Below, piece after piece: positions 1-59,077 of a DNA stretch of 59,077 nucleotides. Within the stretch, counting starts at the first letter, position 1. Every line of letters starts with the position of its first letter. The notes under the pieces are model-generated. The model was not told the DNA's origin. It worked only from the letters and a program-made list of their open reading frames with translations, and searched no databases. Source of the stretch: a virus; the IMG/VR virus record IMGVR_UViG_3300032236_001008, positions 1-59,077 of that record; one strand, 5' to 3'. The position numbers and the translations under genes are program-made.

Positions 1-60
1 ATTACGCAGGATAAAACAAAGTCAACAACCGCCGGCGAATCTGGCGACATAATTATATAA
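1..60 (+). CDS. C-terminal end of a truncated upstream gene
   Basis: The first 60 bases read in one frame (19 codons, ending ESGDIII) to a TAA at 58-60, four bases before the fibre gene starts. Only the tail of the gene lies in the window. By position it is probably another virion protein of the same plus-strand operon. Function cannot be judged. Confidence 0.55.
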   Translation: MTQDKTKSTTAGESGDIII

Positions 61-64
61 GACT

Positions 65-2770
65 ATGGCCGATCAAAGTATATCACAACTACCAGTAGCC
101 GCTACCATAACAGGTAACGAGCTCGCTGTTGTTGTACAAAATGGCATTACAAAACAAGCACAAGTTTCACAACTTGCTAATGCCATATCGCCGGGCAAGT
201 TAATTAACTATTTGTACTTTAACGGTGCTAGTAATTTAATTGTAGTTTATACTGATTCAACAACACAAAATCTAGGTCCAATACCTGGTTTTATTGCGGC
301 AACAATTGCACCAAACGGTCACTTAATTTTAACCAATTCGACTGGCGGTACAACCGACGCTGGTTCTGTGTTTGCTTCTTTATCGCAAACCTTTTTAACT
401 GCTAACAACGAATCTGCTACATTACCAAACAGCCAGCAACTTATTGCTGGTGCAAACATTACATTAACCCCTGGCACCAATAGTTTAACGATTTCAACAT
501 CGGGTGCGGCGGGTAGTTTAAACGGTGTTGGCACTGGTATTATCGTAAAGAATACTAGCAACTCGGTTATTAACCGTACGCTTACCAGCACTGCTGGTAT
601 TTTGATTACCAATCCAGATGGAATTTCTGGTAATCCAATTATCTCCCCAGCATCTAAGTTGGCGGATATTCAGAATTTAGGAACCACTAGCATCCTTGCT
701 ATGGTTAGTGGCACTACAGTAGTGGGTCGTAACATCCTTGGTACAGCTAGTCAAATTACCGTAACTGGTGGTGATGGCTCTGCTAACCCAACGATTAGCA
801 TTACACCAAACCCTATTTTGCCTGGTAATGCGTCTGTAGTTTTACCAACGGGTACTACAGCACAACGCCCTGGTAACTTGGCTGGTCAGCTTCGTTTTAA
901 TACATCACTAAACGTATTTGAAGGACAAGATAGTTCTGGCGTATGGCAGACTATTGCACTAGGTGGTGGTGTTACTTCTGTTGGTACTGGCACTGGTTTA
1001 ACTGGTGGTCCAATCACATCAACTGGCACAATTAGTATTGCCAACACTGGCGTATCCGCGGCTACTTACGGTAGTGCATCAACAGTACCACAGATTGCAG
1101 TTAATGCTCAAGGTCAAATTACTTCTGCATCTAACATAACTATTACACCAAGTTCTATTGGTGCAATTAGCTCTGTAAGCGGTACTGCAAACGAAATTAC
1201 AGCAACAACAGTTGGTACAGCAGTTACTGTTAGCTTGCCAACTGCACTGACATTTACTGGTAAGACTGTAACAAACGGTACATTTAATATGGCTGCCGCT
1301 ACAGTCGGTAGCGACACTGTTACAACCAACACAGCAACACAGACACTTACTAACAAAACTATTAGTGGTTCGAGCAACACATTAAGTAACATTGGTAATA
1401 GCAGCTTAACAAACAGCTCATTGACAATTGGTACAACAAACATTGCACTGGGCGCAACAAGCCTTACATTAGGCGGCTTGACAACAGTAACGTTGACCCA
1501 AAACCCAGCTAATGCTTTAGATGCGGCAACTAAACAATATGTTGACGCAGCAGTTTCTAACGTTAACTATCACGCAGCGTGTAACTATGCTACAACCGCA
1601 GACTTAGGCACCGTACTTTATAATAACGGCGCATCTGGTATTGGTGCAACAATTACCAAGCTAACCCCATTTGCTACATTAGCAATTGACGGCGGTAGTC
1701 CAACAGTTGGTCAGCGTATCTTAGTTAAGAACGAGACCAGCGGCCAGTACAATGGTATTTATACCGTAACTAGCGTTGGCTCTGGGGCAACAGGATGGGT
1801 ATTAACCCGTGCAACGGACTATGACCAAACCGGTACGGGGCAAAATGAAATTGCGCCGGGTGATACAACATACATCATTAGTGGTACTGTAAATAACGGA
1901 ACTCAGTGGGTTCAAACCACAGATCTACCAATTACAATTGGTACAACACCGCTTGTATTTGCTCAAATCGCTGGTCCGGGTGCATACACAGCTGGTACAG
2001 GATTAAGTCTCACTGGAACACAGTTTAGCATTGCCAATACAGCAGTAACAGCAAATTCTTACGGCTCTGCAAGCTCTGTACCAACATTTACAGTAAACGC
2101 TCAAGGTCAATTAACTGCAGCGTCTAATACCAGTATTGCTATTGCTGGCTCACAAATTACATCTGGTGCGGTGCCAGTTGCTTATTGTGGTACTGGAGCA
2201 ACATCAACAACTGGCTCTGGTGCAAACGTATTAGCTACAAGCCCAACACTGGTAACTCCAGTATTAGGTACACCGACTTCTGTAACGCTGACTAACGCAA
2301 CTGGTTTGCCTTTGACAACTGGTGTGACAGGCACATTAGCTGTAACAAACGGTGGTACTGGTGTAACAAGTAGCACAGGTTCTGGTAGCAATGTATTAAA
2401 CACATCGCCAACATTGGTAACCCCCGTGCTAGGCACACCAACATCTGTAACGCTTACTAATGCAACTGGTTTGCCTTTGTCAACAGGCGTGACTGGCACA
2501 CTGGGCGTAGCTAACGGTGGTTCTGGTGCCGCAACATTTACAGCCGGTTATTTAAAAGCCAGCGGAACAACAGCATTTACTACAGTATCAAGCATTCCAA
2601 GTTCAGACATTACTGGTCTTGGCACAATGGCATCACAAAATGCTAACTCAGTCGCAATTACTGGTGGCAGCATTAACGGAACAACAATCGGTGCAAGTAC
2701 GGCAGCGGCTATCACTGGCACAACTATAACAGCAACAACATACGTCGGTATATCCGGAGGTACATTCTAA
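65..2770 (+). CDS. Large repetitive tail fibre / adhesin-like virion protein
   Basis: A 901-residue protein almost wholly built of Gly, Ser, Thr, Ala, Val and Asn in short beta-strand-like repeats, with no transmembrane segment. It contains the fibre signature DAATKQYVDAAV near residue 490 and several TNGGTG or GTGLTGG-type turns, as in phage fibres that trimerise as beta-helices. Two adjacent 55-residue units carry LVTPVLGTPTSVTLTNATG. The C-terminus ends in ISGGTF, as does the virion protein at 13986 (LGGTF). The stop is one base before the next ATG. Role as a tail fibre or baseplate-attached adhesin is inferred from composition and context; the receptor is unknown. Confidence 0.7.
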   Translation: MADQSISQLPVAATITGNELAVVVQNGITKQAQVSQLANAISPGKLINYLYFNGASNLIVVYTDSTTQNLGPIPGFIAATIAPNGHLILTNSTGGTTDAGSVFASLSQTFLTANNESATLPNSQQLIAGANITLTPGTNSLTISTSGAAGSLNGVGTGIIVKNTSNSVINRTLTSTAGILITNPDGISGNPIISPASKLADIQNLGTTSILAMVSGTTVVGRNILGTASQITVTGGDGSANPTISITPNPILPGNASVVLPTGTTAQRPGNLAGQLRFNTSLNVFEGQDSSGVWQTIALGGGVTSVGTGTGLTGGPITSTGTISIANTGVSAATYGSASTVPQIAVNAQGQITSASNITITPSSIGAISSVSGTANEITATTVGTAVTVSLPTALTFTGKTVTNGTFNMAAATVGSDTVTTNTATQTLTNKTISGSSNTLSNIGNSSLTNSSLTIGTTNIALGATSLTLGGLTTVTLTQNPANALDAATKQYVDAAVSNVNYHAACNYATTADLGTVLYNNGASGIGATITKLTPFATLAIDGGSPTVGQRILVKNETSGQYNGIYTVTSVGSGATGWVLTRATDYDQTGTGQNEIAPGDTTYIISGTVNNGTQWVQTTDLPITIGTTPLVFAQIAGPGAYTAGTGLSLTGTQFSIANTAVTANSYGSASSVPTFTVNAQGQLTAASNTSIAIAGSQITSGAVPVAYCGTGATSTTGSGANVLATSPTLVTPVLGTPTSVTLTNATGLPLTTGVTGTLAVTNGGTGVTSSTGSGSNVLNTSPTLVTPVLGTPTSVTLTNATGLPLSTGVTGTLGVANGGSGAATFTAGYLKASGTTAFTTVSSIPSSDITGLGTMASQNANSVAITGGSINGTTIGASTAAAITGTTITATTYVGISGGTF
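2188..2520 (+). repeat. 165-bp tandem duplication inside the large fibre gene
   Basis: Two consecutive units of about 165 bp (from about 2188 and 2353) encode near-identical 55-residue blocks containing SPTLVTPVLGTPTSV and NATGLPL. The DNA differs mainly at third codon positions, so the duplication is old or kept under protein-level selection. A partial third unit begins at about 2515. Repeats of this kind lengthen fibre shafts. Confidence 0.75.
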
Positions 2771-2771
2771 C

Positions 2772-3140
2772 ATGGCAGCTACAGGCTACACACCCATATC
2801 GCTGTATTACTCTACTACTGCATCAGCAGCGCCGACTAATACAAACTTAGTCAACGGTGAGTTGGCAATCAACATTACTGATGGTAAACTGTATTATAAA
2901 GATAATACTGGTACTGTTAAGTTGTTGGCTTCAAACTCAGCAAGCTCGCCAGTTACATCGTTTCAGACATCACTTAGCGGTTTAACACCAAGCACCAGCA
3001 CGACAGGCGCAATTACGCTTGCTGGTACATTGGGCTTGACATCAGGTGGTACAGGAGCTACTACAGTTAGTGGCGCACAGACAAATTTACAAGTTGACCC
3101 TGCAGGTACTGCGGTGGCAATGGCAATCGCATTAGGATAA
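2772..3140 (+). CDS. Small fibre-associated structural protein
   Basis: A 122-residue protein whose N-terminal half (LYYSTTASAAPTN, GELAINITDGKLYYKD) is a recurrent module in phage fibre and hyaluronidase-like proteins. The second half has the Thr/Gly-rich GLTSGGTGATT turns seen in the preceding gene. It starts one base after that gene's stop, so the two are probably translationally coupled. Exact function is unknown. Confidence 0.65.
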   Translation: MAATGYTPISLYYSTTASAAPTNTNLVNGELAINITDGKLYYKDNTGTVKLLASNSASSPVTSFQTSLSGLTPSTSTTGAITLAGTLGLTSGGTGATTVSGAQTNLQVDPAGTAVAMAIALG

Positions 3141-3149
3141 GGAAACCAA

Positions 3150-3479
3150 ATGGCAACTAATACATTTACACGATACGTAGCTAAAAACGTCGGCACAACT
3201 CCCGTTGTGTTAGTTACTGCTGCTTCTTCAACACAGACAACCGTGATCGGTTTGACTGCGGCTAACACAACCACAGCCCCAATTACTGTTGATGCTTATG
3301 TGACAGCATCAGCGACTAACTATTATGTAGTTAAGGGTGCTACAGTGCCTGTCGGTAGCTCACTGGCATTGTTCGGTGCTGACGGTAAGATCGTTCTGAA
3401 CACAGGCGATGCGTTTACTGTCGTGGCATCAAGCGCATCTGCTGCAGACGTAATTTTATCTTGCCTACAAATTAGCTAA
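3150..3479 (+). CDS. Small virion-associated protein of unknown function
   Basis: A 109-residue protein with alternating hydrophobic/Thr-rich strands and no charged clusters, predicted beta-rich. An AAGGAA ribosome-binding site precedes the ATG. It sits between two fibre genes in the same operon, so a role in the adhesion apparatus is likely. I do not recognise the family. Confidence 0.6.
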   Translation: MATNTFTRYVAKNVGTTPVVLVTAASSTQTTVIGLTAANTTTAPITVDAYVTASATNYYVVKGATVPVGSSLALFGADGKIVLNTGDAFTVVASSASAADVILSCLQIS

Positions 3480-3487
3480 GGATTAAC

Positions 3488-4861
3488 ATGTCCTACATTG
3501 GATCAACCCCAACTACTCAGAGCTTTATCGCTGGGACTGACTACTTCAATGGCGATGGATCTACTACTGCGTTTACCTTATCACGCTCTGTAGTATCAAC
3601 CAACGACATTCAAGCCACAGTCAACAACGTGGTGCAACAACCCAACACGGCATACACCGTGTCTGGCACGACTATTACGTTCACCTCTGCTCCATCAGCT
3701 GGCACAAGCAACATCTACGTTCGCTACCTGTCCACAACTACTCAGTCAATCACACCGAGCCAAAACACTGTCTCGTATAGCACGCTGAACAGCGACAACC
3801 AGAGCAAGCTGGGTATTAGCTTTAAGAACCGCATTATCAACGGTGCGATGGTTATTGCACAAAGAGGCACAAGTAGCCTTGCAACTAATAATATTACTAG
3901 TTTTCCAGTTGATAGAACATACGCAACAAGTAACTCAGCAACTAACAGGTTCAATGTACAACAAAATGCTGGTTCTGTAACTCCACCAGCTGGATTTACT
4001 AATTATTTTGGATGTACATCTGTTGGCGCATATTCCTTAACATCAGGAGAGCAGTTTATATTGCGCCATAATATTGAAGGATATAACTCTGCTGATTTAG
4101 CATGGGGAACTGCTAACGCTAAAACAGTTACTTTATCTTTTTGGGCTTATAGTTCACTAACTGGTTCCTTTGGTGGTTCACTATATAACTCAGATGGTAG
4201 CCGTTCATACCCATTTAGCTACACAATTAACTCTGCAAACACTTGGACTCAAATTGCGATTACCATTCCGGGTGACACAACTGGTACATGGGGAACAACC
4301 AACGGCGTGGGTATTACCATAGGATTTTCAGTTGGTGCGGGCTCAACATTTAGTGCTGCCGCAAATGCTTGGGCAGCTGGATACTATGTACAACCAACTG
4401 GCTCTGTTTCAGTAGTCGGTACATCTGGTGCAACGCTTTATCTTACAGGTCTACAATTTGAGGTAGGCACACAGGCAACGACTTTTGATTACCGCTCCTA
4501 TGGTACCGAATTGGCTCTTTGTCAGCGTTATTATTGGCAGTGGAGTGCTTCAACAAATAGTGCTTCTTATATTCAAAATATATTTGGATACACCTCAACA
4601 CTTTCTATTGGCATCGTTACAATGCCCATATACATGAGGGCAAATCCAACTCTTGTAACTACAGGTGTAGCAAGTAACTACAAAGTTGTGTTGGGTGGCT
4701 CATATTCTCAAAGTTCATCGTCTGTACCTTCTATAGACCAAAGCAATCCACAAGCAATTAATATGATTTACTACTCAACATCAGTCCCCGTTGGAACTCC
4801 CGGTATTGCAGGATCTAGTAACACAACAGCAACATATTTAGGCTTTAGTGCGGAGTTATAA
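3488..4861 (+). CDS. Tail fibre with N-terminal attachment domain and C-terminal binding module
   Basis: A 457-residue protein. Residues 1-85 (MSYIGSTPTTQSF onward, with FNGDGSTTAFTLS and FTSAPSAGTSNIYVRYL) form a domain that recurs in the gene at 5764. From about residue 112 the motif [18 protein letters not shown] opens a jelly-roll-like module found in many phage tail proteins; it ends with QFEVGTQATTFDYRS and LCQRYYW. The layout suggests a virion-anchoring head followed by a glycan- or receptor-binding domain. An AAGGAT site precedes the ATG. Specificity cannot be predicted. Confidence 0.7.
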   Translation: MSYIGSTPTTQSFIAGTDYFNGDGSTTAFTLSRSVVSTNDIQATVNNVVQQPNTAYTVSGTTITFTSAPSAGTSNIYVRYLSTTTQSITPSQNTVSYSTLNSDNQSKLGISFKNRIINGAMVIAQRGTSSLATNNITSFPVDRTYATSNSATNRFNVQQNAGSVTPPAGFTNYFGCTSVGAYSLTSGEQFILRHNIEGYNSADLAWGTANAKTVTLSFWAYSSLTGSFGGSLYNSDGSRSYPFSYTINSANTWTQIAITIPGDTTGTWGTTNGVGITIGFSVGAGSTFSAAANAWAAGYYVQPTGSVSVVGTSGATLYLTGLQFEVGTQATTFDYRSYGTELALCQRYYWQWSASTNSASYIQNIFGYTSTLSIGIVTMPIYMRANPTLVTTGVASNYKVVLGGSYSQSSSSVPSIDQSNPQAINMIYYSTSVPVGTPGIAGSSNTTATYLGFSAEL

Positions 4862-5023
4862 ATGACAACATATAAACTATACAAAAGTATTGATGGTGAA
4901 ATTCGTAATGTTTTGCGTGACAATAAAGACAGCATCCCATTCGACCCAGACAACACCGACTACCAAGCCTACCTTAAGTGGCTGGCTGACGGCAACACCC
5001 CCTTACCAGCGGAGAACGCATAA
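4862..5023 (+). CDS. Short fibre-cassette protein (53 aa)
   Basis: A 53-codon ORF directly after the fibre stop, ending in TAATG shared with the next start. Its C-terminal half (PDNTDYQAYLKWLADGNTP) is closely matched by the 55-residue ORF at 7813 ([19 protein letters not shown]), so it is a real, duplicated gene. Short proteins of this kind next to fibre genes often act as fibre-assembly chaperones; that role is inference. Confidence 0.65.
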   Translation: MTTYKLYKSIDGEIRNVLRDNKDSIPFDPDNTDYQAYLKWLADGNTPLPAENA

Positions 5024-5538
5024 TGGCTATTAGTCAAATCAACTCAAACAGTTTGGCTAGTGGAGTACCAGCAAGCTCTAATATGCCGACTGGTAGTGTT
5101 ATTCAAACTGTAAATTATTCAACAACATCAGCGGCTGTTTATGCTTCTACATCAAATAACTCTTTTACAACAACAGGGTTTGGTGTAAGCATTACTCCAC
5201 AATTTTCTAATAGCAAAATTCTTGTTACTGTTTGTGCTAATGGTGGAACAGCCGCATCAGGTTCAGCATATTGGACTATATACAGAAATAACTCTACAAA
5301 TTTAGCAACTGGAACAGCACCTTCAGCTTTAAGTTCTACCAGAAATAATTTAAGTGGTGCATCTCCAATATTGCCTTTGTCTATGATGTTTTTAGATTCA
5401 CCAGCAACCACCAGTTCTACCACTTATACTGTTTATCAATTTACAAATGCTGGTGGAAATTCTGTTTATTTTGGTGCTCCTAATTCAGATTTACAATCAA
5501 TAGCTTTATCCATCACTGCTCAGGAAATTAAAGTATGA
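5023..5538 (+). CDS. Fibre-cassette structural protein, paralogue of the gene at 7980
   Basis: A 171-residue beta-rich protein. PTGSVIQTVN near the N-terminus, SNSKILV and IYRNNST in the middle, and FLDSPATTSSTTYTVY near the C-terminus all recur in the 164-residue protein at 7980. It resembles single-domain tip or adhesin modules of phage tails. Start and stop overlap its neighbours (TAATG and ATGA), so it belongs to a coupled cassette. Confidence 0.65.
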   Translation: MAISQINSNSLASGVPASSNMPTGSVIQTVNYSTTSAAVYASTSNNSFTTTGFGVSITPQFSNSKILVTVCANGGTAASGSAYWTIYRNNSTNLATGTAPSALSSTRNNLSGASPILPLSMMFLDSPATTSSTTYTVYQFTNAGGNSVYFGAPNSDLQSIALSITAQEIKV

Positions 5539-5762
5539 TTACTATGTTTGAAGCTATTCGTGCGCTTAATCCTACAATTACAACTCTTATTCAAGAGGAT
5601 GCTTTTGATGTAGACCACAACCCAGTTAAATATGATAAAGCAGCAGCAGAAGCTAAATTAGCAGAATTACAAGCCGCTGAAGATGCCAAAAAAACTGCAG
5701 CATTGGCTAAACTAACTGCTCTTGGTTTAACCACCGCAGACTTAACTGCCCTAGGACTTTAA
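5535..5762 (+). CDS. Short helical fibre-cassette protein (75 aa)
   Basis: The N-terminus FEAIRALNPTI and the Ala/Lys-rich C-terminal helix ending KLTALGLTTADLTALGL match the protein at 8471 (HEAIYKLNPTV, KLTAIGLTTDEIKALIG). It resembles small tail-fibre assembly proteins of the XkdW type, but only loosely. It overlaps the previous stop by four bases and ends one base before the next ATG. Confidence 0.6.
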   Translation: MITMFEAIRALNPTITTLIQEDAFDVDHNPVKYDKAAAEAKLAELQAAEDAKKTAALAKLTALGLTTADLTALGL

Positions 5763-5763
5763 T

Positions 5764-6750
5764 ATGAGCTATATTGGTAATCAACCCGTCTATCAGGCGT
5801 TTGTAACCGACCAGTTTTCTGGCAACGGTTCCACGACTGCGTTCACCATGTCGGTGGCCCCAGCCAATACGGCATCGGTTCTAGTTGCCGTATCGGGTGT
5901 CCTCCAAGACCCATCCACCTACTCGGTCTCTGGCACAACGCTAACCTTCTCCGCCGCTCCTCCATCCGGTACTGGCAACATCTCAGCTCGCTACCTTGGC
6001 ATCCCAGCTTCTGGCATCACCAACACAGCGTACAGCACCAAGACCGAGTTCACCGCCACTGCCGGCCAGACTACTTTCACAGTGCCTTCTTACACTGTCA
6101 ACTTCATCCAAGTCTACCGCAACGGCGTGCTCCTTGGCAACGCAGACTACACCGCCACTAACGGCACCACAGTGGTACTGACAACTGGTGCTACGGCTGG
6201 TGACATAGTAACCACTATTAGCTTTTTTGTAAGCTCAGTGTTAAATGCTATTCCAGCAACTAACGGCGCAGTAACAACACCATACATTTTAGATGGTGCT
6301 GTAACTCAATCTAAGTTGGCTTCCAATGTGGTTGGTACCGGCCCAGCGTTTTCTGTTTCTGCTAACGCATCACAGTCTGTACCAAACGCTACTGGTACAA
6401 AACTAACTTTTGACACTAAGCAATTTGATACTGCGAATATTTTTAATACAAGTACATCTAGGTTAACCCCCAACATCGCTGGATATTATCAGCTAAATAT
6501 TAATGCGGGAGTATCGTCTTATGCGTTTGTGACCCAGCTATATAAAAATGGCGCTGTATATTTTGGAGCTCAATTTGCTAGTCCATATTTAACTGGTATT
6601 GGCACAGGAGCTAACGCATCTTTGTGTGTATATGCAAACGGAACTACGGACTATTTTGAAGTTTATGTTTACCAAAATGGTGGCGCCAGTACAACTACTT
6701 ATAGCGGCAACGCTAATATATTTTCTGGCTTTTTAGTAAGGGCTGCGTAA
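5764..6750 (+). CDS. Tail fibre with attachment domain paralogous to the gene at 3488
   Basis: A 328-residue protein. Residues 1-80 (MSYIGNQPVYQAF, FSGNGSTTAFTMS, SGTGNISARYLG) are the same domain as the start of the fibre at 3488. A second domain of about 70 residues follows (FTATAGQTTFTVPSYTV, DYTATNGTTVVLT). The C-terminal 130 residues resemble a C1q/TNF-like tip (FDTKQFDTANIF, GYYQLNINAG, LYKNGA), a fold used by phage receptor-binding tips. The C1q assignment rests on pattern only. TAATG overlap with the next gene. Confidence 0.68.
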   Translation: MSYIGNQPVYQAFVTDQFSGNGSTTAFTMSVAPANTASVLVAVSGVLQDPSTYSVSGTTLTFSAAPPSGTGNISARYLGIPASGITNTAYSTKTEFTATAGQTTFTVPSYTVNFIQVYRNGVLLGNADYTATNGTTVVLTTGATAGDIVTTISFFVSSVLNAIPATNGAVTTPYILDGAVTQSKLASNVVGTGPAFSVSANASQSVPNATGTKLTFDTKQFDTANIFNTSTSRLTPNIAGYYQLNINAGVSSYAFVTQLYKNGAVYFGAQFASPYLTGIGTGANASLCVYANGTTDYFEVYVYQNGGASTTTYSGNANIFSGFLVRAA

Positions 6751-6917
6751 TGTTATACGAAAAAATTAAATCTATATATCCTAGTTTAACAAACGAAGAT
6801 TTTAGTCCTATTCGTGGAACTATTTATCTTCAAAACGACTCTGACGGCAAGGGTGACTACATTGCCAAGTGGGAACACCCAACTCTTGCCAAACCAACTG
6901 AGGATCAACTCAAATGA
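6750..6917 (+). CDS. Short tail-fibre assembly protein candidate (55 aa)
   Basis: A 55-codon ORF linked by TAATG upstream and ATGA downstream. The end of the protein (GDYIAKWEHPTLAKPTEDQL) looks like the XkdW/fibre-chaperone family, whose members end in W-x-hydrophobic-x-KPTxEQL. Family assignment is tentative. Confidence 0.6.
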   Translation: MLYEKIKSIYPSLTNEDFSPIRGTIYLQNDSDGKGDYIAKWEHPTLAKPTEDQLK

Positions 6918-7810
6918 CACAAGCAGCAATATTAGCCGCATCAGGCTCCCCCGGCACCACGACAGGCTTCAAGAACCGCATCATCAACGGCGCGATGATA
7001 ATTTGGCAAAGAGGAACAAGTTTTTCTTCAACAGGTTATACCGCTGACCGTTGGTCTTTTTATGCAGGAACATCTCCAGTTGTAACTCAATCTACTGATG
7101 TTCCATCAGGTTTTAGATATTCTGCAGCTTTAAGCGGAACTGGTAGCACTGGTTTTACTCAAAAAATTGAATCAAACAATGTTTCTGATTTATCTGGTCA
7201 ATCCGTTACTGTATCTTTTTGGTTAAAACAATCTACAGGTGCAGGTTCTAATGCCATATCAATTTCTTTATCTTATGCAACAGCACAAGATAACTTTGGT
7301 TCAACCACATCAATTGGTTCCACAAATATCACTACAACCGCATCGTGGGCTTATTACACAGCAACATTTAATAGCTTACCAAGTGGTGTAACAAATGGTT
7401 TGCAATGCACCATTGTCACTAACAGCGGTTCTGCTGTTGCGTTCCAGCTTACTGGTGTCCAGCTCGAGGTTGGCACCACAGCAACAAACTTCGACTACCG
7501 TTCTATTGGTACTGAATTTGCACTTTGCCAACGCTATTATCAAGTATATTCGGATGCTGCAAATAGTAACTATACATTTATTTGGTCTGGATCTATTTCT
7601 GGGGCAACGTCATCCCAATACTTAAGTTCAATTTTAATTCCAATGCGAGCCGCACCTACAGGCACGGTTATTAATACTAATTCTTCATCAATGGGAACTC
7701 CGGGAATAGCTACAACTACTCCTAGTTTTGCAAGAATGACGGCTAGTGGTAATAGTTCGGATAGTAGGGCATATTTTCAACTTAACGCTTCGTTTTCAGC
7801 GGAACTTTAA
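6914..7810 (+). CDS. Receptor-binding-type tail protein without the attachment domain
   Basis: A 298-residue protein that begins almost directly with the module seen in the C-terminal part of the 3488 fibre: [19 protein letters not shown] near residue 20, [11 protein letters not shown] in the centre, [15 protein letters not shown] and LCQRYY near residue 195. It lacks the MSYIG attachment domain, which here is carried by the separate gene at 5764. The pair may together equal one two-domain fibre, or this protein may bind another anchor. Confidence 0.66.
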
Positions 7811-7812
7811 TC

Positions 7813-7980
7813 ATGTACAAATTAACCCCATTAGATTTAGACGGCAAACAAAAAATGGTTCAGCGACTATCTGACGGTGCATATATACCTTTTGCACCAG
7901 ACAACACAGACTACCAACAATACCTCAAATGGGTCGAGGAAGGCAACACACCACTACCCGCAGATGAAGGAGCAGCATAA
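7813..7980 (+). CDS. Short fibre-cassette protein (55 aa), paralogue of the ORF at 4862
   Basis: A 55-codon ORF starting just after the fibre stop; TAATG overlap with the next start. The sequence [19 protein letters not shown] is nearly the same as in the ORF at 4862, and both are followed by paralogous genes, showing duplication of a whole cassette. Confidence 0.65.
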
Positions 7981-8474
7981 TGGCGTTAACACAAGTACAA
8001 GGCGGGATGATTCTTGCCAGTGGTCAGTCAATACCTAAAGCTGCTTTGCCTACGGGTTCAGTGTTGCAAGTTGTTAATAGCACCTATACAAACGCATCGG
8101 CTCAAAGTACAACTAGTAGCACTTATGTACAAACACCTATTCAAGTAACCATTACTCCTACAAGCTCTACAAGCAAAATTTTAGTAAGAATGAATGTGTC
8201 TCAATCTTACGCTTCTACCAATTCTGGAAACATGGTATTAACTTTGTATAGAAATAATACTACAGAATTATCTAGCGGAAACCAATACGGTTTAAGTGCA
8301 GCTTACGCACAAGTTGCTGCTTTTGGAATGTATATTGAGTTTTTAGATTCACCAGCCACAACATCTGCTACAACATATACCGTTTATGCAAAATTTGTTG
8401 ATGCCAGTGGAACTTTTTATTATTTTAGAGACCATTGCTGGGCCACTATGACTGCTATGGAGATTGCCGCATGA
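7980..8474 (+). CDS. Fibre-cassette structural protein, paralogue of the gene at 5023
   Basis: A 164-residue beta-rich protein sharing PTGSVLQVVN, TSKILV, LYRNNTTEL and FLDSPATTSATTYTVY with the protein at 5023. It is likely a tail tip or adhesin component. The divergence between the two copies lies mostly in the middle and C-terminal strands, where a binding surface could be. Confidence 0.65.
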   Translation: MALTQVQGGMILASGQSIPKAALPTGSVLQVVNSTYTNASAQSTTSSTYVQTPIQVTITPTSSTSKILVRMNVSQSYASTNSGNMVLTLYRNNTTELSSGNQYGLSAAYAQVAAFGMYIEFLDSPATTSATTYTVYAKFVDASGTFYYFRDHCWATMTAMEIAA

Positions 8475-8698
8475 TTACTATTCACGAAGCTATTTATAAA
8501 TTAAATCCAACTGTTGTTCAAATTGAAGGCGATATTGCTTACGATAAAGATCGTAACGTTGTTGAATATGACAAACTAGCAGCACAAGCAGAGTTTGAAA
8601 AAACAACTAACGAAATTGCTACAACAAAAACAGCAGCACTAGCTAAACTGACTGCAATAGGATTAACTACTGACGAAATAAAGGCGTTGATAGGCTAA
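8471..8698 (+). CDS. Short helical fibre-cassette protein (75 aa), paralogue of the ORF at 5535
   Basis: The ATG at 8471 overlaps the previous stop (ATGA) and gives a 75-residue protein aligned end to end with the 5535 product (HEAIYKLNPTV and KLTAIGLTTDEI). An upstream in-frame start at 8435 would only extend it into the previous gene and is not used here. It closes the second copy of the fibre cassette. Confidence 0.62.
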   Translation: MITIHEAIYKLNPTVVQIEGDIAYDKDRNVVEYDKLAAQAEFEKTTNEIATTKTAALAKLTAIGLTTDEIKALIG

Positions 8699-8699
8699 T

Positions 8700-8933
8700 A
8701 TGGACATCCAATTTATTATCAACACCATACTGCCACTCATCTGCGTCGTTATCGGCTGGTTCTGTAAAGAGCTTTGGACTGCCGTCCAGTCTCTGAAAGA
8801 AGATGTTTCCGACTTACGAAATCACCTTGCCGATAACTACATGCGCAAAGATGATTTCTCCAGTCGTTGGGAAGAAGTTCTCAAAGCTGTCCATCGTATT
8901 GAGGACAAGCTGGACGCAATGCGGGATAAGTAA
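8700..8933 (+). CDS. Small membrane protein with one N-terminal segment and a coiled coil
   Basis: Residues 5-25 (FIINTILPLICVVIGWF) form a transmembrane helix, followed by an amphipathic charged helix (LKEDVSDLRNHL, HRIEDKLDAM). Proteins of this size and shape commonly stand between fibre and lysis genes in podoviruses. A holin-related or virion-membrane role is possible. The family was not identified. Confidence 0.6.
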   Translation: MDIQFIINTILPLICVVIGWFCKELWTAVQSLKEDVSDLRNHLADNYMRKDDFSSRWEEVLKAVHRIEDKLDAMRDK

Positions 8934-8939
8934 TGAATA

Positions 8940-9389
8940 ATGACAGACCCATTCGGAATAACAGAGGGCACGAAAGCCCTTGCACAGAGCATAGACTCTG
9001 CCCGGCAAGGATCTAAACAACTTAGCAAGTCTATCGAGGGTGTCCAAAAAGATGCCGTTGATCTAGCAAACCAAAGAGCCAACGAGCGCATCCGCGCCAG
9101 ACTTGAGGCAGAGTTCAAAAAGCAAAACGCTCTCATCAAAGCACTCGATGAGTGGAAGCGTAAAAAACAAATCTCCGAAGAAGAGGCCAGACTTAAAATC
9201 GACTTTGTCAAAAAATACGGAGCCAAGGAGTGGGAGGCACTTTTGAAAATTAAATTGGATATAGAAAACCTTGAACGAAAGAATAACGAAGAATTTCAAC
9301 ATGACCTTAAAGAGGTTAGAAAAGTGCAGTTCTACTGTTTTGCAGTGGCTGCGCTCATTGCTTGGTATCTTACGTGGGGTATTAAATAA
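8940..9389 (+). CDS. Charged coiled-coil protein with C-terminal membrane anchor
   Basis: A 149-residue protein: long charged helices (residues 10-125, rich in Lys, Glu, Ala) end in one hydrophobic segment, YCFAVAALIAWYLTW, near residues 132-146. It lies between two other small membrane proteins at the start of the lysis cassette. It may be an antiholin-like or membrane-tethered factor; no known family is recognised. Confidence 0.6.
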   Translation: MTDPFGITEGTKALAQSIDSARQGSKQLSKSIEGVQKDAVDLANQRANERIRARLEAEFKKQNALIKALDEWKRKKQISEEEARLKIDFVKKYGAKEWEALLKIKLDIENLERKNNEEFQHDLKEVRKVQFYCFAVAALIAWYLTWGIK

Positions 9390-9620
9390 ATGAACAGTAT
9401 TTTAACCCACATTCTTACCGGCAAAGACAACCAAACCCATGACATAGCCCGCTGGGCGTGGATGTTGGGCTTTCTCTTAGTTGGCGCTTGTGCCATCTAT
9501 CTAATCTATGCCGGCAAAGAGATCAGCCTAACAGAACTAGCTGGTGCCTTGGGCATTGTCTCTGGATCTGGTGCTGCCTCTGTTGCTGGTAAACAAATGT
9601 CTGGTGCGGAACCACAATAA
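9390..9620 (+). CDS. Candidate holin
   Basis: A 76-residue protein with one clear transmembrane helix (WAWMLGFLLVGACAIYLIYAG, residues 22-42) and a second weakly hydrophobic Gly/Ala-rich stretch (ELAGALGIVSGSGAASVAG). Size, membrane topology and position directly before the spanin and endolysin genes fit a phage holin, which forms inner-membrane holes that time lysis. It starts right after the previous stop and its last base is the first base of the next ATG. Other small membrane genes here could also be the holin. Confidence 0.55.
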   Translation: MNSILTHILTGKDNQTHDIARWAWMLGFLLVGACAIYLIYAGKEISLTELAGALGIVSGSGAASVAGKQMSGAEPQ

Positions 9621-10030
9621 TGTTCCCCCTTGGAATCATTACTTATGTCAAAATTGGATTATTTGCTCTGGCTATTCTTGGGGCTGGCTATACTGGCTAT
9701 AGTATTGAGGCTAGTCGTTTTGAACGTTACAAAGCGCAACAACTTGCAGAAACGCAAAAGGCTCAAGAACTACATCAAACAGCCACGGACCAAATAAGAA
9801 AAGAAAAAGATGATCAAATCGCTTCTATTAACAATCAGTTGCTCGATGCTGTTAGCCAGCTGCGTAGCCGTCCCAATCGCACCCAAAGCTCCAGCAATGG
9901 ACAAGACGGAACTGGGCGATCCCTTTCTGCCGAGGATGCAGAATTTCTTGTTAGGGAAGCTGCCAGAGCCGACCAGCTCAGAACAGGCCTCCAAGCCTGC
10001 TACGCCCAATACGACGCACTAAGTAAGTGA
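9620..10030 (+). CDS. Rz: i-spanin (Rz-like) inner-membrane lysis protein
   Basis: A 136-residue protein with an N-terminal transmembrane helix (residues 9-29, ITYVKIGLFALAILGAGYTG) and then a long charged periplasmic coiled coil (FERYKAQQLAETQKAQEL onward). This is the layout of Rz. A second ORF in the +1 frame inside it (9810-10022) has a lipoprotein signal, the hallmark of an Rz/Rz1 pair. Spanins join inner and outer membranes and complete lysis of Gram-negative hosts, so the pair argues for a host with an outer membrane. Confidence 0.75.
   Translation: MFPLGIITYVKIGLFALAILGAGYTGYSIEASRFERYKAQQLAETQKAQELHQTATDQIRKEKDDQIASINNQLLDAVSQLRSRPNRTQSSSNGQDGTGRSLSAEDAEFLVREAARADQLRTGLQACYAQYDALSK
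9810..10022 (+). CDS. Rz1: o-spanin (Rz1-like) lipoprotein nested in the i-spanin gene
   Basis: A 70-residue ORF wholly inside the i-spanin gene in the +1 frame. MIKSLLLTISCSMLLASC is a signal peptide with a lipobox (L-A-S-C18) for lipidation and outer-membrane attachment. The mature part is short and proline-rich (PIAPKAPAM, LPEPTSS), as is usual for Rz1. Nested reading frames for i- and o-spanin are well known in lambda-like phages. The call rests on the lipobox plus context. Confidence 0.75.
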   Translation: MIKSLLLTISCSMLLASCVAVPIAPKAPAMDKTELGDPFLPRMQNFLLGKLPEPTSSEQASKPATPNTTH

Positions 10031-10071
10031 CCCCACCATTCACGCTATAATGGCGTGGAGAAGGAGCCCAA

Positions 10072-10590
10072 ATGAAAAGAATTATCCCGATCCTTTTATG
10101 GATCCTAGGTAGTATTGCAGTAATCCACTACACAAACCGATATACCCAAATTGAAGAAAACATTATGGCAATTGCAAAATCCACATTAGACTTCATCACC
10201 AAAGAGGAAGGCGCCCGCAACAAGGCATACAAGGACTCTAAGGGTCTGTGGACTATTGGAGTAGGTCACCTCATCAAAGCCGATGAGCAACACCTCATCA
10301 CCGCAACCCTAACAGACGAACAGGTAGAAGACCTCCTTAAAAGCGATTTAAAGTGGTGTAGCCAGGCCGTAGAGAGCTCGGTAAAGGTACCCCTTGCCCA
10401 GCACCAATTTGACGCTCTATACAGCCTATGCTTCAATATTGGAGGCACTAACTTTGCCAAGTCTACTGTTGTTAAAAAAATCAACGAAAATGATATGCAG
10501 GGCGCGGCAGATGCCATTTTGATGTGGAATAAGCCAGAAGTGCTAGTAAACCGCAGAAAACGCGAAAGAGCACTATTTTTAGGGGCGTAA
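10072..10590 (+). CDS. Endolysin, GH24 (T4-type) lysozyme with N-terminal membrane segment
   Basis: A 172-residue muramidase that hydrolyses peptidoglycan. The T4 lysozyme triad is present with exact spacing: E46, D55 and T61 in KEEGARNKAYKDSKG and LWTIGVGH. Residues 4-20 (IIPILLWILGSIAVIHY) form a membrane helix with little charge, suggesting a signal-anchor-release form secreted by the host Sec machinery and later freed. An internal ATG (M32) would give a soluble version without the anchor. A strong AAGGAG site precedes the first ATG. It follows the spanin genes and ends one promoter upstream of the next unit. Confidence 0.85.
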   Translation: MKRIIPILLWILGSIAVIHYTNRYTQIEENIMAIAKSTLDFITKEEGARNKAYKDSKGLWTIGVGHLIKADEQHLITATLTDEQVEDLLKSDLKWCSQAVESSVKVPLAQHQFDALYSLCFNIGGTNFAKSTVVKKINENDMQGAADAILMWNKPEVLVNRRKRERALFLGA

Positions 10591-10619
10591 AACCCCATTT
10601 TTGTGCATTAGTAGATATA
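10583..10619 (+). promoter_or_regulatory. Phage promoter motif driving the 10.66-17.66 kb unit
   Basis: GGGCG at 10583-10587, exactly 15 nt, then GTGCATTAGTA at 10603-10613; position 37 is an A at 10619, the predicted transcription start. Five other sites in the window share this layout. The motif begins inside the last codons of the endolysin gene. A 45-nt leader follows before the ATG at 10664, with AGGAAA as ribosome-binding site. Confidence 0.7.
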
Positions 10620-10663
10620 AGGACTGATCATCCTTTATTCACCCACAACCTATAGGAAACCAA

Positions 10664-12115
10664 ATGGACGGCTTTAAATCACTGCCAAAAATGCAATGCT
10701 TCAGAGAAGGCGGCTCTGTAAAATCTAAACCAATGGCAAAATGCGTTGGCGGCAAAATGAAAGAAGGCGGAAAAGCCGATATTGCCCAAGATAAAGCTAT
10801 CGTTAAAAAAGCATTTGCTATGCACGATAAGCAAGAGCACGGTGGCGAAAAGACAGATTTGTCCAAGCTCAAAAAAGGTGGCCGTTCTAAAAAGGCTGTT
10901 GGCTCTGTTAAAAAATTTAAAACAGGCGGAAGCGTAACTAACGTTTATGAAGCCAAAAAATCTTCTGGTGATAAAGACAATATCCGTAAGACCAAACAGA
11001 TCAAACCAGCTACTGCTGCTGCTCCTTCTAAAGCAGCCACCAAGCCCAATTTTAAAGGCAGTGATGTTGCAAAAGAAAAGAATAAACCGGCGGCCGAGAA
11101 GGACCTTATCAAAAAGGTAAAGCCAACTGGTAACAAGAAAGCTGCTGCTCCATCTGGCGCTGGTGGCCCAGACGCTTTCAAAAAAGGTGGCAAGGTAAAA
11201 AAGTATAACGAGGGCAAATTAGTTGCCCCCGCTGCTGCCGGTCCTGCAGCAAAAGCTCCATCTGCAGCAACAGGCCAAGGACAAATTAGTGATTACGAGC
11301 GTAATCGTATGTCCAACATCAGCAAATTAGATCCAGCCCAACAAGCCGAGTTTGCTAAACAGCAAGCTGAAGCTACTGCTAAATACGGCAAGAAAAAAGG
11401 CGGTAAGATTAAGAAGTTTGCTGACGGTGGTTTGACTGCTGAGGAAAAAGATTGGTTGGGTGGCGCTGACGCCACTGACCCATTTATCCAAGCTCGCATG
11501 CGCGCAGCCCTTGGTCCTAAAAAAGCTGCCCCAGCACCACAGGGTTCATACATCTCTTCTGATGTAGATAACCGTGACGTTGGTCAAACTGGTGGTTCTA
11601 TTGATGACGAAAGCAAATGGGGCAACGTAAGCCCAGCTGCCGCAGCATTTAATAAGAACATCCCTGGCGCAGGTCCTGTAGCTGCTGCTCCTGTTCGTAC
11701 AGCCCCAGCTCCTGCAATGCCAGCTGGTCCAAGCGCTGATGATCGTCTACGTGCTAAGTATGGTCGCCCTGTTCAAGCTCCTAACGTTGAGCAAGACTCT
11801 GGTGTAGCATACCCACAAGGTCGTGGAAATGTTGACGCTTTACGTAGCGCAGTTCTGCCTTCCTTTGGTGGCTCTATGCCTTCTGCTTTCCCAGCACAAA
11901 ATGTAGCTCCACGTCCTGCACAAACTATTCCTAGTGCTAACGTAAGCATGCCTTCTGCATTCCCCGCAGCTAAAGTAGTTCCACGTCCAGCACCGGTTAT
12001 CCCAAGTGCAAACCTTGGTGCTCCAACAAGTTTTGACTCAGCACTATCACGTGTTAAGCGTCGTCCTGTAGTAGCACAAAAACGTGGTGGTAAAGCTGGT
12101 AAGAAAGGCTGCTAA
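10664..12115 (+). CDS. Lys/Gly/Ala-rich low-complexity virion protein
   Basis: A 483-residue, strongly basic protein in its first half, with repeated GG-turn motifs: [49 protein letters not shown]. The second half is Ala/Pro-rich with two repeats of the type [13 protein letters not shown]. The C-terminus is [11 protein letters not shown]. The basic part could bind DNA inside the capsid, but no enzymatic motif is visible. Its start ([11 protein letters not shown]) resembles that of the small protein at 30480 (MNDFKKLPKMK). Confidence 0.65.
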
Positions 12116-12282
12116 TGCCAATCAAATCTAAAGCACAGCTAGGTGCAATGTATGCCGCAGCTGAGGGTAAGTCTACCCTCGGCATTCCTAAAAAAGTTGG
12201 TAAAGAGTTTGTCAAAGCTGGTAAAGCTAAACCAAACTTGCCACAAAAAGTACAAAAGCGAGCCGCTGGCCGCGGGAGATAA
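12115..12282 (+). CDS. Small basic phage protein (55 aa)
   Basis: A 55-codon ORF sharing TAATG with the previous stop. The sequence [20 protein letters not shown] and then [16 protein letters not shown] is a pattern I recall from small conserved phage proteins of unknown function. It is strongly basic at the C-terminus ([11 protein letters not shown]). It lies between virion genes in the same unit. Confidence 0.6.
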
Positions 12283-12285
12283 TCT

Positions 12286-13365
12286 GTGGCATATTCTGGC
12301 ACATACAACCAAACTAAGGTTAACGTTGATGAGTTAATTTCCTACGCCTACCGTGACGCAGGAAAAACCTCAGAAGAGATGACGCCTGAGTATGTACAAG
12401 CTGGCAAACAGGCTTTGTTCTACATACTCCAAAACTCTGTAAACCGTGGTATTAATATCTGGTTGCAAGAGGTTGTAGTTTTGGGCGCTCAAACAAACCA
12501 GCAAGTTTTACCAATGCCAGCCAACTGCGTTGACGTATTGGAAGCTAACTGGATCTACATTGTAAATCCAACTTTCTCCGCTACACTCCCTACAGACAAT
12601 CCAAACGTATACACCCTATTTGATCAGTCTGGAAATGCTGATCTAAACCAACACGTCACTACAACGCTTTCTAAAAATTACTTTGGTGCAGCTTACTCTC
12701 AGGCTACGAGGTTATACTATGTTGGCTTTAACGCTTATGCTCCTGGTGGCAGTGCTATTTACGATTTGGATTTTCAAGTAAGCACTGACGGTGTTACATG
12801 GACTACTTGGGAATCCTTTCCGTCAGTAACATTAGCTGATAGACAATGGCAATACTATGGAATCAATACCACCCAAGCTTTTAATTATTATCGTTTATCT
12901 AATCGCAATAGCGGTAGCACCTATTCTCTACGCGCTATACAATTTGCACAATCGCAACAAGTAATTCCTATGGCACGACTCAATCGTACCGATTACTTCT
13001 CGTTGCCAAACAAACAATTCCCAAGCCAACGCACACTACAGTACTGGTTTAATCGTCAGGTTGATCCAGAGATGTATCTATGGCCTGTGCCTAACAACAA
13101 CTTCCAAGCATTCTCGATGATCCTGGAATGCCAACCACAAGACGTTGGTTCGTTGACTAATACCTTGTACATGCCTGATCGTGCGTTAAACTATTTCCAA
13201 ATGGCTCTATCGCATAGATTATCTATGCAGTTACCAAACATTGATTCAACTCGTATTAGCTATTTGGAACAACAAGCGTTGCAAGCACGTCAAGACTTTG
13301 AAGATGAAGATCGTGATAAGTCACCGATCTACTTCCAACCTAATATCAGTTACTATACACGATGA
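12286..13365 (+). CDS. Tail/neck virion protein (359 aa)
   Basis: Starts with GTG at 12286, four bases after the previous stop; the protein begins AYSGTYNQTKVNVDELISYAYRDAG. The N-terminal 90 residues (helices with TPEYVQAGKQALFYILQ) and the C-terminal helices flank a beta domain of about 140 residues (LDFQVSTDGVTWTTWESFP, a carbohydrate-binding or Ig-like pattern). Position just before the adaptor and nozzle genes suggests a neck or tail-hub component. It overlaps the next start by four bases. Confidence 0.6.
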   Translation: MAYSGTYNQTKVNVDELISYAYRDAGKTSEEMTPEYVQAGKQALFYILQNSVNRGINIWLQEVVVLGAQTNQQVLPMPANCVDVLEANWIYIVNPTFSATLPTDNPNVYTLFDQSGNADLNQHVTTTLSKNYFGAAYSQATRLYYVGFNAYAPGGSAIYDLDFQVSTDGVTWTTWESFPSVTLADRQWQYYGINTTQAFNYYRLSNRNSGSTYSLRAIQFAQSQQVIPMARLNRTDYFSLPNKQFPSQRTLQYWFNRQVDPEMYLWPVPNNNFQAFSMILECQPQDVGSLTNTLYMPDRALNYFQMALSHRLSMQLPNIDSTRISYLEQQALQARQDFEDEDRDKSPIYFQPNISYYTR

Positions 13366-13982
13366 CTACAGCATACGTTCAAACCTATGACAACTTGGTT
13401 GCAGATGTCATCACCTATATGGAGCGTGATGACGCTGGCTTTATAGCGCAAATTCCAAGCCTAATTGGTTTGGCGGAATCTGCTATTGCTGCCGAGTTAA
13501 AGTCTTTGTTGCAGTTGGTAGTTGTTGAAACTACACTAACTGCAACTAACCCTGTGCTTACCAAACCTACTCGTTGGAGAAAAACAATCTCCATGAAGAT
13601 CAATGGTAAGCCCGTGGTAATGCGTTCACAAGACTATATTGCACAATATAACTCTGAATCATCTACAGGTCAGCCACAGTACTATGCTGAGTATGATTAC
13701 AACAACTGGAACTTTGCTCCTATTCCAGATCAAAATTACCCAGTAGAAATCATTTATTACAGTTTGGTTCAGCCATTGGATTCAACAAACCAAACCAATC
13801 TATTCACACAAGTTGCCCCACAGGCAATGTTGTTTGGCACTTTATTGCAAGCTCAAGGCTATTTAAAAGCACTGGACAAATTACCAGTGTGGAAACAATA
13901 CTACACAGATTGTATTGATGCCCTCAAGAAAGAAGACGATTCACGTCGTATTGATCGCAATACAACAGTACAGGAACCTTAA
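13362..13982 (+). CDS. Head-tail adaptor, SU10/T7 gp11-like
   Basis: A 206-residue protein. The N-terminal helices (NLVADVITYMERDDAGF, IPSLIGLAESAIAAELK) and the following beta segment (WRKTISMKINGKPVVM, YYAEYDYNNWNFAPIPD) match the pattern of short-tailed-phage adaptor proteins that form a ring under the portal. The C-terminal helix (KQYYTDCIDALKKEDD) is also typical. It sits directly before the nozzle-type genes, as in related podoviruses. Assignment is from remembered family patterns. Confidence 0.65.
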   Translation: MTTAYVQTYDNLVADVITYMERDDAGFIAQIPSLIGLAESAIAAELKSLLQLVVVETTLTATNPVLTKPTRWRKTISMKINGKPVVMRSQDYIAQYNSESSTGQPQYYAEYDYNNWNFAPIPDQNYPVEIIYYSLVQPLDSTNQTNLFTQVAPQAMLFGTLLQAQGYLKALDKLPVWKQYYTDCIDALKKEDDSRRIDRNTTVQEP

Positions 13983-13985
13983 TCC

Positions 13986-15269
13986 ATGCCGTCCTACGTA
14001 TCGCCATTTACCGGTGACGTTGTCCAGCAAACGGACGTTACATACTATGCGTTAGCCTTTAGTGCCAATACACAGCTGTATTGGCCTTTAGTGCTTAATG
14101 GTGCACAAGTACCTGCTTCACGCATTATGGATTGTACGCCATCTACCAGCGGCTTAACAGTGTTTTTACCAGACGCCTCACAAGGCTCAACTGGTATTGA
14201 CATTTTGTTCCGTAACTTTGGCTCACAGACATTTTACGTTGCGCAGTACGGTGGGTCTGGCTCTGTAGCAATTCCAGCTGGCGTATCTAAGTATTTTTAC
14301 TTGTCAGACAATACCACTCAAGCTGGTGTATGGCAAAACGTAACCTTTGGTACCGGTACATCTTCTGCTGATGCAGCCACTTTGGCTGGCGCTGGTCTTG
14401 CTGCTATCTCAGGCCAACTGGCAGTTACTCAAAGCGTACAAGTTTCTTCCTCATCCCCAACCATTAATGACGCAAGCCGTGCTAAGACTTATGTTTGGAG
14501 CGGTGGTAATGGCACATTTACTTTACCAAATCCAACAGGCTTATCAGCTGGTTGGTGGATTGGATTTAGAAATAGTGGCACAGGCACATTAAATTTAGTG
14601 ACTGTTGGCGGAGCTTTAATTAACGGTGCTGCTAACGTTACAGCAAACCCCGGCAACTCTGGTTTTATTTTTTACCAAGAGTCCACTGGTAATTTTTATA
14701 CCATTGGTTTACAAACACCAACCAACGTAACCTTTACCTCTGCGGTATATGACGTTGACAATATCATTGGGCCAACATTAAGCCTTGTTAGCTTTGCCCC
14801 AATTATTCAGACTTATGTGTCGTTGTCTGGCACACGTACTACTCCGCTAGAAGTTATCCTACCAGCAACCACAGCGTTGTACATTTTGATTAATGATACA
14901 ACCACAACGCTGTATGACATCTCGTTTGCTATTTCTGGATCTAGTGCAACTCCTACCGTATTGGCTCCTGGTCAAATTATTACTGCGTTATCTGATGGCA
15001 ATCAGTTAATTATTTTATCGCAAAATTCATCTACATATTACTACGGCGCTGATGGTTCTGCTGCATTACCAACATTCTCATTTTTATCAGACACCACAAC
15101 GGGCATGTATTTATTATCTGCTGGTGTATTAGGATTGACAGCAAACGGCGCCAACATATTAACATTAGACGGATCTACCCCAAGTACCCCAGCTATTTCA
15201 TCTGTGGCCTCAATTTCAACTAGCAAAACAGTTACCGCAGAAGGCGGTGTTTTAGGCGGAACATTCTAA
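13986..15269 (+). CDS. Beta-rich virion protein, fibre- or neck-associated
   Basis: A 427-residue protein of short Thr/Ser/Gly-rich strands without charged regions. Segments such as ARTYV-like SRAKTYVWSGGNGTFTLPN and GWWIGFRNSGTGTLNL resemble domains of phage tail-needle or fibre proteins. It ends in EGGVLGGTF, like the ISGGTF end of the first fibre gene, and its last base is the first base of the next ATG. Role in the tail is inferred. Confidence 0.6.
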   Translation: MPSYVSPFTGDVVQQTDVTYYALAFSANTQLYWPLVLNGAQVPASRIMDCTPSTSGLTVFLPDASQGSTGIDILFRNFGSQTFYVAQYGGSGSVAIPAGVSKYFYLSDNTTQAGVWQNVTFGTGTSSADAATLAGAGLAAISGQLAVTQSVQVSSSSPTINDASRAKTYVWSGGNGTFTLPNPTGLSAGWWIGFRNSGTGTLNLVTVGGALINGAANVTANPGNSGFIFYQESTGNFYTIGLQTPTNVTFTSAVYDVDNIIGPTLSLVSFAPIIQTYVSLSGTRTTPLEVILPATTALYILINDTTTTLYDISFAISGSSATPTVLAPGQIITALSDGNQLIILSQNSSTYYYGADGSAALPTFSFLSDTTTGMYLLSAGVLGLTANGANILTLDGSTPSTPAISSVASISTSKTVTAEGGVLGGTF

Positions 15270-17413
15270 TGGCAGCACAACAAGATTCCGGCACATCACA
15301 AGAACAGTATAATTTAGTTTATACCCTTGGCGTACAGCCAGGTATCAAGCGTGACGGTACTAACTTTGAGTCACGTGAATACCAAGACGGCGTATGGTGC
15401 CGTTTCCAACGTGGCACACCTAAAAAAATGGGTGGCTATCGTGAAATCTTTGGTACGTTTACTGGCATACCACGTGGTATGATTGTTAGCCCATATAACG
15501 GTGTTAACTACATTTTTGCTGGTAACGCTACTGGTATTGATGTGTTTATTACTGGTAACACGATTGGTGTTGGCTCTGGTCCGTACATTGCTAATATATT
15601 GCCAGGCTACTCTGAGTTTGCTGTAGCGTCAAACACAGCACACACTTTTACTATTTATGGTGGTGCAACCACACCAAAAGATTACACATCTGTATTTCCA
15701 GCTGGCACTAAGGTTATATTTGCTCAGACAAACCCAGCTACTGTATACAACGTAACTGGTTCTGTTTTTACAACACCAAATACCGTTGTAACCGTTACAG
15801 AAACCATTACAGGTACTAAATCAAACGTATGGCTTTATAATACACACTATTCGCCAGATGCTCGTAACTTGTGGCAGTTTGATTTACAATACTCTCCTGT
15901 TGGCGCAGCTCTAAAAGTATTGGCTCACCCGGGTTTAAACTTACTTAACATTGACAACGCTGAAGATACTCAAGTATTAGTAGGTGACATTTTGCCAGCT
16001 AGCGCTGGCGTATGGAACTTTTATGGTTTGGCTGACTCAACTGGCCAACAACCAACATACAAACCTATTAGCGTTAACGGTGGTGTGTGCGTATTGTATC
16101 CGTACATATTTGTGTACGGCGATAATGGTTACATCGCAAATAACCACGTTGAGACAACCTACGGAACTCAGACGCTAACCGATTGGAACGGCGCAACCGC
16201 CAACCAGATCAACATGTCGTCTTCCAAAATTGTTAAAGGTATTCCAGTGCGTGGTGGTACAAACTCACCATCTGGTTTGTTCTGGGCTACTGACTCACTA
16301 ATTCGTGTGTCTTTTGTTGGTACCGCACCGCTATATTGGCGTTACGATATTATTTCCAGCCAGATCTCAACCATGTCATCATCTTGTTTTGTGGAGATGG
16401 ACGGCGTGTACTATTGGCTTGGCGTTGACCGTTTCTATCTATACAACGGTGTTGTTAACGTTTTAGCTAATGATAAAAACGTAAACTGGCTATTTGACAA
16501 CATTAACTTCTCAGCACGTCAAAAAGTATGGGCTACCAAAGTCCCACGCTATAACGAGATCTGGTTCTTTTATCCTAGAGGTTCTTCTACCGAAGTAACC
16601 GATGCTATTATCTACAACGTTAAAGATAAGATTTGGTATGATGCTGGCCAAGCAGATGGCGCTCGCCGTTCTTGTGGATACACCACAGAAATTTTCCCAA
16701 CTCCTATTTGGGCTGGTTGGGACTATGATGTTACTTACAGTAACCCATTAACTTTGATTGCTACACCATCCGGTGAGCCAGCGCCTACAGCTAAACAGTT
16801 TTATTTAGCTGGCGACCAAACTCCATCGTTCTCTCCAGGTGACCACTTTTCATTCTCAAACGCCGGTAACCCAGCTACTCCAGTTTATACGGTAGATAAC
16901 AGTCAATTAATTATTGATAGTTTTGTGCCGGCACCTGGTGTTACATTAGTTACAGCAACAACCAACTTTGTACCTGGTGTAACGGCTGGTGATGTGGTAT
17001 ACTACATGGAAGGTGGATATGGAATTTGGCAACAAGAATATGGTTACAATAAAGTGTCTTTATCTTCAGAGACAGCTATTACTTCTAGCTTTACAACTTG
17101 TGATATTAGCTGGGTTGGTGGGACACCTTCCCAAGACACAACCTCAGGACCAAACCGCCGTATGCACTTGCGACGTGTAGAGCCAGACTTTGTACAAAAT
17201 GGCCAAATGACTATGGAAGTAAACGGTCGTAAGTTTGCTAGAGGCAATGTGGAAAACTCTGGGCCATTTTATTTTGACCCAGATACTGGCAAAATTGACT
17301 TGCGTGTAGAGCATCGTGAACTTACCCTCACATTTACCTCCAATATTATTGACGGTAACTATGAAATGGGTCGTTTGCTAATTACCGCAGAATACGGTGA
17401 CGAGCGCCCATAA
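15269..17413 (+). CDS. Tail nozzle / P22 gp10-like packaged-DNA stabilisation protein
   Basis: A 714-residue beta-rich protein. The N-terminus (GVQPGIKRDGTNFESREY, DGVWCRFQRGTPKKMGGYR) follows the pattern of P22 gp10 and T7 gp12-type nozzle proteins: a DGxxVRF-like segment then G-x-P-x-K-x-GGY. Later segments such as GLFWATDSLIRVSF and MDGVYYWLGVDRFYLYNG look like beta-propeller blades. Such proteins form a hexameric ring below the adaptor and close the DNA channel. Length is within the usual range. It overlaps both neighbours by one base (TAATG). Confidence 0.62.
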   Translation: MAAQQDSGTSQEQYNLVYTLGVQPGIKRDGTNFESREYQDGVWCRFQRGTPKKMGGYREIFGTFTGIPRGMIVSPYNGVNYIFAGNATGIDVFITGNTIGVGSGPYIANILPGYSEFAVASNTAHTFTIYGGATTPKDYTSVFPAGTKVIFAQTNPATVYNVTGSVFTTPNTVVTVTETITGTKSNVWLYNTHYSPDARNLWQFDLQYSPVGAALKVLAHPGLNLLNIDNAEDTQVLVGDILPASAGVWNFYGLADSTGQQPTYKPISVNGGVCVLYPYIFVYGDNGYIANNHVETTYGTQTLTDWNGATANQINMSSSKIVKGIPVRGGTNSPSGLFWATDSLIRVSFVGTAPLYWRYDIISSQISTMSSSCFVEMDGVYYWLGVDRFYLYNGVVNVLANDKNVNWLFDNINFSARQKVWATKVPRYNEIWFFYPRGSSTEVTDAIIYNVKDKIWYDAGQADGARRSCGYTTEIFPTPIWAGWDYDVTYSNPLTLIATPSGEPAPTAKQFYLAGDQTPSFSPGDHFSFSNAGNPATPVYTVDNSQLIIDSFVPAPGVTLVTATTNFVPGVTAGDVVYYMEGGYGIWQQEYGYNKVSLSSETAITSSFTTCDISWVGGTPSQDTTSGPNRRMHLRRVEPDFVQNGQMTMEVNGRKFARGNVENSGPFYFDPDTGKIDLRVEHRELTLTFTSNIIDGNYEMGRLLITAEYGDERP

Positions 17414-17664
17414 TGGCATTACAAGACTTTTTTCCTTGTATCCCAGAACATATGACCTGGGAAGACTGGAACTGTAACGTAGTACTATATTTTGGGGCAC
17501 AACCGATTGCCCATGGTAAGGAAGAAGACTGGCAAACCATAGCTAAAAACATTTGCCAGTTACCATTTTTTGAAGTATACCCAATTGCCGATCCAACGCT
17601 ATTTGATAAATGGCAGGATTGGGCAAACAATTTTACCTTAATTATCAACGGCCCATCTCGTTAA
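17413..17664 (+). CDS. Small virion-operon protein (83 aa)
   Basis: An 83-residue protein, acidic and rich in aromatic residues (six Trp, many Phe), no membrane segment. It shares TAATG with the nozzle gene and is the last gene before the promoter at 17668. The family is not recognised; a tail-completion or assembly role is only a guess. Confidence 0.55.
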   Translation: MALQDFFPCIPEHMTWEDWNCNVVLYFGAQPIAHGKEEDWQTIAKNICQLPFFEVYPIADPTLFDKWQDWANNFTLIINGPSR

Positions 17665-17667
17665 TTA

Positions 17668-17704
17668 GGGCGAAAAACACATTTTCTTTGCATTAGTATA
17701 TGTA
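17668..17704 (+). promoter_or_regulatory. Phage promoter motif driving the internal virion protein unit
   Basis: GGGCG at 17668-17672, 15 nt, TTGCATTAGTA at 17688-17698, A at position 37 (17704). A 27-nt leader with TAGGAT as ribosome-binding site leads to the ATG at 17732. Spacing matches the other five sites exactly. Confidence 0.7.
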
Positions 17705-17731
17705 AGGGATATAGATTAAATAGGATTAAAT

Positions 17732-18193
17732 ATGACCCAAATGGTCGACAGCCATCAGCAAAAACTAAGCACAGACCAGATCGTTCAGATTGCGTCTGAA
17801 AACACTCGCGCCCCCTATCCATTCAAAAAAGTGTATATGCTGTTCGTTGCCGAAATGGGCATGCCAAATACTAAACTATATAAAATAGGCAATACTTTGT
17901 TTATTATCCACCCTTCTGACAATGATCCAACATACGGCATCTTCCGTGCGCTAAACGCCGACACCGCTAGAAACTTTGTTGAGAATGGTAAAGAGTTTGT
18001 TGACCGTGCAGTATCTGATGGTTTTAAAGCATTAAAAACCCAGTTTTCAGATCCAAGTATATTACAAATATTTAATATCATTGGGCGTGAAGAACAGGAA
18101 CTACAAAACCCAAATTTGGGTTACGCTGTAGGACGTGCCAAAAATGGCGACTATAGCGTTTCATTGATGCTCGGTGAAAGAAGGGGTCAATAA
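17732..18193 (+). CDS. Virion-operon protein of unknown function (153 aa)
   Basis: A 153-residue soluble protein of mixed helix and strand (FKKVYMLFVAEMGMPNTKLY, NADTARNFVENGKEFVD). It resembles small acyltransferase-like or chaperone proteins placed before podoviral ejection proteins, but I see no decisive motif. It is the first gene of the unit and overlaps the next start by one base. Confidence 0.5.
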   Translation: MTQMVDSHQQKLSTDQIVQIASENTRAPYPFKKVYMLFVAEMGMPNTKLYKIGNTLFIIHPSDNDPTYGIFRALNADTARNFVENGKEFVDRAVSDGFKALKTQFSDPSILQIFNIIGREEQELQNPNLGYAVGRAKNGDYSVSLMLGERRGQ

Positions 18194-20196
18194 TGGGTGC
18201 CGTAGCAGAAGTAGTATCAGACGTAGTTGATCCGGTAGCACAGGTTGTTGGCCAAGTAGAAGATACTGTTGTACATGCTGCTGAACAAGTTGGTAAAGCA
18301 GTAGAGCAAGTTGGTCAGCAAGTTGGTAAAACTGTTGAAGCTATGGCTCAAGACCCAGCTAAAGCGTTACCGCTTATTGCTGTTGCTGTCTTAGCCCCAG
18401 AAGTTGCCCCGTTGTTGTGGGAAGGCGCTACTACTGCTGAAGCAGCTATGGTGCTTAACACTGGTATGCAATTAGCGCAAGGCGCAGATCCAGTTCAAGT
18501 TGCTGAGAATCTTGCTACCAGTGCAGCAACCATGGGCGTAACCCAAAACCTAGGCATATCTACAGGATTTAATCCTCTTGATAAAGCGATAGGAAGTGCA
18601 GCCAGTGCTGCAATCCAAGGTCAAGATGTAAACAAAGCAATTGGTTCTTCTATTGGTAACCAATTAATTGGTGGTGCAATTAACCAAGGTGTAGATGCTG
18701 GTAAAGGTGCAATTGCTGATAACAGCAGTAGCAGCCAAGATAATGCTCCAGCACAGTCATACAGCGATTTAAGCCATGATATGACAGCACCTGCTCCAGA
18801 TACATCAACTGCGAGCAATGATACTGCGTTACCTAACGACGCCATTTCAACATCCCAAACATTTAGAGATGCTATTGCAAATGGCTTCTCGCCACAAGAA
18901 GCATACGCTATCGCTCAAGGACAAAACGATGCTACCACATCTGGTCCATCACCATATGCTCCTACAGCAAGTAACACAACTAGCGATCAACCAGATGCAA
19001 GCGTCACTGTAAGCGGTGCTCCTGACACTGGCGCCGCAGTTACAAACTTACCACAGCAAACTAAAGAAGAGTTAGATCAAGAGTTGGCAGATGGTAAGAT
19101 CACACAAGAAGAATACGATAGAGCTTTACCAAATGCTTCTACTGTTTCTAAATCAGAACAAGACTATGTAGACCCACAGGGGGCTCTTAGCCAAGTTGGT
19201 GGTGACTCTTCAACAGCTAAAGAGCCTTCTCCAACCGATGGTGTAGTTGATGCCAACAAAACTGGCGACAATATTAAATATACCTATGATGATGGTTCTA
19301 CATTAACTGTTAGCTCAAAAGGCGAAGTTATTGATGTAACAGAAGCCACCGATACAGGTACGCCAGATGATTATCAAGAAACCCCTGATGAAAAATCGGG
19401 TTCTGGTTTCTCTTTAAAACTAGGCTCTGGTGCAAAACAATCCAATGCTGCTGCGGCTCGTTCAAGACTAATTAAAGGTTCTGGGTCTGGAACATCTGGT
19501 GGCGCCACATCAAGCGCACCTGTTACAAGTGGTTCTTCTTCGGGTTTAAGTTTCTTAGGTGATACACAAACCGGTACTTCATTAACACAAGGTTCTTCTT
19601 CTGGCAACCCAGATTATAGCCTTATTGGTGAAACAAGCCAGCAAGACGAAAACATGGCAACAGGTGGTTATGTTCAGCACATGGCTGCTGGTAGTACACC
19701 AACTTCAACACCTGGTGTTTATGATTTAAGTTCTAGTGTATCCTCTCCATTCTTAGGTGGCGGCGGTGACATTATGAAATTAAGCCCAGGTGTTATTAAA
19801 GGCAAAACAAATTACGCATTACCTGGTTATCCATTTGGTCAAGAATGGAAATTGGCTTCTGTTGGTGGCGCCATTGAGAATGCACCAGAAGGACACAACC
19901 CAGAGTTCTTTAGTGAAGGTGGTTTAAACTCAATGCAGCACACCTATTTAAAAGGTGGTGGTGATGGCACAAGCGACAGTATTCCAGCTATGTTGGCTAA
20001 TGGTGAGTTTGTCATTCCAGCTGACGTTGTCTCTAGTCTTGGGAATGGTAGCAGCGACAGTGGTGCTAAAGTACTTGATGAATTTTTAAAAACTATTCGC
20101 GCCCACAAGCGCAAGGCAGATCCTAAAAAACTGCCACCAGATAGTAAGGGCCCGTTGGGTTATTTGAAAGACGCTAAGAAAAAAGTGAAGAAATAA
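18193..20196 (+). CDS. Internal virion (ejection-type) protein, Gly/Ser-rich
   Basis: A 667-residue protein. Residues 1-55 are an amphipathic Val/Gln/Glu helix series (VVDPVAQVVGQVEDTV, AVEQVGQQVGKTV). Two hydrophobic stretches follow (LPLIAVAVLAPEVAPLLW, and around residue 85). The middle is Ser/Gly/Asp-rich and low in complexity. Near the C-terminus GDGTSDSIPAMLANGEFVIP is a motif shared by phage ejection and tape-measure-like proteins. ATGGYVQHMAAGS carries a GG-x-VQH motif also found at 24028. It is likely injected with the DNA. Confidence 0.6.
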   Translation: MGAVAEVVSDVVDPVAQVVGQVEDTVVHAAEQVGKAVEQVGQQVGKTVEAMAQDPAKALPLIAVAVLAPEVAPLLWEGATTAEAAMVLNTGMQLAQGADPVQVAENLATSAATMGVTQNLGISTGFNPLDKAIGSAASAAIQGQDVNKAIGSSIGNQLIGGAINQGVDAGKGAIADNSSSSQDNAPAQSYSDLSHDMTAPAPDTSTASNDTALPNDAISTSQTFRDAIANGFSPQEAYAIAQGQNDATTSGPSPYAPTASNTTSDQPDASVTVSGAPDTGAAVTNLPQQTKEELDQELADGKITQEEYDRALPNASTVSKSEQDYVDPQGALSQVGGDSSTAKEPSPTDGVVDANKTGDNIKYTYDDGSTLTVSSKGEVIDVTEATDTGTPDDYQETPDEKSGSGFSLKLGSGAKQSNAAAARSRLIKGSGSGTSGGATSSAPVTSGSSSGLSFLGDTQTGTSLTQGSSSGNPDYSLIGETSQQDENMATGGYVQHMAAGSTPTSTPGVYDLSSSVSSPFLGGGGDIMKLSPGVIKGKTNYALPGYPFGQEWKLASVGGAIENAPEGHNPEFFSEGGLNSMQHTYLKGGGDGTSDSIPAMLANGEFVIPADVVSSLGNGSSDSGAKVLDEFLKTIRAHKRKADPKKLPPDSKGPLGYLKDAKKKVKK

Positions 20197-20197
20197 T

Positions 20198-21361
20198 ATG
20201 GCCGGACTAAGTAATGTAATTGCTAATACAGCAACCCAATCAACAACGATGCCAGCGTGGTATGATACCGCGCAACAAAACGTTGTTAACCAAGCCACTC
20301 AAGGCGCCGGAAATGTACCAACGCTAGCTAATACTGTTGCTGGTGGTGCAATTAACCAATTAAGCAACCCGGCTACTAACCCATTTACTCAAGCACAAGG
20401 CACTCTAGGTCAAATTGCCAGTGGTGCTGCTAACCCTTGGATTACTGATGCTTCTGGCAACGTAACACCAAACACCAACACCGCTATGGGCGGCCTATTC
20501 CAAGCCCAAAATCAAGAACTCAATCAATTGATGCCACAGTACACAGCACCAGTTGATGCTGCTTCTATTGCCTCTGGTAACTTTGGTGGTTTACGTGGTC
20601 AAACAGCATACAACAAAGCAATAGCAGATGCTTATGCTCAGTTGTTGCCTGCTCAGATGCAAGCTGCATTACAAAACCAATCAACAGGCGTACAAGCTGC
20701 AACTGGTCAAGGTAACGTTGGTTCACAAGGTGTAACCTCAATGACCAACTTGGGTCAAGCTCAACAAGCTGATCCGTTGCTCGCTGCTTCTGCACTTGGT
20801 AAGATTGTTGGTGGTATCAACACCCCAACAACAGTATCCAATACAACACAGCTATCTCCACTCAACCAAATTGGTTCTATTGCTTCTGCTCTTGGTGGTT
20901 CAGTATCTGGTACAGATGCGTTGCTGAAGCAATTGTTCCCAGCTGTTGGTAACCCAACATTACCTAACGGTCAGCCTAATCCAAATTACAAACCAGCTGG
21001 TGGCTTAGGCACATTCTTTAAGAGCATTGGTATTGGCGGTGGTAGCAGTGGTAGTGGTTTAACATCTGATCTTACCGCTGGTAAATACCCATTGGCTGAT
21101 GGTGGCAATATGGTTATTAACTCAGATGGTTCAAGAACCATTACGGCTGGTGACGGTACAGTTAGTTACTTTGATAAAGACGGTAACCCTACTACTGCTC
21201 CTTCAACACCGCCTGCTGATAATACTCCACCTGCAGATAACACACCGCCTGCTGATAACACACCGCCTGCAGATAACACACCGCCTGCTGACAATACCCC
21301 ACCTGCGGATAACACGCCTCCTGCGGACAATACTCCGCCTGCTGATAATACAGAAGGTTAA
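20198..21361 (+). CDS. Internal virion protein with C-terminal TPPADN repeats
   Basis: A 387-residue Ala/Gln/Asn-rich helical protein (PAWYDTAQQNVVNQATQG, AIADAYAQLLPAQMQAALQ) resembling podoviral ejection proteins. The last 51 residues are eight exact TPPADN units plus TEG, likely an extended, proline-rich tail. It begins two bases after the previous stop and ends two bases before the transglycosylase gene. Confidence 0.6.
   Translation: MAGLSNVIANTATQSTTMPAWYDTAQQNVVNQATQGAGNVPTLANTVAGGAINQLSNPATNPFTQAQGTLGQIASGAANPWITDASGNVTPNTNTAMGGLFQAQNQELNQLMPQYTAPVDAASIASGNFGGLRGQTAYNKAIADAYAQLLPAQMQAALQNQSTGVQAATGQGNVGSQGVTSMTNLGQAQQADPLLAASALGKIVGGINTPTTVSNTTQLSPLNQIGSIASALGGSVSGTDALLKQLFPAVGNPTLPNGQPNPNYKPAGGLGTFFKSIGIGGGSSGSGLTSDLTAGKYPLADGGNMVINSDGSRTITAGDGTVSYFDKDGNPTTAPSTPPADNTPPADNTPPADNTPPADNTPPADNTPPADNTPPADNTPPADNTEG
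21206..21349 (+). repeat. Eight 18-bp units encoding TPPADN
   Basis: Eight tandem in-frame 18-bp units each encode TPPADN. The DNA units differ at synonymous positions (for example gctgataat, gcagataac, gcggacaat) while every residue is kept. This points to selection on the peptide, or repair against slippage, and not to recent expansion. Confidence 0.85.
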
Positions 21362-21363
21362 TT

Positions 21364-23331
21364 ATGCCACGTGATTCTCAAACCGGACTAGAGGTCCTTG
21401 AAACTGCAGCACCAGAAGAAGCCGTTAACGAAACAGCTAGCGGCGGCCAAAGTGGCGCTATTGTAAAAGCAACAGGCAAAGGTCTTTCTCCTGTTGGTAA
21501 TATTGCTATGGATCCAACTCAAACTGCTGAGTTGTTAGCCAACATGCAACAAATGGTGGATGATCGTTCTGGCGCTGGTTCTCAATTTATGCGTGGTTTA
21601 GAACGTGCATCTGCTTGGGGATCTGGCGGTGCTGAAGGCCCAGCTAGAGCGCTAACTGCAGTTAATGCACAACAACAAGCTGAAGATACATCTTTGTTTA
21701 ACATGCGCCAACAAATGGCTGCGTTAAAATCTGCTGCTGCCCAGCAACAAGCATACAACGAAGAACAAGCTCGTATCTTTGGGCCTGGTGGTACAGGTAT
21801 GGCTGGTGGCACTGGTGGCGCTGGCGCTTCGGGCCAAGCAATGTACAAAGGTGTTCCAATAGATGATGAAATTAAAGTCGCTATGGCCCAAGCTAGAACA
21901 CGTGAAGAACGTGATAAGATATTTAATGATTTTGCTTCTAAGCGTTCACAAGCCAAAGGTAGCTTTGCATATGGTGCCCCAACATATCAAACAACTATTA
22001 AGTTTGTTGATCCTAAAACTGGCAGACTTGAATATATTGATGCAGCAACTGCTAAAAAATATAAAGATATGGGTTACGGGGATTACGTTGTTAATCCACC
22101 AACAGCTGTTGCCCCTGGCAGAGTGCCACCAGAAGCTATTAAACAAGTTGAAAGCGGTGGTCGCCCAGGTTTAGTAAGTTCAGCTGGTGCAGAAGGCACC
22201 ATGCAAGTTATGCCTAACACACAGAAAAACCCAGGATATGGTGTAACTCCAGCCCGTGATAATTCACAACAAGAGTTAGAGCGTGTAGGTCGTGACTATT
22301 ATGCTGCAATGCAAAAACAATATGGTAACGATACCTTAGCTTCTATTGCTTACAACATGGGCCCAGGTGCAACAGATTCTTGGCTCAAAAAAGGTGGTAA
22401 CTTTAGAGACTTGCCACAAGAAACCCGTGACTACATTGGTCAGGTTCATTTAGCAACTGCTAAGTTAAATCGTGCTCCAGCTGAAACAGCAACAATGCAA
22501 CCTACTGCCGCTGCCGTAGCTCCAAGACAGCGTATGACTATTCCAGAAGCTGAAATTGCAATGGAAGCACAAAAGCAACAAGGAATATCTGCAGCAACTG
22601 CCGAAGGTAAATACATTGGTAATCAAGCTGCAACTGTACGTGAAGCTGGTAATACATCCGGTGAGCGTTTGTCCTCAATTGAATACTTAGATGGTTTGAT
22701 TAACAATCCAGAAACATCGCGTGTATTTGGTGTATTCCAAAAACCTGGCTTTATGAATGGTATTGGTAACGTAATCCAAAAAGGTGTTAACCTTGGTCGT
22801 CTAGGCGACGTCGGTATTAAAGAATTGGATTCTTTAGTTGTTGCCAACATGAAGAACGCCACACAAACTGAAATTGATGCAGCACAAAAAGCAACACGAG
22901 AGTTTGCTAAGATTAAGCTCAACGAAGCTAAGATCTTGTTGGCTGGTCAAGGTGCTGTGTCTGACGCAGAACGTGGTCTGATCCAAGAGTTGTCTGGTAG
23001 CAGAATGAACTCTCCAGGTGCGTTAAGAGACTACCTTGCTTGGGGTAGAATGCGCGCTGAGTATGACCGTGATGTTGGTAAAGCCTACCAAACATACAGA
23101 CGTCAAAACCCAAATGCAGGATTTCAAAACTTTTTGGACACTGGTGTTGCAGATGACTTGCGTGATGCCTACAACCAAAAACTTATGGACTTTGGTTCCA
23201 AGACTGGTATTAATATGGACAAAGCTGCAGCAGCTGGTGGTCAACAACCAGAGCAGCCAAAAGCAGCACCGCAGTGGAAATACAGTGATGACGATTACGC
23301 AGCATGGAAGAAGAGCAGAGGGCTTAAATAA
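21364..23331 (+). CDS. Virion-associated lytic transglycosylase / ejection protein
   Basis: A 655-residue protein with a soluble lytic transglycosylase domain at about residues 255-345: VPPEAIKQVESGGRPG places the catalytic Glu at E263, followed by GAEGTMQVMPNTQKNPG and SIAYNMGPGATDSWLK, the GLMQ- and AYNxG-type motifs. It cuts peptidoglycan during DNA entry. The N-terminal part is Ala/Gln-rich helix; the C-terminal 300 residues are helical and charged, as in T7 gp16-like ejection proteins. It sits within the internal virion protein unit. Confidence 0.75.
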   Translation: MPRDSQTGLEVLETAAPEEAVNETASGGQSGAIVKATGKGLSPVGNIAMDPTQTAELLANMQQMVDDRSGAGSQFMRGLERASAWGSGGAEGPARALTAVNAQQQAEDTSLFNMRQQMAALKSAAAQQQAYNEEQARIFGPGGTGMAGGTGGAGASGQAMYKGVPIDDEIKVAMAQARTREERDKIFNDFASKRSQAKGSFAYGAPTYQTTIKFVDPKTGRLEYIDAATAKKYKDMGYGDYVVNPPTAVAPGRVPPEAIKQVESGGRPGLVSSAGAEGTMQVMPNTQKNPGYGVTPARDNSQQELERVGRDYYAAMQKQYGNDTLASIAYNMGPGATDSWLKKGGNFRDLPQETRDYIGQVHLATAKLNRAPAETATMQPTAAAVAPRQRMTIPEAEIAMEAQKQQGISAATAEGKYIGNQAATVREAGNTSGERLSSIEYLDGLINNPETSRVFGVFQKPGFMNGIGNVIQKGVNLGRLGDVGIKELDSLVVANMKNATQTEIDAAQKATREFAKIKLNEAKILLAGQGAVSDAERGLIQELSGSRMNSPGALRDYLAWGRMRAEYDRDVGKAYQTYRRQNPNAGFQNFLDTGVADDLRDAYNQKLMDFGSKTGINMDKAAAAGGQQPEQPKAAPQWKYSDDDYAAWKKSRGLK

Positions 23332-24092
23332 TGGCTGAATTTACTCCAGAACAAGAAAAAGAATTTGAGTTCCGGGCTCGCTACGAACAAGAACAAGCTA
23401 CCGCTAAAGAACCTAAAGAACAAGCAGGAAGCCCAGATGCGACAACTGAATCCGCTAATCAAGTTTTGGCTGGTGGCTTGGGTGCTGCCGCTGGCGCTAT
23501 GGCTGGTAAGTTACCAGAACGCCTTGGTAATATGGTTCGTGATCCTATTACTGGTAAGTGGATGGCAGTGGAGAACTACGCTCGCCAAATGGCCCAAGGC
23601 AAGTATTACGGCGGCCAAAACTACAATCAAGTCTGGGACAAAATTCGTGAGTTTAATCTTGACCCTACTCAAGGCCCACGTCTTGAACAAGAAGCTCTAG
23701 CCAATAGAACTGCTGCACAAAAATTTGTTTCTAAAATTCCTAAACCATTACAGGGCATAGCCACTGCACCTATGGGTGTTGTTGGTCGTGGTATTGTTGG
23801 CCTAGGAGCTGGTATGCAAGGCGCTGATGCCATGAACCGTTGGGATCAGGGCGATACCACAGGCGCAGTCATTAGCGGCCTTGGAGCGCTTGGTACAGCC
23901 GCTGCAATGATTCCTCATCCGATTGCTAGGGTAGTTGGAACTGGTGTTGGTTTGGGTGCAGAAGGTTTAAACATGTTCTTAGACAGCCTCAAAAAGAAAA
24001 AGGCCACACCACAAGCACAGTATGCTCATGGGGGCCATGTTCAACATCTATCAAAAGCACAGAGAGCTGCGCTTTTGATTATGGATCACTAA
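23331..24092 (+). CDS. Last gene of the virion unit, internal virion protein candidate
   Basis: A 253-residue protein: charged N-terminus (TPEQEKEFEFRARYEQEQ), then several Gly/Ala/Met-rich hydrophobic stretches (LAGGLGAAAGAMAG, GVVGRGIVGLGAGMQG, VISGLGALGTAAAMIP) that could enter membranes, and a C-terminal YAHGGHVQHLSKAQ tag. This fits a pore-type ejection protein. Its stop directly abuts the stop of the convergent DNA polymerase gene. Confidence 0.55.
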   Translation: MAEFTPEQEKEFEFRARYEQEQATAKEPKEQAGSPDATTESANQVLAGGLGAAAGAMAGKLPERLGNMVRDPITGKWMAVENYARQMAQGKYYGGQNYNQVWDKIREFNLDPTQGPRLEQEALANRTAAQKFVSKIPKPLQGIATAPMGVVGRGIVGLGAGMQGADAMNRWDQGDTTGAVISGLGALGTAAAMIPHPIARVVGTGVGLGAEGLNMFLDSLKKKKATPQAQYAHGGHVQHLSKAQRAALLIMDH

Positions 24093-26087
24093 TTACTTTC
24101 TGTAACGGTTGCCGTACCATCCCTCCGCAGCAAGAGGAAAATCGGGCGCCCATGATGGCGGTGTAGTCATAATCTTGATTGCATCAGCTAATGCGGACTC
24201 CCCGTTTTGTTCTTCAACAAGGAGTAGTACCTCGTCATGGATGGAGTTAATAACCTCATAGCCAGCTCGCTCGAGAGCTATCATAGCAAACGCCAAGAAA
24301 TCGCGAGCCGTTCCTTGAACAGCCGATTGGAAGATACTACTACCAATCAAAGTATTACGAGTCCACTGCCGAGTGTAGGTATTTTGGGAGTGGACAGTAA
24401 CTCCCCACTTTTGGTCACCCCATGGTGTGGTGAGCAACTCGAGCTGTGGCCTCTTCCAGCAAATCAAACGCCCTGACGGCAATATCATCCACAAAGCATT
24501 TTTGTCGTATTTCATTCGCAGTTTGATATCTGCTTGTAAAACAGGCATGCCGTTTAAATCCCAGTTTTCATCACTTTCTCTATTGCAGGAATTAGGGCTA
24601 AACACTGTGCCTGGTTGTCGAATTGCATGTATTGCTGCAGACTCACAACCATACCACAATGCTTTTACTTTTTGGTATGACGCTCGGTAATTATCTACTG
24701 CGCCCTTTGCCTGAGTCTCAGTAAGTTTTACTCCCATCCCCTCAGCGTATTTGACAAGTCCTTTAGCCCCTTGTCCGAACATCGCTCCAAGAACTGCCGA
24801 TTTGGAAACTTGCCGTTGATCTTTCGTAACTTGATCATAAGGTATGTGATATAGATTTTCCGACGCAAACACTTTGTATTCATCTAGTCCCTTTCTGAAC
24901 AATTCCACTTTATCTTTTTGCCCAGCCAAGTAGACGCCAACTCGGTTTTCAATTGAGCTAAAATCCACGTCAACGAAGGTTTTTCCATCTGGGGCAACGA
25001 TACTCGACCTGACAAGGGACGAGAGCTCAGTGAGCGTTCCCACTCCCTGTCCAAATACTCTTGGTATTGCTTGTTCAATCTCTTCATCGGAGATTGTAGG
25101 TCTTGCAATATTTTGTAAGTTAAGGCCACCACGGCTCGCCCAGCGGCCAGTACTAGCGCCATGATATACCAATGTATTCCTAATCCGTCCTTCACGTTGT
25201 ATCTCCATCATCTTAGCGTACTTAGCCACGCTAGTTTGGCTTCCTTCTTGGCGCAACTCTAGCGCCCTCTTTACATCTTCTGCCGCAAATAAATTATCAA
25301 AGTTAGTGTTTACTAACTTATTTAAAACGGTCTCGGCGGTCATGTCAAGCATATCAGCTCCCTGCTGATTTAACCAAGCCAGTAATTTAGCCCTCTCAGA
25401 AGGCTTACAACCGGTCAAGGCAAGGAGTTCGTTGTCAATGGCATCCTGGGCCCTTACCACAGCCAGGACAGCGTTGTGGAGCTCATTAGGGTCCACAGGA
25501 ACGCCTCTTAGGTTGATCCGCTGGGTGAGCTCCCAGACAGCCTGTTCGGAGGCGTCTAGGGGCCTTAAAACGGCTGCTATGGCCATTTCTGTGCGTACGT
25601 CCTGTGCGCAGTATTCAAACAACTGAGCCATTAATTCTGGGTCTTCATTAAAGACGCCTTTGATATTTGGTTTACATAGCTTTTGTATGAGGCGTTTACC
25701 CACTGGATCTTTTTGGTAACTAGACTTTAAAAATAGGCCAGCATCATCCAATCCCTGAGGTATGTTATTGGCTGCGGCTATGGCCATCGAGTCAATGCAC
25801 TGGGATAGTTTTAGTGGTGGCCAGCCGTACTTAGGCACACAGACGCAGTTCCAGATGGCGTACTCAAACATGGCGTTCCATGCTTGGATTTTGCCACCGT
25901 TCTCTACGTGAGAAAGAACTGGATTGTATAAAAACTTATTGTTGGGATCTAAAACGTCCACATCTTGTGGGTTGATACCAAAGGCCATACACAACACTTC
26001 TGTTGTGGGGTCGTTGGCGTAGATGTCAAGACCTTGGTCTTTTAATTCGATGGTGCTACGTGTTTCAAAGTCAATGCTGTAAATCAT
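24093..26087 (-). CDS. polA: DNA polymerase A family with 3'-5' exonuclease
   Basis: A 664-residue replicative polymerase. The proofreading domain has D6/E8 (SIDFETRS) and the Exo III pattern Y159-x3-D163 (YCAQD). Polymerase motif A is D375-FSSIE380, motif B R425-QVSK429 with L433 and F437, and motif C H617-D618-E619. There is no 5'-3' exonuclease domain, as is usual for phage enzymes. L433 corresponds to position 762 of E. coli Pol I (Phe there), a residue that differs among phage groups and affects incorporation. The RNR gene lies upstream in the same minus-strand block. Confidence 0.93.
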   Translation of the reverse strand: MIYSIDFETRSTIELKDQGLDIYANDPTTEVLCMAFGINPQDVDVLDPNNKFLYNPVLSHVENGGKIQAWNAMFEYAIWNCVCVPKYGWPPLKLSQCIDSMAIAAANNIPQGLDDAGLFLKSSYQKDPVGKRLIQKLCKPNIKGVFNEDPELMAQLFEYCAQDVRTEMAIAAVLRPLDASEQAVWELTQRINLRGVPVDPNELHNAVLAVVRAQDAIDNELLALTGCKPSERAKLLAWLNQQGADMLDMTAETVLNKLVNTNFDNLFAAEDVKRALELRQEGSQTSVAKYAKMMEIQREGRIRNTLVYHGASTGRWASRGGLNLQNIARPTISDEEIEQAIPRVFGQGVGTLTELSSLVRSSIVAPDGKTFVDVDFSSIENRVGVYLAGQKDKVELFRKGLDEYKVFASENLYHIPYDQVTKDQRQVSKSAVLGAMFGQGAKGLVKYAEGMGVKLTETQAKGAVDNYRASYQKVKALWYGCESAAIHAIRQPGTVFSPNSCNRESDENWDLNGMPVLQADIKLRMKYDKNALWMILPSGRLICWKRPQLELLTTPWGDQKWGVTVHSQNTYTRQWTRNTLIGSSIFQSAVQGTARDFLAFAMIALERAGYEVINSIHDEVLLLVEEQNGESALADAIKIMTTPPSWAPDFPLAAEGWYGNRYRK

Positions 26088-26135
26088 AATATGCTCCTAA
26101 GGCAAGCCGACGTATCGGCGGAATAAATATTATAC

Positions 26136-26166
26136 ATAAAAAAGGGGGCCTGTGCAAGCGCCCCCA
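26136..26166 (-). terminator. Rho-independent terminator after the RNR gene
   Basis: On the minus strand GGGGGC, a 10-nt loop and GCCCCC are followed by six T. It lies 23 bases after the RNR stop and before the polymerase start, so the polymerase may need its own promoter or read-through. Confidence 0.7.
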
Positions 26167-26188
26167 ACCTCACCACCACGTGAATCTT

Positions 26189-28063
26189 TTAAATCTCGCA
26201 ACTTCCTGCAGAACAGGCTAACATTTGCGCGCCCTCTACGTTGTCTGTGTTTTCTTTGAGCTGCGCCCAGTCGACGACTGGGATGCTGGCTTTGAGTTTG
26301 TTGTACTCTTCTTCTGTGCACTCTTCGTAGGGGGCTTGTCTGTAAGTTCCACCGTCGTAAGGGAGGTAGGAGACTCCACTGATTTCTCCGAAGTGATCCC
26401 ATGTCCATGCTCCGACACTTGGCCAGTCTCGCTCAGAGACAGAGATAGTGACACTTGGCTTGTGCTCACACCAGAAGCGCTGGTAAGTGAGCCAGAGCTC
26501 AAGGTGACTGATTGGGGTAACGTCGTCTCTGACGAGTCCGTCTGGGGCTCTTTGAGGAAAACTGAAGACGGTAGTTTGGGTTGGCTTGTAAACACAGTCT
26601 TCAGCTGGTACTCCTTGTCCAACAAGAAATTGGGTGAGAGGATCTTTTTTATCTCCTCGCACTCTTCGGATATAGAATTTAGAATGGCGAGGGTGGATGC
26701 CACTCGCCGAATCAACGAGCTGGGATACTGTTCCACTTGGCTTGACGCATGTGATAGAAGCGCTCTCAGGGATTCCGAGAGCTGTTGCCCATTCTTTATT
26801 TGTTGCTCGAGCGCATTCTCTAAGCTCTGTAAGTAGTGCATTTAACTCTTCTCCTTGCGTGGTAAGTAATGGGTTGTCGTAAATTCCGGTGAGGGAAACT
26901 CCAAGTAATCGTTCTTCCTCGGTATTGCGTTGCCACACTTTGCGCAGATAAGGGAATTTTGTGAAGGTAGATTGGATTGTACCAAGGATGGAGGCAAGCC
27001 GCACTTTACGCAATAGGGTTTCTTTGGTGTCGTCATGGCGTACTACACATTCAGATAGATTACAGAATTGGTATGGTCGGAGAACGATCTCACTGCACGG
27101 ATTTGTTCCGAATTCATAATTTGAATCTCTATGCCCGTATTTTTCAACCGTCTTTTTAGCAGCCTCCCGATTAAAAATGCCTCGTTCACCGCTATGGGAG
27201 TTGTAAAGTGATAGCCATTCTTCCATGAACTTTCCGACAGTAGGTGTTTCATTATACACCGCACTGTTGTTCGCAAGAGCCCTGTGCGGAGCGGTGTCCC
27301 ACCATGGTCCAGCTTTTGCATGTCTAATCCTTTCATCATCAAGGTCAGATAACGAGATCATTGCAGAGCGACGTACGCCACCCACTACTACAACCTCACC
27401 AATTTTACACATCAAGTCGTGGCACTCTAAACTATGTAGCTTACGACCTTTAGCGTGTTTAAATGTAGCTACTGCAAATTCAAATAAATCAATTAGTGGT
27501 TGCGGCCCGGAAGCTCTTCCGCCAAATGTTTTGAGTCGTGCTCCGGCAGGTCTAACATTGCTGACGTCCCACTTTGGAATTTCACCGGCCCAAAGATGGG
27601 CGAGAAGCAAGCGCAAAGATTTTGCCCATCCTTCTTTGCTGTCATGGACGGCGATGGTATGCTCCGAATCAAATAGCTGGTCTGGCACTTCGGGCAGCTG
27701 GTTAATATACTTTGATTCGACTGAGAAACCAACCCCAGTACCACAGAGCAAGATGAACATGGCTTCGTCGAAGCTCTTGGGGTCATCCACTGGGAGATAG
27801 CTGCAATTATAGACGCAAGTATTGTCACGATCAGCACTCTTTCCTGCCGTCATCATGGCTCGCATGGAAGGCATCAATTCAAGGTTAACGATAGAGTTAT
27901 ACAACTCGGTTTTTAATTCATTGTTACCAGTAATAGCTGGGGTACGACTAAAAATATAATCAACAAAACGTGTTACTGTTTCTGGCCAAGTTTCACGACG
28001 ACCCTTGTCATCTTGATATCTGGCGTAACGGCTGGCGGCAATGTATTCTTGATACTGATCCAT
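26189..28063 (-). CDS. nrdJ: Class II (adenosylcobalamin-dependent) ribonucleotide reductase
   Basis: A 624-residue monomeric reductase supplying dNTPs. The motif N321-P-C323-S-E325 matches the radical site of Lactobacillus RTPR (Asn406/Cys408/Glu410). C334 lies 11 residues later, as Cys419 does there. C87 (or C83) in VYNCSYL is the partner cysteine. The C-terminal LACSAGSCEI gives the shuttle pair C617/C622 with the RTPR spacing. No small subunit (NrdB) or activase gene is present, which fits class II. The enzyme needs B12, so the host must provide it. Confidence 0.9.
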   Translation of the reverse strand: MDQYQEYIAASRYARYQDDKGRRETWPETVTRFVDYIFSRTPAITGNNELKTELYNSIVNLELMPSMRAMMTAGKSADRDNTCVYNCSYLPVDDPKSFDEAMFILLCGTGVGFSVESKYINQLPEVPDQLFDSEHTIAVHDSKEGWAKSLRLLLAHLWAGEIPKWDVSNVRPAGARLKTFGGRASGPQPLIDLFEFAVATFKHAKGRKLHSLECHDLMCKIGEVVVVGGVRRSAMISLSDLDDERIRHAKAGPWWDTAPHRALANNSAVYNETPTVGKFMEEWLSLYNSHSGERGIFNREAAKKTVEKYGHRDSNYEFGTNPCSEIVLRPYQFCNLSECVVRHDDTKETLLRKVRLASILGTIQSTFTKFPYLRKVWQRNTEEERLLGVSLTGIYDNPLLTTQGEELNALLTELRECARATNKEWATALGIPESASITCVKPSGTVSQLVDSASGIHPRHSKFYIRRVRGDKKDPLTQFLVGQGVPAEDCVYKPTQTTVFSFPQRAPDGLVRDDVTPISHLELWLTYQRFWCEHKPSVTISVSERDWPSVGAWTWDHFGEISGVSYLPYDGGTYRQAPYEECTEEEYNKLKASIPVVDWAQLKENTDNVEGAQMLACSAGSCEI

Positions 28064-28092
28064 TTATTATTCTCTATGTTATGTGGTTGATG

Positions 28093-28128
28093 AAAAAGGG
28101 AGGCCGCAGTTTCTACGGACACTCCCTT
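28093..28128 (-). terminator. Terminator hairpin between the SSB and RNR genes
   Basis: On the minus strand AAGGGAG and CTCCCTT pair around a 19-nt loop and are followed by a short T run (TTTTTC). It stands just after the stop of the ssDNA-binding protein gene and before the RNR start. The loop is long, so termination may be partial. Confidence 0.5.
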
Positions 28129-28143
28129 GTACTACTAAACTAC

Positions 28144-28662
28144 TTATACTGCGAAATCTGCTGCAGCGGATGTTGCACCGCCTAACTTCTCACCATCTTC
28201 CAACTTCTGGACATTGTTTAAACCACAAGCAATGCCTTTGGAACCACTTGTGTCGTATGGATACAATGTTACTGATGCACGGCCATAGCAACCACTGTAG
28301 AACTCTGATGCATCCAAGATTGGATTTAGATCAGCATCTACAACACCTGGCTTCTCGTTAGAGTTTGCATTGAAGAAATAATGACCAGCGTATACTGGAT
28401 CGCTTTTCTCTTCGTCACCGTCACGTAAACCACCTTTTAACATCTTAGGAACTGCACCACCAAAGAATGAAGCATTAGATGCTTTGGTGTCCTCAAACGC
28501 TTTAGTAAAACGTTTTACTGTATCAGTATCAGACTTAGGAATCAAAATGGATACGGAATACTTGAGCGTACCATTTGGAGTCTCAGCTGGCTGAAATACG
28601 TGAGCATATGAGAAACGTACTTTACCGGTTACAAACTTAGTTTTTGTGCTATTTTTAGCCAT
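28144..28662 (-). CDS. Single-stranded DNA-binding protein, DUF2815/Enc34 type
   Basis: A 172-residue protein with the conserved start TGKVRFSYAHVFQP and the segment GTLKYSVSILIPKSD of the Enc34 (DUF2815) OB-fold family. YAGHYFFNANSNEKPGV and YSGCYGRASVTLYPY are also characteristic. The C-terminal tail is short. It coats ssDNA during replication. It sits between the RecB-like nuclease and the RNR gene, a common order in such phages. Confidence 0.88.
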   Translation of the reverse strand: MAKNSTKTKFVTGKVRFSYAHVFQPAETPNGTLKYSVSILIPKSDTDTVKRFTKAFEDTKASNASFFGGAVPKMLKGGLRDGDEEKSDPVYAGHYFFNANSNEKPGVVDADLNPILDASEFYSGCYGRASVTLYPYDTSGSKGIACGLNNVQKLEDGEKLGGATSAAADFAV

Positions 28663-28744
28663 GATGATATTACCTTTTTAACGTAAAGATTGGACTTCAA
28701 TAGGGGCCAATCTGTCTACCCTTACAACTATTGTACAACAACTT

Positions 28745-28888
28745 TTATTTTACCACAAGTAAAATTCCAACATTACCTATGGCATAACCTAAAAACATTA
28801 TGCCCTGTCCTGTGGCACCTTTAAAAAACTGGTCTATTGCTACGACCAGATATGTAAGGCCCATCAGGCCTACAAGCCATGAACTCAT
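28745..28888 (-). CDS. Small two-helix membrane protein (47 aa)
   Basis: A 47-codon ORF whose ATG overlaps the stop of the upstream gene (ATGA). It has two hydrophobic segments, WLVGLMGLTYLVVAI and GIMFLGYAIGNVGILLVV, split by a short charged loop. Size and topology fit a membrane modulator or superinfection-exclusion-type protein; there is no direct evidence for either. Confidence 0.6.
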   Translation of the reverse strand: MSSWLVGLMGLTYLVVAIDQFFKGATGQGIMFLGYAIGNVGILLVVK

Positions 28889-30018
28889 TTGAAATCATCC
28901 TTTGCGGTTTCTTTAACACGTACCAGTTTTGGTGAACCTTCTGGACGTTGAATCAAACCACCAAGCCATGATTCCACTTGGCCCTTACCACCTAACTTAA
29001 TTAAAGATGGCACAGACTTCATCTTCTTTGGTTCCCAAATTTGTTCTTCTGGCAAACCTTTTTCTACTAAAACTTTTGCTGCTAATTCTTGATCTGTTAC
29101 TTTGCGATGCGTTACTGTTGTTCCAAGTTTAAATCCTTTTGGAATAACTTGCTCAGTAATTGCTTTGTTCAACGCATAGTCTTCTACATCTGTTGCCCAC
29201 TGTCTTAAGTCTTGCGCTTTTGCAAGGACTTCGACGAGCTCTTCTTCGCTGAGGAGGGGCGGCTCTTTGAACTCTTGCTTGGCGAGCTCTTGGTTGTAGT
29301 CGCTGCGCGCTCTGCAGGTTGCTTTTGCACGGCAGAACTGGCACCAATCGCCCGGGAGGAACTCGCCTGCGCCGCTCCACGCTTTCTTGGCTTTTGGTTT
29401 GACGAAGTAGTTGGCCCAGTCGACCAGTTTACTGATGGTGGTACCATCGGTACTGATACTGTCAAGTCGGGGCTGATGTATCGTGTAACTGACTTCTTTA
29501 ATATCGGGGTATTCTTCTTTGAACTTGCTCCACGCACCGAGGGCGTAGAGCCTGAGCTGCGTGTTGTCTTGGGCTGAGATTGGGATTCCTTTTCCAAACT
29601 TGAGGTCAATAACCCGAATGGAGTGCTTAGAAAGTATAACCACATCGGCTGTACCAAATCCGTCAGGAACCCAGTCAGAGAAGTCCACACGTTGTTCAAA
29701 GAGTGGCGTGTCACCTTCACCGATTTGAGAACGTACGTATAAAACGTAGCTATCGACGTGAGCCTCGAAATCGTCGTTGTAGTAGGGTGTTGCTTTGATA
29801 ATTGCTTCTTCATGTTGATACTCCTCTATGCCAATTTGTCCAAAATGGTGTCTAAGTTTTGCTTCTGCTAGGGAATGCGCCATAGTGCCTTCTTGACTAA
29901 AGTCAAAGGCGCCAGGGGCACGTTTTTGTTCGGGGAGGGTTGCTTCTAGTTTGGCACTAGGGGTGCAAGAAAGCCACCGTTTTGAGCCAGAAGCAGAGAG
30001 TAGTGCATGCGCAGTCAT
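28885..30018 (-). CDS. RecB/Cas4-like nuclease (DUF2800)
   Basis: A 377-residue PD-(D/E)xK nuclease of the DUF2800 family. Residues SASGSKRWLSCTPSAKLE open the protein with C18. The active-site pattern is FGTAD125 then VIDLKFGKG (D138, K140) and QLRLYA (Q154, Y158). C226, C229 and C235 (WCQFCRAKATC) complete a likely iron-sulfur cluster with C18. It probably processes DNA ends in recombination or replication. It has a host-type promoter in front and an AAGG site. Confidence 0.85.
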   Translation of the reverse strand: MTAHALLSASGSKRWLSCTPSAKLEATLPEQKRAPGAFDFSQEGTMAHSLAEAKLRHHFGQIGIEEYQHEEAIIKATPYYNDDFEAHVDSYVLYVRSQIGEGDTPLFEQRVDFSDWVPDGFGTADVVILSKHSIRVIDLKFGKGIPISAQDNTQLRLYALGAWSKFKEEYPDIKEVSYTIHQPRLDSISTDGTTISKLVDWANYFVKPKAKKAWSGAGEFLPGDWCQFCRAKATCRARSDYNQELAKQEFKEPPLLSEEELVEVLAKAQDLRQWATDVEDYALNKAITEQVIPKGFKLGTTVTHRKVTDQELAAKVLVEKGLPEEQIWEPKKMKSVPSLIKLGGKGQVESWLGGLIQRPEGSPKLVRVKETAKDDFK

Positions 30019-30044
30019 ATTAGCCTTATTAGTCTGTTTAGAAG

Positions 30045-30078
30045 TATATATACTAATGCAAAAAAGGGACTTTGTAAA
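30045..30078 (-). promoter_or_regulatory. Sigma70-like promoter for the nuclease/SSB/RNR unit
   Basis: On the minus strand TTTACA (30078-30073), 17 nt, then TAGTAT (30055-30050), with the phage element TTGCATTAGTA at 30061-30051. The GGGCG half of the phage motif is missing here; pos. 37 is still an A (30045). A 27-nt leader leads to the ATG at 30018. The -35 box lies inside the terminator at 30061-30088. Confidence 0.6.
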
Positions 30079-30088
30079 GTCCCTTTTT
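30061..30088 (-). terminator. Bidirectional terminator overlapping a promoter
   Basis: AAAAAGGGACTTT, a 3-nt loop and the complementary AAGTCCCTTTTT form a nearly perfect symmetric hairpin with T runs on both strands. It ends the transcript of the terminase-small-subunit-like gene, and its 3' arm carries the -35 region of the next promoter. Confidence 0.75.
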
Positions 30089-30103
30089 GAAAATATATTT
30101 TTC

Positions 30104-30490
30104 TTACGACTTTAGGGCGGAAATGAGGTTTGCTATCTCTTTATTAAAATCTACTGTTACTTCCGCTTTGAGATCTATTTTGGTATCTCTGGTCTCACGG
30201 TAGTCTTCTTGGAATTGGCCACGTAATGCAATCTCGGCCAAGCGGCTGTTAAAGCCTTTGTTGTTTACGTTAGCCAAAATCTCACGTTCCCAATAGGCTT
30301 GGCTATGGGTCTTTGCAGTTTCTAGGGCATCAGCAAATTCTTCATGGTTTTTCTTCCATGTCTCTGCAACGTTTTTATTGATGCCAATTTCGGCGAACAT
30401 CATTTTTTGGGATGCGCCTTCTTTACCCAATGCGATCATACGTTCGCACATCTCGGGTTTGTATACGTATCTTGGTTTTTTAGCTGCCAC
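30104..30490 (-). CDS. Terminase small subunit-like protein
   Basis: A 128-residue protein. YKPEMCERMIALGKEGAS followed by QKMMFAEIGINKNVAETW is a helix-turn-helix of the type that starts many small terminase subunits, and HEEFADALETAKTHSQAYWE continues the family pattern. The C-terminus (KIDLKAEVTVDFNKEI) is also common in TerS. It would recognise packaging sites. It is far from terL (53620) and on the other strand, next to an HNH nuclease gene, which is unusual; another DNA-binding role is possible. Confidence 0.65.
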   Translation of the reverse strand: MAAKKPRYVYKPEMCERMIALGKEGASQKMMFAEIGINKNVAETWKKNHEEFADALETAKTHSQAYWEREILANVNNKGFNSRLAEIALRGQFQEDYRETRDTKIDLKAEVTVDFNKEIANLISALKS

Positions 30491-30770
30491 ACTTCCACCT
30501 TCTTAGACTTGCTGCTTTGCGGGTTGGTTTGCCGTTTTCATCTTTCATAGGGCCTGGCATACCAGACATCCTAGCACAAAACGACTTCTTACGAGGGCCA
30601 CCCTCTGGTTGAGGGGCTTTCAAATGGGAACCTGTTTCCCTGTTGTATTTCTCTCGACCTTTGGCTGTAAGCCCAGCGCCCTTGGATACTGGTAACTTTT
30701 CACCACGACCTATTGCCAATGATACGTTGCCACCGGTTTTCATTTTAGGTAGTTTTTTAAAGTCGTTCAT
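30480..30770 (-). CDS. Conserved small basic phage protein (96 aa)
   Basis: Contains KGREKYNRETGSHLKAP and KKSFCARMSGMPGPMKDENG followed by TRKAASLRRWKC, which I recall as a conserved phage family of unknown function (DUF6321-like). The N-terminus MNDFKKLPKMKTGGNV shares the FKxLPKM start and GG-x-V turn with the virion protein at 10664. It overlaps the TerS-like gene by 11 bases. Confidence 0.62.
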   Translation of the reverse strand: MNDFKKLPKMKTGGNVSLAIGRGEKLPVSKGAGLTAKGREKYNRETGSHLKAPQPEGGPRKKSFCARMSGMPGPMKDENGKPTRKAASLRRWKCGS

Positions 30771-30916
30771 TTCTTTGCAGTCTTAGCTGATTGTTTAAAC
30801 GATTTGGCTGTAGGGGCGCCTTTGGTTCCTGGCTTGCGCATCTTCTCGCCAGAGCCAGCCTTGATGCGCTCTTGTTTAGCATGAATGTTTGCGTAGAGTC
30901 CTGGTTTACTTGGCAT
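30767..30916 (-). CDS. Small basic protein (49 aa)
   Basis: I chose the internal ATG at 30916 because it gives MPSKPGLYANIHAKQERIKA, a recurrent start of a small conserved phage protein, and leaves only an 11-base overlap with the HNH gene. A longer start at 31042 would lie deep in that gene. The C-terminus is Lys/Ala-rich (KSFKQSAKTAKK). The function is unknown. Confidence 0.62.
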   Translation of the reverse strand: MPSKPGLYANIHAKQERIKAGSGEKMRKPGTKGAPTAKSFKQSAKTAKK

Positions 30917-31298
30917 TCCTTTTAGCCCTTCTGTTTTGATTATATTTTGAATCGCTGCCACGTCTTCTGGCTGCTGCTTTAATTCTTGTAGCTTCAGCCG
31001 CTTGTTCTGGCGTGTCGTAAATTCTGTTTTTTCTTGAAGCATCTACATTACAAGATAGATGGCTGTATGCTATGTTGTTGATATTAAAGAATATTCCAGC
31101 TGGATCCACGCTATCTAACCATGGGACTATATGCTCAATAGAAAAGTTCTCTCTTAGCATTTGTTTGCCACAATGGTGGCATTTGTTCATTCCATTCTTA
31201 CCAACAAAATCAAAAATAATGTCTTTAATCAATCGGTTAGATGCTGTGCTTGGGTTCATACCAAGCTGGTCGTGCTTCTTTCTTACATGGTTTTTCAT
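30906..31298 (-). CDS. HNH endonuclease
   Basis: A 130-residue nuclease. C40-x2-C43 (KCHHCGKQ) and a later SHLSC83N give a zinc-binding pair set; the catalytic core is FSIEHIVPWLDS with H56, followed by NINNIAYSHLSCN. It could be a free-standing homing nuclease, or a packaging partner of the neighbouring TerS-like protein, since HNH proteins assist terminase in several phages. It overlaps the next gene by 11 bases. Confidence 0.8.
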   Translation of the reverse strand: MKNHVRKKHDQLGMNPSTASNRLIKDIIFDFVGKNGMNKCHHCGKQMLRENFSIEHIVPWLDSVDPAGIFFNINNIAYSHLSCNVDASRKNRIYDTPEQAAEATRIKAAARRRGSDSKYNQNRRAKRNAK

Positions 31299-31322
31299 TG
31301 ACTATCCCAAGATGTCTAATTT

Positions 31323-31341
31323 GAAAAGCCCCCGAAGGGGC
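31323..31341 (-). terminator. Terminator after the 85-aa gene
   Basis: On the minus strand GCCCCTTCGGGGGC, a stable TTCG-type hairpin, is followed by TTTTC. It lies 7 bases after the stop of the gene at 31349 and before the HNH gene. Confidence 0.65.
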
Positions 31342-31348
31342 GTACTGC

Positions 31349-31606
31349 TTAGAATAATACAGTAGTGCCTGTAAAACGTTTGGCAATTTTACCAAACTCG
31401 TTTACTTGCGTCTCACTAATAAACTTGTTGATTTCAATTGCTTTTTCAACAATTTCTTCAACGGTAGGAAACTTTGGTGCTGCGTCTTCTACTTTTTTAG
31501 ACGCCTTGCTAAGAACTTCCCATGCGGCTAAATTAGCTTCATGTTGTCTAACCAAGATGTCCTTGGCGGTGTTGAAAATAGAAAAGCGTAGTTCAAATGG
31601 ATTCAT
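31349..31606 (-). CDS. Helical phasin-like protein (85 aa)
   Basis: An 85-residue amphipathic helical protein (FELRFSIFNTAKDILVRQHE, EEIVEKAIEINKFISE). Charge and helix patterns look like phasins or coiled-coil adaptor proteins, but there is no specific motif. It stands alone between a promoter with a structured leader (31732) and a terminator (31323), so it is a single-gene unit, perhaps strongly expressed. An AGGAG site precedes the ATG. Confidence 0.55.
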   Translation of the reverse strand: MNPFELRFSIFNTAKDILVRQHEANLAAWEVLSKASKKVEDAAPKFPTVEEIVEKAIEINKFISETQVNEFGKIAKRFTGTTVLF

Positions 31607-31632
31607 GTAATTCTCCTGTGTGTTTGTGTGTA

Positions 31633-31654
31633 AAAGATGCCCGTCTTTCCGGGC
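31633..31654 (-). other. Hairpin with U run in the leader of the 85-aa gene
   Basis: On the minus strand GCCCG and CGGGC enclose a 6-nt loop and are followed by ATCTTTTA. It lies within the 125-nt leader between the promoter at 31768-31732 and the ATG at 31606. It could be an attenuator, a 5' stabilising hairpin, or a terminator for the upstream operon. Confidence 0.45.
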
Positions 31655-31731
31655 TGTCCGACCGAGGATCCCCAGTCCAAAGCAAAGTGGCGTTTTAAGT
31701 CACTTGCAGAAGGCGTCTCACGACGAGCTCC

Positions 31732-31768
31732 TATATCTACTAATGCAAAAAACCGGCTGAATCCGCCC
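31732..31768 (-). promoter_or_regulatory. Phage promoter motif on the minus strand
   Basis: On the minus strand GGGCG starts at 31768, followed by 15 nt and TTGCATTAGTA at 31748-31738, with A at position 37 (31732). This is the only full copy of the motif on the minus strand. It begins directly after the stop codon of the gene at 31769. Confidence 0.68.
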
Positions 31769-31999
31769 CTACATGTCCTCTGGGACAATAATAGTCTTTT
31801 TTGGCTTAGAAGGGGGTGTTTTGTTCAAGGCGCTATGCAAATGCGGCATAACATCATTGAGCATCATTTTAGCCATTGCTGCGGCTTTTTCCTGATGCTC
31901 AATCTCCTGCTGGGCCGTAGTCATCTTAGCCTTACGTTCTACTTCGGCTATGATGTTGTTACTAACGCCAGCACGTTTAAGAAGCTGCTTGAGATTCAT
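31769..31999 (-). CDS. Small protein of unknown function (76 aa)
   Basis: A helical, charged 76-residue protein (NNIIAEVERKAKMTTAQQE) with a Pro/Lys-rich tail (PPSKPKKTIIVPEDM). It is the last gene of the small-gene series starting near 38 kb and overlaps its upstream neighbour by 23 bases. No family is recognised. Confidence 0.5.
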   Translation of the reverse strand: MNLKQLLKRAGVSNNIIAEVERKAKMTTAQQEIEHQEKAAAMAKMMLNDVMPHLHSALNKTPPSKPKKTIIVPEDM

Positions 32000-32207
32000 C
32001 TTGCGCCTTTGCTACAGCATCCAAACCTTCTTGAGCTTTTTTAACCTGAGGGGCTGCTTGTTGTTGGATTAGATTTATAAATGCCACCAATGTTGTAGAT
32101 GGTACTTGATTTGGCATGTTTAGAATGTTTAATAGCACATTGATTTCACGCACCGGCATCTCTAATTGAACTACAAAATCATCTAACGGGTTTACTGTTT
32201 CAGTCAT
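31977..32207 (-). CDS. Small protein of unknown function (76 aa)
   Basis: The ATG at 32207 is preferred: AAAGGT lies 7 bases upstream and only 8 bases overlap the previous gene. The protein (MTETVNPLDDFVVQLEMPV, then EINVLLNILNMPNQVPS) is helical, with an Ala/Gln-rich C-terminus. The pattern of a domain centred on LPVREINxxLNxL recurs in small phage proteins without known role. Confidence 0.52.
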   Translation of the reverse strand: MTETVNPLDDFVVQLEMPVREINVLLNILNMPNQVPSTTLVAFINLIQQQAAPQVKKAQEGLDAVAKAQDESQAAS

Positions 32208-32490
32208 TTTTGTTACCTTTCTTTTTTCCAAATAATTTTTCTCTTGCTGCTAATTTTTCTGGATCAGTACAATACTGATTCAGTTCAAACACCCTACAAT
32301 GCATATCCTGCGCATACCAAATGCGCATATCGTGCAACATTTTTAAACCCAACAAAGTATTTGCCACTTCATCTTCTGTCATTGGTGTTTCAGCGTCACC
32401 GTGATACTTAAAAAATAATTCTAAGTCATCACTTGTTTGCCACACTTGTTGAATTGCGCTTTCTAAATCGCCTGCGGTATATTTTTTCAT
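32200..32490 (-). CDS. Small protein of unknown function (96 aa)
   Basis: A helical acidic 96-residue protein (AGDLESAIQQVWQTSDDLEL, EDEVANTLLGLKMLHDMR) ending in KKKGNKND. It overlaps the upstream gene by four bases. No motif is recognised. Confidence 0.5.
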   Translation of the reverse strand: MKKYTAGDLESAIQQVWQTSDDLELFFKYHGDAETPMTEDEVANTLLGLKMLHDMRIWYAQDMHCRVFELNQYCTDPEKLAAREKLFGKKKGNKND

Positions 32491-32708
32491 TTCTTTTTCT
32501 TCTTTGCTTTTTTAATTTCTGCGTCAACATCAGTACTATACCAGCCAAGAACTAACTTGATGGCCGGTAAAAGCTCTTTCCAAGCAGCCACATCATCTTC
32601 ATGCCAATGATCTGCGTTCTTTAACATGCCTGATAAAGACACATAACTTTCTGCCAAATTGGCAACAGTAATTTCATCCGCAAAATCATAATCTAATTCT
32701 AATTTCAT
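32487..32708 (-). CDS. Small acidic protein (73 aa)
   Basis: The ATG at 32708 follows GGAGAAAAAGT and overlaps the previous stop by four bases, which fits better than a start at 32738. The protein (MKLELDYDFADEITVANLAE) is acidic with a Lys tail. A small acidic helix-rich fold is likely; no family is recognised. Confidence 0.5.
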   Translation of the reverse strand: MKLELDYDFADEITVANLAESYVSLSGMLKNADHWHEDDVAAWKELLPAIKLVLGWYSTDVDAEIKKAKKKKK

Positions 32709-32893
32709 ACTTTTTCTCCAGTATCCATACGCATACACTGCGCAGCAGCTAATGTTACTTCCGGTTTAAACGGTAAATTTAAAAACTCTTTTTTAATGCT
32801 TTGACATCTTTCATATGATATTGGTTGGTTGCTAACCATAAAGTCACAACTTTGACCAATACACATAACCGATACAAATATGAACTCAATCAT
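32705..32893 (-). CDS. Small secreted or membrane-anchored protein (62 aa)
   Basis: Starts at 32893 in an ATGA overlap. The first 18 residues (MIEFIFVSVMCIGQSCDF) form a hydrophobic segment that may be a signal peptide. Two later cysteines (ERCQSI, AAQCMRM) recall the small protein at 37792, suggesting a shared family. Role unknown. Confidence 0.5.
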   Translation of the reverse strand: MIEFIFVSVMCIGQSCDFMVSNQPISYERCQSIKKEFLNLPFKPEVTLAAAQCMRMDTGEKV

Positions 32894-33153
32894 TTTCCAC
32901 ACTCCGGGTCGGGCATATGGTTGTTGTAATCCACAATACCAAATGGGCCAGGTCTTGTACGCTTGGTAATCTCACGTTCAATATACCAGCGGGCTTTGCG
33001 TAAATCTTCCATGGCATCGTTTTTTAGATCAGCTCGCCAAATATATTTAATAGCGTTGCCAAGATTAAAACCCATATGCTCGGTGATTTGAATACAATCA
33101 ATCCCTGATGGATGGCTGGTGTAATGCTTAGGCTTGTTGACTGGATCGTGCAT
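32890..33153 (-). CDS. DUF3310 protein
   Basis: An 87-residue protein with the classic DUF3310 pattern: DPVNKPKHYTSHPSGIDCIQ, EHMGFNLGNAIKYIWRADLK and then EDLRKARWYIEREI. The family is widespread in phages and sometimes called nucleotide kinase-like, though the activity is not settled. It belongs to the small-gene series with short overlaps on both sides. Confidence 0.85.
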   Translation of the reverse strand: MHDPVNKPKHYTSHPSGIDCIQITEHMGFNLGNAIKYIWRADLKNDAMEDLRKARWYIEREITKRTRPGPFGIVDYNNHMPDPECGK

Positions 33154-33322
33154 GTCTCATCTTTCTAAGTTCTTCTTCCATAGTTTGTAACTCCTCGAAG
33201 CTGTCACAAACCCAGATTCCCAATAAATTTTCGTAGCGGCTAGTGTCGATATCTTCCACACCAGTAAGCGTTTCCATAACATAATTGCCCTTGTATCTAT
33301 GTTCAACAATAAAATGACTCAT
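33128..33322 (-). CDS. Small protein of unknown function (64 aa)
   Basis: A 64-residue protein (MSHFIVEHRYKGNYVMETL, then ENLLGIWVCDSFEELQTMEE), mixed strand and helix. It overlaps the DUF3310 gene by 26 bases and the gene upstream by four. No family is recognised. Confidence 0.48.
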   Translation of the reverse strand: MSHFIVEHRYKGNYVMETLTGVEDIDTSRYENLLGIWVCDSFEELQTMEEELRKMRHARSSQQA

Positions 33323-33615
33323 AGTTTTAGCTCCTGTTTAATGAACTCAACACCTTTTTCAAAATGATAGCGCCAATACTTTTCGGTCACATGGATATCA
33401 TTATAACTCTGTCCGTTGAGAAACGCCAGTAAAACTTCTTGGGGTTTTGGTGGCATGCGATATTCTATAAGATACCGAATGTCAAGCATGTCTTCTGGAT
33501 CCCATGGAAACCAGCCCTCAATCAGTTGTGTAGATGTCCCCTCCACATCATCTTGCTCTAACGGATCTGGATCCTCATCCGATAGTCTTGGAGTAGTTGC
33601 TTTTATTTTTTTCAT
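33319..33615 (-). CDS. Small protein with possible helix-turn-helix (98 aa)
   Basis: An acidic N-terminus (SDEDPDPLEQDDVEGTSTQ) is followed by helices; residues 65-95 (PQEVLLAFLNGQSYNDIHV, TEKYWRYHFEKGVEFIK) look like a sigma-region-4 or HTH-type arrangement, weakly. It follows the ketosynthase gene with an ATGA overlap, so it may belong to the same functional group. Confidence 0.48.
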   Translation of the reverse strand: MKKIKATTPRLSDEDPDPLEQDDVEGTSTQLIEGWFPWDPEDMLDIRYLIEYRMPPKPQEVLLAFLNGQSYNDIHVTEKYWRYHFEKGVEFIKQELKL

Positions 33616-34721
33616 ACTCTTGTGTCAAAAATTGATGCTGCGTAAATATTTCCCATGCCTGCTGCCAAACTTAAAATCTTTGGCGAACGTTTCATTATAA
33701 ACGGTTCTGATAAGAACACTGTATCGCTTTCAGTTCTGTTTAGAATAGCTGGTACTAGACCAGATTGCAAACTGTCTAGTAACAAGCAAGTCTCTAATAA
33801 ACCTGATGCGCCCATGGTGTGACCTATCCGTTGTTTAAACGACGTCGCAATAAACGGCGTATGAAACAGCGTTTGAAGAGCGGCCTTCTCAGCCATGTTA
33901 TTTGACTTAGTGCCTGTACCGTGCGTCTTAACAATCTGTATCTCCTCTGATCCCATGTTAGCAGTTTTAAATGCGTTCTCTACTGCACGAACAAAACCTT
34001 GTCCATCTTCACGCTGACCGATAGCGTTGGTGCTTTGCTCACCGGCTACACCAGCGCCAAGCAACTTAGCTTTTGGTTTGTTTGACAGGGCTGCCTCAGA
34101 TTCAAACACAGCAAACACTGCGCCCTGACCAACGTAGAACCCGCCGTTGTGTTTATCAAATGCAGATGGCTTTACACCGGCTTGTTCATCTTTGTGAGTT
34201 AAGCAAGCACCAGACTGCCCAAAGAAGTGCAATACCTTGTCGTTTATGGTATCTTCTAAACCAAGTACGCACACACGATCAAAGCCTTTGTATGTTATCA
34301 GATCATATACATCAGTCATAACTTTAAGACTAGATGCGCATGCGCTGGCATCTGTATAAACCAAATCATCTGCACCACACATCTGCGCTATACGTCCGGC
34401 ATATACCTGTGTTAGTGTAAGCGGTAGTATTTTGTAATCGTAAGTCAAACGGCTTTTCTTAATTGCAAATGGGTTGATGCCAGCAAAGTGAGCATTACCA
34501 GAGGCTAAGATAAATGCAGTCTTACCTTTGCGTTCTCTGAGCGAGCGTAACAAATCAACATCTAACACACGTTCTGCTAACTTGTGTGGCACATATACTA
34601 AACCAGTTTCTTTGCGAGCAAACAGTTCTGGAAACCAATGGATGCGTTGTGGAAAATCTAATTCATCCAGTAAGTCCGTATGGGTTGCAGCAACTGTTCG
34701 GTAATCTGATAGATAAATCAT
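33612..34721 (-). CDS. Beta-ketoacyl-ACP synthase (FabF/KAS II-like)
   Basis: A 369-residue thiolase-fold condensing enzyme. The nucleophile is C128 in YTDASACASSLKV; the two histidines are H267 (KTHGTGTKSNN) and H301 (FKQRIGHTMGASG), with K296 five residues before H301, exactly as K335/H340 of FabF. The usual C-terminal GFGG loop is altered to LAAGMGNIYAA. The protein is about 40 residues shorter than FabF at the N-terminus. Its ATG overlaps the stop of an acyl carrier protein gene, its expected partner. Catalysis is plausible since all key residues remain, but the substrate is unknown. Confidence 0.88.
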   Translation of the reverse strand: MIYLSDYRTVAATHTDLLDELDFPQRIHWFPELFARKETGLVYVPHKLAERVLDVDLLRSLRERKGKTAFILASGNAHFAGINPFAIKKSRLTYDYKILPLTLTQVYAGRIAQMCGADDLVYTDASACASSLKVMTDVYDLITYKGFDRVCVLGLEDTINDKVLHFFGQSGACLTHKDEQAGVKPSAFDKHNGGFYVGQGAVFAVFESEAALSNKPKAKLLGAGVAGEQSTNAIGQREDGQGFVRAVENAFKTANMGSEEIQIVKTHGTGTKSNNMAEKAALQTLFHTPFIATSFKQRIGHTMGASGLLETCLLLDSLQSGLVPAILNRTESDTVFLSEPFIMKRSPKILSLAAGMGNIYAASIFDTRV

Positions 34722-35017
34722 TCAATACTTTCTAACGCTTCTTTAACTGTTGCTGGATGTTTGGTTGCATGGTCTTGCATGTACTTAAAGAAATCACGAA
34801 TGGTACTTGTCTCATTCATTTCCATGAGTTTAACATCTTCCTCCGATACGCCATAGACATCTGACAGATAAATACCTACCATCAAGAAGTCTAAGCTATC
34901 TAACCCTGTGTCTTTAAGTAAGGTATCCAAACTATCAACGACCATTTCATCTGCGCTAACTGGTCTGGCTAACTTAACTACATGCTTAATAATTTCTAAT
35001 AGTTCTTGGTCTGTCAT
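34718..35017 (-). CDS. Acyl carrier protein
   Basis: A 99-residue acidic four-helix protein. The phosphopantetheine site is S41 in TGLDSLDFLMVGIYL (the DSL motif), followed by the usual acidic helix II and a third part (GVSEEDVKLMEMNETSTIRDF). The N-terminus is longer than that of E. coli AcpP. It overlaps the SNF2 helicase gene upstream and the ketosynthase downstream by four bases each. It would need host phosphopantetheinyl transferase to become active. Confidence 0.85.
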   Translation of the reverse strand: MTDQELLEIIKHVVKLARPVSADEMVVDSLDTLLKDTGLDSLDFLMVGIYLSDVYGVSEEDVKLMEMNETSTIRDFFKYMQDHATKHPATVKEALESIE

Positions 35018-36360
35018 TTAGGTTGTTCCATGTTAAGCGATTCTAATAATGCTTCTTGCAAATTTATCTTTCCTTCTAGTACACGCACTACTTGTTCGTC
35101 AATACTATTATACACATTTAGGTGATGTATAATAACCGGCTTTTCTTGCCCTTGGCGATAGATGCGGGCATTTGCCTGGATATAGTTCTCAGACGACCAG
35201 GGCAAATCGTACCAGACTGTTTGTGCTGTTTCGCCAACGTTGCACTGTAAATTGAGCCCAATGCCTCCTGATTGAGGATGGGCCAAGAGCATACGAATCT
35301 TGCCACGACGCCACGCTTCAATGTTGTCATCGTCCAGCACCACAGCTTCTGGGAACGTAGCACGTATTCTTTGGAGGCTGTGTTTGAAGTGATAGAATAC
35401 GAGCGTCGGGGAAGTAGATTCCTCCATGATCGACTCAAGATATTCCAACTTACTGCTGTGTACTTCTTGTGCTTCTCCCTCTTCGTTGTAAACTGCTCCA
35501 GACGTGAATTGCAAGAGCTTGTTCGCCAGTGCGGCTGCTGTTGGAGCTGTGATTTGTTCCCCACTGATCTCAGTGACCATGTCTTTTCTAAGGGCATCAT
35601 ACTTTTTCCTATCTGTTGGTTCTAGTTCAATCTTATGGTATAGCTTGGTTAACTGCGGTAATTGAAGGTAATCCTCCGCCCGCAGCGAGAAACATATATC
35701 GCTTATTTTATCCTGTATCAGTTTGTCAGCGCCTTTTTGTAATTCCCATTTATACACTACATGGGTATGGTGGTTTACCTGACCCGGTCTTAGGTATTTA
35801 GCTCTGAACGATGTTAGACTGGTCTCCAGACGGGCTCCTAAGTCCAATATACCCACCTGTGACCAGAGATCAGACATGCCCTGAGGGGTGGGTGTACCAG
35901 TGAGTATGATACGCCGTGAGAAGCCCTTTAAATGCTTCCTGATAGCCTTAAAACGCTTGGTGCTTGGATCCTTAAATCGTGAGGATTCATCTATTACTAA
36001 GTTAGTAAACACTAACTTAGGCTGAACGTCTGTAAGCCACACTAAGTTTTCCAGATTGATGAGATAGATATCTGCATCCGCATTGAGTCCAGCCATCCTT
36101 TGTGTTGGGTTGCCCATAATTTTGGAGACTTTAAGATGACTTAGGTGTTCCCACTTTTTTACCTCTGTGTCCCACACTGTTTCCGCTACCCTCTTTGGCG
36201 CTATGATAAGTGTTTTCCCCTTGAGTTGCTCTGCGATAATCGTCAGCGTTGTCGTCGTCTTCCCAAGTCCAGGGGGTAGAAATAGACCCAAGTTCGGCAC
36301 CGACTGCGCCTTGGATATAATCTCCAGTTGATAAGGATGTAGCTTGTTGCGAGGTAGCAT
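35014..36360 (-). CDS. SNF2-family DNA helicase/translocase
   Basis: A 448-residue superfamily-2 ATPase. Walker A is PPGLGKTTTT (K34), the DEAD-like box is VIDESS (D124, E125), motif III is ILTGTPTPQGMSDLW, and the C-terminal lobe has HPQSGGIGLNLQ and NARIYRQGQ. Phage SNF2 proteins of this size take part in replication or recombination. Its 5' 230 bases overlap the VRR-NUC gene in another frame. Confidence 0.9.
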   Translation of the reverse strand: MLPRNKLHPYQLEIISKAQSVPNLGLFLPPGLGKTTTTLTIIAEQLKGKTLIIAPKRVAETVWDTEVKKWEHLSHLKVSKIMGNPTQRMAGLNADADIYLINLENLVWLTDVQPKLVFTNLVIDESSRFKDPSTKRFKAIRKHLKGFSRRIILTGTPTPQGMSDLWSQVGILDLGARLETSLTSFRAKYLRPGQVNHHTHVVYKWELQKGADKLIQDKISDICFSLRAEDYLQLPQLTKLYHKIELEPTDRKKYDALRKDMVTEISGEQITAPTAAALANKLLQFTSGAVYNEEGEAQEVHSSKLEYLESIMEESTSPTLVFYHFKHSLQRIRATFPEAVVLDDDNIEAWRRGKIRMLLAHPQSGGIGLNLQCNVGETAQTVWYDLPWSSENYIQANARIYRQGQEKPVIIHHLNVYNSIDEQVVRVLEGKINLQEALLESLNMEQPK

Positions 36361-36625
36361 ATTTTATAAAATCTTCAACGTCTTCTTTGCTGTGTAAGAT
36401 ATGAACAGGAAAACCCTGCTCACCCAAATCATCAAAAACCAGTTCTTGTCTCGGGCTCAGTTTCCCCGTTGCTGTCTTTAGTTCCACTAGATGCACTTGA
36501 TTTTGTAGAAATACTATCCGATCCGGGACCCCTGTTACGGTGCTTATCCATTTGTAACTTAGACCCTTTGATTTCTTCACCAAGTTGTTTAAATGCTTCT
36601 CTATCTCTTTTTCCAGCACGTTCAC
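36131..36625 (-). CDS. VRR-NUC domain nuclease
   Basis: The GTG at 36625 is chosen because GGAGG lies 9 bases upstream and it puts the domain at the N-terminus (MNVLEKEIEKHLNNLVKK). The active site is GVPD35 then HLVELK (E48, K50), and Q60 follows: the PD-(D/E)xK core of VRR-NUC (Holliday-junction or flap nucleases). The C-terminal 75 residues overlap the SNF2 gene, and the first 194 bases overlap the HExxH gene. Confidence 0.82.
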   Translation of the reverse strand: MNVLEKEIEKHLNNLVKKSKGLSYKWISTVTGVPDRIVFLQNQVHLVELKTATGKLSPRQELVFDDLGEQGFPVHILHSKEDVEDFIKYATSQQATSLSTGDYIQGAVGAELGSISTPWTWEDDDNADDYRRATQGENTYHSAKEGSGNSVGHRGKKVGTPKSS

Positions 36626-37103
36626 GCTTATCTTCCTCCGTTGCGTAAATACTAAACACTTGTTTAAAAATATGTTCACCTAAATAAGAGCGTGATTCAT
36701 CACCTATTTTAGCATCGTCTTCGCCAATATATTCAAACACGTGAGTGACAGTGTGACTTACCTCATGGTAGATAACACCCATACGTTCTAAGGCATCGCA
36801 TTTAGCCATGTCCTCGTAATTAAACACGATAGCAAGCATGGCATTTTGTGTGCCTTCTTGCTCAATGAAGTGTGACTCTGCCAGCCCAACATCAAGGGCT
36901 GTGTGGCGGGTTGTAATTTTGGAATCTTTGACAGCCTGCTGAAAAGACGCATCACTAAAGCATACTTTAATTGGGATACCAAAATGACCAGTATCTGCCA
37001 AGTAGTATGGTCGTTTAGTGTCTTGTGTTTTTGCGGTTGATCTGTTCCAAAATCTCTTGCTGCTCTTCTTCCGACATTTGGTCGATTGGGGTTGCGTCTT
37101 CAA
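36432..37103 (-). CDS. HExxH putative metalloprotein
   Basis: Begins with TTG at 37103, six bases after AGGAG. H113-E-V-S-H117 (IYHEVSHTVTHVFEYIG) is a zincin motif; the segment before it (MLAIVFNYEDMAKCDALERMG) forms the helical lead-in. The C-terminal 60 residues are Lys/Ser-rich and overlap VRR-NUC in another frame. A third zinc ligand is not clear. Role unknown; a peptidase or a structural zinc protein is possible. Confidence 0.6.
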   Translation of the reverse strand: MKTQPQSTKCRKKSSKRFWNRSTAKTQDTKRPYYLADTGHFGIPIKVCFSDASFQQAVKDSKITTRHTALDVGLAESHFIEQEGTQNAMLAIVFNYEDMAKCDALERMGVIYHEVSHTVTHVFEYIGEDDAKIGDESRSYLGEHIFKQVFSIYATEEDKRERAGKRDREAFKQLGEEIKGSKLQMDKHRNRGPGSDSISTKSSASSGTKDSNGETEPETRTGF

Positions 37104-37224
37104 AGATTTCTCCTGTGGTAACTAATTCGGTAATGCCTCTAACTAAAGCATCAAGCTCTTCTTGGGTTAGGTCAAGTTCATCCGCCCATCCTTCTTCAAA
37201 TTCAACTGTCTTTTTTGTTGTCAT
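37015..37224 (-). CDS. Small acidic protein (69 aa)
   Basis: A 69-residue, strongly acidic helical protein (EFEEGWADELDLTQEELDAL, EDATPIDQMSEEEQQEILEQ). ATGA overlap with its upstream gene. The HExxH gene starts inside it in another frame. Function unknown. Confidence 0.55.
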   Translation of the reverse strand: MTTKKTVEFEEGWADELDLTQEELDALVRGITELVTTGEIFEDATPIDQMSEEEQQEILEQINRKNTRH

Positions 37225-37499
37225 ACTTTTGCTTTCTTAATTTTAAGAGCTTGCCGTAGTTCATGGCTGTGTAGCTTTTTACCCGGTTTCTTAACTTCAC
37301 CGGCCTCTTTAGCTATTTTAGCAGCTTTTTCACGATCTGCAAACTCACCAGTAGAGAGCAAAAATCCTCGTTTGTCTTGGTTCTTTTTTCTGCCAGCTTT
37401 CTTTTCAATTTCTTCATGCGAGTAAGCAGGTGTGTCTTTCAAAATCTTACCTGACTTTTCTTTTACTGCGGGTTCAACTACTTTAATTTTTTTAGTCAT
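37221..37499 (-). CDS. Small basic protein (92 aa)
   Basis: A Lys-rich 92-residue protein. The segment DKRGFLLSTGEFADREKAAKIA, and then HSHELRQALK, is a pattern I recall from small phage proteins of unknown role next to replication genes. It overlaps both neighbours by a few bases. Confidence 0.55.
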   Translation of the reverse strand: MTKKIKVVEPAVKEKSGKILKDTPAYSHEEIEKKAGRKKNQDKRGFLLSTGEFADREKAAKIAKEAGEVKKPGKKLHSHELRQALKIKKAKV

Positions 37500-37683
37500 T
37501 CTTTTTATCCCTTTTTTTAATTTTTAATGCTAACTCAATCGAATACACCAATGCTTTCCACTGCTCTCGTTGCATAATGACAGGGACTAACTCCATTCCT
37601 TCATCTATTTCTGCAAACTTTTCAACGAGGTACTTTGACATTGCCTCTTCGTACTCTTTACTACGCTTTTTATCTTTGCTCAT
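37492..37683 (-). CDS. Small protein of unknown function (63 aa)
   Basis: The start at 37683 (MSKDKKRSKEYEEAMSKYLV) is used; the upstream alternative at 37725 would run through the preceding gene. The helical C-terminal half ends in KIKKRDKKND. No family is recognised. Confidence 0.48.
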   Translation of the reverse strand: MSKDKKRSKEYEEAMSKYLVEKFAEIDEGMELVPVIMQREQWKALVYSIELALKIKKRDKKND

Positions 37684-37795
37684 TTCTGTGATATCTATCG
37701 TGTGGGTTACGTAACATACTGGCAATGAGCTCGTCTACTGTCCAAAACCACTGAATGACTTTGAGTCCGTCTGCTTGGTAGATGGTGAAGCTCAT
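37670..37795 (-). CDS. Very small protein (41 aa)
   Basis: A 41-codon ORF linked by ATGA to the gene upstream (37792-37795) and overlapping the next by 14 bases. It reads MSFTIYQADGLKVIQWFWTV then DELIASMLRNPHD. It fills a gap of otherwise empty coding density; function unknown. Confidence 0.45.
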   Translation of the reverse strand: MSFTIYQADGLKVIQWFWTVDELIASMLRNPHDRYHRNEQR

Positions 37796-37965
37796 TCTTT
37801 TGCACAAATAAATTTAGCGGTGTAGGTTTTATTGTTTGCCATATTAACAAACGCTTTACCTGCTTCCATACAACGCTCTTGGGTTACAAATGCAATATGG
37901 TCAACTGATACGGCTCTACTGTCCATAACGCCGACCTGGTAAACAAAAGTAATTAAAATCCACAT
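37792..37965 (-). CDS. Small secreted-type protein (57 aa)
   Basis: The first 14 residues (MWILITFVYQVGVM) are hydrophobic; C32 (TQERCMEAGKAF) and C54 (AKFICAKE) recall the small cysteine protein at 32705. It may be a related exported or membrane protein. AGGTT precedes the ATG weakly. Confidence 0.5.
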   Translation of the reverse strand: MWILITFVYQVGVMDSRAVSVDHIAFVTQERCMEAGKAFVNMANNKTYTAKFICAKE

Positions 37966-37968
37966 AAC

Positions 37969-38124
37969 CTATTCTCCTATTCCGTGGGCGCGTTCGATGG
38001 CGCGGGCGAACTCTAATAACCTAGGATTGAATGAGTAAAATTCACTCATTATCTCTTTTATTTGTTCTTCGGTCAACGGGGTACGTTGCGCATCTTGCCG
38101 GTCTTGTGTGGTGAAGGTCGTCAT
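37969..38124 (-). CDS. Small conserved phage protein (51 aa)
   Basis: The start at 38124 gives MTTFTTQDRQDAQRTPLTEE followed by EIMSEFYSFNPRLLEFAR and AIERAHGIGE. This C-terminal pattern recurs in small phage proteins of unknown function. The longer start at 38184 would overlap the upstream gene heavily. ATGA overlap supports the choice. Confidence 0.55.
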   Translation of the reverse strand: MTTFTTQDRQDAQRTPLTEEQIKEIMSEFYSFNPRLLEFARAIERAHGIGE

Positions 38125-38318
38125 ACCTTTTCTACCTCTGTCCATGCTGCAAAGTAGTAACGCTCGCCGTCTGTGCCTTCGCATGGTGCGTACATGCCAT
38201 CGACGTGGGTGTACTTGTACGTTACGTTATCGGCAGGCTGTGGGGCCGCTGGTGGCACCTTGGTCTCTTGATCAATCACTTTAAAGTTGTCGCCACGTTG
38301 TAATTTATAAAGTTCCAT
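38121..38318 (-). CDS. Small protein of unknown function (65 aa)
   Basis: A 65-residue beta-rich protein (LYKLQRGDNFKVID, YKYTHVDGMYAPCEG, RYYFAAWTEVEKV), perhaps a small SH3-like barrel. A strong AGGAGAT site precedes the ATG. Confidence 0.55.
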   Translation of the reverse strand: MELYKLQRGDNFKVIDQETKVPPAAPQPADNVTYKYTHVDGMYAPCEGTDGERYYFAAWTEVEKV

Positions 38319-38319
38319 G

Positions 38320-38574
38320 TTATCTCCTAAACTGTGCTATTGGTTTGCGCCTGCCGTACGCACGGCGGATCTTTAGTGCGTGGACGCTACCAAACGTTCT
38401 GTTCTGCCAGCCTTGGTGTGCCCTGCGAATCTGTACCATCTTAAACCGAATCCAGCGCAAACGAAAGCGCTTCTTGCCGGCATACTGTAGCAACGTACGG
38501 CGCTTACCGACCCCACCAAAGATGTTGGTAAAGTCGTTGCGCTTAATGCGTTTGCGAAAGTTAAACTGTTTCAA
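38320..38574 (-). CDS. Very basic small protein (84 aa)
   Basis: A TTG start overlaps the primase stop (TTGA). The 84-residue product is about one-third Arg/Lys (RKRIKRNDF, KKRFRLRWIRFK, RRAYGRRK), so binding to nucleic acid is plausible. Low complexity makes the call uncertain. Confidence 0.42.
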   Translation of the reverse strand: MKQFNFRKRIKRNDFTNIFGGVGKRRTLLQYAGKKRFRLRWIRFKMVQIRRAHQGWQNRTFGSVHALKIRRAYGRRKPIAQFRR

Positions 38575-40892
38575 AACACGCCTTCTTCATCAATCACATG
38601 CTCATCCACATACTTTTGTGCCTTTTGATTGAGCTTGACACCACGATAGATATGTTTGCGTTGACCATTGGTTCTGACCAAGTCTGACTCTACCATATGT
38701 TCTTGGGTTGATGCAAGGAAGCGTCGTTTAAACGATTGCTCTGTACCAAACGGCATGTTCTTTTTAATTGCCCAGTGTTTAAAGCAAGCAAACACCTCGT
38801 CTTTGCCGACTGTTCCTTCAGGGTCAAACTCAAGGGCTTCATCAACAAACGCACCAAGGGGGTTACCAAGTTCTGCCATAACCTCAAGCAAGTCCTTACC
38901 GCTGTCAGGTTGCAAGAAGTATCCGCCACGTGCTATCCTGCGTTGTAGTCCTTCCATCGCCCAGTTAAATATGCCTGATAGTTCACTGGTTAGTTTGTGT
39001 GCCAGATCTGTATCTTCCTTGTTGTAGAAAGACTTAGTCATCTTTAACACAATCATACGACCAGTGAGTGCGTTGGAGTTCTCGGTTAGTTGAAGAACCT
39101 CGTTAGAATAAATAACAATCCGAGTAGGGAGATAGCCATTCCAAGCCTCTTTGTTTTTTCGGTTGACAGTAATGGTATCCCCGCCCACAATACGGAGCAG
39201 TTGAGATACAACAGAAGATCGATTGCGCTCAGGTGCTCTTGCATCAGTAAAAGAAGCGAGGAGCTTACCCAGCCAAGGCTGCAGACCAAAGGTATCACAT
39301 AATTCTCCTAATTCAGGTGCTACTGTGTTGTGTTGACCAAGCAGGCTGACTAGCACTTTGTTGATTGTGCCTTTGCCTGATCTGCGTGGGCCGATAATAT
39401 TAAAAAACTTCTGCTGGCGAGTGTCGCCCGACAAAATGTACCCAAACATCTCTTGCAAAGTATCTTGTGACTGTTTGTCTTCCGGCCAGACAGACTGCAA
39501 GAACGCATCCCATGTTGGGCAAGTAGCATTTGGGTCATAAGAGAACGGCAAAGAGTTCTGTGTATAAAAACCTAGTGAGTGTGGAATCATAACTTGGTCT
39601 TCTAAATGGAATAGACCATTCTCAAGGCTAATAAGTTTAGACGCATCAGGTTTGTTCAGCTTATACGAATCAAACCAAATAGGTGGTCTAGTGTTGGCAT
39701 GGTTGGGTAAGTGGACAATAGACTTGATCGCATCTAATGCACCTGATACGCTAGCTGGTGCTGGGTTAAATGGGATAAGTTCGCCCTTCTTGCCTGACTT
39801 CTTGCACTTGTCTAAAAACAGGTAAGTTTCAGAGCGAATGGTTGCTTCTTCAATAATCTCGTAGTGAGTGCCAACATACGCATAAAAGTCGTCTGAGTAG
39901 TGAACAAGGCGATAGCCTTCCTCGGTGACAAAATGATTCTCAAGAAATGTTCTAGCGTGGTTCATTGCTCCGTTGTCTAGTATGATCTCGCCACGTGCTA
40001 GGGCTTGCTTCCTCTCAACTTGGTTGATCTTAAATAACAGGGAACGCAAGGTTGCCCCTGAGCCTTTGAAGGTTGACCACTTCTTGTCACAAGCGTTGGG
40101 TGTGTAGTTAGGCACTGAGCCATCACCATATGACCACCTATCCCACAACTCTAAGGCTTCCATATCGCCTGAAAACTGGTGGTGTAGGGCAAATCCTACA
40201 TTGAGCCAGTTTGTGTAGCCTTCTGATGGGTCAAGGTTGGCAAGCACTTCTGTTTCTACACGATGCAGATCATACCCCTCGACAGGCGGTGAGTAGTCTG
40301 CAAAGGAATCGCCTGTGTTGCGTATTTCCCGATCGGGAATAACGCCACTTAAGTCTTGTAGGTCGTTGGGAACTACGCCACTGATGTGATGCCCTGTGAC
40401 TGTGAAATACCTACCTTTTGGATAAAACTCAAAACCTTTGTCGTGGTCGACATGGGAGTTATGGGTGTCCGCCCTTGTAAATATCTTCACTCCTGTGCCA
40501 GAAGGCGAAACCTCCATATATCCTTGCACAGATTGTGCAATTTGCTGCAGTGCAGCATCAGTGAAACTTTCAGTCTGATGGTCGTAGCAATCATCCAAAT
40601 CGATGCCTACTAGATTATCATCCCCGCTAAATACGAATCCTACGCCATCAAAGCGGTTTGGCTGATTGATATATGCATTTTGGACTGTCAGGAAGTCTGC
40701 CCATGTGTTTGGGTTGGTTGATGATGCTGATTGCCCTGATGCCTGTGTAGGCAGTTTAGACCATCTTTTGGTGGTTTCATCGCCAATTTCTACATATCGC
40801 CATAAAACCCATCTAGGAATCATCTTCAATTCCATGGGTATGTTGTCAAATTGGACTGGTAGTGTGTGTGGTTTTGTGTTCATAATCTTCAT
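38571..40892 (-). CDS. Primase-helicase (D5/P4-type)
   Basis: A 773-775-residue replication protein. The N-terminal domain (PRWVLWRYVEIGDETTK, DGVGFVFSGDDNLVGIDLDD, KGRYFTVTGHH) is a primase-polymerase-like fold with catalytic acidic residues. The C-terminal half is a superfamily-3 helicase: Walker A is FNIIGPRRSGKGT near residue 500, then FTDARAPERNRSS and RIVIYSNEVLQL. Two ATGs lie close to the promoter; 40892 is taken because it falls at the predicted transcription start, 40898 and 40883 are alternatives. The upstream control region is complex. Confidence 0.85.
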   Translation of the reverse strand: MKIMNTKPHTLPVQFDNIPMELKMIPRWVLWRYVEIGDETTKRWSKLPTQASGQSASSTNPNTWADFLTVQNAYINQPNRFDGVGFVFSGDDNLVGIDLDDCYDHQTESFTDAALQQIAQSVQGYMEVSPSGTGVKIFTRADTHNSHVDHDKGFEFYPKGRYFTVTGHHISGVVPNDLQDLSGVIPDREIRNTGDSFADYSPPVEGYDLHRVETEVLANLDPSEGYTNWLNVGFALHHQFSGDMEALELWDRWSYGDGSVPNYTPNACDKKWSTFKGSGATLRSLLFKINQVERKQALARGEIILDNGAMNHARTFLENHFVTEEGYRLVHYSDDFYAYVGTHYEIIEEATIRSETYLFLDKCKKSGKKGELIPFNPAPASVSGALDAIKSIVHLPNHANTRPPIWFDSYKLNKPDASKLISLENGLFHLEDQVMIPHSLGFYTQNSLPFSYDPNATCPTWDAFLQSVWPEDKQSQDTLQEMFGYILSGDTRQQKFFNIIGPRRSGKGTINKVLVSLLGQHNTVAPELGELCDTFGLQPWLGKLLASFTDARAPERNRSSVVSQLLRIVGGDTITVNRKNKEAWNGYLPTRIVIYSNEVLQLTENSNALTGRMIVLKMTKSFYNKEDTDLAHKLTSELSGIFNWAMEGLQRRIARGGYFLQPDSGKDLLEVMAELGNPLGAFVDEALEFDPEGTVGKDEVFACFKHWAIKKNMPFGTEQSFKRRFLASTQEHMVESDLVRTNGQRKHIYRGVKLNQKAQKYVDEHVIDEEGVF

Positions 40893-40928
40893 ATGCATAT
40901 ACTAATGCAAAAATGGTGGTTTTGTCAT
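40892..40928 (-). promoter_or_regulatory. TTGCATTAGTA promoter of the primase unit
   Basis: On the minus strand TTGCATTAGTA at 40910-40900 followed by TATGCATATG. The GGGCG half is absent and AAATG stands in its place. Predicted start around 40894-40892, at or next to the primase start codon. Confidence 0.55.
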
Positions 40929-40943
40929 TTCACAATGTGAAAT
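40927..40943. promoter_or_regulatory. Perfect 17-bp palindrome, likely operator
   Basis: ATTTCACAATGTGAAAT is a perfect palindrome around a central A, placed at the -35 to -45 region of the primase promoter. Position and symmetry suggest a repressor- or activator-binding site. No regulator gene was identified. Confidence 0.55.
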
Positions 40944-40947
40944 AAAT

Positions 40948-41166
40948 TTGTCAGGGTAGTATGGGTTGTCAGGGTTTGATTTTTGTTCATTTTTCCATTT
41001 TTTCCTTTGCTTGACTCCAATAAAATCAACAACTTACTGATAAAATTGTCAGGGTAGTATGGGTAGTACCCCTCTAAATGACTTTTTTTTAGATTTTTTA
41101 AAAATAAAAATAAAATATTCTGAATGGACTTGACTTAGACCCTGACAACCCATACTACCCTGACAA
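40948..41166 (-). repeat. Control module A: inverted TTGTCAGGGTAGTATGGGT repeats around an AT-rich core
   Basis: The 19-mer TTGTCAGGGTAGTATGGGT occurs on the plus strand at 40948 (followed by a second TTGTCAGGGT) and 41046, and inverted at 41139-41166. Between 41065 and 41138 lies an A/T-rich stretch. The same order of elements, including TAAGTTGTTGATT, occurs in opposite orientation at 52152-52368. It stands just upstream of the primase promoter. Origin, enhancer or partition function is possible. Confidence 0.8.
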
Positions 41167-41176
41167 ATGATAACTT

Positions 41177-41371
41177 TTAGTTATATAGACTGTACCCTTT
41201 CCTAGCAATATGGTTATAAGCCCATTTTCTGAACTCTACCCGCTTTTCGGAGGTTTGCTCATCGTTTTCATCCCATTGGGCATCGATGATATGCTCCCCG
41301 TTGCCGTCGTGAAATTCAATCCGTAGCAAATTGCCGTCTTTGTCATAGACATCGGTTGGAATTGCCTTCAT
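41177..41371 (-). CDS. Small protein of unknown function (64 aa)
   Basis: A 64-residue protein (DVYDKDGNLLRIEFHDGNGE, EKRVEFRKWAYNHIARKGY) with a beta-hairpin and a C-terminal helix. It is the last gene of the sigma-factor unit, just before control module A. Unknown family. Confidence 0.52.
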   Translation of the reverse strand: MKAIPTDVYDKDGNLLRIEFHDGNGEHIIDAQWDENDEQTSEKRVEFRKWAYNHIARKGYSLYN

Positions 41372-41373
41372 AT

Positions 41374-41694
41374 TTACTCCTTTATCTTTGAATAACTGTC
41401 AACTACCCAACTAGACTTGTCTTCCCATGAGTCCTGTGTGCCATAATCACCCCTACTCATACGCATACGATCACGCTCTCTTTGTGGGGGTTCAATTGCC
41501 AGCCAGGCAGAGAACGCATCTTTATATTCCTGCCAATCGGGATTTGCTTCGTAAAATGGATGGTTAAATCCAGCCAAATCCACAGTAGATAGCACATCTG
41601 CCTGTCTAATCCACTTTTTTGCTCTTTTAACTATGCCCATCTTATTCCTTGCGGTTATATAGCGGTCATATGCTTTTTTCTGTTCTTCAGTCAT
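41374..41694 (-). CDS. Protein of unknown function (106 aa)
   Basis: A helical charged protein (EEQKKAYDRYITARNKMG, FYEANPDWQEYKDAFSAWL). It overlaps the end of the sigma-factor gene by 8 bases, so the two are co-expressed. No DNA-binding motif is evident; a sigma-associated factor is only a guess. Confidence 0.5.
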   Translation of the reverse strand: MTEEQKKAYDRYITARNKMGIVKRAKKWIRQADVLSTVDLAGFNHPFYEANPDWQEYKDAFSAWLAIEPPQRERDRMRMSRGDYGTQDSWEDKSSWVVDSYSKIKE

Positions 41695-42259
41695 CGTTGC
41701 CTTCCTCCAAAAATTTCTCTTGTTTTAAATTGCTAAGTGATATCGGTTCTTTGCCGATATGTCCTTGTAATTGGCTTATCTTTGCTTCAGATATGCCCAT
41801 GATGGTGGCTAACTCTGACACTTTGGGTTCTCGCCCAAGTATTTGGGACAGATTACGCTTATTGTAGTTTAGCTTTTTAATCTGTTCCATGATGTTGATT
41901 GGTAAACGAATGATGTTTGCGGTATTGTCTAAATCCCTACGCACCCCTTTCTCGATGAACGACTTTGCGTATGTGGCAAATCTTGCGTTATTCGTAGGCT
42001 TCCATCTTTTGGCTGCCATAAACAATGCCTCATTACCCATCGCAAGGATATCCTCGACAGGCACTTTACTGTGATGCCAAGCAGTCATCTTACGCACGAC
42101 ATAAACCACAAAGCGTAAGTTATGGGTGATGAGTTTGTCTAACGCATCGTCATCACCCTTTTGTATCTGCTTGGCTAACTGATGTTCTTCCTCTATGGGT
42201 AAAGGTTCAACTCCATAGAGGGATTGTAAGTAATCGCTTAATAAATCATTTTCTTTCAC
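41687..42259 (-). CDS. Sigma70-family RNA polymerase sigma factor without region 4
   Basis: GTG at 42259 with AGGAAA 7 bases upstream gives 190 residues. Region 1.2 (DLLSDYLQSLYGVEPLPIEE, QLAKQIQKGDDDALDKLI), region 2 (HNLRFVVYVVRKM, DILAMGNEALFMAAKRW, NARFATYAKSFIEKGVR, IRLPINI) and region 3 (REPKVSELATIMGISEAKIS) are clear. The protein then ends, so the -35-binding region 4 is missing. It may direct host RNA polymerase to the phage TGCATTAGTA promoters. TTG at 42274 is a weaker alternative start. Confidence 0.83.
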   Translation of the reverse strand: MKENDLLSDYLQSLYGVEPLPIEEEHQLAKQIQKGDDDALDKLITHNLRFVVYVVRKMTAWHHSKVPVEDILAMGNEALFMAAKRWKPTNNARFATYAKSFIEKGVRRDLDNTANIIRLPINIMEQIKKLNYNKRNLSQILGREPKVSELATIMGISEAKISQLQGHIGKEPISLSNLKQEKFLEEGNDD

Positions 42260-42410
42260 CCGCGTTTCCTTCAAATATTAACTGCAACAACTGTGGGAAA
42301 ACACATAATAGACCCCCAACAATCATAGCAATCAAGCCAAAAGTGATACCGCCCCCTGTTTCTATTGCACAAAAAGCGATAACAATAAATACGATTCCTA
42401 ACATTTTCAT
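42246..42410 (-). CDS. Small two-helix membrane protein (54 aa)
   Basis: A 54-codon ORF with two hydrophobic helices (MLGIVFIVIAFCAIE and FGLIAMIVGGLLCVFPQLLQ). ATGA overlap upstream and 14-base overlap with the sigma gene. Function unknown. Confidence 0.55.
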   Translation of the reverse strand: MKMLGIVFIVIAFCAIETGGGITFGLIAMIVGGLLCVFPQLLQLIFEGNAGERK

Positions 42411-42586
42411 AGTGGTGATTCCTCTAAAAGTAATTTTGCCATTTCATACTGATTTGGCTGTGGTGGTAGTTTGACCAATTTTGCCCCATTGGTCAGGTAG
42501 GGTGTTGCTTCTGTTTTGCTTGCAAATTTCCTGATCGAATCTCCAAATTCGTCAATAAGTATAAATTTGTAGGCGGACTTTTTCAT
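42407..42586 (-). CDS. Small protein of unknown function (59 aa)
   Basis: MKKSAYKFILIDEFGDSIRK opens a 59-residue protein that appears to be a beta-hairpin plus helix (QYEMAKLLLEESPL). First gene of the sigma-factor unit. Family unknown. Confidence 0.5.
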   Translation of the reverse strand: MKKSAYKFILIDEFGDSIRKFASKTEATPYLTNGAKLVKLPPQPNQYEMAKLLLEESPL

Positions 42587-42744
42587 TTTTTAATTATACC
42601 ATAAAAGGTCAATTTGCCGAGTAAAATCAAAATGGGATAAGTCCTTTAAGGCGGAAAAAATTTTTTTATGCGTTCCCCCACCCTGTTTAAACTTACTGTG
42701 CATAGATACATATGTGTTTAAACGAGGTCGTAGGGTTAAAAAAA
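42587..42744 (-). promoter_or_regulatory. Intergenic region before the sigma-factor unit
   Basis: 158 bases without a gene, AT-rich, with two GTTTAAAC copies (42685, 42716) 31 bases apart and an A/T tract (42655-42668). It holds the likely promoter of the sigma-factor unit, but no clear -10/-35 pair is visible. Confidence 0.4.
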
Positions 42745-43095
42745 TTATTCAATGACATAGTAGGCACTATCTGATACTTTTTGACCCACACCCTCAATAG
42801 AATCCCCTATTTGACATATCTGCAATACTGCAATTCTCTCTTTAATCCACTTGGGCATATCCCCTATGTTTAAACGCGTTTTGCTGACTAAATTTTTTTC
42901 GTGGGCGGGCATGGCAAAACTATACAATGCGACTGTGCCATCATCATGGAATCTAACCCGCCACACCTGTTCAATGGTGCGGTGTAAATCCTCTGCAATC
43001 ATGCACAGATAATCTTCGGGTAGTAAGACAGGGCTATTGCCCTCCATGACGATATCGTCTATGCGGGCTATTGATACATTACTAATTATTGCCAT
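42745..43095 (-). CDS. Protein of unknown function (116 aa)
   Basis: A 116-residue protein (LPEDYLCMIAEDLHRTIEQV, then RVRFHDDGTVALYSF). Its C-terminal half (ERIAVLQICQIGDSIEGVG ... DSAYYVIE) is related to the end of the 278-residue protein at 43508 (KLFVLDIGDKQEFVEDIG ... GAYWIIA). Start follows GTTTAAAC directly. Confidence 0.55.
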   Translation of the reverse strand: MAIISNVSIARIDDIVMEGNSPVLLPEDYLCMIAEDLHRTIEQVWRVRFHDDGTVALYSFAMPAHEKNLVSKTRLNIGDMPKWIKERIAVLQICQIGDSIEGVGQKVSDSAYYVIE

Positions 43096-43097
43096 GT

Positions 43098-43301
43098 TTA
43101 AACTGATCTCATTATGTCTGCTACTTCTTTGGTGATCTCTACATACGATTCAGTAGATACATTCAGCATTTTGTGGTGGTTATAACTCCACATATCAAAA
43201 CTGCGTGGCGGTTGTTCGTTGAAATCTAGCCAATCAGGTAGATCAGCAACTCCCACATCACCAAACTTCTTTCCCATCAGATATCTATACCTTGTGGACA
43301 T
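43098..43301 (-). CDS. Small protein of unknown function (67 aa), paralogue of the next gene
   Basis: A 67-residue protein ending VEITKEVADIMRSV; the neighbour at 43305 ends VKITKEVADIMIGV. The stop codon is the TAA inside GTTTAAAC, directly before the next ATG. Domain role unknown. Confidence 0.52.
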   Translation of the reverse strand: MSTRYRYLMGKKFGDVGVADLPDWLDFNEQPPRSFDMWSYNHHKMLNVSTESYVEITKEVADIMRSV

Positions 43302-43304
43302 TGT

Positions 43305-43523
43305 TTAAACACCTATCATTATATCAGCAACTTCTTTGGTTATCTTAACTATTTTATGATGTTCGGGGCGAATGGATTGATACGAATATGCATCATTATC
43401 AGCATCAACATACCATCGTAGGTCTATGATAAGCGGGTTATCTTGCACAATCTCATCGACCACGCAAAGATAACCCTCGTCATCAACTAATAACCAATCA
43501 CCAACTTTTAGGCGATTATCCAA
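43305..43523 (-). CDS. Small protein of unknown function (72 aa)
   Basis: RLKVGDWLLVDDEGYLCVVD suggests an SH3-like beta barrel; the last 14 residues are shared with the gene at 43098. The stop is nested in GTTTAAAC. Duplication of a small gene is likely. Confidence 0.52.
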   Translation of the reverse strand: MDNRLKVGDWLLVDDEGYLCVVDEIVQDNPLIIDLRWYVDADNDAYSYQSIRPEHHKIVKITKEVADIMIGV

Positions 43524-44344
43524 TATGCACCATCGTTTTCTTTTAGTCCAATATCTTCGACAAACTCTTGCTTATCGCCAATATCTAGCACAAACAGTTT
43601 ACCTTTGATGTTATCGGGTAATGCATCTTTAGATGGCACTTTAAATGGTTGCTCACCTTTGGTAGAGTTTAAACGATACTGCACTTCATTGTCTTTGACT
43701 AAAACAAAGTAGTGATCGGGGTCATAATTAGAATACTTGGCGATCTTCTCGGTGTTATCTACCAAATATAAGATCATCTTTTCAACTTTAGGATTCTGAA
43801 ACTTATGTCCCTGTTTGTGTAAGCCAATCAAATCTTCTGCAAATAACTGAATGTCATTACAAGTGTTGTTCCTGATCTCCCACCCCATGTTATATCCGAT
43901 TGCCTCCACCTCTTGCCTAAACTTTCGTCTTGCCCTGTCTGCAATCTGATCGAATGTAAATGGTTTAAACACTTTCTTTGCCACTCGCACAATGTTTTTA
44001 CTATGGATAGAGTATTTATACGCACCCTCACCCCCATATGTATGCCTACCATCAACAATATTTATGCTAGTGATGCCATACTTGGGTTTATGGGATTCGC
44101 TATTGTTGTAATAGTTTGATACCTCTAGCACACCAATATGATTGTTTAGATCACTAGAATGGAAAGCATATACCCCATCACAAACACCATTGGGGTATTC
44201 CTCTTTCACTATCCCCCATGTGTTTATGTTTTGGTGTTTAAACGAGATGTCGGGCATTACCTTAGCGATGTCGTTCATTAAGTTTGACAAATACTCTACT
44301 GTGTCAATACCATTGATGTTTACTGTTTTGATTTTGTTTGTCAT
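43508..44344 (-). CDS. Protein of unknown function (278 aa)
   Basis: A 278-residue protein of mixed fold (VEYLSNLMNDIAKVMPDIS, FTFDQIADRARRKFRQEVEA). Its C-terminal 60 residues are related to those of the protein at 42745. No enzymatic motif is visible. Four GTTTAAAC copies lie within it or at its edges. Confidence 0.6.
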   Translation of the reverse strand: MTNKIKTVNINGIDTVEYLSNLMNDIAKVMPDISFKHQNINTWGIVKEEYPNGVCDGVYAFHSSDLNNHIGVLEVSNYYNNSESHKPKYGITSINIVDGRHTYGGEGAYKYSIHSKNIVRVAKKVFKPFTFDQIADRARRKFRQEVEAIGYNMGWEIRNNTCNDIQLFAEDLIGLHKQGHKFQNPKVEKMILYLVDNTEKIAKYSNYDPDHYFVLVKDNEVQYRLNSTKGEQPFKVPSKDALPDNIKGKLFVLDIGDKQEFVEDIGLKENDGAYWIIA

Positions 44345-44345
44345 G

Positions 44346-45293
44346 TTATCTATACCAATTCTTATATCTGTCGTGGGTTAATTGTCCAAGTGGCACTTCT
44401 GTTTTCTTACATGGTTTCACAATTCTAAATAGATCATTACAAATCTCTTTCGGCAATTTGTGTCGTTCATGTATTTGCTTTTCACCCGAGCCATAATATC
44501 TGTGGGTAATTTTATGCTTATAGCGTTCTACCATGTTTAACCATGAATCAGGCACATTACCATCTTGGGTTGGTTTAAACAATGCTATTGCCTCGTCTGC
44601 ATAAATCATTCGGTCATCATTACCAACAACTGCTTTATAAATTGGATTACCATACTCCCATTTATTTTCTACAATATCGCACATGATGTCATAGTATGCC
44701 ATGAATGGTTTGATGCTCTCACGCAACTGCTTAGTCTGTGTTCTATCTAGGGTGTGTTTAAACTCTCTGTGGACTACTAGCGGTAGCCAATGGTTTTCGC
44801 CCACCTTGCGTTGGAATGTAATATCCCCCAACTCAATCGAATAAAACTTATTGTCGTAGCGAACATACTTACTAGCACGATGGTTTACCATGCCAAAATC
44901 GGGCGGTAGGTTGAAATTGTAAAACCAAAATGTCGATGATGACGAAAATGCTCTTGGGTATAAATCCATTGATGGTGTTTGACCCCATACATTTTTAGGT
45001 GTATGGATTGTCATAAATTCCATGCCATTGTTTAAACTCCATGTGATCGCTTTGTTGTGGTTGTTGCGGTGTTGGTAATAGTCGAATGTAATGTAATACT
45101 CCGTATCGCTTACCTTTATCATGCGTTCCCATGCCCTATCTCTGCGGTTAATTGGGCGAATGTTTTGATCTTTGCGTTTACCACGCAAGGGTATTGTATC
45201 TTCGTATTGTTTTTGCACTTTGGCAAAATCATATCTACCACCTTGATTTTGTTGCACATCATACGGACTGCACGATTGTCTATAATATCCCAT
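44346..45293 (-). CDS. Protein of unknown function (315 aa)
   Basis: Start at 45293 with GAGG six bases upstream (an earlier start at 45311 would add MKERIK). The N-terminus is Tyr/Gln/Arg-rich (GYYRQSCSPYDVQQNQGG) and the body is beta-rich with many Tyr/Trp. The C-terminal part is basic (YKHKITHRYYGSGEKQIHER). No family was recognised; nucleic acid binding is possible. Confidence 0.58.
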   Translation of the reverse strand: MGYYRQSCSPYDVQQNQGGRYDFAKVQKQYEDTIPLRGKRKDQNIRPINRRDRAWERMIKVSDTEYYITFDYYQHRNNHNKAITWSLNNGMEFMTIHTPKNVWGQTPSMDLYPRAFSSSSTFWFYNFNLPPDFGMVNHRASKYVRYDNKFYSIELGDITFQRKVGENHWLPLVVHREFKHTLDRTQTKQLRESIKPFMAYYDIMCDIVENKWEYGNPIYKAVVGNDDRMIYADEAIALFKPTQDGNVPDSWLNMVERYKHKITHRYYGSGEKQIHERHKLPKEICNDLFRIVKPCKKTEVPLGQLTHDRYKNWYR

Positions 45294-45294
45294 C

Positions 45295-45486
45295 TTAATC
45301 CTCTCTTTCAATATCGTAAATTGCTAACCATTGTTTAAACACTTCGGGGTATGCCCCTTGAATCCAATCATATAAATGTATTGGGGGTGATTCGTTTTTG
45401 TGGAGATTGTGCAATCTTTCCTCGATCTGTTCATTCACCCACCAATCATCTTCGGGTTGATCACAAGGGTTGTCATATTCTCGCAT
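45295..45486 (-). CDS. Small acidic protein (63 aa)
   Basis: A 63-residue protein (REYDNPCDQPEDDWWVNEQI) acidic and Trp-rich, helical at the C-terminus. It starts right after GTTTAAACA. Function unknown. Confidence 0.52.
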   Translation of the reverse strand: MREYDNPCDQPEDDWWVNEQIEERLHNLHKNESPPIHLYDWIQGAYPEVFKQWLAIYDIERED

Positions 45487-45489
45487 TGT

Positions 45490-46674
45490 TTAAACCTCTA
45501 TCTTTATGGTTTGACCTATGGGCGATTTCACATCGCTACATATTGTCCACAAGGTAGGGCAATTCCATTGTCCACCCCAATCACTTCCTACATAGCCATC
45601 GGTAAGAATGATGGCACAAACAGGGTCAATCTTATGCTTACGCATATAGCGGGTGATACATGATGGGCTTGTGCCACCACCACCTTTGGGCTTGGTGCTA
45701 GATGTCATGCGGTCTGCATCGTTTAAACCATACACCTCATGCCCCGCCACATCACAATCCCAATACAGTAAATCTACCTGTTCAGGATTCATGTTCTGCA
45801 TGACACTTGCCACCTCACTAATGAATCGGTTTAACACCTCGCCATAAATACTGCCTGATGTGTCAATGGCAACAACAACTCTACCCATTGATTCACTTAT
45901 TGTAGATGGCATATAAATATCATGTTGTAGCCATCTGCGGTTAGGTTTTCGCCATGTTGAATCGTCTTTGCCTTGCGATACGCTAGATACAAACTCCCTA
46001 AGTGCCTCTTTCCAATCTACCTTTGCACTCATAAGATCGGTAAAACTGCGGTCAATGTTCCCACCAACTTTACCCGCTAAAATTGCACCTTGACGAATGG
46101 CTTGGTCAATCTCTTTGGCTAACTCGGTTTTCTCGGCATCGTTTAAACCATCTGCCCCCTCCCAATCGTGTTCATCAAATCCACCATCTGCGTTGGGGTT
46201 GTCGCATGGCTCACCACCATTACCTTTGGGTCTTGGCGGTTGTTGGGGTAGTAAAGCAAACACCTCGGCTGAGTTTAAACCACGAAACTTCTCATTGACC
46301 AATGCCCCATCGGGTAAGACTACAAATTTGTTTGACCTTTCCGATTCGTCTTTGATTTCAAGATTGATAACATAATCACAAGCCATGTTAGCCCTTTCGG
46401 GGTCTTGCTTGTGTAGGTGTTTCCATGTGAGTAAATGGCGATACATCTTGTGCTTAGCCTCATGCAAAATCAAGCCACGCAACTGCGGGTCGTTTAAACT
46501 CATTACAAAATCCCTACCAAACTTAACATCTTTACCATTGGTGCAAGCGGTTAGTGTCTTGTCATCTATCTTTGTTTCACCAATCATCAAGATACCCGAA
46601 TAGGCTACAAACTGCGGGGACTTCATTAAATCAATGTGGCATCTTTCAATGCGTTGTTCTGCGGTAAGTGTCAT
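45490..46674 (-). CDS. VWA-domain protein with HExxH motif (MoxR partner type)
   Basis: A 394-residue protein. H71-E-A-K-H75 (LILHEAKHKMYRHL) is a zincin-like motif in the N-terminal helical domain (DUF2201-like). After a Pro/Gly-rich linker comes a von Willebrand A domain with the metal-ion site D271-T-S-G-S275 (VVVAIDTSGSIYGEVL), and ILTDGYVGSDWGGQW completes it. Proteins of this layout pair with MoxR AAA+ ATPases, and one is encoded at 47573. They may act as a chaperone or metal-insertion pair; target unknown. Confidence 0.8.
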   Translation of the reverse strand: MTLTAEQRIERCHIDLMKSPQFVAYSGILMIGETKIDDKTLTACTNGKDVKFGRDFVMSLNDPQLRGLILHEAKHKMYRHLLTWKHLHKQDPERANMACDYVINLEIKDESERSNKFVVLPDGALVNEKFRGLNSAEVFALLPQQPPRPKGNGGEPCDNPNADGGFDEHDWEGADGLNDAEKTELAKEIDQAIRQGAILAGKVGGNIDRSFTDLMSAKVDWKEALREFVSSVSQGKDDSTWRKPNRRWLQHDIYMPSTISESMGRVVVAIDTSGSIYGEVLNRFISEVASVMQNMNPEQVDLLYWDCDVAGHEVYGLNDADRMTSSTKPKGGGGTSPSCITRYMRKHKIDPVCAIILTDGYVGSDWGGQWNCPTLWTICSDVKSPIGQTIKIEV

Positions 46675-46676
46675 GT

Positions 46677-46853
46677 TTAAACACTCCCCATCTGAAAGAG
46701 TTTAATTGCTTGTAGTGGGTCGGTTGCCATCATGGTAATGGTTTTCGGTTGCCATGATGTATCTACCAACTGCTCAAAACTAACTTCGTGCTTGGCATAT
46801 TCGTCAATGCTTTCCATGTCAATGCACCTTGCCATAATGTTTTTGGTTTCCAT
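46677..46853 (-). CDS. Small protein of unknown function (58 aa)
   Basis: A 58-codon ORF (METKNIMARCIDMESIDEYA, ending LFQMGSV) whose stop TAA is part of GTTTAAAC followed directly by the ATG of the VWA gene. Helical. Function unknown. Confidence 0.52.
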   Translation of the reverse strand: METKNIMARCIDMESIDEYAKHEVSFEQLVDTSWQPKTITMMATDPLQAIKLFQMGSV

Positions 46854-46856
46854 GAT

Positions 46857-47009
46857 TTATTCCTCGTCATCTTGGGTTAATCGTTCTGCCATGCCACGAA
46901 TAAAATCTTCGGGCAAGTATCTCATAAGTAAATCTACAAGGTAGGCGGTTTCCGAATCATAAAAATAATTTACAACTGCCTCTCTTTGGTTATCGGTTAG
47001 TCGTAGCAT
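46857..47009 (-). CDS. Small protein of unknown function (50 aa)
   Basis: A 50-codon ORF (MLRLTDNQREAVVNYFYDSE, then LMRYLPEDFIRGMAERLT) starting just after GTTTAAACA. Acidic, helical. Function unknown. Confidence 0.52.
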   Translation of the reverse strand: MLRLTDNQREAVVNYFYDSETAYLVDLLMRYLPEDFIRGMAERLTQDDEE

Positions 47010-47012
47010 TGT

Positions 47013-47183
47013 TTAAACCCCCTCGCTTATCTCGTAGATTTCGCACTCAATCGTATCAACTTCGACACAATCGGGAATTGGGTTTACCATGTAAAGTTTA
47101 TCCAACTCTTGCCATGCTTGTTCCTCTGAATCGGCAACAACTGTGGTATAGATCGTGGCAACTTCTCTAAATGTGAATATCAT
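47013..47183 (-). CDS. Small protein of unknown function (56 aa)
   Basis: A 56-codon ORF (MIFTFREVATIYTTVVADSE ... CEIYEISEGV) with a ferredoxin-like beta-alpha-beta look. Its start follows GTTTAAAC directly and its stop lies in the next copy. Confidence 0.52.
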   Translation of the reverse strand: MIFTFREVATIYTTVVADSEEQAWQELDKLYMVNPIPDCVEVDTIECEIYEISEGV

Positions 47184-47185
47184 GT

Positions 47186-47374
47186 TTAAACCTCCATCAC
47201 TCTAACTCGATCACCCTCGATCACTACCTTTGCCTTACCCTCGCCAATTAGTTTAAAACCTAACTGTTGAACAATAATTGCCATCTTGTAGTGTTCCCCT
47301 TTGTGCCTGTAAAAAACTGCTAGGACTGTGGCTATCGTAGCCCATACCACTAAAAACAATTCACTCGATTCCAT
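47186..47374 (-). CDS. Small membrane protein (62 aa)
   Basis: One N-terminal membrane helix (LFLVVWATIATVLAVFY) and a cytoplasmic basic part (GFKLIGEGKAKVVIEGDRV). The stop is nested in GTTTAAAC. Function unknown. Confidence 0.52.
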   Translation of the reverse strand: MESSELFLVVWATIATVLAVFYRHKGEHYKMAIIVQQLGFKLIGEGKAKVVIEGDRVRVMEV

Positions 47375-47567
47375 AATTTTCCTCGTAGGTTAGATATGGT
47401 TTAAACACCTTGCACTTATCACCAAATACATAAAAGAGGGGGTTGGATTCTTTCACCAATTCCCGCTTTTCTTTGGCGGTCTGTGCTTGGGTCATGCGAT
47501 ATTGCAAAGACTGTTTAAACTCTTGCTCAATCTTGTTCACTCGCATTTTTAGACTGTATGTTCCCAT
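47361..47567 (-). CDS. Small protein of unknown function (68 aa)
   Basis: The ATG at 47567 lies six bases after the MoxR stop; a start at 47615 would overlap that gene by 43 bases. The protein is a charged helix (KMRVNKIEQEFKQSLQYRM, AKEKRELVKESNPLFY). Two GTTTAAAC copies lie inside the coding region. Confidence 0.5.
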   Translation of the reverse strand: MGTYSLKMRVNKIEQEFKQSLQYRMTQAQTAKEKRELVKESNPLFYVFGDKCKVFKPYLTYEENYGIE

Positions 47568-47572
47568 TACTT

Positions 47573-48649
47573 TTAATTGCTCTGTGCGAAAAGATAATTG
47601 TTTGCGGTAGCCCATTTAATAAACCCCTGTGATGTGCCTACTGTTGTCTTTTTGCTTGTTCGCATAACGCTAGTAGCGAATAGCCCTTGTGCCTCTTTAC
47701 TTAGTCGGTTCATGTATTCAATCCACTTATTGATGTTGTCCTTTTCTACCTGTTGAATGGCTGAATAGACCAACATACAAACTGCACTAGCACTCTCAGG
47801 CACTTTCGTTTTGGTTGGCTCTTTGATGATCGCCTCCCATGTTGGCAACTCATCTGTTAATTGAATGATAGAGAGCATATCGTAAGTGGCTCGGTTGCCG
47901 ATTGTTCCTTTAAGTGCGTGTGCCATAGTGTCGATGCCTAGTGGCTTTGATTTTTTGATGATATCCGATGCCCTGTTTAAACTGCGTGGTGTGCAAAATG
48001 CGGGGCGGGGTGTTCGTGGGTCGTAGATGTATTCATTGTCTGATGCGTTGGTAAAATCTTCGAATGATGCCAACATCTGCGGAAATTGTTTTACTGTGAG
48101 TAATACTTCGGGGGCGATGTCGTTGTCTAAAGCCCATTCAATCCACTCATCTGCTGATGGTTTACGCACCTTAACCACGCTAATGCGGTTTCGTGCATGG
48201 GGTGGGAGATTATCGCCTATCGCCTCATTCGCTAAGTTTGTGGTAGCGAATACGATACTGCCCTCGGGTAATGAGTAAGTGCCTAGTTTTCTTTCCAACA
48301 TCAATCTAAGGCAAGCATTCATAACTGCCTTACTTGCTTTGCCGATCTCATCAAGCATTAAAACTATGGGCTTATCGTGGTGAAAGCCAAATTCCTCGTT
48401 GGGAATAAAACTACAAACTTCGGTGTCGTTTAAACTGCGTATCTTGGGGACTAAAAAATCCCCTACATCTTTAGTAGTCATATCACCATAACAGAAGTGA
48501 TGATTCGGTAGTTTAGATTTAAGGATAGATAGAATAGAGGACTTACCTATACCCATCTCGCCCTGTGCTAGGACTGTGGTTGTATCGCCAACTGCGAGGA
48601 TAAGGTCGGCGGTTTGTTGAAGTGAAAGCGATTTGTATAAATCAGTCAT
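47573..48649 (-). CDS. MoxR-type AAA+ ATPase
   Basis: A 358-residue AAA+ protein: Walker A LAQGEMGIGKSS (K36), Walker B VLMLDEIGKAS (D100, E101), sensor 1 FATTN and an arginine-rich region (HARNRISVVKV). MoxR family members work with VWA proteins such as the product at 45490 to remodel or load partner proteins. Two GTTTAAAC copies lie in the coding part. Also found in other phages. Confidence 0.83.
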   Translation of the reverse strand: MTDLYKSLSLQQTADLILAVGDTTTVLAQGEMGIGKSSILSILKSKLPNHHFCYGDMTTKDVGDFLVPKIRSLNDTEVCSFIPNEEFGFHHDKPIVLMLDEIGKASKAVMNACLRLMLERKLGTYSLPEGSIVFATTNLANEAIGDNLPPHARNRISVVKVRKPSADEWIEWALDNDIAPEVLLTVKQFPQMLASFEDFTNASDNEYIYDPRTPRPAFCTPRSLNRASDIIKKSKPLGIDTMAHALKGTIGNRATYDMLSIIQLTDELPTWEAIIKEPTKTKVPESASAVCMLVYSAIQQVEKDNINKWIEYMNRLSKEAQGLFATSVMRTSKKTTVGTSQGFIKWATANNYLFAQSN

Positions 48650-48675
48650 GTGTTGCCTTTCTTTGGTCGATTGTT

Positions 48676-48774
48676 TTACTGCTGAAAACTTGGATTATAT
48701 AAATCAGGGGCAAAACAAAATACTAGGAATAACCCCAATAATAAAATGGTGCATAAAATATCGTCTTTACTCAT
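48676..48774 (-). CDS. Very small membrane protein (32 aa)
   Basis: A 32-codon ORF with one hydrophobic helix (ILCTILLLGLFLVFCFAPDL). Its ATG overlaps the upstream stop in ATGAGTAA. Short, but the overlap pattern is repeated at 49089-49096, which supports it. Confidence 0.45.
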   Translation of the reverse strand: MSKDDILCTILLLGLFLVFCFAPDLYNPSFQQ

Positions 48775-48952
48775 GGTGTTTAAACTCCCTTATCCAATCA
48801 ATGTAAACTTTATCAAGATCAAGCCATTGTGCCATTCGTTTTCTGTTGGGTTTATCAATGGGGTAAATCAATAGAATCTCATTACCTACTCGTTTTAAGT
48901 AGTAATAAAATTCGGGCTTGTCGGGCTTGCGATATAACTTAATCACTTGCAT
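48767..48952 (-). CDS. Small protein of unknown function (61 aa)
   Basis: MQVIKLYRKPDKPEFYYYLK and RVGNEILLIYPIDKP suggest a small beta sheet; it ends REFKHHE, where GTTTAAAC is read through in frame as part of EFKH. The start follows a further GTTTAAAC copy. Confidence 0.5.
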   Translation of the reverse strand: MQVIKLYRKPDKPEFYYYLKRVGNEILLIYPIDKPNRKRMAQWLDLDKVYIDWIREFKHHE

Positions 48953-48955
48953 TGT

Positions 48956-49096
48956 TTAAACACCCTCTAAATATTTAATGTTGGTGATTGTGGTGCTATG
49001 CGTATCAGGAAAGCGGATAGTAGCCCACTCCCCTGATATGCTCACGATCTCAACAAGATCAAGCCCGCACCACATGGCTAGATCGCCCCTACTCAT
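48956..49096 (-). CDS. Small protein of unknown function (46 aa)
   Basis: The start at 49096 (MSRGDLAMWCGLDLVEIVSI) is chosen because it overlaps the upstream stop in ATGAGTAG. The stop is nested in GTTTAAAC. It resembles the small barrel protein at 43305 in size and pattern. Confidence 0.5.
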   Translation of the reverse strand: MSRGDLAMWCGLDLVEIVSISGEWATIRFPDTHSTTITNIKYLEGV

Positions 49097-49244
49097 GGTT
49101 TTCACCCAATACAAACCCGAGGGTAAAGCAAGCCAACACAAGCCCAACAACTGCCCACAAAGGGGTTTGTTCTATAACTGCCTGAATACATAAAACGGCT
49201 AATGTGATGATAATAGATAAAATGCCTACGAATAAATTGTTCAT
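49089..49244 (-). CDS. Small two-helix membrane protein (51 aa)
   Basis: A 51-codon ORF with two hydrophobic segments (LFVGILSIIITLAVLCIQAV and LWAVVGLVLACFTLGFVLG) and an end in ENHE. Its start follows GTTTAAACAAC; its stop overlaps the next ATG. Confidence 0.55.
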   Translation of the reverse strand: MNNLFVGILSIIITLAVLCIQAVIEQTPLWAVVGLVLACFTLGFVLGENHE

Positions 49245-49249
49245 GTTGT

Positions 49250-49492
49250 TTAAACACTCCCTAAAAGATTGTCAAAATATGTTTGTGGTTGTTCGGTTGC
49301 CTTTGCACCATCTAGCCATTTATTGATATGGCGGGAGGTTGTCATACTCCATTTTTTAGCGGTGCGGTTAAATGAATAAGTGCCTTTATCAAAACTTGCG
49401 ACAGGTGTTGCATAGCTAAACAATACAATGTGTTTAGGGGTTTCTAATAGGGTCATATTAGAGGCGATAGGTTTTACTGATAAGTTTGTCAT
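49250..49492 (-). CDS. Small protein of unknown function (80 aa)
   Basis: The start at 49492 follows AAGGA. The protein (MTNLSVKPIASNMTLLETPK, then SFNRTAKKWSMTTSRHINKW) is short and basic. The stop is nested in GTTTAAAC. Family unknown. Confidence 0.52.
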   Translation of the reverse strand: MTNLSVKPIASNMTLLETPKHIVLFSYATPVASFDKGTYSFNRTAKKWSMTTSRHINKWLDGAKATEQPQTYFDNLLGSV

Positions 49493-49514
49493 AATGTTTT
49501 TTCCTTGTTTAAAC

Positions 49515-49536
49515 AAGGGGGCGGGATTGCCCCCTT
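49515..49536 (-). terminator. GC hairpin after the 67-aa gene
   Basis: On the minus strand AAGGGGGC, a 6-nt loop and GCCCCCTT are followed by GTTTAAAC. A terminator-like or mRNA-end hairpin of 8 bp; the U run is short. Confidence 0.5.
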
Positions 49537-49540
49537 ATGG

Positions 49541-49744
49541 TTAGATTGTTGGTTTGCCTAGCATCTGTGCCAATTCATTGTAAACAGATTCTCTAGTGCC
49601 TTTCAAGCCCAATTCCTTTTTGATTAGGCTATACATGGTCATGCCCCGAGATACTTTTAAGCCCTTAATTTCAAGCCCTAAGCCCCGCAAAATGGTCATG
49701 TAGCGGAATTGGTTTATCTGTGTTGGGTTGGTGATCATTGTCAT
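49541..49744 (-). CDS. Small protein of unknown function (67 aa)
   Basis: The start at 49744 (MTMITNPTQINQFRYMTILR) follows GTTTAAAC directly. The C-terminal part (SRGMTMYSLIKKELGLKGT) is helical, maybe HTH-like. Unknown family. Confidence 0.52.
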   Translation of the reverse strand: MTMITNPTQINQFRYMTILRGLGLEIKGLKVSRGMTMYSLIKKELGLKGTRESVYNELAQMLGKPTI

Positions 49745-49746
49745 GT

Positions 49747-50103
49747 TTAAACACTCCATTCGTTGATTGGGTATTGATCGGGATTGGCGAGGGTTAGCCC
49801 CTCAATGGCGGGTATGTTAGTGCCGATATGGTTATCATAAAACGAACCCCTCGGGGATTGATACACAATGGCATCACGATACACAATGCCCTTACTATCA
49901 CCTAGCACAAATCGCCCTGATAGTTTGCCTTTGCTTGCTTGGGTGTCGCTAGATGTTGCACCCGATCTAAAGTGCATCTTTGCATTGGCTTTGTCGCTAT
50001 CAAAATGCCAATATGGTTTGTAGGCAAACATCGCAACATTGGCGGGCTTGCCATCGCTACACAATACAGTCTTAGCGGTGATTCTATATACATATGTTCC
50101 CAT
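49747..50103 (-). CDS. Protein of unknown function (118 aa)
   Basis: A 118-residue beta-rich protein (MGTYVYRITAKTVLCSDGKP, YRDAIVYQSPRGSFYDNHIG). It is the first gene after the control region at 50104 and ends with its stop inside GTTTAAAC. Family unknown. Confidence 0.55.
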   Translation of the reverse strand: MGTYVYRITAKTVLCSDGKPANVAMFAYKPYWHFDSDKANAKMHFRSGATSSDTQASKGKLSGRFVLGDSKGIVYRDAIVYQSPRGSFYDNHIGTNIPAIEGLTLANPDQYPINEWSV

Positions 50104-50396
50104 TGTTCTATTTCCTTTGTAGGTTAGTGATCAATTAAGTGGAATATCCACACTCAAATTAGATCAAATTCGGGTGGGTGTGTAAAGCGATTCTTTATAT
50201 CTATTAGTAATAAAACAACGGGCTTTTATACTAAGGGTTTACCCTCGAAAATCGAGATCGTGTATGGTCTAACCCTAACCCACACACTCGCCACGAAAGA
50301 GGCTAAAAAGGGGCTTAAAATGGCTCTAAATTGATTGGGGTATTATGGCGGGTTGGTGGATTTTGGCGGGGTGGTTGTTTAAACATATGAGAGGGG
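50104..50396 (-). promoter_or_regulatory. Control region in front of the 43-50 kb unit
   Basis: Non-coding. It holds the 13-bp palindrome GTGGAATATCCAC (50139-50151), TATCTATTAGTAAT, and at 50235-50260 a 26-bp element that recurs exactly at 51428-51453, including the inverted repeat CTCGAAAATCGAG. GTTTAAAC lies at 50377. Likely promoter/operator or 5' leader region of the minus-strand unit. Exact -10/-35 not resolved. Confidence 0.6.
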
Positions 50397-50432
50397 CAAA
50401 AAAAAAATCGGGGCATAAAGCCCCGATCTGTT
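50397..50432 (-). terminator. Rho-independent terminator
   Basis: On the minus strand ATCGGGGC, loop TTTAT, GCCCCGAT and a run of nine T. It follows the small gene at 50446 and so separates the SprT unit from the next one. Confidence 0.8.
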
Positions 50433-50445
50433 TAACCCTTGCGGG

Positions 50446-50625
50446 CTAGATTCGCACTTGTGCGATTATGGTCATACCCTCTAGGTATTGAGCAAACTCT
50501 TTAGCACTCTTTAGAGTTTTAAACTCATAAACTTTATGGGCGGTTTTGATTGTGTATTTATATTTAGGTTTCGCCCTTGCCTTGAGGGTTTTAGCACTTG
50601 GGAACATATCGGTATGTTTTAACAT
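50446..50625 (-). CDS. Small basic protein (59 aa)
   Basis: A 59-codon ORF (MLKHTDMFPSAKTLKARAKP ... EFAQYLEGMTIIAQVRI), basic at the N-terminus, with a terminator right after its stop. Between the SprT-like gene and the terminator. Function unknown. Confidence 0.55.
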   Translation of the reverse strand: MLKHTDMFPSAKTLKARAKPKYKYTIKTAHKVYEFKTLKSAKEFAQYLEGMTIIAQVRI

Positions 50626-50654
50626 GGTTTATTTTCCTTTGGTAGTTTAAACAT

Positions 50655-50671
50655 GGGGGCGGTTTGCCCCC
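50655..50671 (-). other. GC hairpin after the SprT-like gene
   Basis: GGGGGC, 5-nt loop and GCCCCC, followed on the minus strand by ATGTTTAAAC. As at 49515, a GC hairpin sits right before a GTTTAAAC. There is no U run, so mRNA processing or stability is as likely as termination. Confidence 0.42.
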
Positions 50672-50684
50672 TTGCGGGGTTGGC

Positions 50685-51311
50685 TTATTCCTCGCCCTCA
50701 TCTTTGCCCTCGAGGGGTAGAAAATCGTGGGTCATATCGCCATGACCTAGCGGGCATCGTGGTGTTGCAAGTTTTAGCCACTTGCTAGATATCCGCATGG
50801 TGTAGCCACAAGCATAGCAATCACACTTGTGTAAGCGGGTGGATTGCTTTCTCATGTTTACCTGTAATGATTCATGGGGATATTCACCCGCCTCGCTAAC
50901 CCATTGGGCTAGTAATACTTTGAGGGATTCACTAGCATTGGTGCTAGTGGGTTTGCCCTCTAATCCAACAGCATAGGCACAATTCTCAAATACCTTGCCA
51001 TGACCCTCGTTTAAACCTACTGTCGCATGGCATAGCTCATGGATAAGGGTGTCTAATACTTCGATACTATTGGATTCGTTAGGCACGATCACGATTTCAA
51101 AATTGCGGTGATTGCCTTGTGAATCGGTATTGCTCATACATTGACCCGCTACGAATCGTTTTTGACCCTTGCGTTTAAATGCCCCTTTAGTGCTAAATGA
51201 ACATGAGAATTTAATATCCTCGGGGATTGTGTAGCCCTTAGATTCAAACATGGGCTTAATGAATTGCTCAGTCATATGGTTGAGCCATGATTCTCTATTA
51301 AGTAATTGCAT
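50685..51311 (-). CDS. SprT-like zinc metalloprotein
   Basis: A 208-residue protein. H91-E-L-C-H95 (DTLIHELCHATVGL) and H104 (EGHGKVFENCAYAVGL) form the SprT zinc site; C163, C165, C168, C186 and H190 make a C-terminal zinc ribbon. SprT/Spartan proteases act on DNA-protein crosslinks. First gene of its unit, behind the control region at 51312. Confidence 0.8.
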   Translation of the reverse strand: MQLLNRESWLNHMTEQFIKPMFESKGYTIPEDIKFSCSFSTKGAFKRKGQKRFVAGQCMSNTDSQGNHRNFEIVIVPNESNSIEVLDTLIHELCHATVGLNEGHGKVFENCAYAVGLEGKPTSTNASESLKVLLAQWVSEAGEYPHESLQVNMRKQSTRLHKCDCYACGYTMRISSKWLKLATPRCPLGHGDMTHDFLPLEGKDEGEE

Positions 51312-51520
51312 GGTGTTCTATTCCTATCTATTAGTGGTTAGTAATCATGTGGAAAATCCACACCTAATACTCTCATGGTTTAAACAACATTAGGATAGGG
51401 ATATACCCTTAAGGGTTTACCCTATTAGGGTTTACCCTCGAAAATCGAGATCGCAACCCCTCCGATACCTATACCCCATCGGGGGCGAAAACGGCTAAAA
51501 AGCCCCTTAAAACGATTCCT
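51312..51520 (-). promoter_or_regulatory. Control region of the SprT unit, related to that at 50104
   Basis: Holds TGTGGAAAATCCACA (51348-51362), GTTTAAAC (51378), GGGTTTACCC twice, and at 51428-51453 the exact 26-bp element shared with 50235-50260. GGCTAAAAAG and CTTAAAA also recur in the same order at both places. A duplicated promoter/operator or leader. Confidence 0.62.
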
Positions 51521-51628
51521 ATTGGATTCTCATAATGTGGAATGGCTAGGGGTGCGGGCTTGCGTAATAACCCTATAAACTAAAGGGATAAACCCTCACA
51601 CCCTCGCACCCGCATAGCCCTATCACCT

Positions 51629-51825
51629 ATGTTGCACCGCACCATATAACCACATTGGCATTATGGTTATGTTGCACCGCACCATATTGCCCGCCCTGTT
51701 TAAACACCCACCCATATAACCATATTGGCATTGTGGTTATTATGTTGCACCGCACAATGGCGTATCGGATATGTTGCACCGCACAAAGACCTTACTGCCA
51801 TTGTGGTTATGTTGCACCGCACCAT
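51629..51825 (+). repeat. Five-copy ATGTTGCACCGCAC array
   Basis: Copies start at 51629, 51669, 51742, 51771 and 51809, all on the plus strand, and continue as CATAT, CAATGG or AAAG. Between them are inverted ATAACCA ... TGGTTAT arms around an ATTGGCATT core (three times). No gene. The array resembles replication iterons or regulator-binding sites. A GTTTAAAC copy lies at 51698. Confidence 0.75.
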
Positions 51826-51982
51826 GCGTTTCACATTATGAGATTAGATTCCACAATGCGGAATAGGGGGCTTAACTTGTGAGGCGATACCCCTTTATGC
51901 AGACCCCCACCCCCCTCGGCCCGGGGGCCCCACAAAGCTCAAGTTTTTATAAAACCGCATTTTTAAAATTTTTTTGTAAAAA

Positions 51983-52368
51983 TTGTCAGGGTTGTCAGGG
52001 TTTGCTTTTTAAATTGTCAGGGTTTAATTTTTGCATTTTGTAAAATTTTTTTGTAAATTTTTTAAATAAATCAATAACTTACAAGCGCAATTAACCTACA
52101 CCCCTGATTCCGCCGTGAAAGTGTTTGATCTTATTAGATAAAGTGTTAAAATTGTCAGGGTAGTATGGGTAGTACCCCTCTATATCACTTTATTTTAAAA
52201 TTTTAAAAAATAAAAAATAAATATTATGGAGTAAGTACGTTTAGACCCTGACAACCCATACTACCCTGACAATTGGTTGCTAAGTTGTTGATTCATATAG
52301 GGCCAAATAAGAATTATTCTCAATAAAGTGCTAAAACCAAACCCTGACAACCCATACTACCCTGACAA
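51983..52368 (+). repeat. Control module B: inverted and direct TTGTCAGGGT repeats
   Basis: TTGTCAGGG copies at 51983 (double), 52014 and 52152 (full 19-mer TTGTCAGGGTAGTATGGGT), inverted copies at 52245-52272 and 52341-52368, with an A/T-rich core at 52180-52244. Order and spacing, including TAAGTTGTTGATT, copy module A (40948-41166) in the opposite direction. Directly upstream of the promoter at 52381. Confidence 0.8.
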
Positions 52369-52380
52369 TTTTGGGTCATG

Positions 52381-52417
52381 GGGCGTAAAACCCCCAGTTT
52401 TTGCATTAGTAAGTCTA
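52381..52417 (+). promoter_or_regulatory. Phage promoter motif, start codon at position 37
   Basis: GGGCG at 52381-52385, 15 nt, TTGCATTAGTA at 52401-52411, and the A of the ATG at 52417 is position 37. No ribosome-binding site is present, so the mRNA is probably leaderless. Confidence 0.72.
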
Positions 52418-52722
52418 TGAATGATTACGCATATCAAATCAAAGGAGCGTTGGAAAACGCTCAGGGCCAATTCATTGGTCTGCGAGTATTGGTTTGTGAC
52501 ATCAATAACTTTGAAATCGTGGATGTACCGGTGGAAGTCTTGGATAAAGAGACCACCAAGTATTTGCAATACCGCCTCAAAGTTACAGACGTGATAGATA
52601 TCCAGCGCTTACCTATCCCTGTTCAGAACAGAATACGCGCTCCGTTAGGGAGATGGCTCGACTACTGGGTCGTAAAAAACTTTTATGGCAATTCTATCGA
52701 ACGAAAAAGTACTAACTCTTGA
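52417..52722 (+). CDS. Protein of unknown function (101 aa), first gene of the terL unit
   Basis: A 101-residue protein (MNDYAYQIKGALENAQGQFI, VDVPVEVLDKETTKYLQYRL) with mixed fold. Its start coincides with position 37 of the promoter. It overlaps the intein-like gene by 38 bases. Family unknown; not an obvious small terminase. Confidence 0.55.
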   Translation: MNDYAYQIKGALENAQGQFIGLRVLVCDINNFEIVDVPVEVLDKETTKYLQYRLKVTDVIDIQRLPIPVQNRIRAPLGRWLDYWVVKNFYGNSIERKSTNS

Positions 52723-53629
52723 TTATTGGAAACCTGCATCTAAACTGCAAGTAGGCGATTACGTATTTGACCAGTCCGGCACCCCGGTCCAAATTAAACT
52801 GGTTCAAGAGTATCGCGCCCAATCTTGCTATGAGGTAACGTTTAATGATCACCTGCGCATATCAGGAGACGATAAGCTGGGTTTTCTTATGGAAACTCCA
52901 AAGTATCGCAAAAGAACATACGAATATAAACGTGTCCAGCCATTTAGGCGCCCGTTAAAACCATTTACTGTATCCCAGTTAGACTTACTGGAACTTAGGG
53001 ACCACAGAAAAAGGTTAATATTTTCCATACCCACTGCTAAACCATTAGCACTCCCCCACCAAGATTTACCGATACCACCATTTATCTTTGGTCTTTGGTT
53101 TTTTAATAGAAAACCATTAAACCAATCTGACTTTATTGTTGATAAGTTTAAAGATTATGGGTATAAGATTGACAAGAATGGCAATATAACGCCATCTATT
53201 ACCCAGCAGCTGGCACCCAATATCCCAACAACCATTCCGTCAAACTATTTACTAGCTTCCCCGGAGCAACGTACGGAATTATTGTCTGGCATACTGCATT
53301 CTAAGTCACGCCAATATCATGCCAAAGACGATAGATTTAGATTTTCTTCTAGCCACTATGGTACAATACTACAGATACAAGGATTAGTTGAATCATTAGG
53401 ACACAGATCAAGATTATCGTTTGATGAAACGTACAAGTATTACACCATTTCGTTTAAATCACGTACCAAATTAATGGAAGAGCAAAAGTCTCCGCCAATT
53501 AAGGTACACCAAGCTCGCCGATACGTAACCAAGATTGATTCCATACCAAATCAATCTTGCATACACATTGAAACTAATGGCAAAGACAACACGATTCTTG
53601 TAGGAGAAGGATTTATAGCATGCCGTTAA
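52685..53629 (+). CDS. Free-standing intein-derived (Hint / homing endonuclease-like) protein
   Basis: A 314-residue protein. The start (SNEKVLTLDYWKPASKLQVG, then DYVFDQSGTPVQIKLVQEY) follows intein block A, and CYEVTFNDHLRISGDDKLGF recalls block B. The middle has degenerate LAGLIDADG-like parts (FIFGLWFFNR, ELLSGILHSKS). The end YVTKIDSIPNQSCIHIETNG with TILVGEGFIACR is like block F and G but lacks the final His-Asn. The catalytic first Cys/Ser is absent at residue 1 of a splice site, so self-splicing is unlikely. It ends 10 bases inside the terL gene. Confidence 0.65.
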   Translation: MAILSNEKVLTLDYWKPASKLQVGDYVFDQSGTPVQIKLVQEYRAQSCYEVTFNDHLRISGDDKLGFLMETPKYRKRTYEYKRVQPFRRPLKPFTVSQLDLLELRDHRKRLIFSIPTAKPLALPHQDLPIPPFIFGLWFFNRKPLNQSDFIVDKFKDYGYKIDKNGNITPSITQQLAPNIPTTIPSNYLLASPEQRTELLSGILHSKSRQYHAKDDRFRFSSSHYGTILQIQGLVESLGHRSRLSFDETYKYYTISFKSRTKLMEEQKSPPIKVHQARRYVTKIDSIPNQSCIHIETNGKDNTILVGEGFIACR

Positions 53630-55065
53630 CAGATAAACAACAAGCAACATTAGAAAAATTTGCTGCTGTCAACAAACATTGGCCTAAACAACAACTAGAA
53701 GCCGCAATATGGCAAGTAAAATGGGCGCTACAAGCCCTACCACACCAACAGGAGCCAGAAGATGGCGAATATGATACCTTTCTTATGCTTGCCGGTCGTG
53801 GATCGGGTAAGACGCATACTGCCAGCCATTGGATTGGCATTCGCGCTTGGCGTTATGACAATACCCGCTGGCTCGTCACTGCCCCCACTTCCAACGACAT
53901 ACGAGCAACTTGTTTTGAAGGAGACTCTGGACTCCTTAACATCATCCCAAAGTCCCTTATTAGGGATTACAACAAATCCTTATTTGAAATCACCCTTACA
54001 AACGGCTCCCTCATCCAAGGAATCCCAGGCTCAGAGCCAGAACGTTACCGCGGTAAACAATACCACGGCGCATGGTTCGACGAGCTGTGCGCTTTTGACT
54101 ACATCGATGATGCGTATGATGGTGTTCAGTTCACGTTGCGTCTTAGAGACCCTAGAATCCCAAGAGTCCAACAGATTATTACAACAACGCCAAAGCCAAA
54201 AGAGCTCATCGTCGACCTTAACGAAGGAAAAATCGGCGGGGACGTCTATGTGGCCAATGCGTCCTCCTACGACAACCGTGCCAACCTCTCAGAAACGTTT
54301 TTCAAACAATTAGAAACGTACGATGGCACCGACATTGGTAGGCAGGAGATCTATGGCGAGATTCTTGACCCAGAGCAAGCTGGTATTATCAAGCGTAAGC
54401 AGTTTCGTTTATGGCCGGCCAATAAGCCAACGCCAAATCTAGAATACATTATTGCCTCGTACGACCCCGCTACCTCAGAAAAAACCATGAACGACCCAAC
54501 GGCATGCACAATATGGGGCGTGTTTGAACAAACCGACGCTGGTACAGCCATTATCCTTTTGGATGCATGGGACGCGCATTTGTCATACCCAGAGCTACGC
54601 CGCAAAGTTATTGAAGATTTTAAAGAAGTTGTGTACGGCGCCGATAATGACTTTGGTAAAGGCCGTAAAGCAGACCTAATTCTCATGGAAGATAAGTCTG
54701 CTGGTATTTCTCTCATACAAGAGCTGCAAGGTGCTGGTGTACCGGTGCGTGGGTACAACCCAGGGCGCGCAGATAAGGTCCAGCGTTTAAACATTGTGGC
54801 ACCATTAGTTGCTAAAGGTAAAGTATGGATACCAGAAGATAGCAAAATAAAAGGTGAGTTTGCCGATTGGGCAAAAAGGTTCCTAAGACAAGTATGTTCG
54901 TTTCCAGAAGCCGGAGGGCATGATGATTATGTAGACTCTTTGTCACAAGCGCTACGTGTTTTGCGTGATTCTGGATGGATACAGCTTGATTATCTGCCAG
55001 CAAGGGATTATAGTTATGCAGATGATGATTATGGCAAGAAGTTTACCAATCCGTACGCCCAGTAG
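53620..55065 (+). CDS. terL: Terminase large subunit
   Basis: A 481-residue packaging motor. Walker A is LAGRGSGKT (K64), Walker B is HGAWFDELCAFD (D154, E155), and the coupling motif is ITTTPKP. The C-terminal RNase H-like nuclease begins ASYDPATSEKTMND and ends in GHDDYVDSLSQAL. It translocates DNA into the prohead and cuts it. The start overlaps the intein-like gene by 10 bases. The stop TAG is joined to the next promoter. Confidence 0.93.
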   Translation: MPLTDKQQATLEKFAAVNKHWPKQQLEAAIWQVKWALQALPHQQEPEDGEYDTFLMLAGRGSGKTHTASHWIGIRAWRYDNTRWLVTAPTSNDIRATCFEGDSGLLNIIPKSLIRDYNKSLFEITLTNGSLIQGIPGSEPERYRGKQYHGAWFDELCAFDYIDDAYDGVQFTLRLRDPRIPRVQQIITTTPKPKELIVDLNEGKIGGDVYVANASSYDNRANLSETFFKQLETYDGTDIGRQEIYGEILDPEQAGIIKRKQFRLWPANKPTPNLEYIIASYDPATSEKTMNDPTACTIWGVFEQTDAGTAIILLDAWDAHLSYPELRRKVIEDFKEVVYGADNDFGKGRKADLILMEDKSAGISLIQELQGAGVPVRGYNPGRADKVQRLNIVAPLVAKGKVWIPEDSKIKGEFADWAKRFLRQVCSFPEAGGHDDYVDSLSQALRVLRDSGWIQLDYLPARDYSYADDDYGKKFTNPYAQ

Positions 55066-55101
55066 GGCGGAATGTCTTATATTTGTGCATTAGTAGTATT
55101 A
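55065..55101 (+). promoter_or_regulatory. Phage promoter motif, start codon at position 37
   Basis: GGGCG begins at the last base of the terL stop (55065); 15 nt then GTGCATTAGTA at 55085-55095; ATG at 55101 is position 37. No Shine-Dalgarno sequence. Confidence 0.72.
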
Positions 55102-55367
55102 TGGACTTATTAAAAACTCCCCATCAAATGCTGTTAGAAGAGGCAGGCGCAACCCCTCAATCTGACGGCCTGCTAAAAACTCCTAAACAAATGCTGTTTG
55201 AGGAGTCTGGTATGTTACCGCACTATGCAGCCGGCCATACTGTAAAACAACTTAGCCCAAAAGAAATGCAAGCGGCGCTAGTTGCGCATGAATTAAGACA
55301 AAAATATGCCCAAGGGGGCGAGGTTCACCCAACCCTAGCAGCGGCTTTCAACAAAATTTTCAGTTAA
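55101..55367 (+). CDS. Small protein with internal repeat (88 aa)
   Basis: The start at 55101 is the ATG at the promoter. Two repeats, LLKTPHQMLLEEAG (residues 3-16) and LLKTPKQMLFEESG (24-37), are followed by YAAGHTVKQLSPKEMQAALV and a YAQGGEVHPTLAAA end, with a GG-x-V motif. Perhaps a capsid-scaffold or decoration factor; unknown. Confidence 0.6.
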   Translation: MDLLKTPHQMLLEEAGATPQSDGLLKTPKQMLFEESGMLPHYAAGHTVKQLSPKEMQAALVAHELRQKYAQGGEVHPTLAAAFNKIFS

Positions 55368-55371
55368 AAAT

Positions 55372-58239
55372 ATGGCACAACCACAAATCCCAATGCAAAT
55401 GGGGCAAAACCTGCCCGGCCTTGACACAGAAGAAAATCTGGCACAAGCTCAAGAGCAAGATGCAGAGATGGATATGTACGAGGAAGCTCTTGGATTAGAT
55501 CCAGGGGAAGCCGAGGGTGAAGTCATTGAATTGGAAGATGGTTCGGTTGTAGTTAATTTCCAACCAACCGAAGGCCCACGTAAAAACCCAGAGTTTTACG
55601 CCAACTTGGCCGAAGAGCTTGATGAAGATGTTCTTCAAGCATTAGCTAACGAATATTTAGACTTTATTGACGTTGACAAAGAGTCTCGTAAACAAAGGGA
55701 CAAGCAATATGAAGAAGGATTACGCCGGACAGGACTTGGCAAGGATGCACCTGGCGGTGCAACGTTCGATGGTGCTTCTAAAGTTGTACACCCAGTTATG
55801 GCTGAGGCGTGTGTTGACTTTGCTGCGTCAGCCGCAAAGGAATTACTCCCGCCTGATGGTTTGGTTAAATCAAGCATTAAAGGCGAAGCCGACAGAATAA
55901 AAGAAGAAACTGCAGAACGTAAAGTAAACTTTATGAACTGGCAGTTAACTGAACAAATTCCCGAGTATCGTGATGAGATGGAGCAATTGCTTACTCAATT
56001 ACCACTCGGTGGTTCACAATTTCTTAAATGGCGTTTTGATGAAGAGCAAGCGCGCCCAATGTGCGAGTGGGTGCCGATTGATAACATCTTCTTGCCATAC
56101 TCATCTACAAACTTTTACACATCGCCACGTGTAACTGAACAACAAGACATTACAGAAGATACATTTTTACAGCGTATTGAAGCCGGTATATACCGTGACA
56201 TTAATAGCACGTACTCTTCTGACTCTCCACTGACAGATCAAACTCGTAGCCAAGAAGCTAACGACAAAATCGAAGGTAAACAAGAGCCAACCAAAAATAT
56301 TGACGGACTACGTCGTATTTATGAGATTACTTGTTTCATGCGCCTTGATGATGATCCAGAAACAGGTGGACGTCGTGCCCCATACATTATGACAATTGAC
56401 GAGACAACCGGCGATGTGTTGTCTTTGTATAGAAACTGGGAAGCAAACGATGAGAAACTCACGAAACTGGATTGGTACGTCGAATACAAATTCATTCCTT
56501 GGCGTGGCGCTTACGCTATTGGCCTCCCCCATCTTATTGGCGGCCTGTCTGCTGCTCTCACTGGTTCTCTTCGGGCTCTCCTTGACGCTGCTCATATCAA
56601 CAACAGCCAGACGATGCTTAAGCTCAAGGGTGGACGCATTGGTGGCCAGTCTGACAGAATAGAACCCACCCAGGTTATTGAAATTGAAGGCGCCCCTGGC
56701 GTCGATGATGTACGTAAGATTGCAATGGCCATGCCATTTAACCCGCCATCAAGCGTATTGTTTGATTTGTTGGGTTGGTTAACAGAAGCTGCTAAAGGTG
56801 TTGTAACTACATCTGAAGAAAAAATTGCTGACGCTAACAGTCAGATGCCAGTTGGCACAACCCAAGCTCTAATTGAGCAAGGTGCTAAAGTGTTCTCAAG
56901 CATCCATGCTCGTATGCACCGCAGTCAAGCCAAATCATTGGCAATTGTATCTCGCATTAACCATTGGTTCCTTCCAGACATGGATAACCAGTCTGGCGAA
57001 GAGATTGAAGTACGTGATTTTGCTAACAACAACGACGTACGCCCAGTTTCAGACCCTAATATTTTCTCTGAGACACAACGTTTGGCTCAGAACCAAGCTG
57101 TATTGCAAATGGCACAGGCCGCCAACGCAACAGCACCCAATATGTTTGACATGCGCGCAGTATATCGCCGTATGTTAGAGCAAATGAAAGTTCCTGGCAT
57201 TGAAGAAATTCTACCAAACCCAATGGGTGCTAAAGAATCTAACCCAGCGCTTGAAAACGTGTCCATGACTATGGGCAGACCGGCAGCTGCGTACCCAGAT
57301 CAAGACCACATTGCTCACATTAAGATCCATTTGCAGTATGCGATGGATCCAGCGTATGGTGGCAACCCAGTTATTGGCCCATCATTCTCCCCACATGCAT
57401 TAGAGCACTTAAAACAACATTTAACACTGCACTATTTGCAATCTATGCGTAACTATGTAGCGCATGCCGCCGGTGGTAAAGATACACTCGAGTTGCATCA
57501 AGAAAAACCGCTTGACCAAGACGCACAGCAAGCTCTTGCATTGGCTTCACAAATGGTTTCTCAGGATTCACAACAAACCATGCAGCCATTTGTACAACAA
57601 ATTCAACAATTGGCCCAAAAAGTACAACAAGCCCAACAAGCGCAACAACAAAATATTGCAGCGCAAGATCCAACTGCACAAGTTCTGCTTAAAACACAAA
57701 TGGCAGAGACACAACGCAAACAAGCTGAGTCTCAAGCACGTATGCAAATGGAACAATCTAAAACTGAGCAAGATTACCAGCTTAAAATTGCTGAACTTAA
57801 ACGTCAAGTGCTCGATTTACAAGCTAAATACGAAACACAGACAACTGTTGACAACCAAAGAAATGCTACACAGATTGCTTTGGCTGATATTAACAATTCT
57901 TCACGTGAACGTATTGCAGAAATTAACGCCAAAATGGCTTTAAATGCTGATCAGGTAAATATGCAGCACGAACAAGATATGTTGTCTCGTCAAGCCACTA
58001 TGGAAGCCGAACAAAGCATCCGTGACCATGGAATTGAGATTCAACAACAACAAATGCAACACGCATCACAAATGGTTCAACAACAGGCTGATAATGCAGC
58101 CCAGCAACAGCAATCTGCTTTAGAAGCTCAACAACAATCTGGTTTACAGCAGCAACAAGCTCAACAGCAAGCAGGTTTACAACAGCAACAAGCAGATTTA
58201 CAACCACCAACACCCCCAACAGGAGCAACAAATGGCTAA
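55372..58239 (+). CDS. Portal protein (P22 family) with long Gln-rich C-terminus
   Basis: A 955-residue portal, the dodecameric channel at the capsid vertex. Diagnostic parts are WVPIDNIFLPYSSTNFYTSP, YVEYKFIPWRGAYAIGLPHL, LRALLDAAHINNSQTML and PFNPPSSVLFDLLGWLTEAA, ending in IVSRINHWFLPD. The C-terminal 240 residues are Gln-rich coiled coil (QQIQQLAQKVQQAQQAQQQ and further), comparable with the P22 barrel but longer than in the 725-residue P22 protein. Directly after a small gene. Confidence 0.88.
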   Translation: MAQPQIPMQMGQNLPGLDTEENLAQAQEQDAEMDMYEEALGLDPGEAEGEVIELEDGSVVVNFQPTEGPRKNPEFYANLAEELDEDVLQALANEYLDFIDVDKESRKQRDKQYEEGLRRTGLGKDAPGGATFDGASKVVHPVMAEACVDFAASAAKELLPPDGLVKSSIKGEADRIKEETAERKVNFMNWQLTEQIPEYRDEMEQLLTQLPLGGSQFLKWRFDEEQARPMCEWVPIDNIFLPYSSTNFYTSPRVTEQQDITEDTFLQRIEAGIYRDINSTYSSDSPLTDQTRSQEANDKIEGKQEPTKNIDGLRRIYEITCFMRLDDDPETGGRRAPYIMTIDETTGDVLSLYRNWEANDEKLTKLDWYVEYKFIPWRGAYAIGLPHLIGGLSAALTGSLRALLDAAHINNSQTMLKLKGGRIGGQSDRIEPTQVIEIEGAPGVDDVRKIAMAMPFNPPSSVLFDLLGWLTEAAKGVVTTSEEKIADANSQMPVGTTQALIEQGAKVFSSIHARMHRSQAKSLAIVSRINHWFLPDMDNQSGEEIEVRDFANNNDVRPVSDPNIFSETQRLAQNQAVLQMAQAANATAPNMFDMRAVYRRMLEQMKVPGIEEILPNPMGAKESNPALENVSMTMGRPAAAYPDQDHIAHIKIHLQYAMDPAYGGNPVIGPSFSPHALEHLKQHLTLHYLQSMRNYVAHAAGGKDTLELHQEKPLDQDAQQALALASQMVSQDSQQTMQPFVQQIQQLAQKVQQAQQAQQQNIAAQDPTAQVLLKTQMAETQRKQAESQARMQMEQSKTEQDYQLKIAELKRQVLDLQAKYETQTTVDNQRNATQIALADINNSSRERIAEINAKMALNADQVNMQHEQDMLSRQATMEAEQSIRDHGIEIQQQQMQHASQMVQQQADNAAQQQQSALEAQQQSGLQQQQAQQQAGLQQQQADLQPPTPPTGATNG

Positions 58240-58450
58240 AAACCCACAAGACGGCGGCGAATTAGGCTTTCGTAAAACTTACAAAATGACTGGTACACCA
58301 GGAAACGCTGGCGGCCCAGGCGCTAAAGTAGATAATGGACCATCTGGTTCTTTGCGCGCTAACAATGCCGTAAAAGGCAAACCAGCACGTTCATCTAAAG
58401 TTGGCCCAGATAAAAATCTTAAAGATATTGGCGGCGGCAACTTTTATTAA
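58232..58450 (+). CDS. Small protein of unknown function (72 aa)
   Basis: A 72-residue basic, Gly-rich protein (MAKNPQDGGELGFRKTYKMT, GPGAKVDNGPSGSLRANNAV). Overlaps the portal gene by eight bases. Possibly virion-associated; no family is recognised. Confidence 0.55.
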   Translation: MAKNPQDGGELGFRKTYKMTGTPGNAGGPGAKVDNGPSGSLRANNAVKGKPARSSKVGPDKNLKDIGGGNFY

Positions 58451-58458
58451 TAGTTTTA

Positions 58459-58495
58459 GGGCGGAATTCTTCATAGTCTTGCATTAGTAAGATTA
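58459..58495 (+). promoter_or_regulatory. Phage promoter motif, start codon at position 37
   Basis: GGGCG at 58459-58463, 15 nt, TTGCATTAGTA at 58479-58489; A of the ATG at 58495 is position 37, without Shine-Dalgarno. Confidence 0.72.
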
Positions 58496-58686
58496 TGAAG
58501 GACTTTATTTCTGAAGTAATTCGTCGCGTACGCGATGAGAAAAAGAATCTAGCAGAAGCTGTCACTGCGGGTACAAATGTTAATTCATTTGATGATTATC
58601 AACGGTTAATTGGCACAATCGATGGGTTAAACCTGACATTAGCCATAGTTGATGAAATTTTGACAGAGGACGAAGAAGCTGAATAG
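58495..58686 (+). CDS. Small conserved phage protein (63 aa)
   Basis: MKDFISEVIRRVRDEKKNLA then SFDDYQRLIGTIDGLNLTL and an acidic end. The pattern is one I recall from short proteins between portal and capsid genes, function unknown. The start coincides with position 37 of the promoter. Confidence 0.6.
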   Translation: MKDFISEVIRRVRDEKKNLAEAVTAGTNVNSFDDYQRLIGTIDGLNLTLAIVDEILTEDEEAE

Positions 58687-58705
58687 CTTATAGGAGCACT
58701 GGATA

Positions 58706-59077
58706 GTGTTTGATTTAAAAGGCAATGACGAACCGGATTTGCGATCAGAAGAAGAATGTTTTCCCAAGATTGACACTGGTATCGAAGTAGCTGGAGACAG
58801 AGTGTTGGTGCAGTTGCGACGCGAAAAGTCAACCAGTAAAGGTGGAATCATCCTAGTGGATGAAACCAGACAGACGTTACGATTCAATGAGACAGTAGCC
58901 AAAGTGATCCAAGTGGGTCCCTTAGCATACCGTAACCTAGATGCAGATTTAACCCCTTGGCCAGAAGGCCCTTGGTGTAAAGAAGGTGATCTAGTGCGTA
59001 CGATTAAGTATGGTGGTGATCGTTTTGTTGTTAGCCCTGATGACGAAGGCGCCCCAGTGGTGTTTATTACGTTACAG
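58706..59077 (+). CDS. GroES-like co-chaperonin, truncated by the window end
   Basis: GTG start after AGGAG. The 124 residues seen include GDRVLVQLRREKSTSKGGIIL and ETVAKVIQVGP, the Cpn10/GroES core with its mobile loop. Phage co-chaperonins (T4 gp31 type) assist capsid protein folding, which suggests that capsid genes follow. The C-terminus lies outside the window. Confidence 0.8.
   Translation, partial: MFDLKGNDEPDLRSEEECFPKIDTGIEVAGDRVLVQLRREKSTSKGGIILVDETRQTLRFNETVAKVIQVGPLAYRNLDADLTPWPEGPWCKEGDLVRTIKYGGDRFVVSPDDEGAPVVFITLQ

Follow-up and report, generated by a model that had tools for sequence, protein, structure and literature searches.

Two promoter classes and a phage sigma factor without region 4 in an IMG/VR virus record and its relatives

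Promoter sites and gene layout in the window

The window, by which we mean the whole stretch of DNA analysed here, covers 59,077 bases and corresponds to an IMG/VR virus record for which no completeness estimate is shown. The tail and virion genes, the terminase (53620-55065) and the portal (55372-58239) lie on the plus strand, and DNA polymerase, RNR, exonuclease, helicase and primase lie on the minus strand. The preliminary description had listed six sites with the pattern GGGCG-N15-KTGCATTAGTA and two minus-strand sites (30061 and 40910) with TTGCATTAGTA only. All six were recovered exactly, spacing included, as were both short sites, and position 37, counted from the first G of GGGCG, is A in all six full sites and in both short ones. 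The features of the window are collected in Table 1.

Table 1. Coordinates of the promoter sites and of the sigma-related genes in the window; late and middle are the names used for sites with and without GGGCG, and A37 is the A at position 37.
Feature	Position	Strand	Description
Late promoter	10583..10619	+	GGGCG and -10 element; A37 = 10619; ORF 10664-12115 downstream
Late promoter	17668..17704	+	A37 = 17704; ORF 17732-18193 downstream
Late promoter	31732..31768	-	A37 = 31732; heads block of small genes that leads up to terminase small subunit (30104-30490)
Late promoter	52381..52417	+	A37 (52417) is A of ATG; likely leaderless ORF 52417-52722, 5' of terminase
Late promoter	55065..55101	+	A37 (55101) is A of ATG; likely leaderless ORF 55101-55367, 5' of portal
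Late promoter	58459..58495	+	A37 (58495) is A of ATG; likely leaderless ORF 58495-58686
Middle promoter	30045..30061	-	-10 element only; 5' of exonuclease (28885-30018); hairpin T-tract extends into promoter
Middle promoter	40894..40910	-	-10 element only; 5' of primase
Sigma region-4-like protein, candidate late co-subunit	33319..33615	-	98 aa; 3' of helicase
Phage sigma factor	41687..42274	-	195 aa; regions 1.2, 2, 3 and start of 3.2 linker; no region 4
Candidate host-type early promoter	42593..42620	-	TCGGCA-16-TATAAT with TG; TATGGTATAAT at 42593; 5' of sigma operon

The occurrence of the motif in the window was compared with that in 200 windows simulated by an order-3 Markov model: the exact full pattern was found 6 times in the window and 0 times in the simulated set, and the exact 10-mer was found 9 times against a simulated mean of 0.16 and maximum of 2. 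A search of the window allowing up to 3 mismatches gave 8 matches against 0.80 expected. The ninth exact 10-mer, which the preliminary description had missed, is located at 2455-2464 (-), antisense within a tail ORF and without A37, and looks like a chance occurrence. The preliminary description also did not recognise that sites with GGGCG (late) and sites with TTGCATTAGTA alone (middle) serve different functions, probably at different times of infection, that the sigma factor is without the part that reads a -35 element, and that the window encodes a region-4-like protein separately.

Several other features of the window were recorded. Five 37-nt copies around TATGTTGCACCGCACCAT (51609-51825) are found ahead of the late genes, in about 1 kb where no gene is evident; they are iteron-like and possibly mark an origin. 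Direct and inverted ACCCTGACAACCCATACTACCCTGACAATT repeats are present at 52245-52274 and 52341-52370, just 5' of the late promoter at 52381, and at 40942-41168, 5' of the primase. ORF 52685-53629, which precedes the complete terminase ORF 53620-55065, matches terminase large subunits in PHROGs over residues 7-250 (3e-10) and has no Pfam match; it is perhaps an intein-like domain. On the minus strand, 45490-48649 encodes a putative metallopeptidase/VWA protein (DUF2201) close to an AAA ATPase. A beta-ketoacyl synthase (369 aa) and an adjacent acyl-carrier-protein-like ORF (99 aa), possible fatty-acid auxiliary genes, lie at 33612-35017, between the helicase and the region-4-like gene.

Promoter classes and start site in relatives

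The motif had been proposed to define a phage-specific promoter class, and it is conserved in relatives, with the exact full motif found in at least 118 IMG/VR stretches. In the set fetched by primase (80 loci, 97 distinct TGCATTAGTA sites), 33 of the 35 GGGCG elements present 5' in the examined stretch had the 15-nt spacing. Across 232 protein-fetched loci, the distance from GGGCG to the -10 part was exactly 15 nt in 215 of 217 occurrences, counted without deduplication.

The two classes were counted across these 232 loci, which were fetched by protein and not by motif and which contain 320 distinct anchored sites; the 117 loci that the full motif itself had retrieved, and in which GGGCG is present by construction, were excluded. 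Exact GGGCG was absent from all replication-gene sites (0/210), and gene by gene the counts were 0/61 for exonuclease, 0/57 for primase, 0/52 for the region-4-like gene, 0/20 for SSB, 0/16 for ACP, 0/4 for polA and 0/1 for ATPase. The same element was found at 31 of 33 sites of the terS block, at 19 of 20 portal sites and at all 16 sites of the MDLL gene. The MNDY gene, 5' of the terminase, is an exception to the split with weakened sites, having exact GGGCG at 12 of 40 and a version with one mismatch at 19 more (31/40 together). Counts for MKDF (28/28 with GGGCG), g10664 (20/20) and g17732 (4/4) come from motif-fetched loci or from the window only, and were left out of the class-split evidence. 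Promoter class tracks gene function and not strand, because the minus-strand terminase small-subunit block keeps GGGCG amid replication genes. Although lysis is a late function, the sites of the lysis (endolysin) gene are -10-only in six relatives (L093, L097, L100, L122, L144 and L190, all motif-fetched loci), which runs against the split. Position 32 was tried as a class marker and rejected: in the first 80 loci it was G at 27 of 33 late sites and T at 40 of 51 middle sites, a difference that faded considerably once more loci were included.

Across 348 loci and the window, 275 distinct GGGCG sites had T at position 36 in 268 cases and A at position 37 in 270, both positions being outside the search pattern used for this set. 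An ATG was placed at 37 in 61 of the 275 sites, compared with a single site at 35 and 8 sites at 39; elsewhere it was placed at 33 in 17, at 40 in 13 and at 47 in 19. When only protein-fetched loci were considered (140 sites), A37 was present in 136, and the ATG began at 37 in 17 sites and at 40 in a further 12. The ORFs with ATG at 37 mostly encode three conserved proteins (MKDF..., MxxYxYQI... and MDLLKTP...). Position 37 is thus likely to be the transcription start, and genes with their ATG there are likely to be leaderless. Three of the six full sites in the window have this arrangement (52417, 55101 and 58495), which would put the start positions 52378 and 55083 of the ORF list 5' of the proposed +1. 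At the primase site, +1 is probably 40894, and the start codon is therefore probably the ATG at 40892 instead of that at 40898. If +1 is position 37, GGGCG occupies -36 to -32. The register of the -10 hexamer is not settled between two options, ATTAGT at -12 to -7 with TG at -15/-14, and CATTAG with a 17-nt spacer from GGGCGN. In a set of 285 late sites drawn from 348 loci and the window, 89 have a hairpin with GGGCG as its left arm and a T-tract running towards the -10 element; terminator and promoter may overlap at about a third of late promoters.

The phage sigma factor and the region-4-like protein

The preliminary description had suggested that a phage factor may be required at these promoters. 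The window does encode a sigma factor, and the -10 letters shift genome-wide in step with its sequence in relatives. The sigma ORF (41687-42274) matches PHROG 351 (5.5e-28) and the Pfam families Sigma70_r3 (2.5e-8) and Sigma70_r2 (8.9e-6), above cut-off, with region 1.2 just short of cut-off (3.7e-4) and no Pfam match for region 4. The family profile aligned to residues 96-265 of a 368-aa SigA, ending at EPVSL of the linker after region 3. Judged by the lengths of its relatives, the absence of region 4 is a family trait and not a damaged gene, since 56 of 57 distinct proteins are 188-196 aa long (one 132-aa ORF was left out of the family alignment). The protein belongs to the sigma-70 family only as a member without region 4, like phiEco32 gp36 by its description. 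Together with the conservation of the motif, this supports the assignment of the motif as the promoter set of the phage-encoded sigma factor.

The -10 part had been called unlike the E. coli consensus. It is divergent, but it is TATAAT-like and not wholly unlike that consensus, and variants in relatives contain TATTAT, CATAAG and CATTAA. GGGCG and the spacing stay constant while the -10 letters vary as a set across the sites of a genome. In the contig L033/G005, each of the eight GGGCG sites found has TGTATTATTA, as do the exonuclease, primase and region-4-like gene sites; L038 and L018 have CGTATTAG, and L024, L053 and L071 have TGCATTAATA. Mixed variants within a locus were seen in L011, L064, L083 and L023. 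Residue 101 of the sigma factor, the T of a FATYAK stretch that aligns with FSTYAT of SigA, was paired with base 29 of the motif for 88 distinct sigma proteins with a motif, giving T-G 67, S-A 5, G-T 8, A-T 7 and A-A 1, with a few sites off the majority base within a locus (in L008, L159, L064, L348 and L349). On the sigma tree base 29 needs 3 changes and residue 101 needs 4, and the S/A pairing occurs at two separate places. The association is suggestive and not significant, because the tree holds only 1-2 independent pairs. A search of L080, which has S101, for a motif of the same type found none. The roughly five -10 dialects with matching sigma proteins are a ready data set for how a sigma residue sets -10 specificity.

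Upstream of the sigma genes a different, host-type box was found. Of 91 distinct 500-nt stretches 5' of sigma genes, 49 contain an extended -10 or TATAAT box, often TGTGGTATAAT immediately before the gene, whereas the opposite strand has such a box in 14 of 91; the phage motif was present once in these stretches. A general sigma-70 scan of 41000-59077 gave 37 matches against 42.9 expected, no excess over chance, and the early class therefore relies on the comparison across the family.

The 98-aa protein encoded at 33319-33615 (-) is the candidate for the missing sigma domain. Matches to Sigma70_r4_2 at E ≤ 1 were obtained for 26 of 59 family members (best 2.1e-4), and the protein of the window itself had no match to this family at that threshold. 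In its AF2 model, block means of pLDDT are 91-98 from residue 41 on, and the first helix of the HTH is missing or shortened. The top VIA rows for this model are sigma region-4 chains, with SigR region 4 at Z 8.3 (rmsd 2.0, 57 aligned) and SigE region 4 on -35 DNA at Z 7.8; Foldseek E-values were weak (all > 0.7), and a PDB profile search with the family gave mostly unrelated matches and one weak sigma (E 2.4). No match was found among INPHARED phages at E ≤ 1. In the recognition helix of the family E78, K79, W81, R82 and H84 are invariant, and GGGCG is likewise constant. On these likenesses the 98-aa protein would bind polymerase, and it probably reads GGGCG. Sites 5' of the corresponding gene in relatives are -10-only (52/52, protein-fetched loci). 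The window has no site directly 5' of this gene, so that its expression would come from the primase-operon promoter at 40910.

Of 22 contigs longer than 41 kb, many of them fragments, all have the motif, 20 encode the 98-aa protein and 18 the sigma factor. By portal, the nearest named phages are MW202545 and Caulobacter phage RW; sigma, region-4-like protein and motif were found in neither of the two whole records, although an empty search of this kind tells little when no positive control accompanies it. Among GTDB genomes, the 98-aa protein was found on one contig only (L358), which is phage-like, carries phage replication genes and a full site, and is binned in a betaproteobacterial MAG, a weak hint to the host.

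Proposed mechanism, alternatives and known systems

The observed motif, its two classes, their fixed spacing, the anatomy of the sigma factor and the concerted drift of the -10 letters are best explained, and in our view probably so, by core RNA polymerase carrying the phage sigma factor, to which the region-4-like protein is added for late genes. Host sigma would drive the early genes, and the phage sigma factor would be made early from a host-type, TGTGGTATAAT-like extended -10 promoter. On host core RNA polymerase it would use the promoters described here. Since region 4 is missing from it, it would read the -10 region alone (TTGCATTAGTA, with the start at A37), and by itself it would transcribe the middle genes (the primase/helicase operon, exonuclease and SSB, and in relatives also the region-4-like gene). 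The 98-aa protein, a middle gene product (in the window, of a downstream gene of the primase operon), would then join the polymerase and read GGGCG at -36 to -32, switching on the late genes (terminase, portal and virion). We lean, somewhat more cautiously, towards the further reading that the phage sigma is a naturally divided factor, the break lying between regions 3.2 and 4, with the halves staged in time and several late promoters leaderless.

The alternative that survives best, although we consider it unlikely, retains sigma-dependent promoters and has GGGCG read by another factor, either a host activator or another phage DNA-binding protein, with the 98-aa protein doing something else. 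It draws on the indirect nature of the link between the 98-aa protein and GGGCG and on the poor score of the window's member when taken alone. Against it, GGGCG sits where region 4 would be, 15 nt 5' of the -10 part with the near-invariance given above (215/217), and the region-4-like protein accompanies sigma and motif in the long contigs (20/22, 18/22 and 22/22, respectively). It is very improbable that GGGCG is instead an arm of an intrinsic terminator for the preceding operon and not a -35 element: a stem of at least 4 pairs that uses the GGGCG arm does occur at the 89 of 285 late sites noted above, compared with 11% of shuffled spacers, and the window sites 10583 and 52381 have one, but the remaining 196 of 285, including 4 of the 6 in the window, are stemless yet keep GGGCG and the spacing, and exonuclease sites with a different hairpin before the T-tract are without GGGCG. 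We give still less credence to ordinary host sigma-70 extended -10 promoters, for which the TG and the A/T-rich box would speak, since the -10 letters drift in concert per genome and track the phage sigma factor, and true host-type TGTGGTATAAT boxes occur separately 5' of the sigma gene. Promoters of a single-subunit phage RNA polymerase, as a compact and nearly invariant motif might suggest, can be practically dismissed, since no such polymerase was found among 20 window proteins scanned against PHROGs and the sites have -35/-10 geometry with A at +1 alongside a sigma gene.

If the reading with a phage sigma factor and an added region-4-like protein is true, the middle-to-late switch would work by restoring a missing sigma domain, a cleaner arrangement than the unrelated co-activator of T4, and a genetic switch would have been made by splitting a sigma factor in two. 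With two proteins and two promoter classes, the system is small enough for in vitro rebuilding, and it would allow early, middle and late genes to be sorted by promoter in a widespread uncultured phage family.

We found no description in the open-access literature of a system of this kind (split/two-subunit or region-4-less sigma, leaderless late promoters, freshwater phage sigma), and CATTAGTA as a text string gave nothing relevant in the titles and opening abstract lines of the matches listed. We read the combination of features, for which these searches gave no precedent in print, as a phage sigma that is both split and staged. Its closest counterparts differ from it in defined ways. The phiEco32 sigma gp36, as described in PMC8948821, is without region 4 and serves both the middle and the late genes through tAATGTAtA single-element promoters; the system proposed here is alike in placing a region-4-less phage sigma on host RNA polymerase, and unlike it in having both single-element and bipartite promoters where the middle and late promoters of phiEco32 share one single element. 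Phage 7-11 gp47 is described in the same source as using bipartite GTAAtg-16-aCTA promoters and as having its own region 4, whereas here a region-4-less sigma would serve bipartite promoters too. T4 gp33, in the account of PMC7892883, fills the place of region 4, is structurally unrelated to it and does not bind DNA by itself, and T4 late promoters are described there as a -10-like element. The pairing of a -10 specificity factor with a separate small late factor at the region-4 place would resemble gp55/gp33; unlike gp33, the small protein here resembles region 4, and unlike T4 late promoters, which have no -35 element in that account, the late sites here carry GGGCG at a fixed spacing. In Bacillus subtilis SigO-RsoA, sigma domains 2 and 4 are on two proteins that act together, according to PMC8103513. 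If the region-4 reading of the 98-aa protein is right, the division into region-2 and region-4 proteins would be like that of SigO-RsoA in form; unlike in that cellular pair, the region-2/3 half here has its own set of promoters, and the two halves seem to be staged.

Follow-up and report, generated by a model that had tools for sequence, protein, structure and literature searches.

A strict palindromic octamer tiled across one phage gene block tracks a family of SprT-like proteins

The window, that is, the whole 59,077-nt stretch of viral DNA analysed, contains 44 copies of the palindrome GTTTAAAC. Within one gene block, which forms a single leftward transcription unit, the octamer repeats about every 270 bases; 34 of the 44 copies sit in 15% of the record. 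All 44 positions listed in an earlier sequence-only reading, 34 in the block and 10 outside it, agreed with our recount.

42685 to 51705, no strand (palindromic): 34 exact GTTTAAAC sites of 8 bp each, starting at 42685, 42716, 42868, 43096, 43303, 43667, 43963, 44236, 44573, 44756, 45030, 45333, 45488, 45721, 46141, 46273, 46492, 46675, 47011, 47184, 47399, 47513, 47975, 48428, 48778, 48954, 49248, 49507, 49745, 50377, 50645, 51009, 51378 and 51698
516 to 54792, no strand: ten outlying octamers, starting at 516, 15933, 19922, 23965, 28216, 30793, 32764, 33833, 38726 and 54785

Employing Markov models of order 2-4 with the octamers masked, we expected 1.8-2.2 copies over the whole window and 0.28-0.34 within the block, and the probability of finding at least 34 in the block was about 1e-55. 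The ten outlying copies also exceeded chance (P about 1e-5). Dinucleotide shuffles of the window gave a mean of 2.05 copies and a maximum of 6. Chance or composition as the cause of the array was ruled out by the shuffles and the Markov models, the latter being a check that the sequence-only reading had itself named. Its chance rate of about one copy per 65 kb was too low (the models give one per 27-32 kb), which leaves its conclusion unchanged. Only 6 one-mismatch variants were present in the block versus 34 exact copies; therefore, the entire octamer is under selection. A longer palindrome was rejected, as the adjoining bases showed only a weak outward preference for A. The quasi-regular spacing noted earlier was borne out by a coefficient of variation of 0.43 for the gaps, versus 0.97 for random placement (none of 20,000 simulations was equally regular), and by one gap shorter than 100 bp versus 9.9 expected. 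No helical period was prominent among the sites in the block.

About half of the block copies (18/34) are intragenic and are confined to the two stop-free frames, 8 being read as F-K and 10 as L-N. Nine copies form fused gene junctions in the third frame, in which GTT-TAA closes the upstream gene and an ATG follows 0-3 nt later. Copies had indeed been described as lying between genes and, in different frames, within them.

46675 to 46682, minus strand: example junction, GGGGAGT-GTTTAAAC-ATG, in which TAA is the stop of the upstream gene and ATG the start of the VWA-type gene
43096, 43303, 45488, 47011, 47184, 48954, 49248 and 49745: further junctions with the same layout
45490 to 46674, minus strand: DUF2201 metallopeptidase/VWA-type gene; 4 octamers lie inside it
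47573 to 48649, minus strand: MoxR-like AAA ATPase gene (phrog_1297) with 2 internal octamers

In relatives, the layout of Shine-Dalgarno sequence, octamer and ATG was enriched about 10-fold (104 cases versus 9.0 after shuffling). Intragenic octamers were kept while neighbouring codon positions varied, and the residues they encode differ from those of octamer-free orthologues (YGLND versus YGQGD). The element is a highly iterated, DNA-level palindrome confined to one genome block, as had been proposed. An Rfam search returned a single unrelated match, DUF2815 RNA, and no near-identical phage was found in the annotated phage collection.

The octamer had been likened to HIP1 (GCGATCGC), which occurs genome-wide in cyanobacteria and is linked to DNA methyltransferases (PMC4390886). 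The likeness holds for appearance: both are highly iterated, exact octamer palindromes, and the scarcity of one-mismatch variants would also suit a methylation-linked repeat. However, HIP1 is cellular and genome-wide, whereas the array described here is viral and restricted to one block that is one transcription unit. No methyltransferase was found among the scanned window proteins, which took in part of the small ORFs, and none is common to all array phages; a SprT-like family is shared instead. A methylation mark, as suggested earlier, is therefore poorly matched to the window, and we consider a HIP1-type explanation extremely improbable.

The gene for the SprT-like protein sits close to the promoter-proximal end of this leftward unit.

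50685 to 51311, minus strand: SprT-like protein of 208 amino acids, candidate reader of the octamer
51027 to 51041, minus strand: HELCH (HExxH) metalloprotease motif, residues 91-95, located from the translation
50742 to 50849, minus strand: C-terminal domain with KQSTR (residues 155-159) and a predicted zinc ribbon (about residues 160-190), candidate DNA-reading part
51378 to 51385, no strand: octamer located 66 bp before the sprT start codon, at a putative promoter; proposed autoregulatory operator

The protein scored 26 bits against Pfam PF10263, just above the cut-off. Its AlphaFold2 model had a pLDDT of 88, and the best fold match in the PDB was a SPRTN entry, 6mdx, with weak similarity (E 0.026, probability 0.82). 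No Pfam model fitted the C-terminal domain well, and a profile search of PDB sequences gave nothing useful. Alignment A1 had just six invariant columns: K155, Q156, T158, R159, K162 and C165.

To relate gene content to the octamer, we compared 15 large or partial octamer-rich contigs, 14 of them spanning the region, with 4 octamer-poor contigs. Only one gene family, the SprT-like one, was common to 14/14 of the spanning contigs and was present in 0/4 of the octamer-poor ones. Among relatives selected by the VWA gene, the KQxTR domain was found in 21/23 with the array and 0/57 without it. Each of 24 VWA orthologues from array phages carried 1-4 octamers. Related phages with the same genes and no octamer, which the sequence-only reading had named as counter-evidence, do exist: there were no octamers in 57 VWA orthologues or in 55 AAA orthologues from octamer-poor phages. 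These phages also lack the SprT protein; therefore, the result identifies a partner of the octamer and does not refute its function.

Conversely, we examined loci selected by the SprT protein alone, which are not phylogenetically independent. Enrichment for GTTTAAAC or GTGTAAAC (p<1e-4) was detected in 56/79 of these loci, at GC contents of 0.32-0.70, versus 0/57 controls (relatives of the neighbouring VWA gene without the SprT protein); in 40/79, GTTTAAAC ranked first of all 8-mers. About 23/79 were not enriched; many of these are short, but the long loci L268, L273 and L281 also fail. GTGTAAAC is an asymmetric actinophage variant used in both orientations (21/21 in Stuff, 22/19 in Henoccus). 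A search for a triple-octamer pattern in GTDB (about 85,000 cellular genomes) returned 45 stretches, which were CRISPR arrays and tandem or local repeats; no phage-type dispersed block was found. The array is viral and recurrent, occurring in many otherwise unrelated phages.

The state of the SprT C-terminus varied together with the motif. Phages of Microbacterium foliorum NRRL B-24224 with KKQGTR (SuMoo and Mabodamaca) contain 16 copies of GTGTAAAC each, and phages of the same strain with a KSRSG SprT (Vitas, Dismas, FlameThrower and Sharkboy) contain none. Yuavirus-type SprT proteins without KQxTR are accompanied by 0-1 motif copies. In classes that each comprise one or two lineages, KPSYL or SQKTY in place of KQxTR pairs with the palindrome CTTTAAAG, a KKQTTRY element with GTGTACAC, and KKARTR with GTACGTAC. 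KQxTR does not differ between GTTTAAAC and GTGTAAAC phages; the choice between these two words must therefore depend on another residue. The comparisons strongly support a link between the SprT family and the octamer as protein and site, and the earlier suggestion of a protein-binding or transcription element is probably right.

Could SprT be a linked passenger, the octamer being read by some other protein of the phage or by one of the host? The link rests on sequence comparison, and some of the loci are only moderately diverse in sequence, which leaves some room for this explanation. However, it must accommodate phages of one host that differ along with the SprT C-terminus, a motif common to unrelated hosts and GC contents, the lack of a dispersed block in the cellular genomes, and the lack of any other gene family spanning all large array genomes. 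We regard it as very unlikely.

Several octamer phages have lost HExxH or the whole SprT domain yet retain the C-terminal domain together with a dense array, with up to 57 sites; the array therefore needs no protease. This argues against SprT binding the octamers to tether a protease along phage DNA for removal of host silencers, defence proteins or crosslinked proteins. Retention of HExxH in the window and most SprT-selected homologues (H91, E92 and H95 are invariant in alignment A4), together with the weak fold similarity to SPRTN, is in favour of tethering, which we judge unlikely overall. The protein resembles SprT/SPRTN in having a SprT domain with HExxH, matching PF10263 in the window but not in several array phages; it differs in an extra C-terminal KQxTR zinc ribbon that outlasts the protease motif and is tied to a DNA word.

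Sites were also placed relative to sprT and its promoter. The cognate motif lies within 100 bp upstream of 24/57 sprT genes versus 4.6 expected, and in relatives L243, L244 and L247 the octamer is 63-78 bp upstream. It falls inside the -35/-10 spacer in L272, L298, L312, L308 and Stuff, and just after TATAAT in ep3, PT1 and KA2-1. Site density is about 0.2-0.3 per kb far upstream of sprT and about 1.5 per kb from sprT on for 8-9 kb; 11/33 loci tested had more sites upstream than downstream. Of 2582, 30 oriented contexts were sigma-70-like versus 13.6 after shuffling, and most sites lay elsewhere. By position, the -35/-10 spacer showed a slight excess, and there was none after -10 or before -35; a sigma-70 promoter array was rejected.

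That most sites lie away from promoters, together with the over-regular spacing and the coverage inside long genes, would suit nucleation of a nucleoprotein structure (condensation, protection, or organisation of replication or packaging) of the early region rather than operators. On the other hand, in several lineages a site overlaps the promoter of the protein itself, the array keeps to a single transcription unit, and the position between Shine-Dalgarno and ATG is strongly over-represented. A purely structural role thus seems rather improbable.

Based on these comparisons, we consider it probable that the octamer is bound by the SprT tail, that the protein thereby represses the promoter of its own gene, and that the array would shut down the early operon in the manner of stoperators. 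Genomic evidence gives good support to GTTTAAAC being the binding site for the SprT-like protein that the phage encodes, with the KQxTR and zinc-ribbon C-terminal domain as its reader. Repression of its own promoter via an overlapping site is suggested by site position in several phages. The protein may then occupy the array, at junctions and in gene interiors, along the leftward and probably early operon to which its gene belongs, and binding may damp or block transcription, or translation start, unit-wide. The protease domain would be an add-on dispensable for site recognition. As the majority of sites lie away from sigma-70-like promoters, control of elongation or translation by the array is a guess.

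Stoperators of cluster A mycobacteriophages (L5, Bxb1 and TipsytheTRex) are many exact short sites bound by a phage repressor along transcription units, some in promoters, including the repressor's own region, and most elsewhere (PMC6550527, PMC9283540). The proposed system is similar in its phage-encoded regulator and in having many exact short sites along transcription units, most outside promoters. However, stoperators are 13-bp, asymmetric and mostly in one orientation, whereas the octamer is a perfect 8-bp palindrome in more copies; the cluster A repressor combines an HTH with a second DNA-binding domain, whereas here a SprT/zinc-ribbon protein correlates with the sites. In cluster K mycobacteriophages, SAS/ESAS repeats lie a few bp upstream of ATG in many genes, and a SprT relative is present (PMC3203893); both traits recall the array. 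SAS (GGGATAGGAGCCC) is 13 bp, non-palindromic, in one orientation and only start-associated, whereas about half of the block octamers are intragenic. Identity of the two systems was rejected, as the SprT-like protein of Adephagia lacks KQxTR.

The papers searched, on the octamer, its variants and SprT in phages, contained no description of such a system. We tentatively propose a previously undescribed, widespread phage system in which a zinc-ribbon protein derived from SprT recognises a strict palindromic octamer repeated across its own operon, the sites together forming a shut-off array. Specificity would co-evolve with KQxTR, and the built-in metalloprotease would be a possible self-inactivating or target-cleaving switch. 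If true, the tail of a protein that many phage annotations name just 'SprT-like protease' or 'transcription elongation protein' would gain a role in site-specific DNA reading, and it would be tied to a DNA word recognisable from sequence alone. In place of a puzzling repeat there would be a testable system, present in cultured phages that infect E. coli, Klebsiella, Arthrobacter, Microbacterium and Streptomyces, in which selection at the DNA level is strong enough to go along with altered protein residues. The naturally varied protein-site pairs could serve to decode a new DNA-recognition code, and the family would be a candidate case of a regulator carrying its own protease.

The octamer GTTTAAAC, a perfect palindrome, occurred 44 times in the 59,077-base virus record, and 34 copies lay inside 42685-51705 (the block). 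The sequence-only reading had listed these positions and counts, and our recount agreed with it exactly. Shuffles and Markov models of order 2-4 predicted approximately 2 copies in the window and 0.3 in the block. Gaps between block copies had a mean of 273 bp and a CV of 0.43 (0.97 under random placement), and one-mismatch words were scarce in the block (6 vs 34 exact copies).

The genes of the block form a cluster that runs leftward, and rightward genes diverge from it starting near 52378. On the same strand, downstream of the block, there are a sigma-factor-like gene and genes for primase, helicase, exonuclease, ssDNA-binding protein, ribonucleotide reductase and DNA polymerase. Few octamers were present in these downstream genes. 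Based on this gene layout, we infer that the block is an early operon.

Features of the window
45490..46674, minus strand: DUF2201 metallopeptidase/VWA-type gene (VWA)
47573..48649, minus strand: MoxR-like ATPase gene (AAA)
50685-51311, minus strand: SprT-like protein (SprT)
41687-42274, minus strand, just downstream of the array: phage sigma-70-like factor in which regions 2 and 3, but not region 4, were recognised
51983-52360 and 40948-41158, two intergenic regions: 13 copies of CCCTGACAA/TTGTCAGGG, with AT-rich stretches nearby
51628-51822, adjoining the sprT upstream region: five copies of TATGTTGCACCGCAC(C) in degenerate 37-nt repeats
52378-55065: terminase large subunit in pieces, an intein-like ORF (52685-53629) followed by the main TerL ORF (53620-55065)
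28660-28722, minus strand: DUF2815 RNA (RF03084), just upstream of the ssDNA-binding protein gene

The CCCTGACAA/TTGTCAGGG repeats are iteron-like and possibly represent origins; the same word stands out in the related loci L244-L246 and L275.

Eighteen of the 34 block sites fall within genes, confined to two frames (F-K, 8 sites; L-N, 10 sites); the other 16 are intergenic or at gene junctions. Nine junction copies do double duty: GTT-TAA ends the upstream gene and ATG follows 0-3 nt later, often with a Shine-Dalgarno sequence immediately 5' of the octamer. The Shine-Dalgarno/octamer/ATG layout was found 104 times in relatives vs 9.0 with shuffled flanks (about 10-fold), and 107 vs 13.8 times in loci selected by SprT.

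Among 80 IMG/VR loci encoding the VWA-type protein, 23 contained 14-40 octamers and 57 contained 0-2. VWA and AAA orthologues of the octamer-rich group hold 1-4 octamers per gene; those of the octamer-poor group (57 VWA and 55 AAA genes) hold none. Where in-gene sites are best conserved, adjacent codon positions vary around an unchanged octamer, and the residues encoded are unlike those of octamer-free phages. A triple-octamer pattern retrieved 61 viral stretches, mostly dense blocks, with GC of 0.29-0.54. Run against GTDB, with a single genome for each species, this pattern retrieved 45 stretches; those inspected were CRISPR arrays or tandem/local repeats, with no dispersed block. Fundicoccus ignavus carries dispersed repeats containing GTTTAAAC with 19/158/177-bp spacing on several contigs (five loci), a separate cellular repeat family.

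We fetched full contigs of octamer-rich and octamer-poor phages and clustered all ORFs. One family, SprT-like, was present in 14 octamer-rich genomes and in 0 of 4 octamer-poor ones; G003, G017 and G025, the octamer-rich contigs that lack it, are either fragments or have the block at one end. HExxH, the motif of its putative protease role, is absent from the family member in several array phages, and two keep only a C-terminal piece of 55-74 aa; Pfam detected no SprT domain in such genomes, though octamers are dense. Stand-alone KQTTR zinc-ribbon proteins of this size accompany 35-42 octamers, with no SprT domain, in the L007-type podophage group, L193 and L226. The only invariant columns among 19 members, KQ-TR, K162 and C165, are all in the C-terminal tail. 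An AlphaFold2 model of the window SprT (pLDDT 88) showed a SprT domain, a KQSTR linker and a small ribbon whose paired cysteines suggest zinc binding; the best PDB match, SPRTN entry 6mdx, was weak (E 0.026, probability 0.82).

As an independent test set, 79 loci were picked by SprT protein alone. GTTTAAAC was the most over-represented 8-mer in 40 of them, and GTTTAAAC or its variant GTGTAAAC was enriched (p<1e-4) in 56, compared to 0 of 57 VWA loci without the SprT protein; the loci share ancestry, so these counts are not independent events. SprT-selected loci without any enriched word include long ones (L268, L273, L281). Octamer copies numbered 34 in Methylophilales phage Venkman, 16 in Pan1 and 17 in Dinoroseobacter phage R5C, and just 2-7 in enterobacterial phages. 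In actinophages with KKQ[GST]TR, GTGTAAAC was found in 42 (Stuff), 41 (Henoccus), 26 (Tallboi), 22 (Zeta1847), 17 (Liebe) and 16 (SuMoo) copies, with 0.3-0.4 expected. Where KQxTR is replaced (Bordetella MW2, Pseudomonas Psa21, Microbacterium Vitas, Dismas, FlameThrower and Sharkboy), 0 or 1 copies are present. A host protein could instead read the octamer, but this is unlikely because phages of one strain, M. foliorum NRRL B-24224, differ with KQxTR state: SuMoo and Mabodamaca have 16 copies each, and four of the KQxTR-replaced phages (Vitas, Dismas, FlameThrower and Sharkboy) none or one. Other KQxTR changes accompany other palindromes, each in one or two lineages; CTTTAAAG (L303, L305, L313), GTACGTAC (L290) or GTGTACAC (L263) is prominent in place of GTTTAAAC in these SprT viral loci. 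KQxTR by itself does not account for GTTTAAAC versus GTGTAAAC.

In its proposed working, the array is closest to the stoperators of cluster A mycobacteriophages (PMC6550527, PMC9283540), yet is not a member: the site is palindromic, its asymmetric variant in actinophages is found in either orientation, and a different protein correlates with the site. Likeness to cluster K Start-Associated Sequences (PMC3203893) is limited to the junction octamers, and cluster K SprT lacks KQxTR; HIP1 (PMC4390886) is similar only as an iterated palindrome. Neither the octamer and its variants nor a DNA-binding phage SprT was described in the papers searched, a collection that covers a minority of subscription papers.

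In 24 of 57 sprT genes, against 4.6 expected, the cognate motif is present no more than 100 bp upstream of the start. It is located between -35-like and -10-like boxes in L272, L298, L312, L308 and Streptomyces phage Stuff, 8 bp after TATAAT in ep3, PT1 and KA2-1, and directly after TAGACT in several intergenic copies of Tallboi. Since these are operator positions, they suggest autorepression. The mean site density over 41 loci was 0.15-0.3 per kb in the region 5-10 kb upstream of sprT and 0.5-0.7 per kb in that 2-4 kb upstream; it was 1.1-1.9 per kb in a stretch that begins shortly ahead of sprT and extends about 9 kb downstream. Based on the operator-type positions and this density profile, we propose that SprT may be a DNA-binding protein that represses its own expression, with sites tiled along the transcription unit to which it belongs. 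Binding there would damp the unit and presumably set the time of its shut-off, via an elongation block as in L5 stoperators or, alternatively, via a block of translation initiation at junction sites.

Follow-up and report, generated by a model that had tools for sequence, protein, structure and literature searches.

Leaderless translation has mostly been studied in bacteria, archaea or single phage repressors. The lambda cI message transcribed from pRM and those of some other phage repressors are leaderless, carry the start codon at +1, and are used one at a time. Lambda cI is named among leaderless cases (PMC9031893), and on the Thermus phage phiYS40 it has been reported that most middle and late mRNAs are leaderless (PMC3594737), Thermus itself being rich in leaderless genes (PMC3160421). 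A betaproteobacterium also has leaderless genes: 114 of its transcription start sites lie at annotated starts or at most 10 nt from them, 24 of these being tRNAs (PMC4603805). As to phage promoters, PMC8948821 describes a sigma-70-like phage sigma factor of phiEco32 that is without region 4, and late promoters of phiEco32 and 7-11 with short elements and a start 6–9 bp away, while the middle and late promoters of P23-45, which work with gp39, belong to the extended −10 class that is used when the sigma4/−35 contact is lost (PMC7403470). Leaderless phage late mRNAs (phiYS40) and a phage sigma factor without region 4 (phiEco32) are therefore already known. Here, we describe a promoter-like motif in a phage from IMG/VR, of which the last base is the A of the ATG of three late genes, and we argue from its conservation that the mRNAs of these genes are very likely leaderless.

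The window, by which we mean the whole stretch of DNA that was analysed, comprises positions 1–59,077 (59,077 nucleotides) of IMG/VR virus record IMGVR_UViG_3300032236_001008. Its leftward arm, running from 51311 to 24093, encodes primase, DNA polymerase, ribonucleotide reductase, exonuclease and a sigma-70 family factor; the structural, tail and lysis-type genes occupy 65–24092, and a rightward late arm with the terminase and portal genes runs from 52417. The genes that matter most here are the following:

52417..52722, plus strand: small gene, 101 aa, function unassigned, first plus-strand gene of the late arm, predicted leaderless
53620..55065, plus strand: large terminase subunit, late-arm marker, used for finding relatives
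55101..55367, plus strand: small gene, 88 aa, with a repeated LLKTPxQML motif, function unassigned, predicted leaderless
55372..58239, plus strand: portal protein, late arm
58495..58686, plus strand: small gene, 63 aa, beginning MKDFISE, function unassigned, predicted leaderless
41687..42274, minus strand: sigma-70 family factor, 195 aa, with regions 1.2, 2 and 3 and without region 4, candidate reader of the motif

A DNA search of INPHARED found no near-identical phage record, the nearest terminase among phage records is 53% identical to that of the window, and a search among phages with the 58495 protein found no match. Judging from the believed sample origin of the contigs, we take the phage group to be a freshwater one. 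Three relatives are contained in one MAG labelled betaproteobacterium, which is a weak host hint and possibly a binning effect.

On direct reading, the motif takes the form GGGCG-N16-TGCATTAGTA-N4-T-A, in which base 1 is the first G of GGGCG and base 37 the final A. Its sites in the window, with the +1 as predicted, are:

52381..52417, plus strand: motif, +1 at the A of ATG 52417
55065..55101, plus strand: motif between the terminase gene and ORF 55101, +1 at the A of ATG
58459..58495, plus strand: motif, +1 at the A of ATG 58495
10583..10619, plus strand: motif with a 45-nt leader ahead of ORF 10664, Shine-Dalgarno sequence (SD) AGGA
17668..17704, plus strand: motif with a 28-nt leader ahead of ORF 17732, SD AGGA
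31732..31768, minus strand: motif, +1 at 31732, leader of about 125 nt ahead of ORF 31349–31606
30045..30081, minus strand: TGCATTAGTA site without GGGCG, +1 at 30045, 27-nt leader ahead of the exonuclease gene 28885–30018
40894..40930, minus strand: TGCATTAGTA site without GGGCG ahead of the primase gene, ATG out of register

An earlier note on this DNA had proposed that base 37 coincides with the A of the ATG at 52417, 55101 and 58495, and that the A found there at 10619 and 17704 opens an ordinary leader with an SD; direct reading bears out both. The minus-strand sites with +1 at 31732 and 30045 were absent from its list, and a terminator-like hairpin lies immediately upstream of the latter. 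An extra exact TGCATTAGTA at 2464 on the minus strand, opposite a tail-fibre-like gene, is without the other element. Each of the ten large related records tested contains 4–8 exact GGGCG-N16-TGCATTAGT sites, and the reversed control gave 0.

The same note had also placed a primase start, 40892, in register. This does not hold: base 37 is 40894, and the ATG at 40892 therefore begins at base 39. The primase site has TGCATTAGTA at 40909–40900 on the minus strand, followed by ATGs at 40898, 40892 and 40883, and relatives conserve the primase start MNTKP, which corresponds to 40883 in the window, so that 40892 is probably not the conserved start of the gene. In the relatives a leader usually precedes the primase gene, and many of these leaders contain an SD. 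The 2-nt register offset, the missing GGGCG and the conserved start at 40883 together rule out the primase as a fourth leaderless case. In one relative (L220) the primase ATG is in register.

What kind of promoter would this be, and what would read it? The extended −10 layout TGC-ATTAGT-N6-A, with +1 itself placed by prediction, is present in 219/224 sites. The hexamer ATTAGT is not TATAAT-like, matching TATAAT at 3/6 bases on direct reading, and the motif works like a sigma-70 consensus promoter rather than being one. A sigma-54 promoter is ruled out by reading, as the spacing from GG to GC is about 20 bases here and about 10 is required. In a Pfam search of the phage sigma factor, regions 2 and 3 scored over the cut-off and region 1.2 just under it; region 4 was found neither in this protein nor anywhere in the phage record, and our best explanation thus leaves the contact with GGGCG unaccounted for. 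All related loci that cover the primase start carry the sigma gene beside primase, the only primase loci without it being two fragments and a remote Caulobacter phage. The co-occurrence suggests that the sigma factor may read the motif. Three motif-bearing records of 46–50 kb, possibly fragments, gave no sigma match, which we do not count against this link. A phage single-subunit RNA polymerase was rejected as the reader, as there is no RNA polymerase gene among the large window ORFs scanned.

The register of motif and start codon is strongly conserved. For orthologs we used relatives with terminases 89–94% identical to that of the window, and non-redundant counts rest on clustering the small-gene orthologs of each of the three at 90% identity across 150 nt. 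The ATG lies at base 37 in 38/38 non-redundant orthologs of 52417 and in 24/25 of 58495, with identities to the two window proteins of 43–100% among the matches listed. In the sole exception for 58495 (L214), the motif is displaced and an SD-like AAAGGA precedes the ATG; a degenerate motif in another 58495 ortholog (L215) was misplaced in the offset tally, but the register check counted it in. When ATGs were tallied over 132 non-redundant relatives' sites, offsets 12 to 18 past the motif start gave 0, 0, 0, 61, 0, 1 and 2, peaking at offset 15, which is base 37. An IMG/VR-wide scan returned at least 118 stretches in exact register, against 6 with the ATG one base earlier and 1 with it one base later. 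The 132-site set and these shifted-register scans are free of selection for an in-register ATG, and the scans rule out chance co-occurrence of motif and ATG. The off-register matches look like chance. Six of the seven open frames of just 11–42 codons (five being one sequence); the frame of the remaining one (L342) has 90 codons. Most genes that begin at an in-register ATG belong to three families, and the rare others include one resembling window ORF 30104 and one acetyltransferase-like, named by eye; 2 of 81 open just 2 and 12 codons, so that a few in-register ATGs are chance. The orthologs come largely from three gene families, and represent related contigs and no independent inventions.

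Gene 55101 behaves differently from the other two. Only 12 of its 33 non-redundant orthologs are flush, and the remainder keep the A and carry a leader of 2–23 nt; several of these leaders open with AGGA about 8 nt ahead of the ATG. Under the same promoter, the gene thus appears to swap in nature between leaderless and led starts, and its versions offer a ready-made natural comparison of two translation modes.

Where would transcription start? The TG of an extended −10 element usually sits at −15/−14, which by textbook geometry would put +1 on base 37. Across 224 non-redundant sites, A is found at +1 in 219 and T at −1 in 214, and +1 to +3 read AGG in 102, ATG in 81, AGA in 19 and AAG in 12, although some of these sites were collected by a scan requiring an in-register ATG, and the ATG share is no estimate of frequency. 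The near-invariance of the A, with AGG and ATG the commonest triplets, suggests that the A is preserved for its role in transcription, after which ATG is one of two preferred ways to go on. A leader of roughly 90 nt follows this promoter in relatives and has a double-pseudoknot structure with covariation (9 pairs show changes in both partners, a score reached by 0/500 shuffles), for which an Rfam search found no family. Transcript bases 2–6 pair in one helix of this structure, which is nearly invariant, the pairing being intact in 96% of cells. Transcription there would accordingly start no later than about +2, earlier starts still being compatible. Possibly +1 lies a few bases away, say at −3 or −1, and the mRNAs would then be near-leaderless with leaders of 1–5 nt. 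Start sites can wander by 1–2 nt, three 55101 orthologs (L231, L027 and L215) have leaders of 2–3 nt, and the starts of known phage sigma promoters, 6–8 bp past the element (PMC8948821), agree only roughly with base 37. Nonetheless, sites with and without ATG alike preserve the T at −1 and the A at +1 whereas bases 32–35 vary, and we regard a start off the A as rather unlikely.

The three genes themselves carry the marks expected of leaderless mRNAs that begin on this A. The start codon is ATG in the window genes and their orthologs, and a −10 signal lies about 10 bp ahead of it. The absence of an SD at all three, also claimed previously, is confirmed by anti-SD pairing of +0.6, −1.4 and +0.6 kcal/mol at 52417, 55101 and 58495, respectively; the median over 57 window genes is −4.2 kcal/mol, indicating that the phage otherwise uses SDs. 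In the orthologs of all three genes, third-position variation runs from codon 2 onward and is missing upstream of the ATG.

Even with a promoter that starts on the A, the genes could be translated mainly from longer read-through mRNAs through an unstructured, AT-rich, SD-free start, the flush 5′ end being a by-product of compaction. Only 35 nt separate 55101 from the terminase gene and 44 nt separate 58495 from ORF 58232–58450, so that an upstream late mRNA could reach both, and the window has other SD-free starts, such as that of ORF 55372 (+0.8 kcal/mol). However, 52417 is preceded by 1.1 kb without a plus-strand gene and its promoter contains a terminator-like GGGG...CCCC-T5 stretch, and read-through would not require the exact register that the orthologs of 52417 and 58495 maintain; we consider this route improbable. 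GGGCG is no usual −35 box and the promoter activity is a prediction, so the motif might instead be an RNA or DNA element ahead of late genes, such as a processing site, a translation enhancer or a regulator site. Against this, its two elements stand at promoter spacing, the base where +1 is expected is a conserved purine, and its sites head gene groups on both strands, some right behind terminator-like hairpins, with no common RNA downstream, which makes a non-promoter role very improbable. That the true starts lie at an upstream in-frame or a downstream codon, the base-37 ATG being an internal Met or a coincidence, is scarcely credible, for although the window has an in-frame ATG at 52378 for 52417, variation is of coding type across residues 1–12 and, of 70 distinct loci pooled over the three families, 42 have no in-frame start codon in the interval from the last in-frame stop to the ATG (13/28 distinct orthologs for 52417, 6/10 for 55101 and 23/32 for 58495).

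We therefore return to a promoter with leaderless products as the preferred reading. It is highly probable, judged on sequence comparison, that the motif is a phage late promoter with +1 at base 37, that the mRNAs of 52417, 55101 and 58495 are leaderless, and that the phage sigma factor is the likely partner of the enzyme. The leaderless interpretation, already put forward in the earlier note, draws its support from the register in diverged orthologs, the invariant A at +1 that led promoters share, the codon periodicity from the ATG, the missing upstream in-frame starts, the lack of an SD and the swapping at 55101. In the mechanism we envisage, TG at −15/−14 with ATTAGT at −12 to −7 would form the extended −10 element and GGGCG at −36 to −32 a second element, and host core RNA polymerase carrying the phage sigma factor (41687–42274) would start late transcripts on the invariant A, 15 bases past the T of TGCATTAGTA. 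Where TG follows this A, the mRNA would begin 5′-AUG, which the ribosome may recognise directly, without a Shine-Dalgarno sequence; where GG follows (AGG/AAG starts), a transcript from the same promoter set would carry a leader. At 52417, ribosomes that enter the first cistron without a leader could go on to supply the following ones through coupling, given that the next ORF starts at 52685 and overlaps the end of the gene at 52722.

A broader proposal, which we put forward only tentatively, is that in widespread, mostly freshwater-type phages a single late promoter with an invariant A lets the next two bases set the mode for each late operon, A-TG giving leaderless and A-GG giving SD-type initiation, in some cases from an SD that sits right at the 5′ end. 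If true, first cistrons without a leader could have an advantage late in infection, with canonical initiation perhaps limiting. The preferred reading yields a prediction of mRNA 5′ ends at base resolution, and the motif would mark late operons of uncultured phages.

How, then, does this locus relate to the systems described so far? We did not find in the open-licence literature the combination of leaderless late genes, base-exact conservation in a large uncultured group and the switch at 55101. The predicted transcripts resemble that of lambda cI in having the start codon at +1, and differ in that they head late operons instead of single repressor genes. Similar to P23-45, the late promoters would be of the extended −10 class, yet host sigma A is remodelled there, whereas here we find a candidate phage sigma factor without region 4 and a conserved GGGCG. 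The layout of this factor is like that of phiEco32 (phi32_gp36), a sigma-70-like phage protein with regions 2 and 3 and without region 4; PMC8948821 gives the consensus tAATGTAtA and GTAAtg-16-aCTA for phiEco32 and 7-11, in contrast to GGGCG-16-TGCATTAGTA here, and its passages on these promoters describe no leaderless late genes for them. The three window starts share the signature of the "TA-led" genes, that is, no SD and a −10 signal ahead (PMC3160421). With phiYS40 this phage would have in common late mRNAs without a leader. It does not show a phiYS40-type programme, in which most middle and late genes are leaderless and host IF2/IF3 are altered: only three of the five plus-strand motif sites in the window have a flush ATG, few late operons would be leaderless while others start AGG and have leaders, the phage has a sigma factor of its own, and the group is mostly of freshwater type. 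In comparison with these systems, leaderless translation appears to serve late operons in a large phage group that recurs, and to have done so across long evolutionary distances.

The related viral loci L192, L245 and L185 and 17 more relatives carry a structured leader, roughly 90 nt long and absent from the window, that runs from the +1 A of the same predicted late promoter. Its positions in the three named loci are:

L192:10952-11043, plus strand
L245:2988-3082, minus strand
L185:18565-18658

The modelled fold is a double pseudoknot, with hairpins crossed by two helices. Both-sided changes occur in 9 of its 21 pairs, a level that none of 500 shuffles reached, and an Rfam search with the L192 leader gave weak sub-threshold hits and no other family match. 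In relatives, the downstream gene encodes a protein with the N-terminus MSSTFTxPxRVFKRNN.

The window carries the following features:

31640-31732, minus strand, second, different leader, beginning at the predicted +1 with AGGAGCTCGTCGTGAGACGCC...
40933-40950, minus strand, palindrome like TTTCACAATGTGAAA, immediately upstream of the primase promoter site
30045-30090 (minus strand), 52381-52406 and 10580-10602, terminator-like hairpins with a T run, abutting or overlapping the promoter
51311-52380, gene-poor 1.1-kb stretch separating the two arms
52685-53629, plus strand, ORF preceding the terminase, with weak PHROG terminase-family matches
33612-35017, minus strand, adjoining beta-ketoacyl synthase and acyl-carrier-like genes within the leftward arm
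28660-28722, minus strand, DUF2815 RNA (RF03084; Rfam, 76.8 bits)

The CTCGTCGTGAGACG hairpin of the window leader is also common to relatives, often with an ~85-aa gene (MNPFELRF) downstream of the leader. The palindrome, which recurs upstream of the primase promoter site in many relatives, resembles an operator, and the terminator-like hairpins would shield the new transcript from read-through.

Between the arms, the repeats TATGTTGCACCGCACCATA and CCCTGACAACCCATACTACCCTGACAA occur in a stretch that is a possible replication origin. By eye, the N-terminus of the ORF before the terminase (VLTLDYWKPASKLQVGDYVFDQSG) looks similar to a Hint/intein domain; a Pfam search of its protein gave no match. 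The DUF2815 RNA lies before the ssDNA-binding protein gene.
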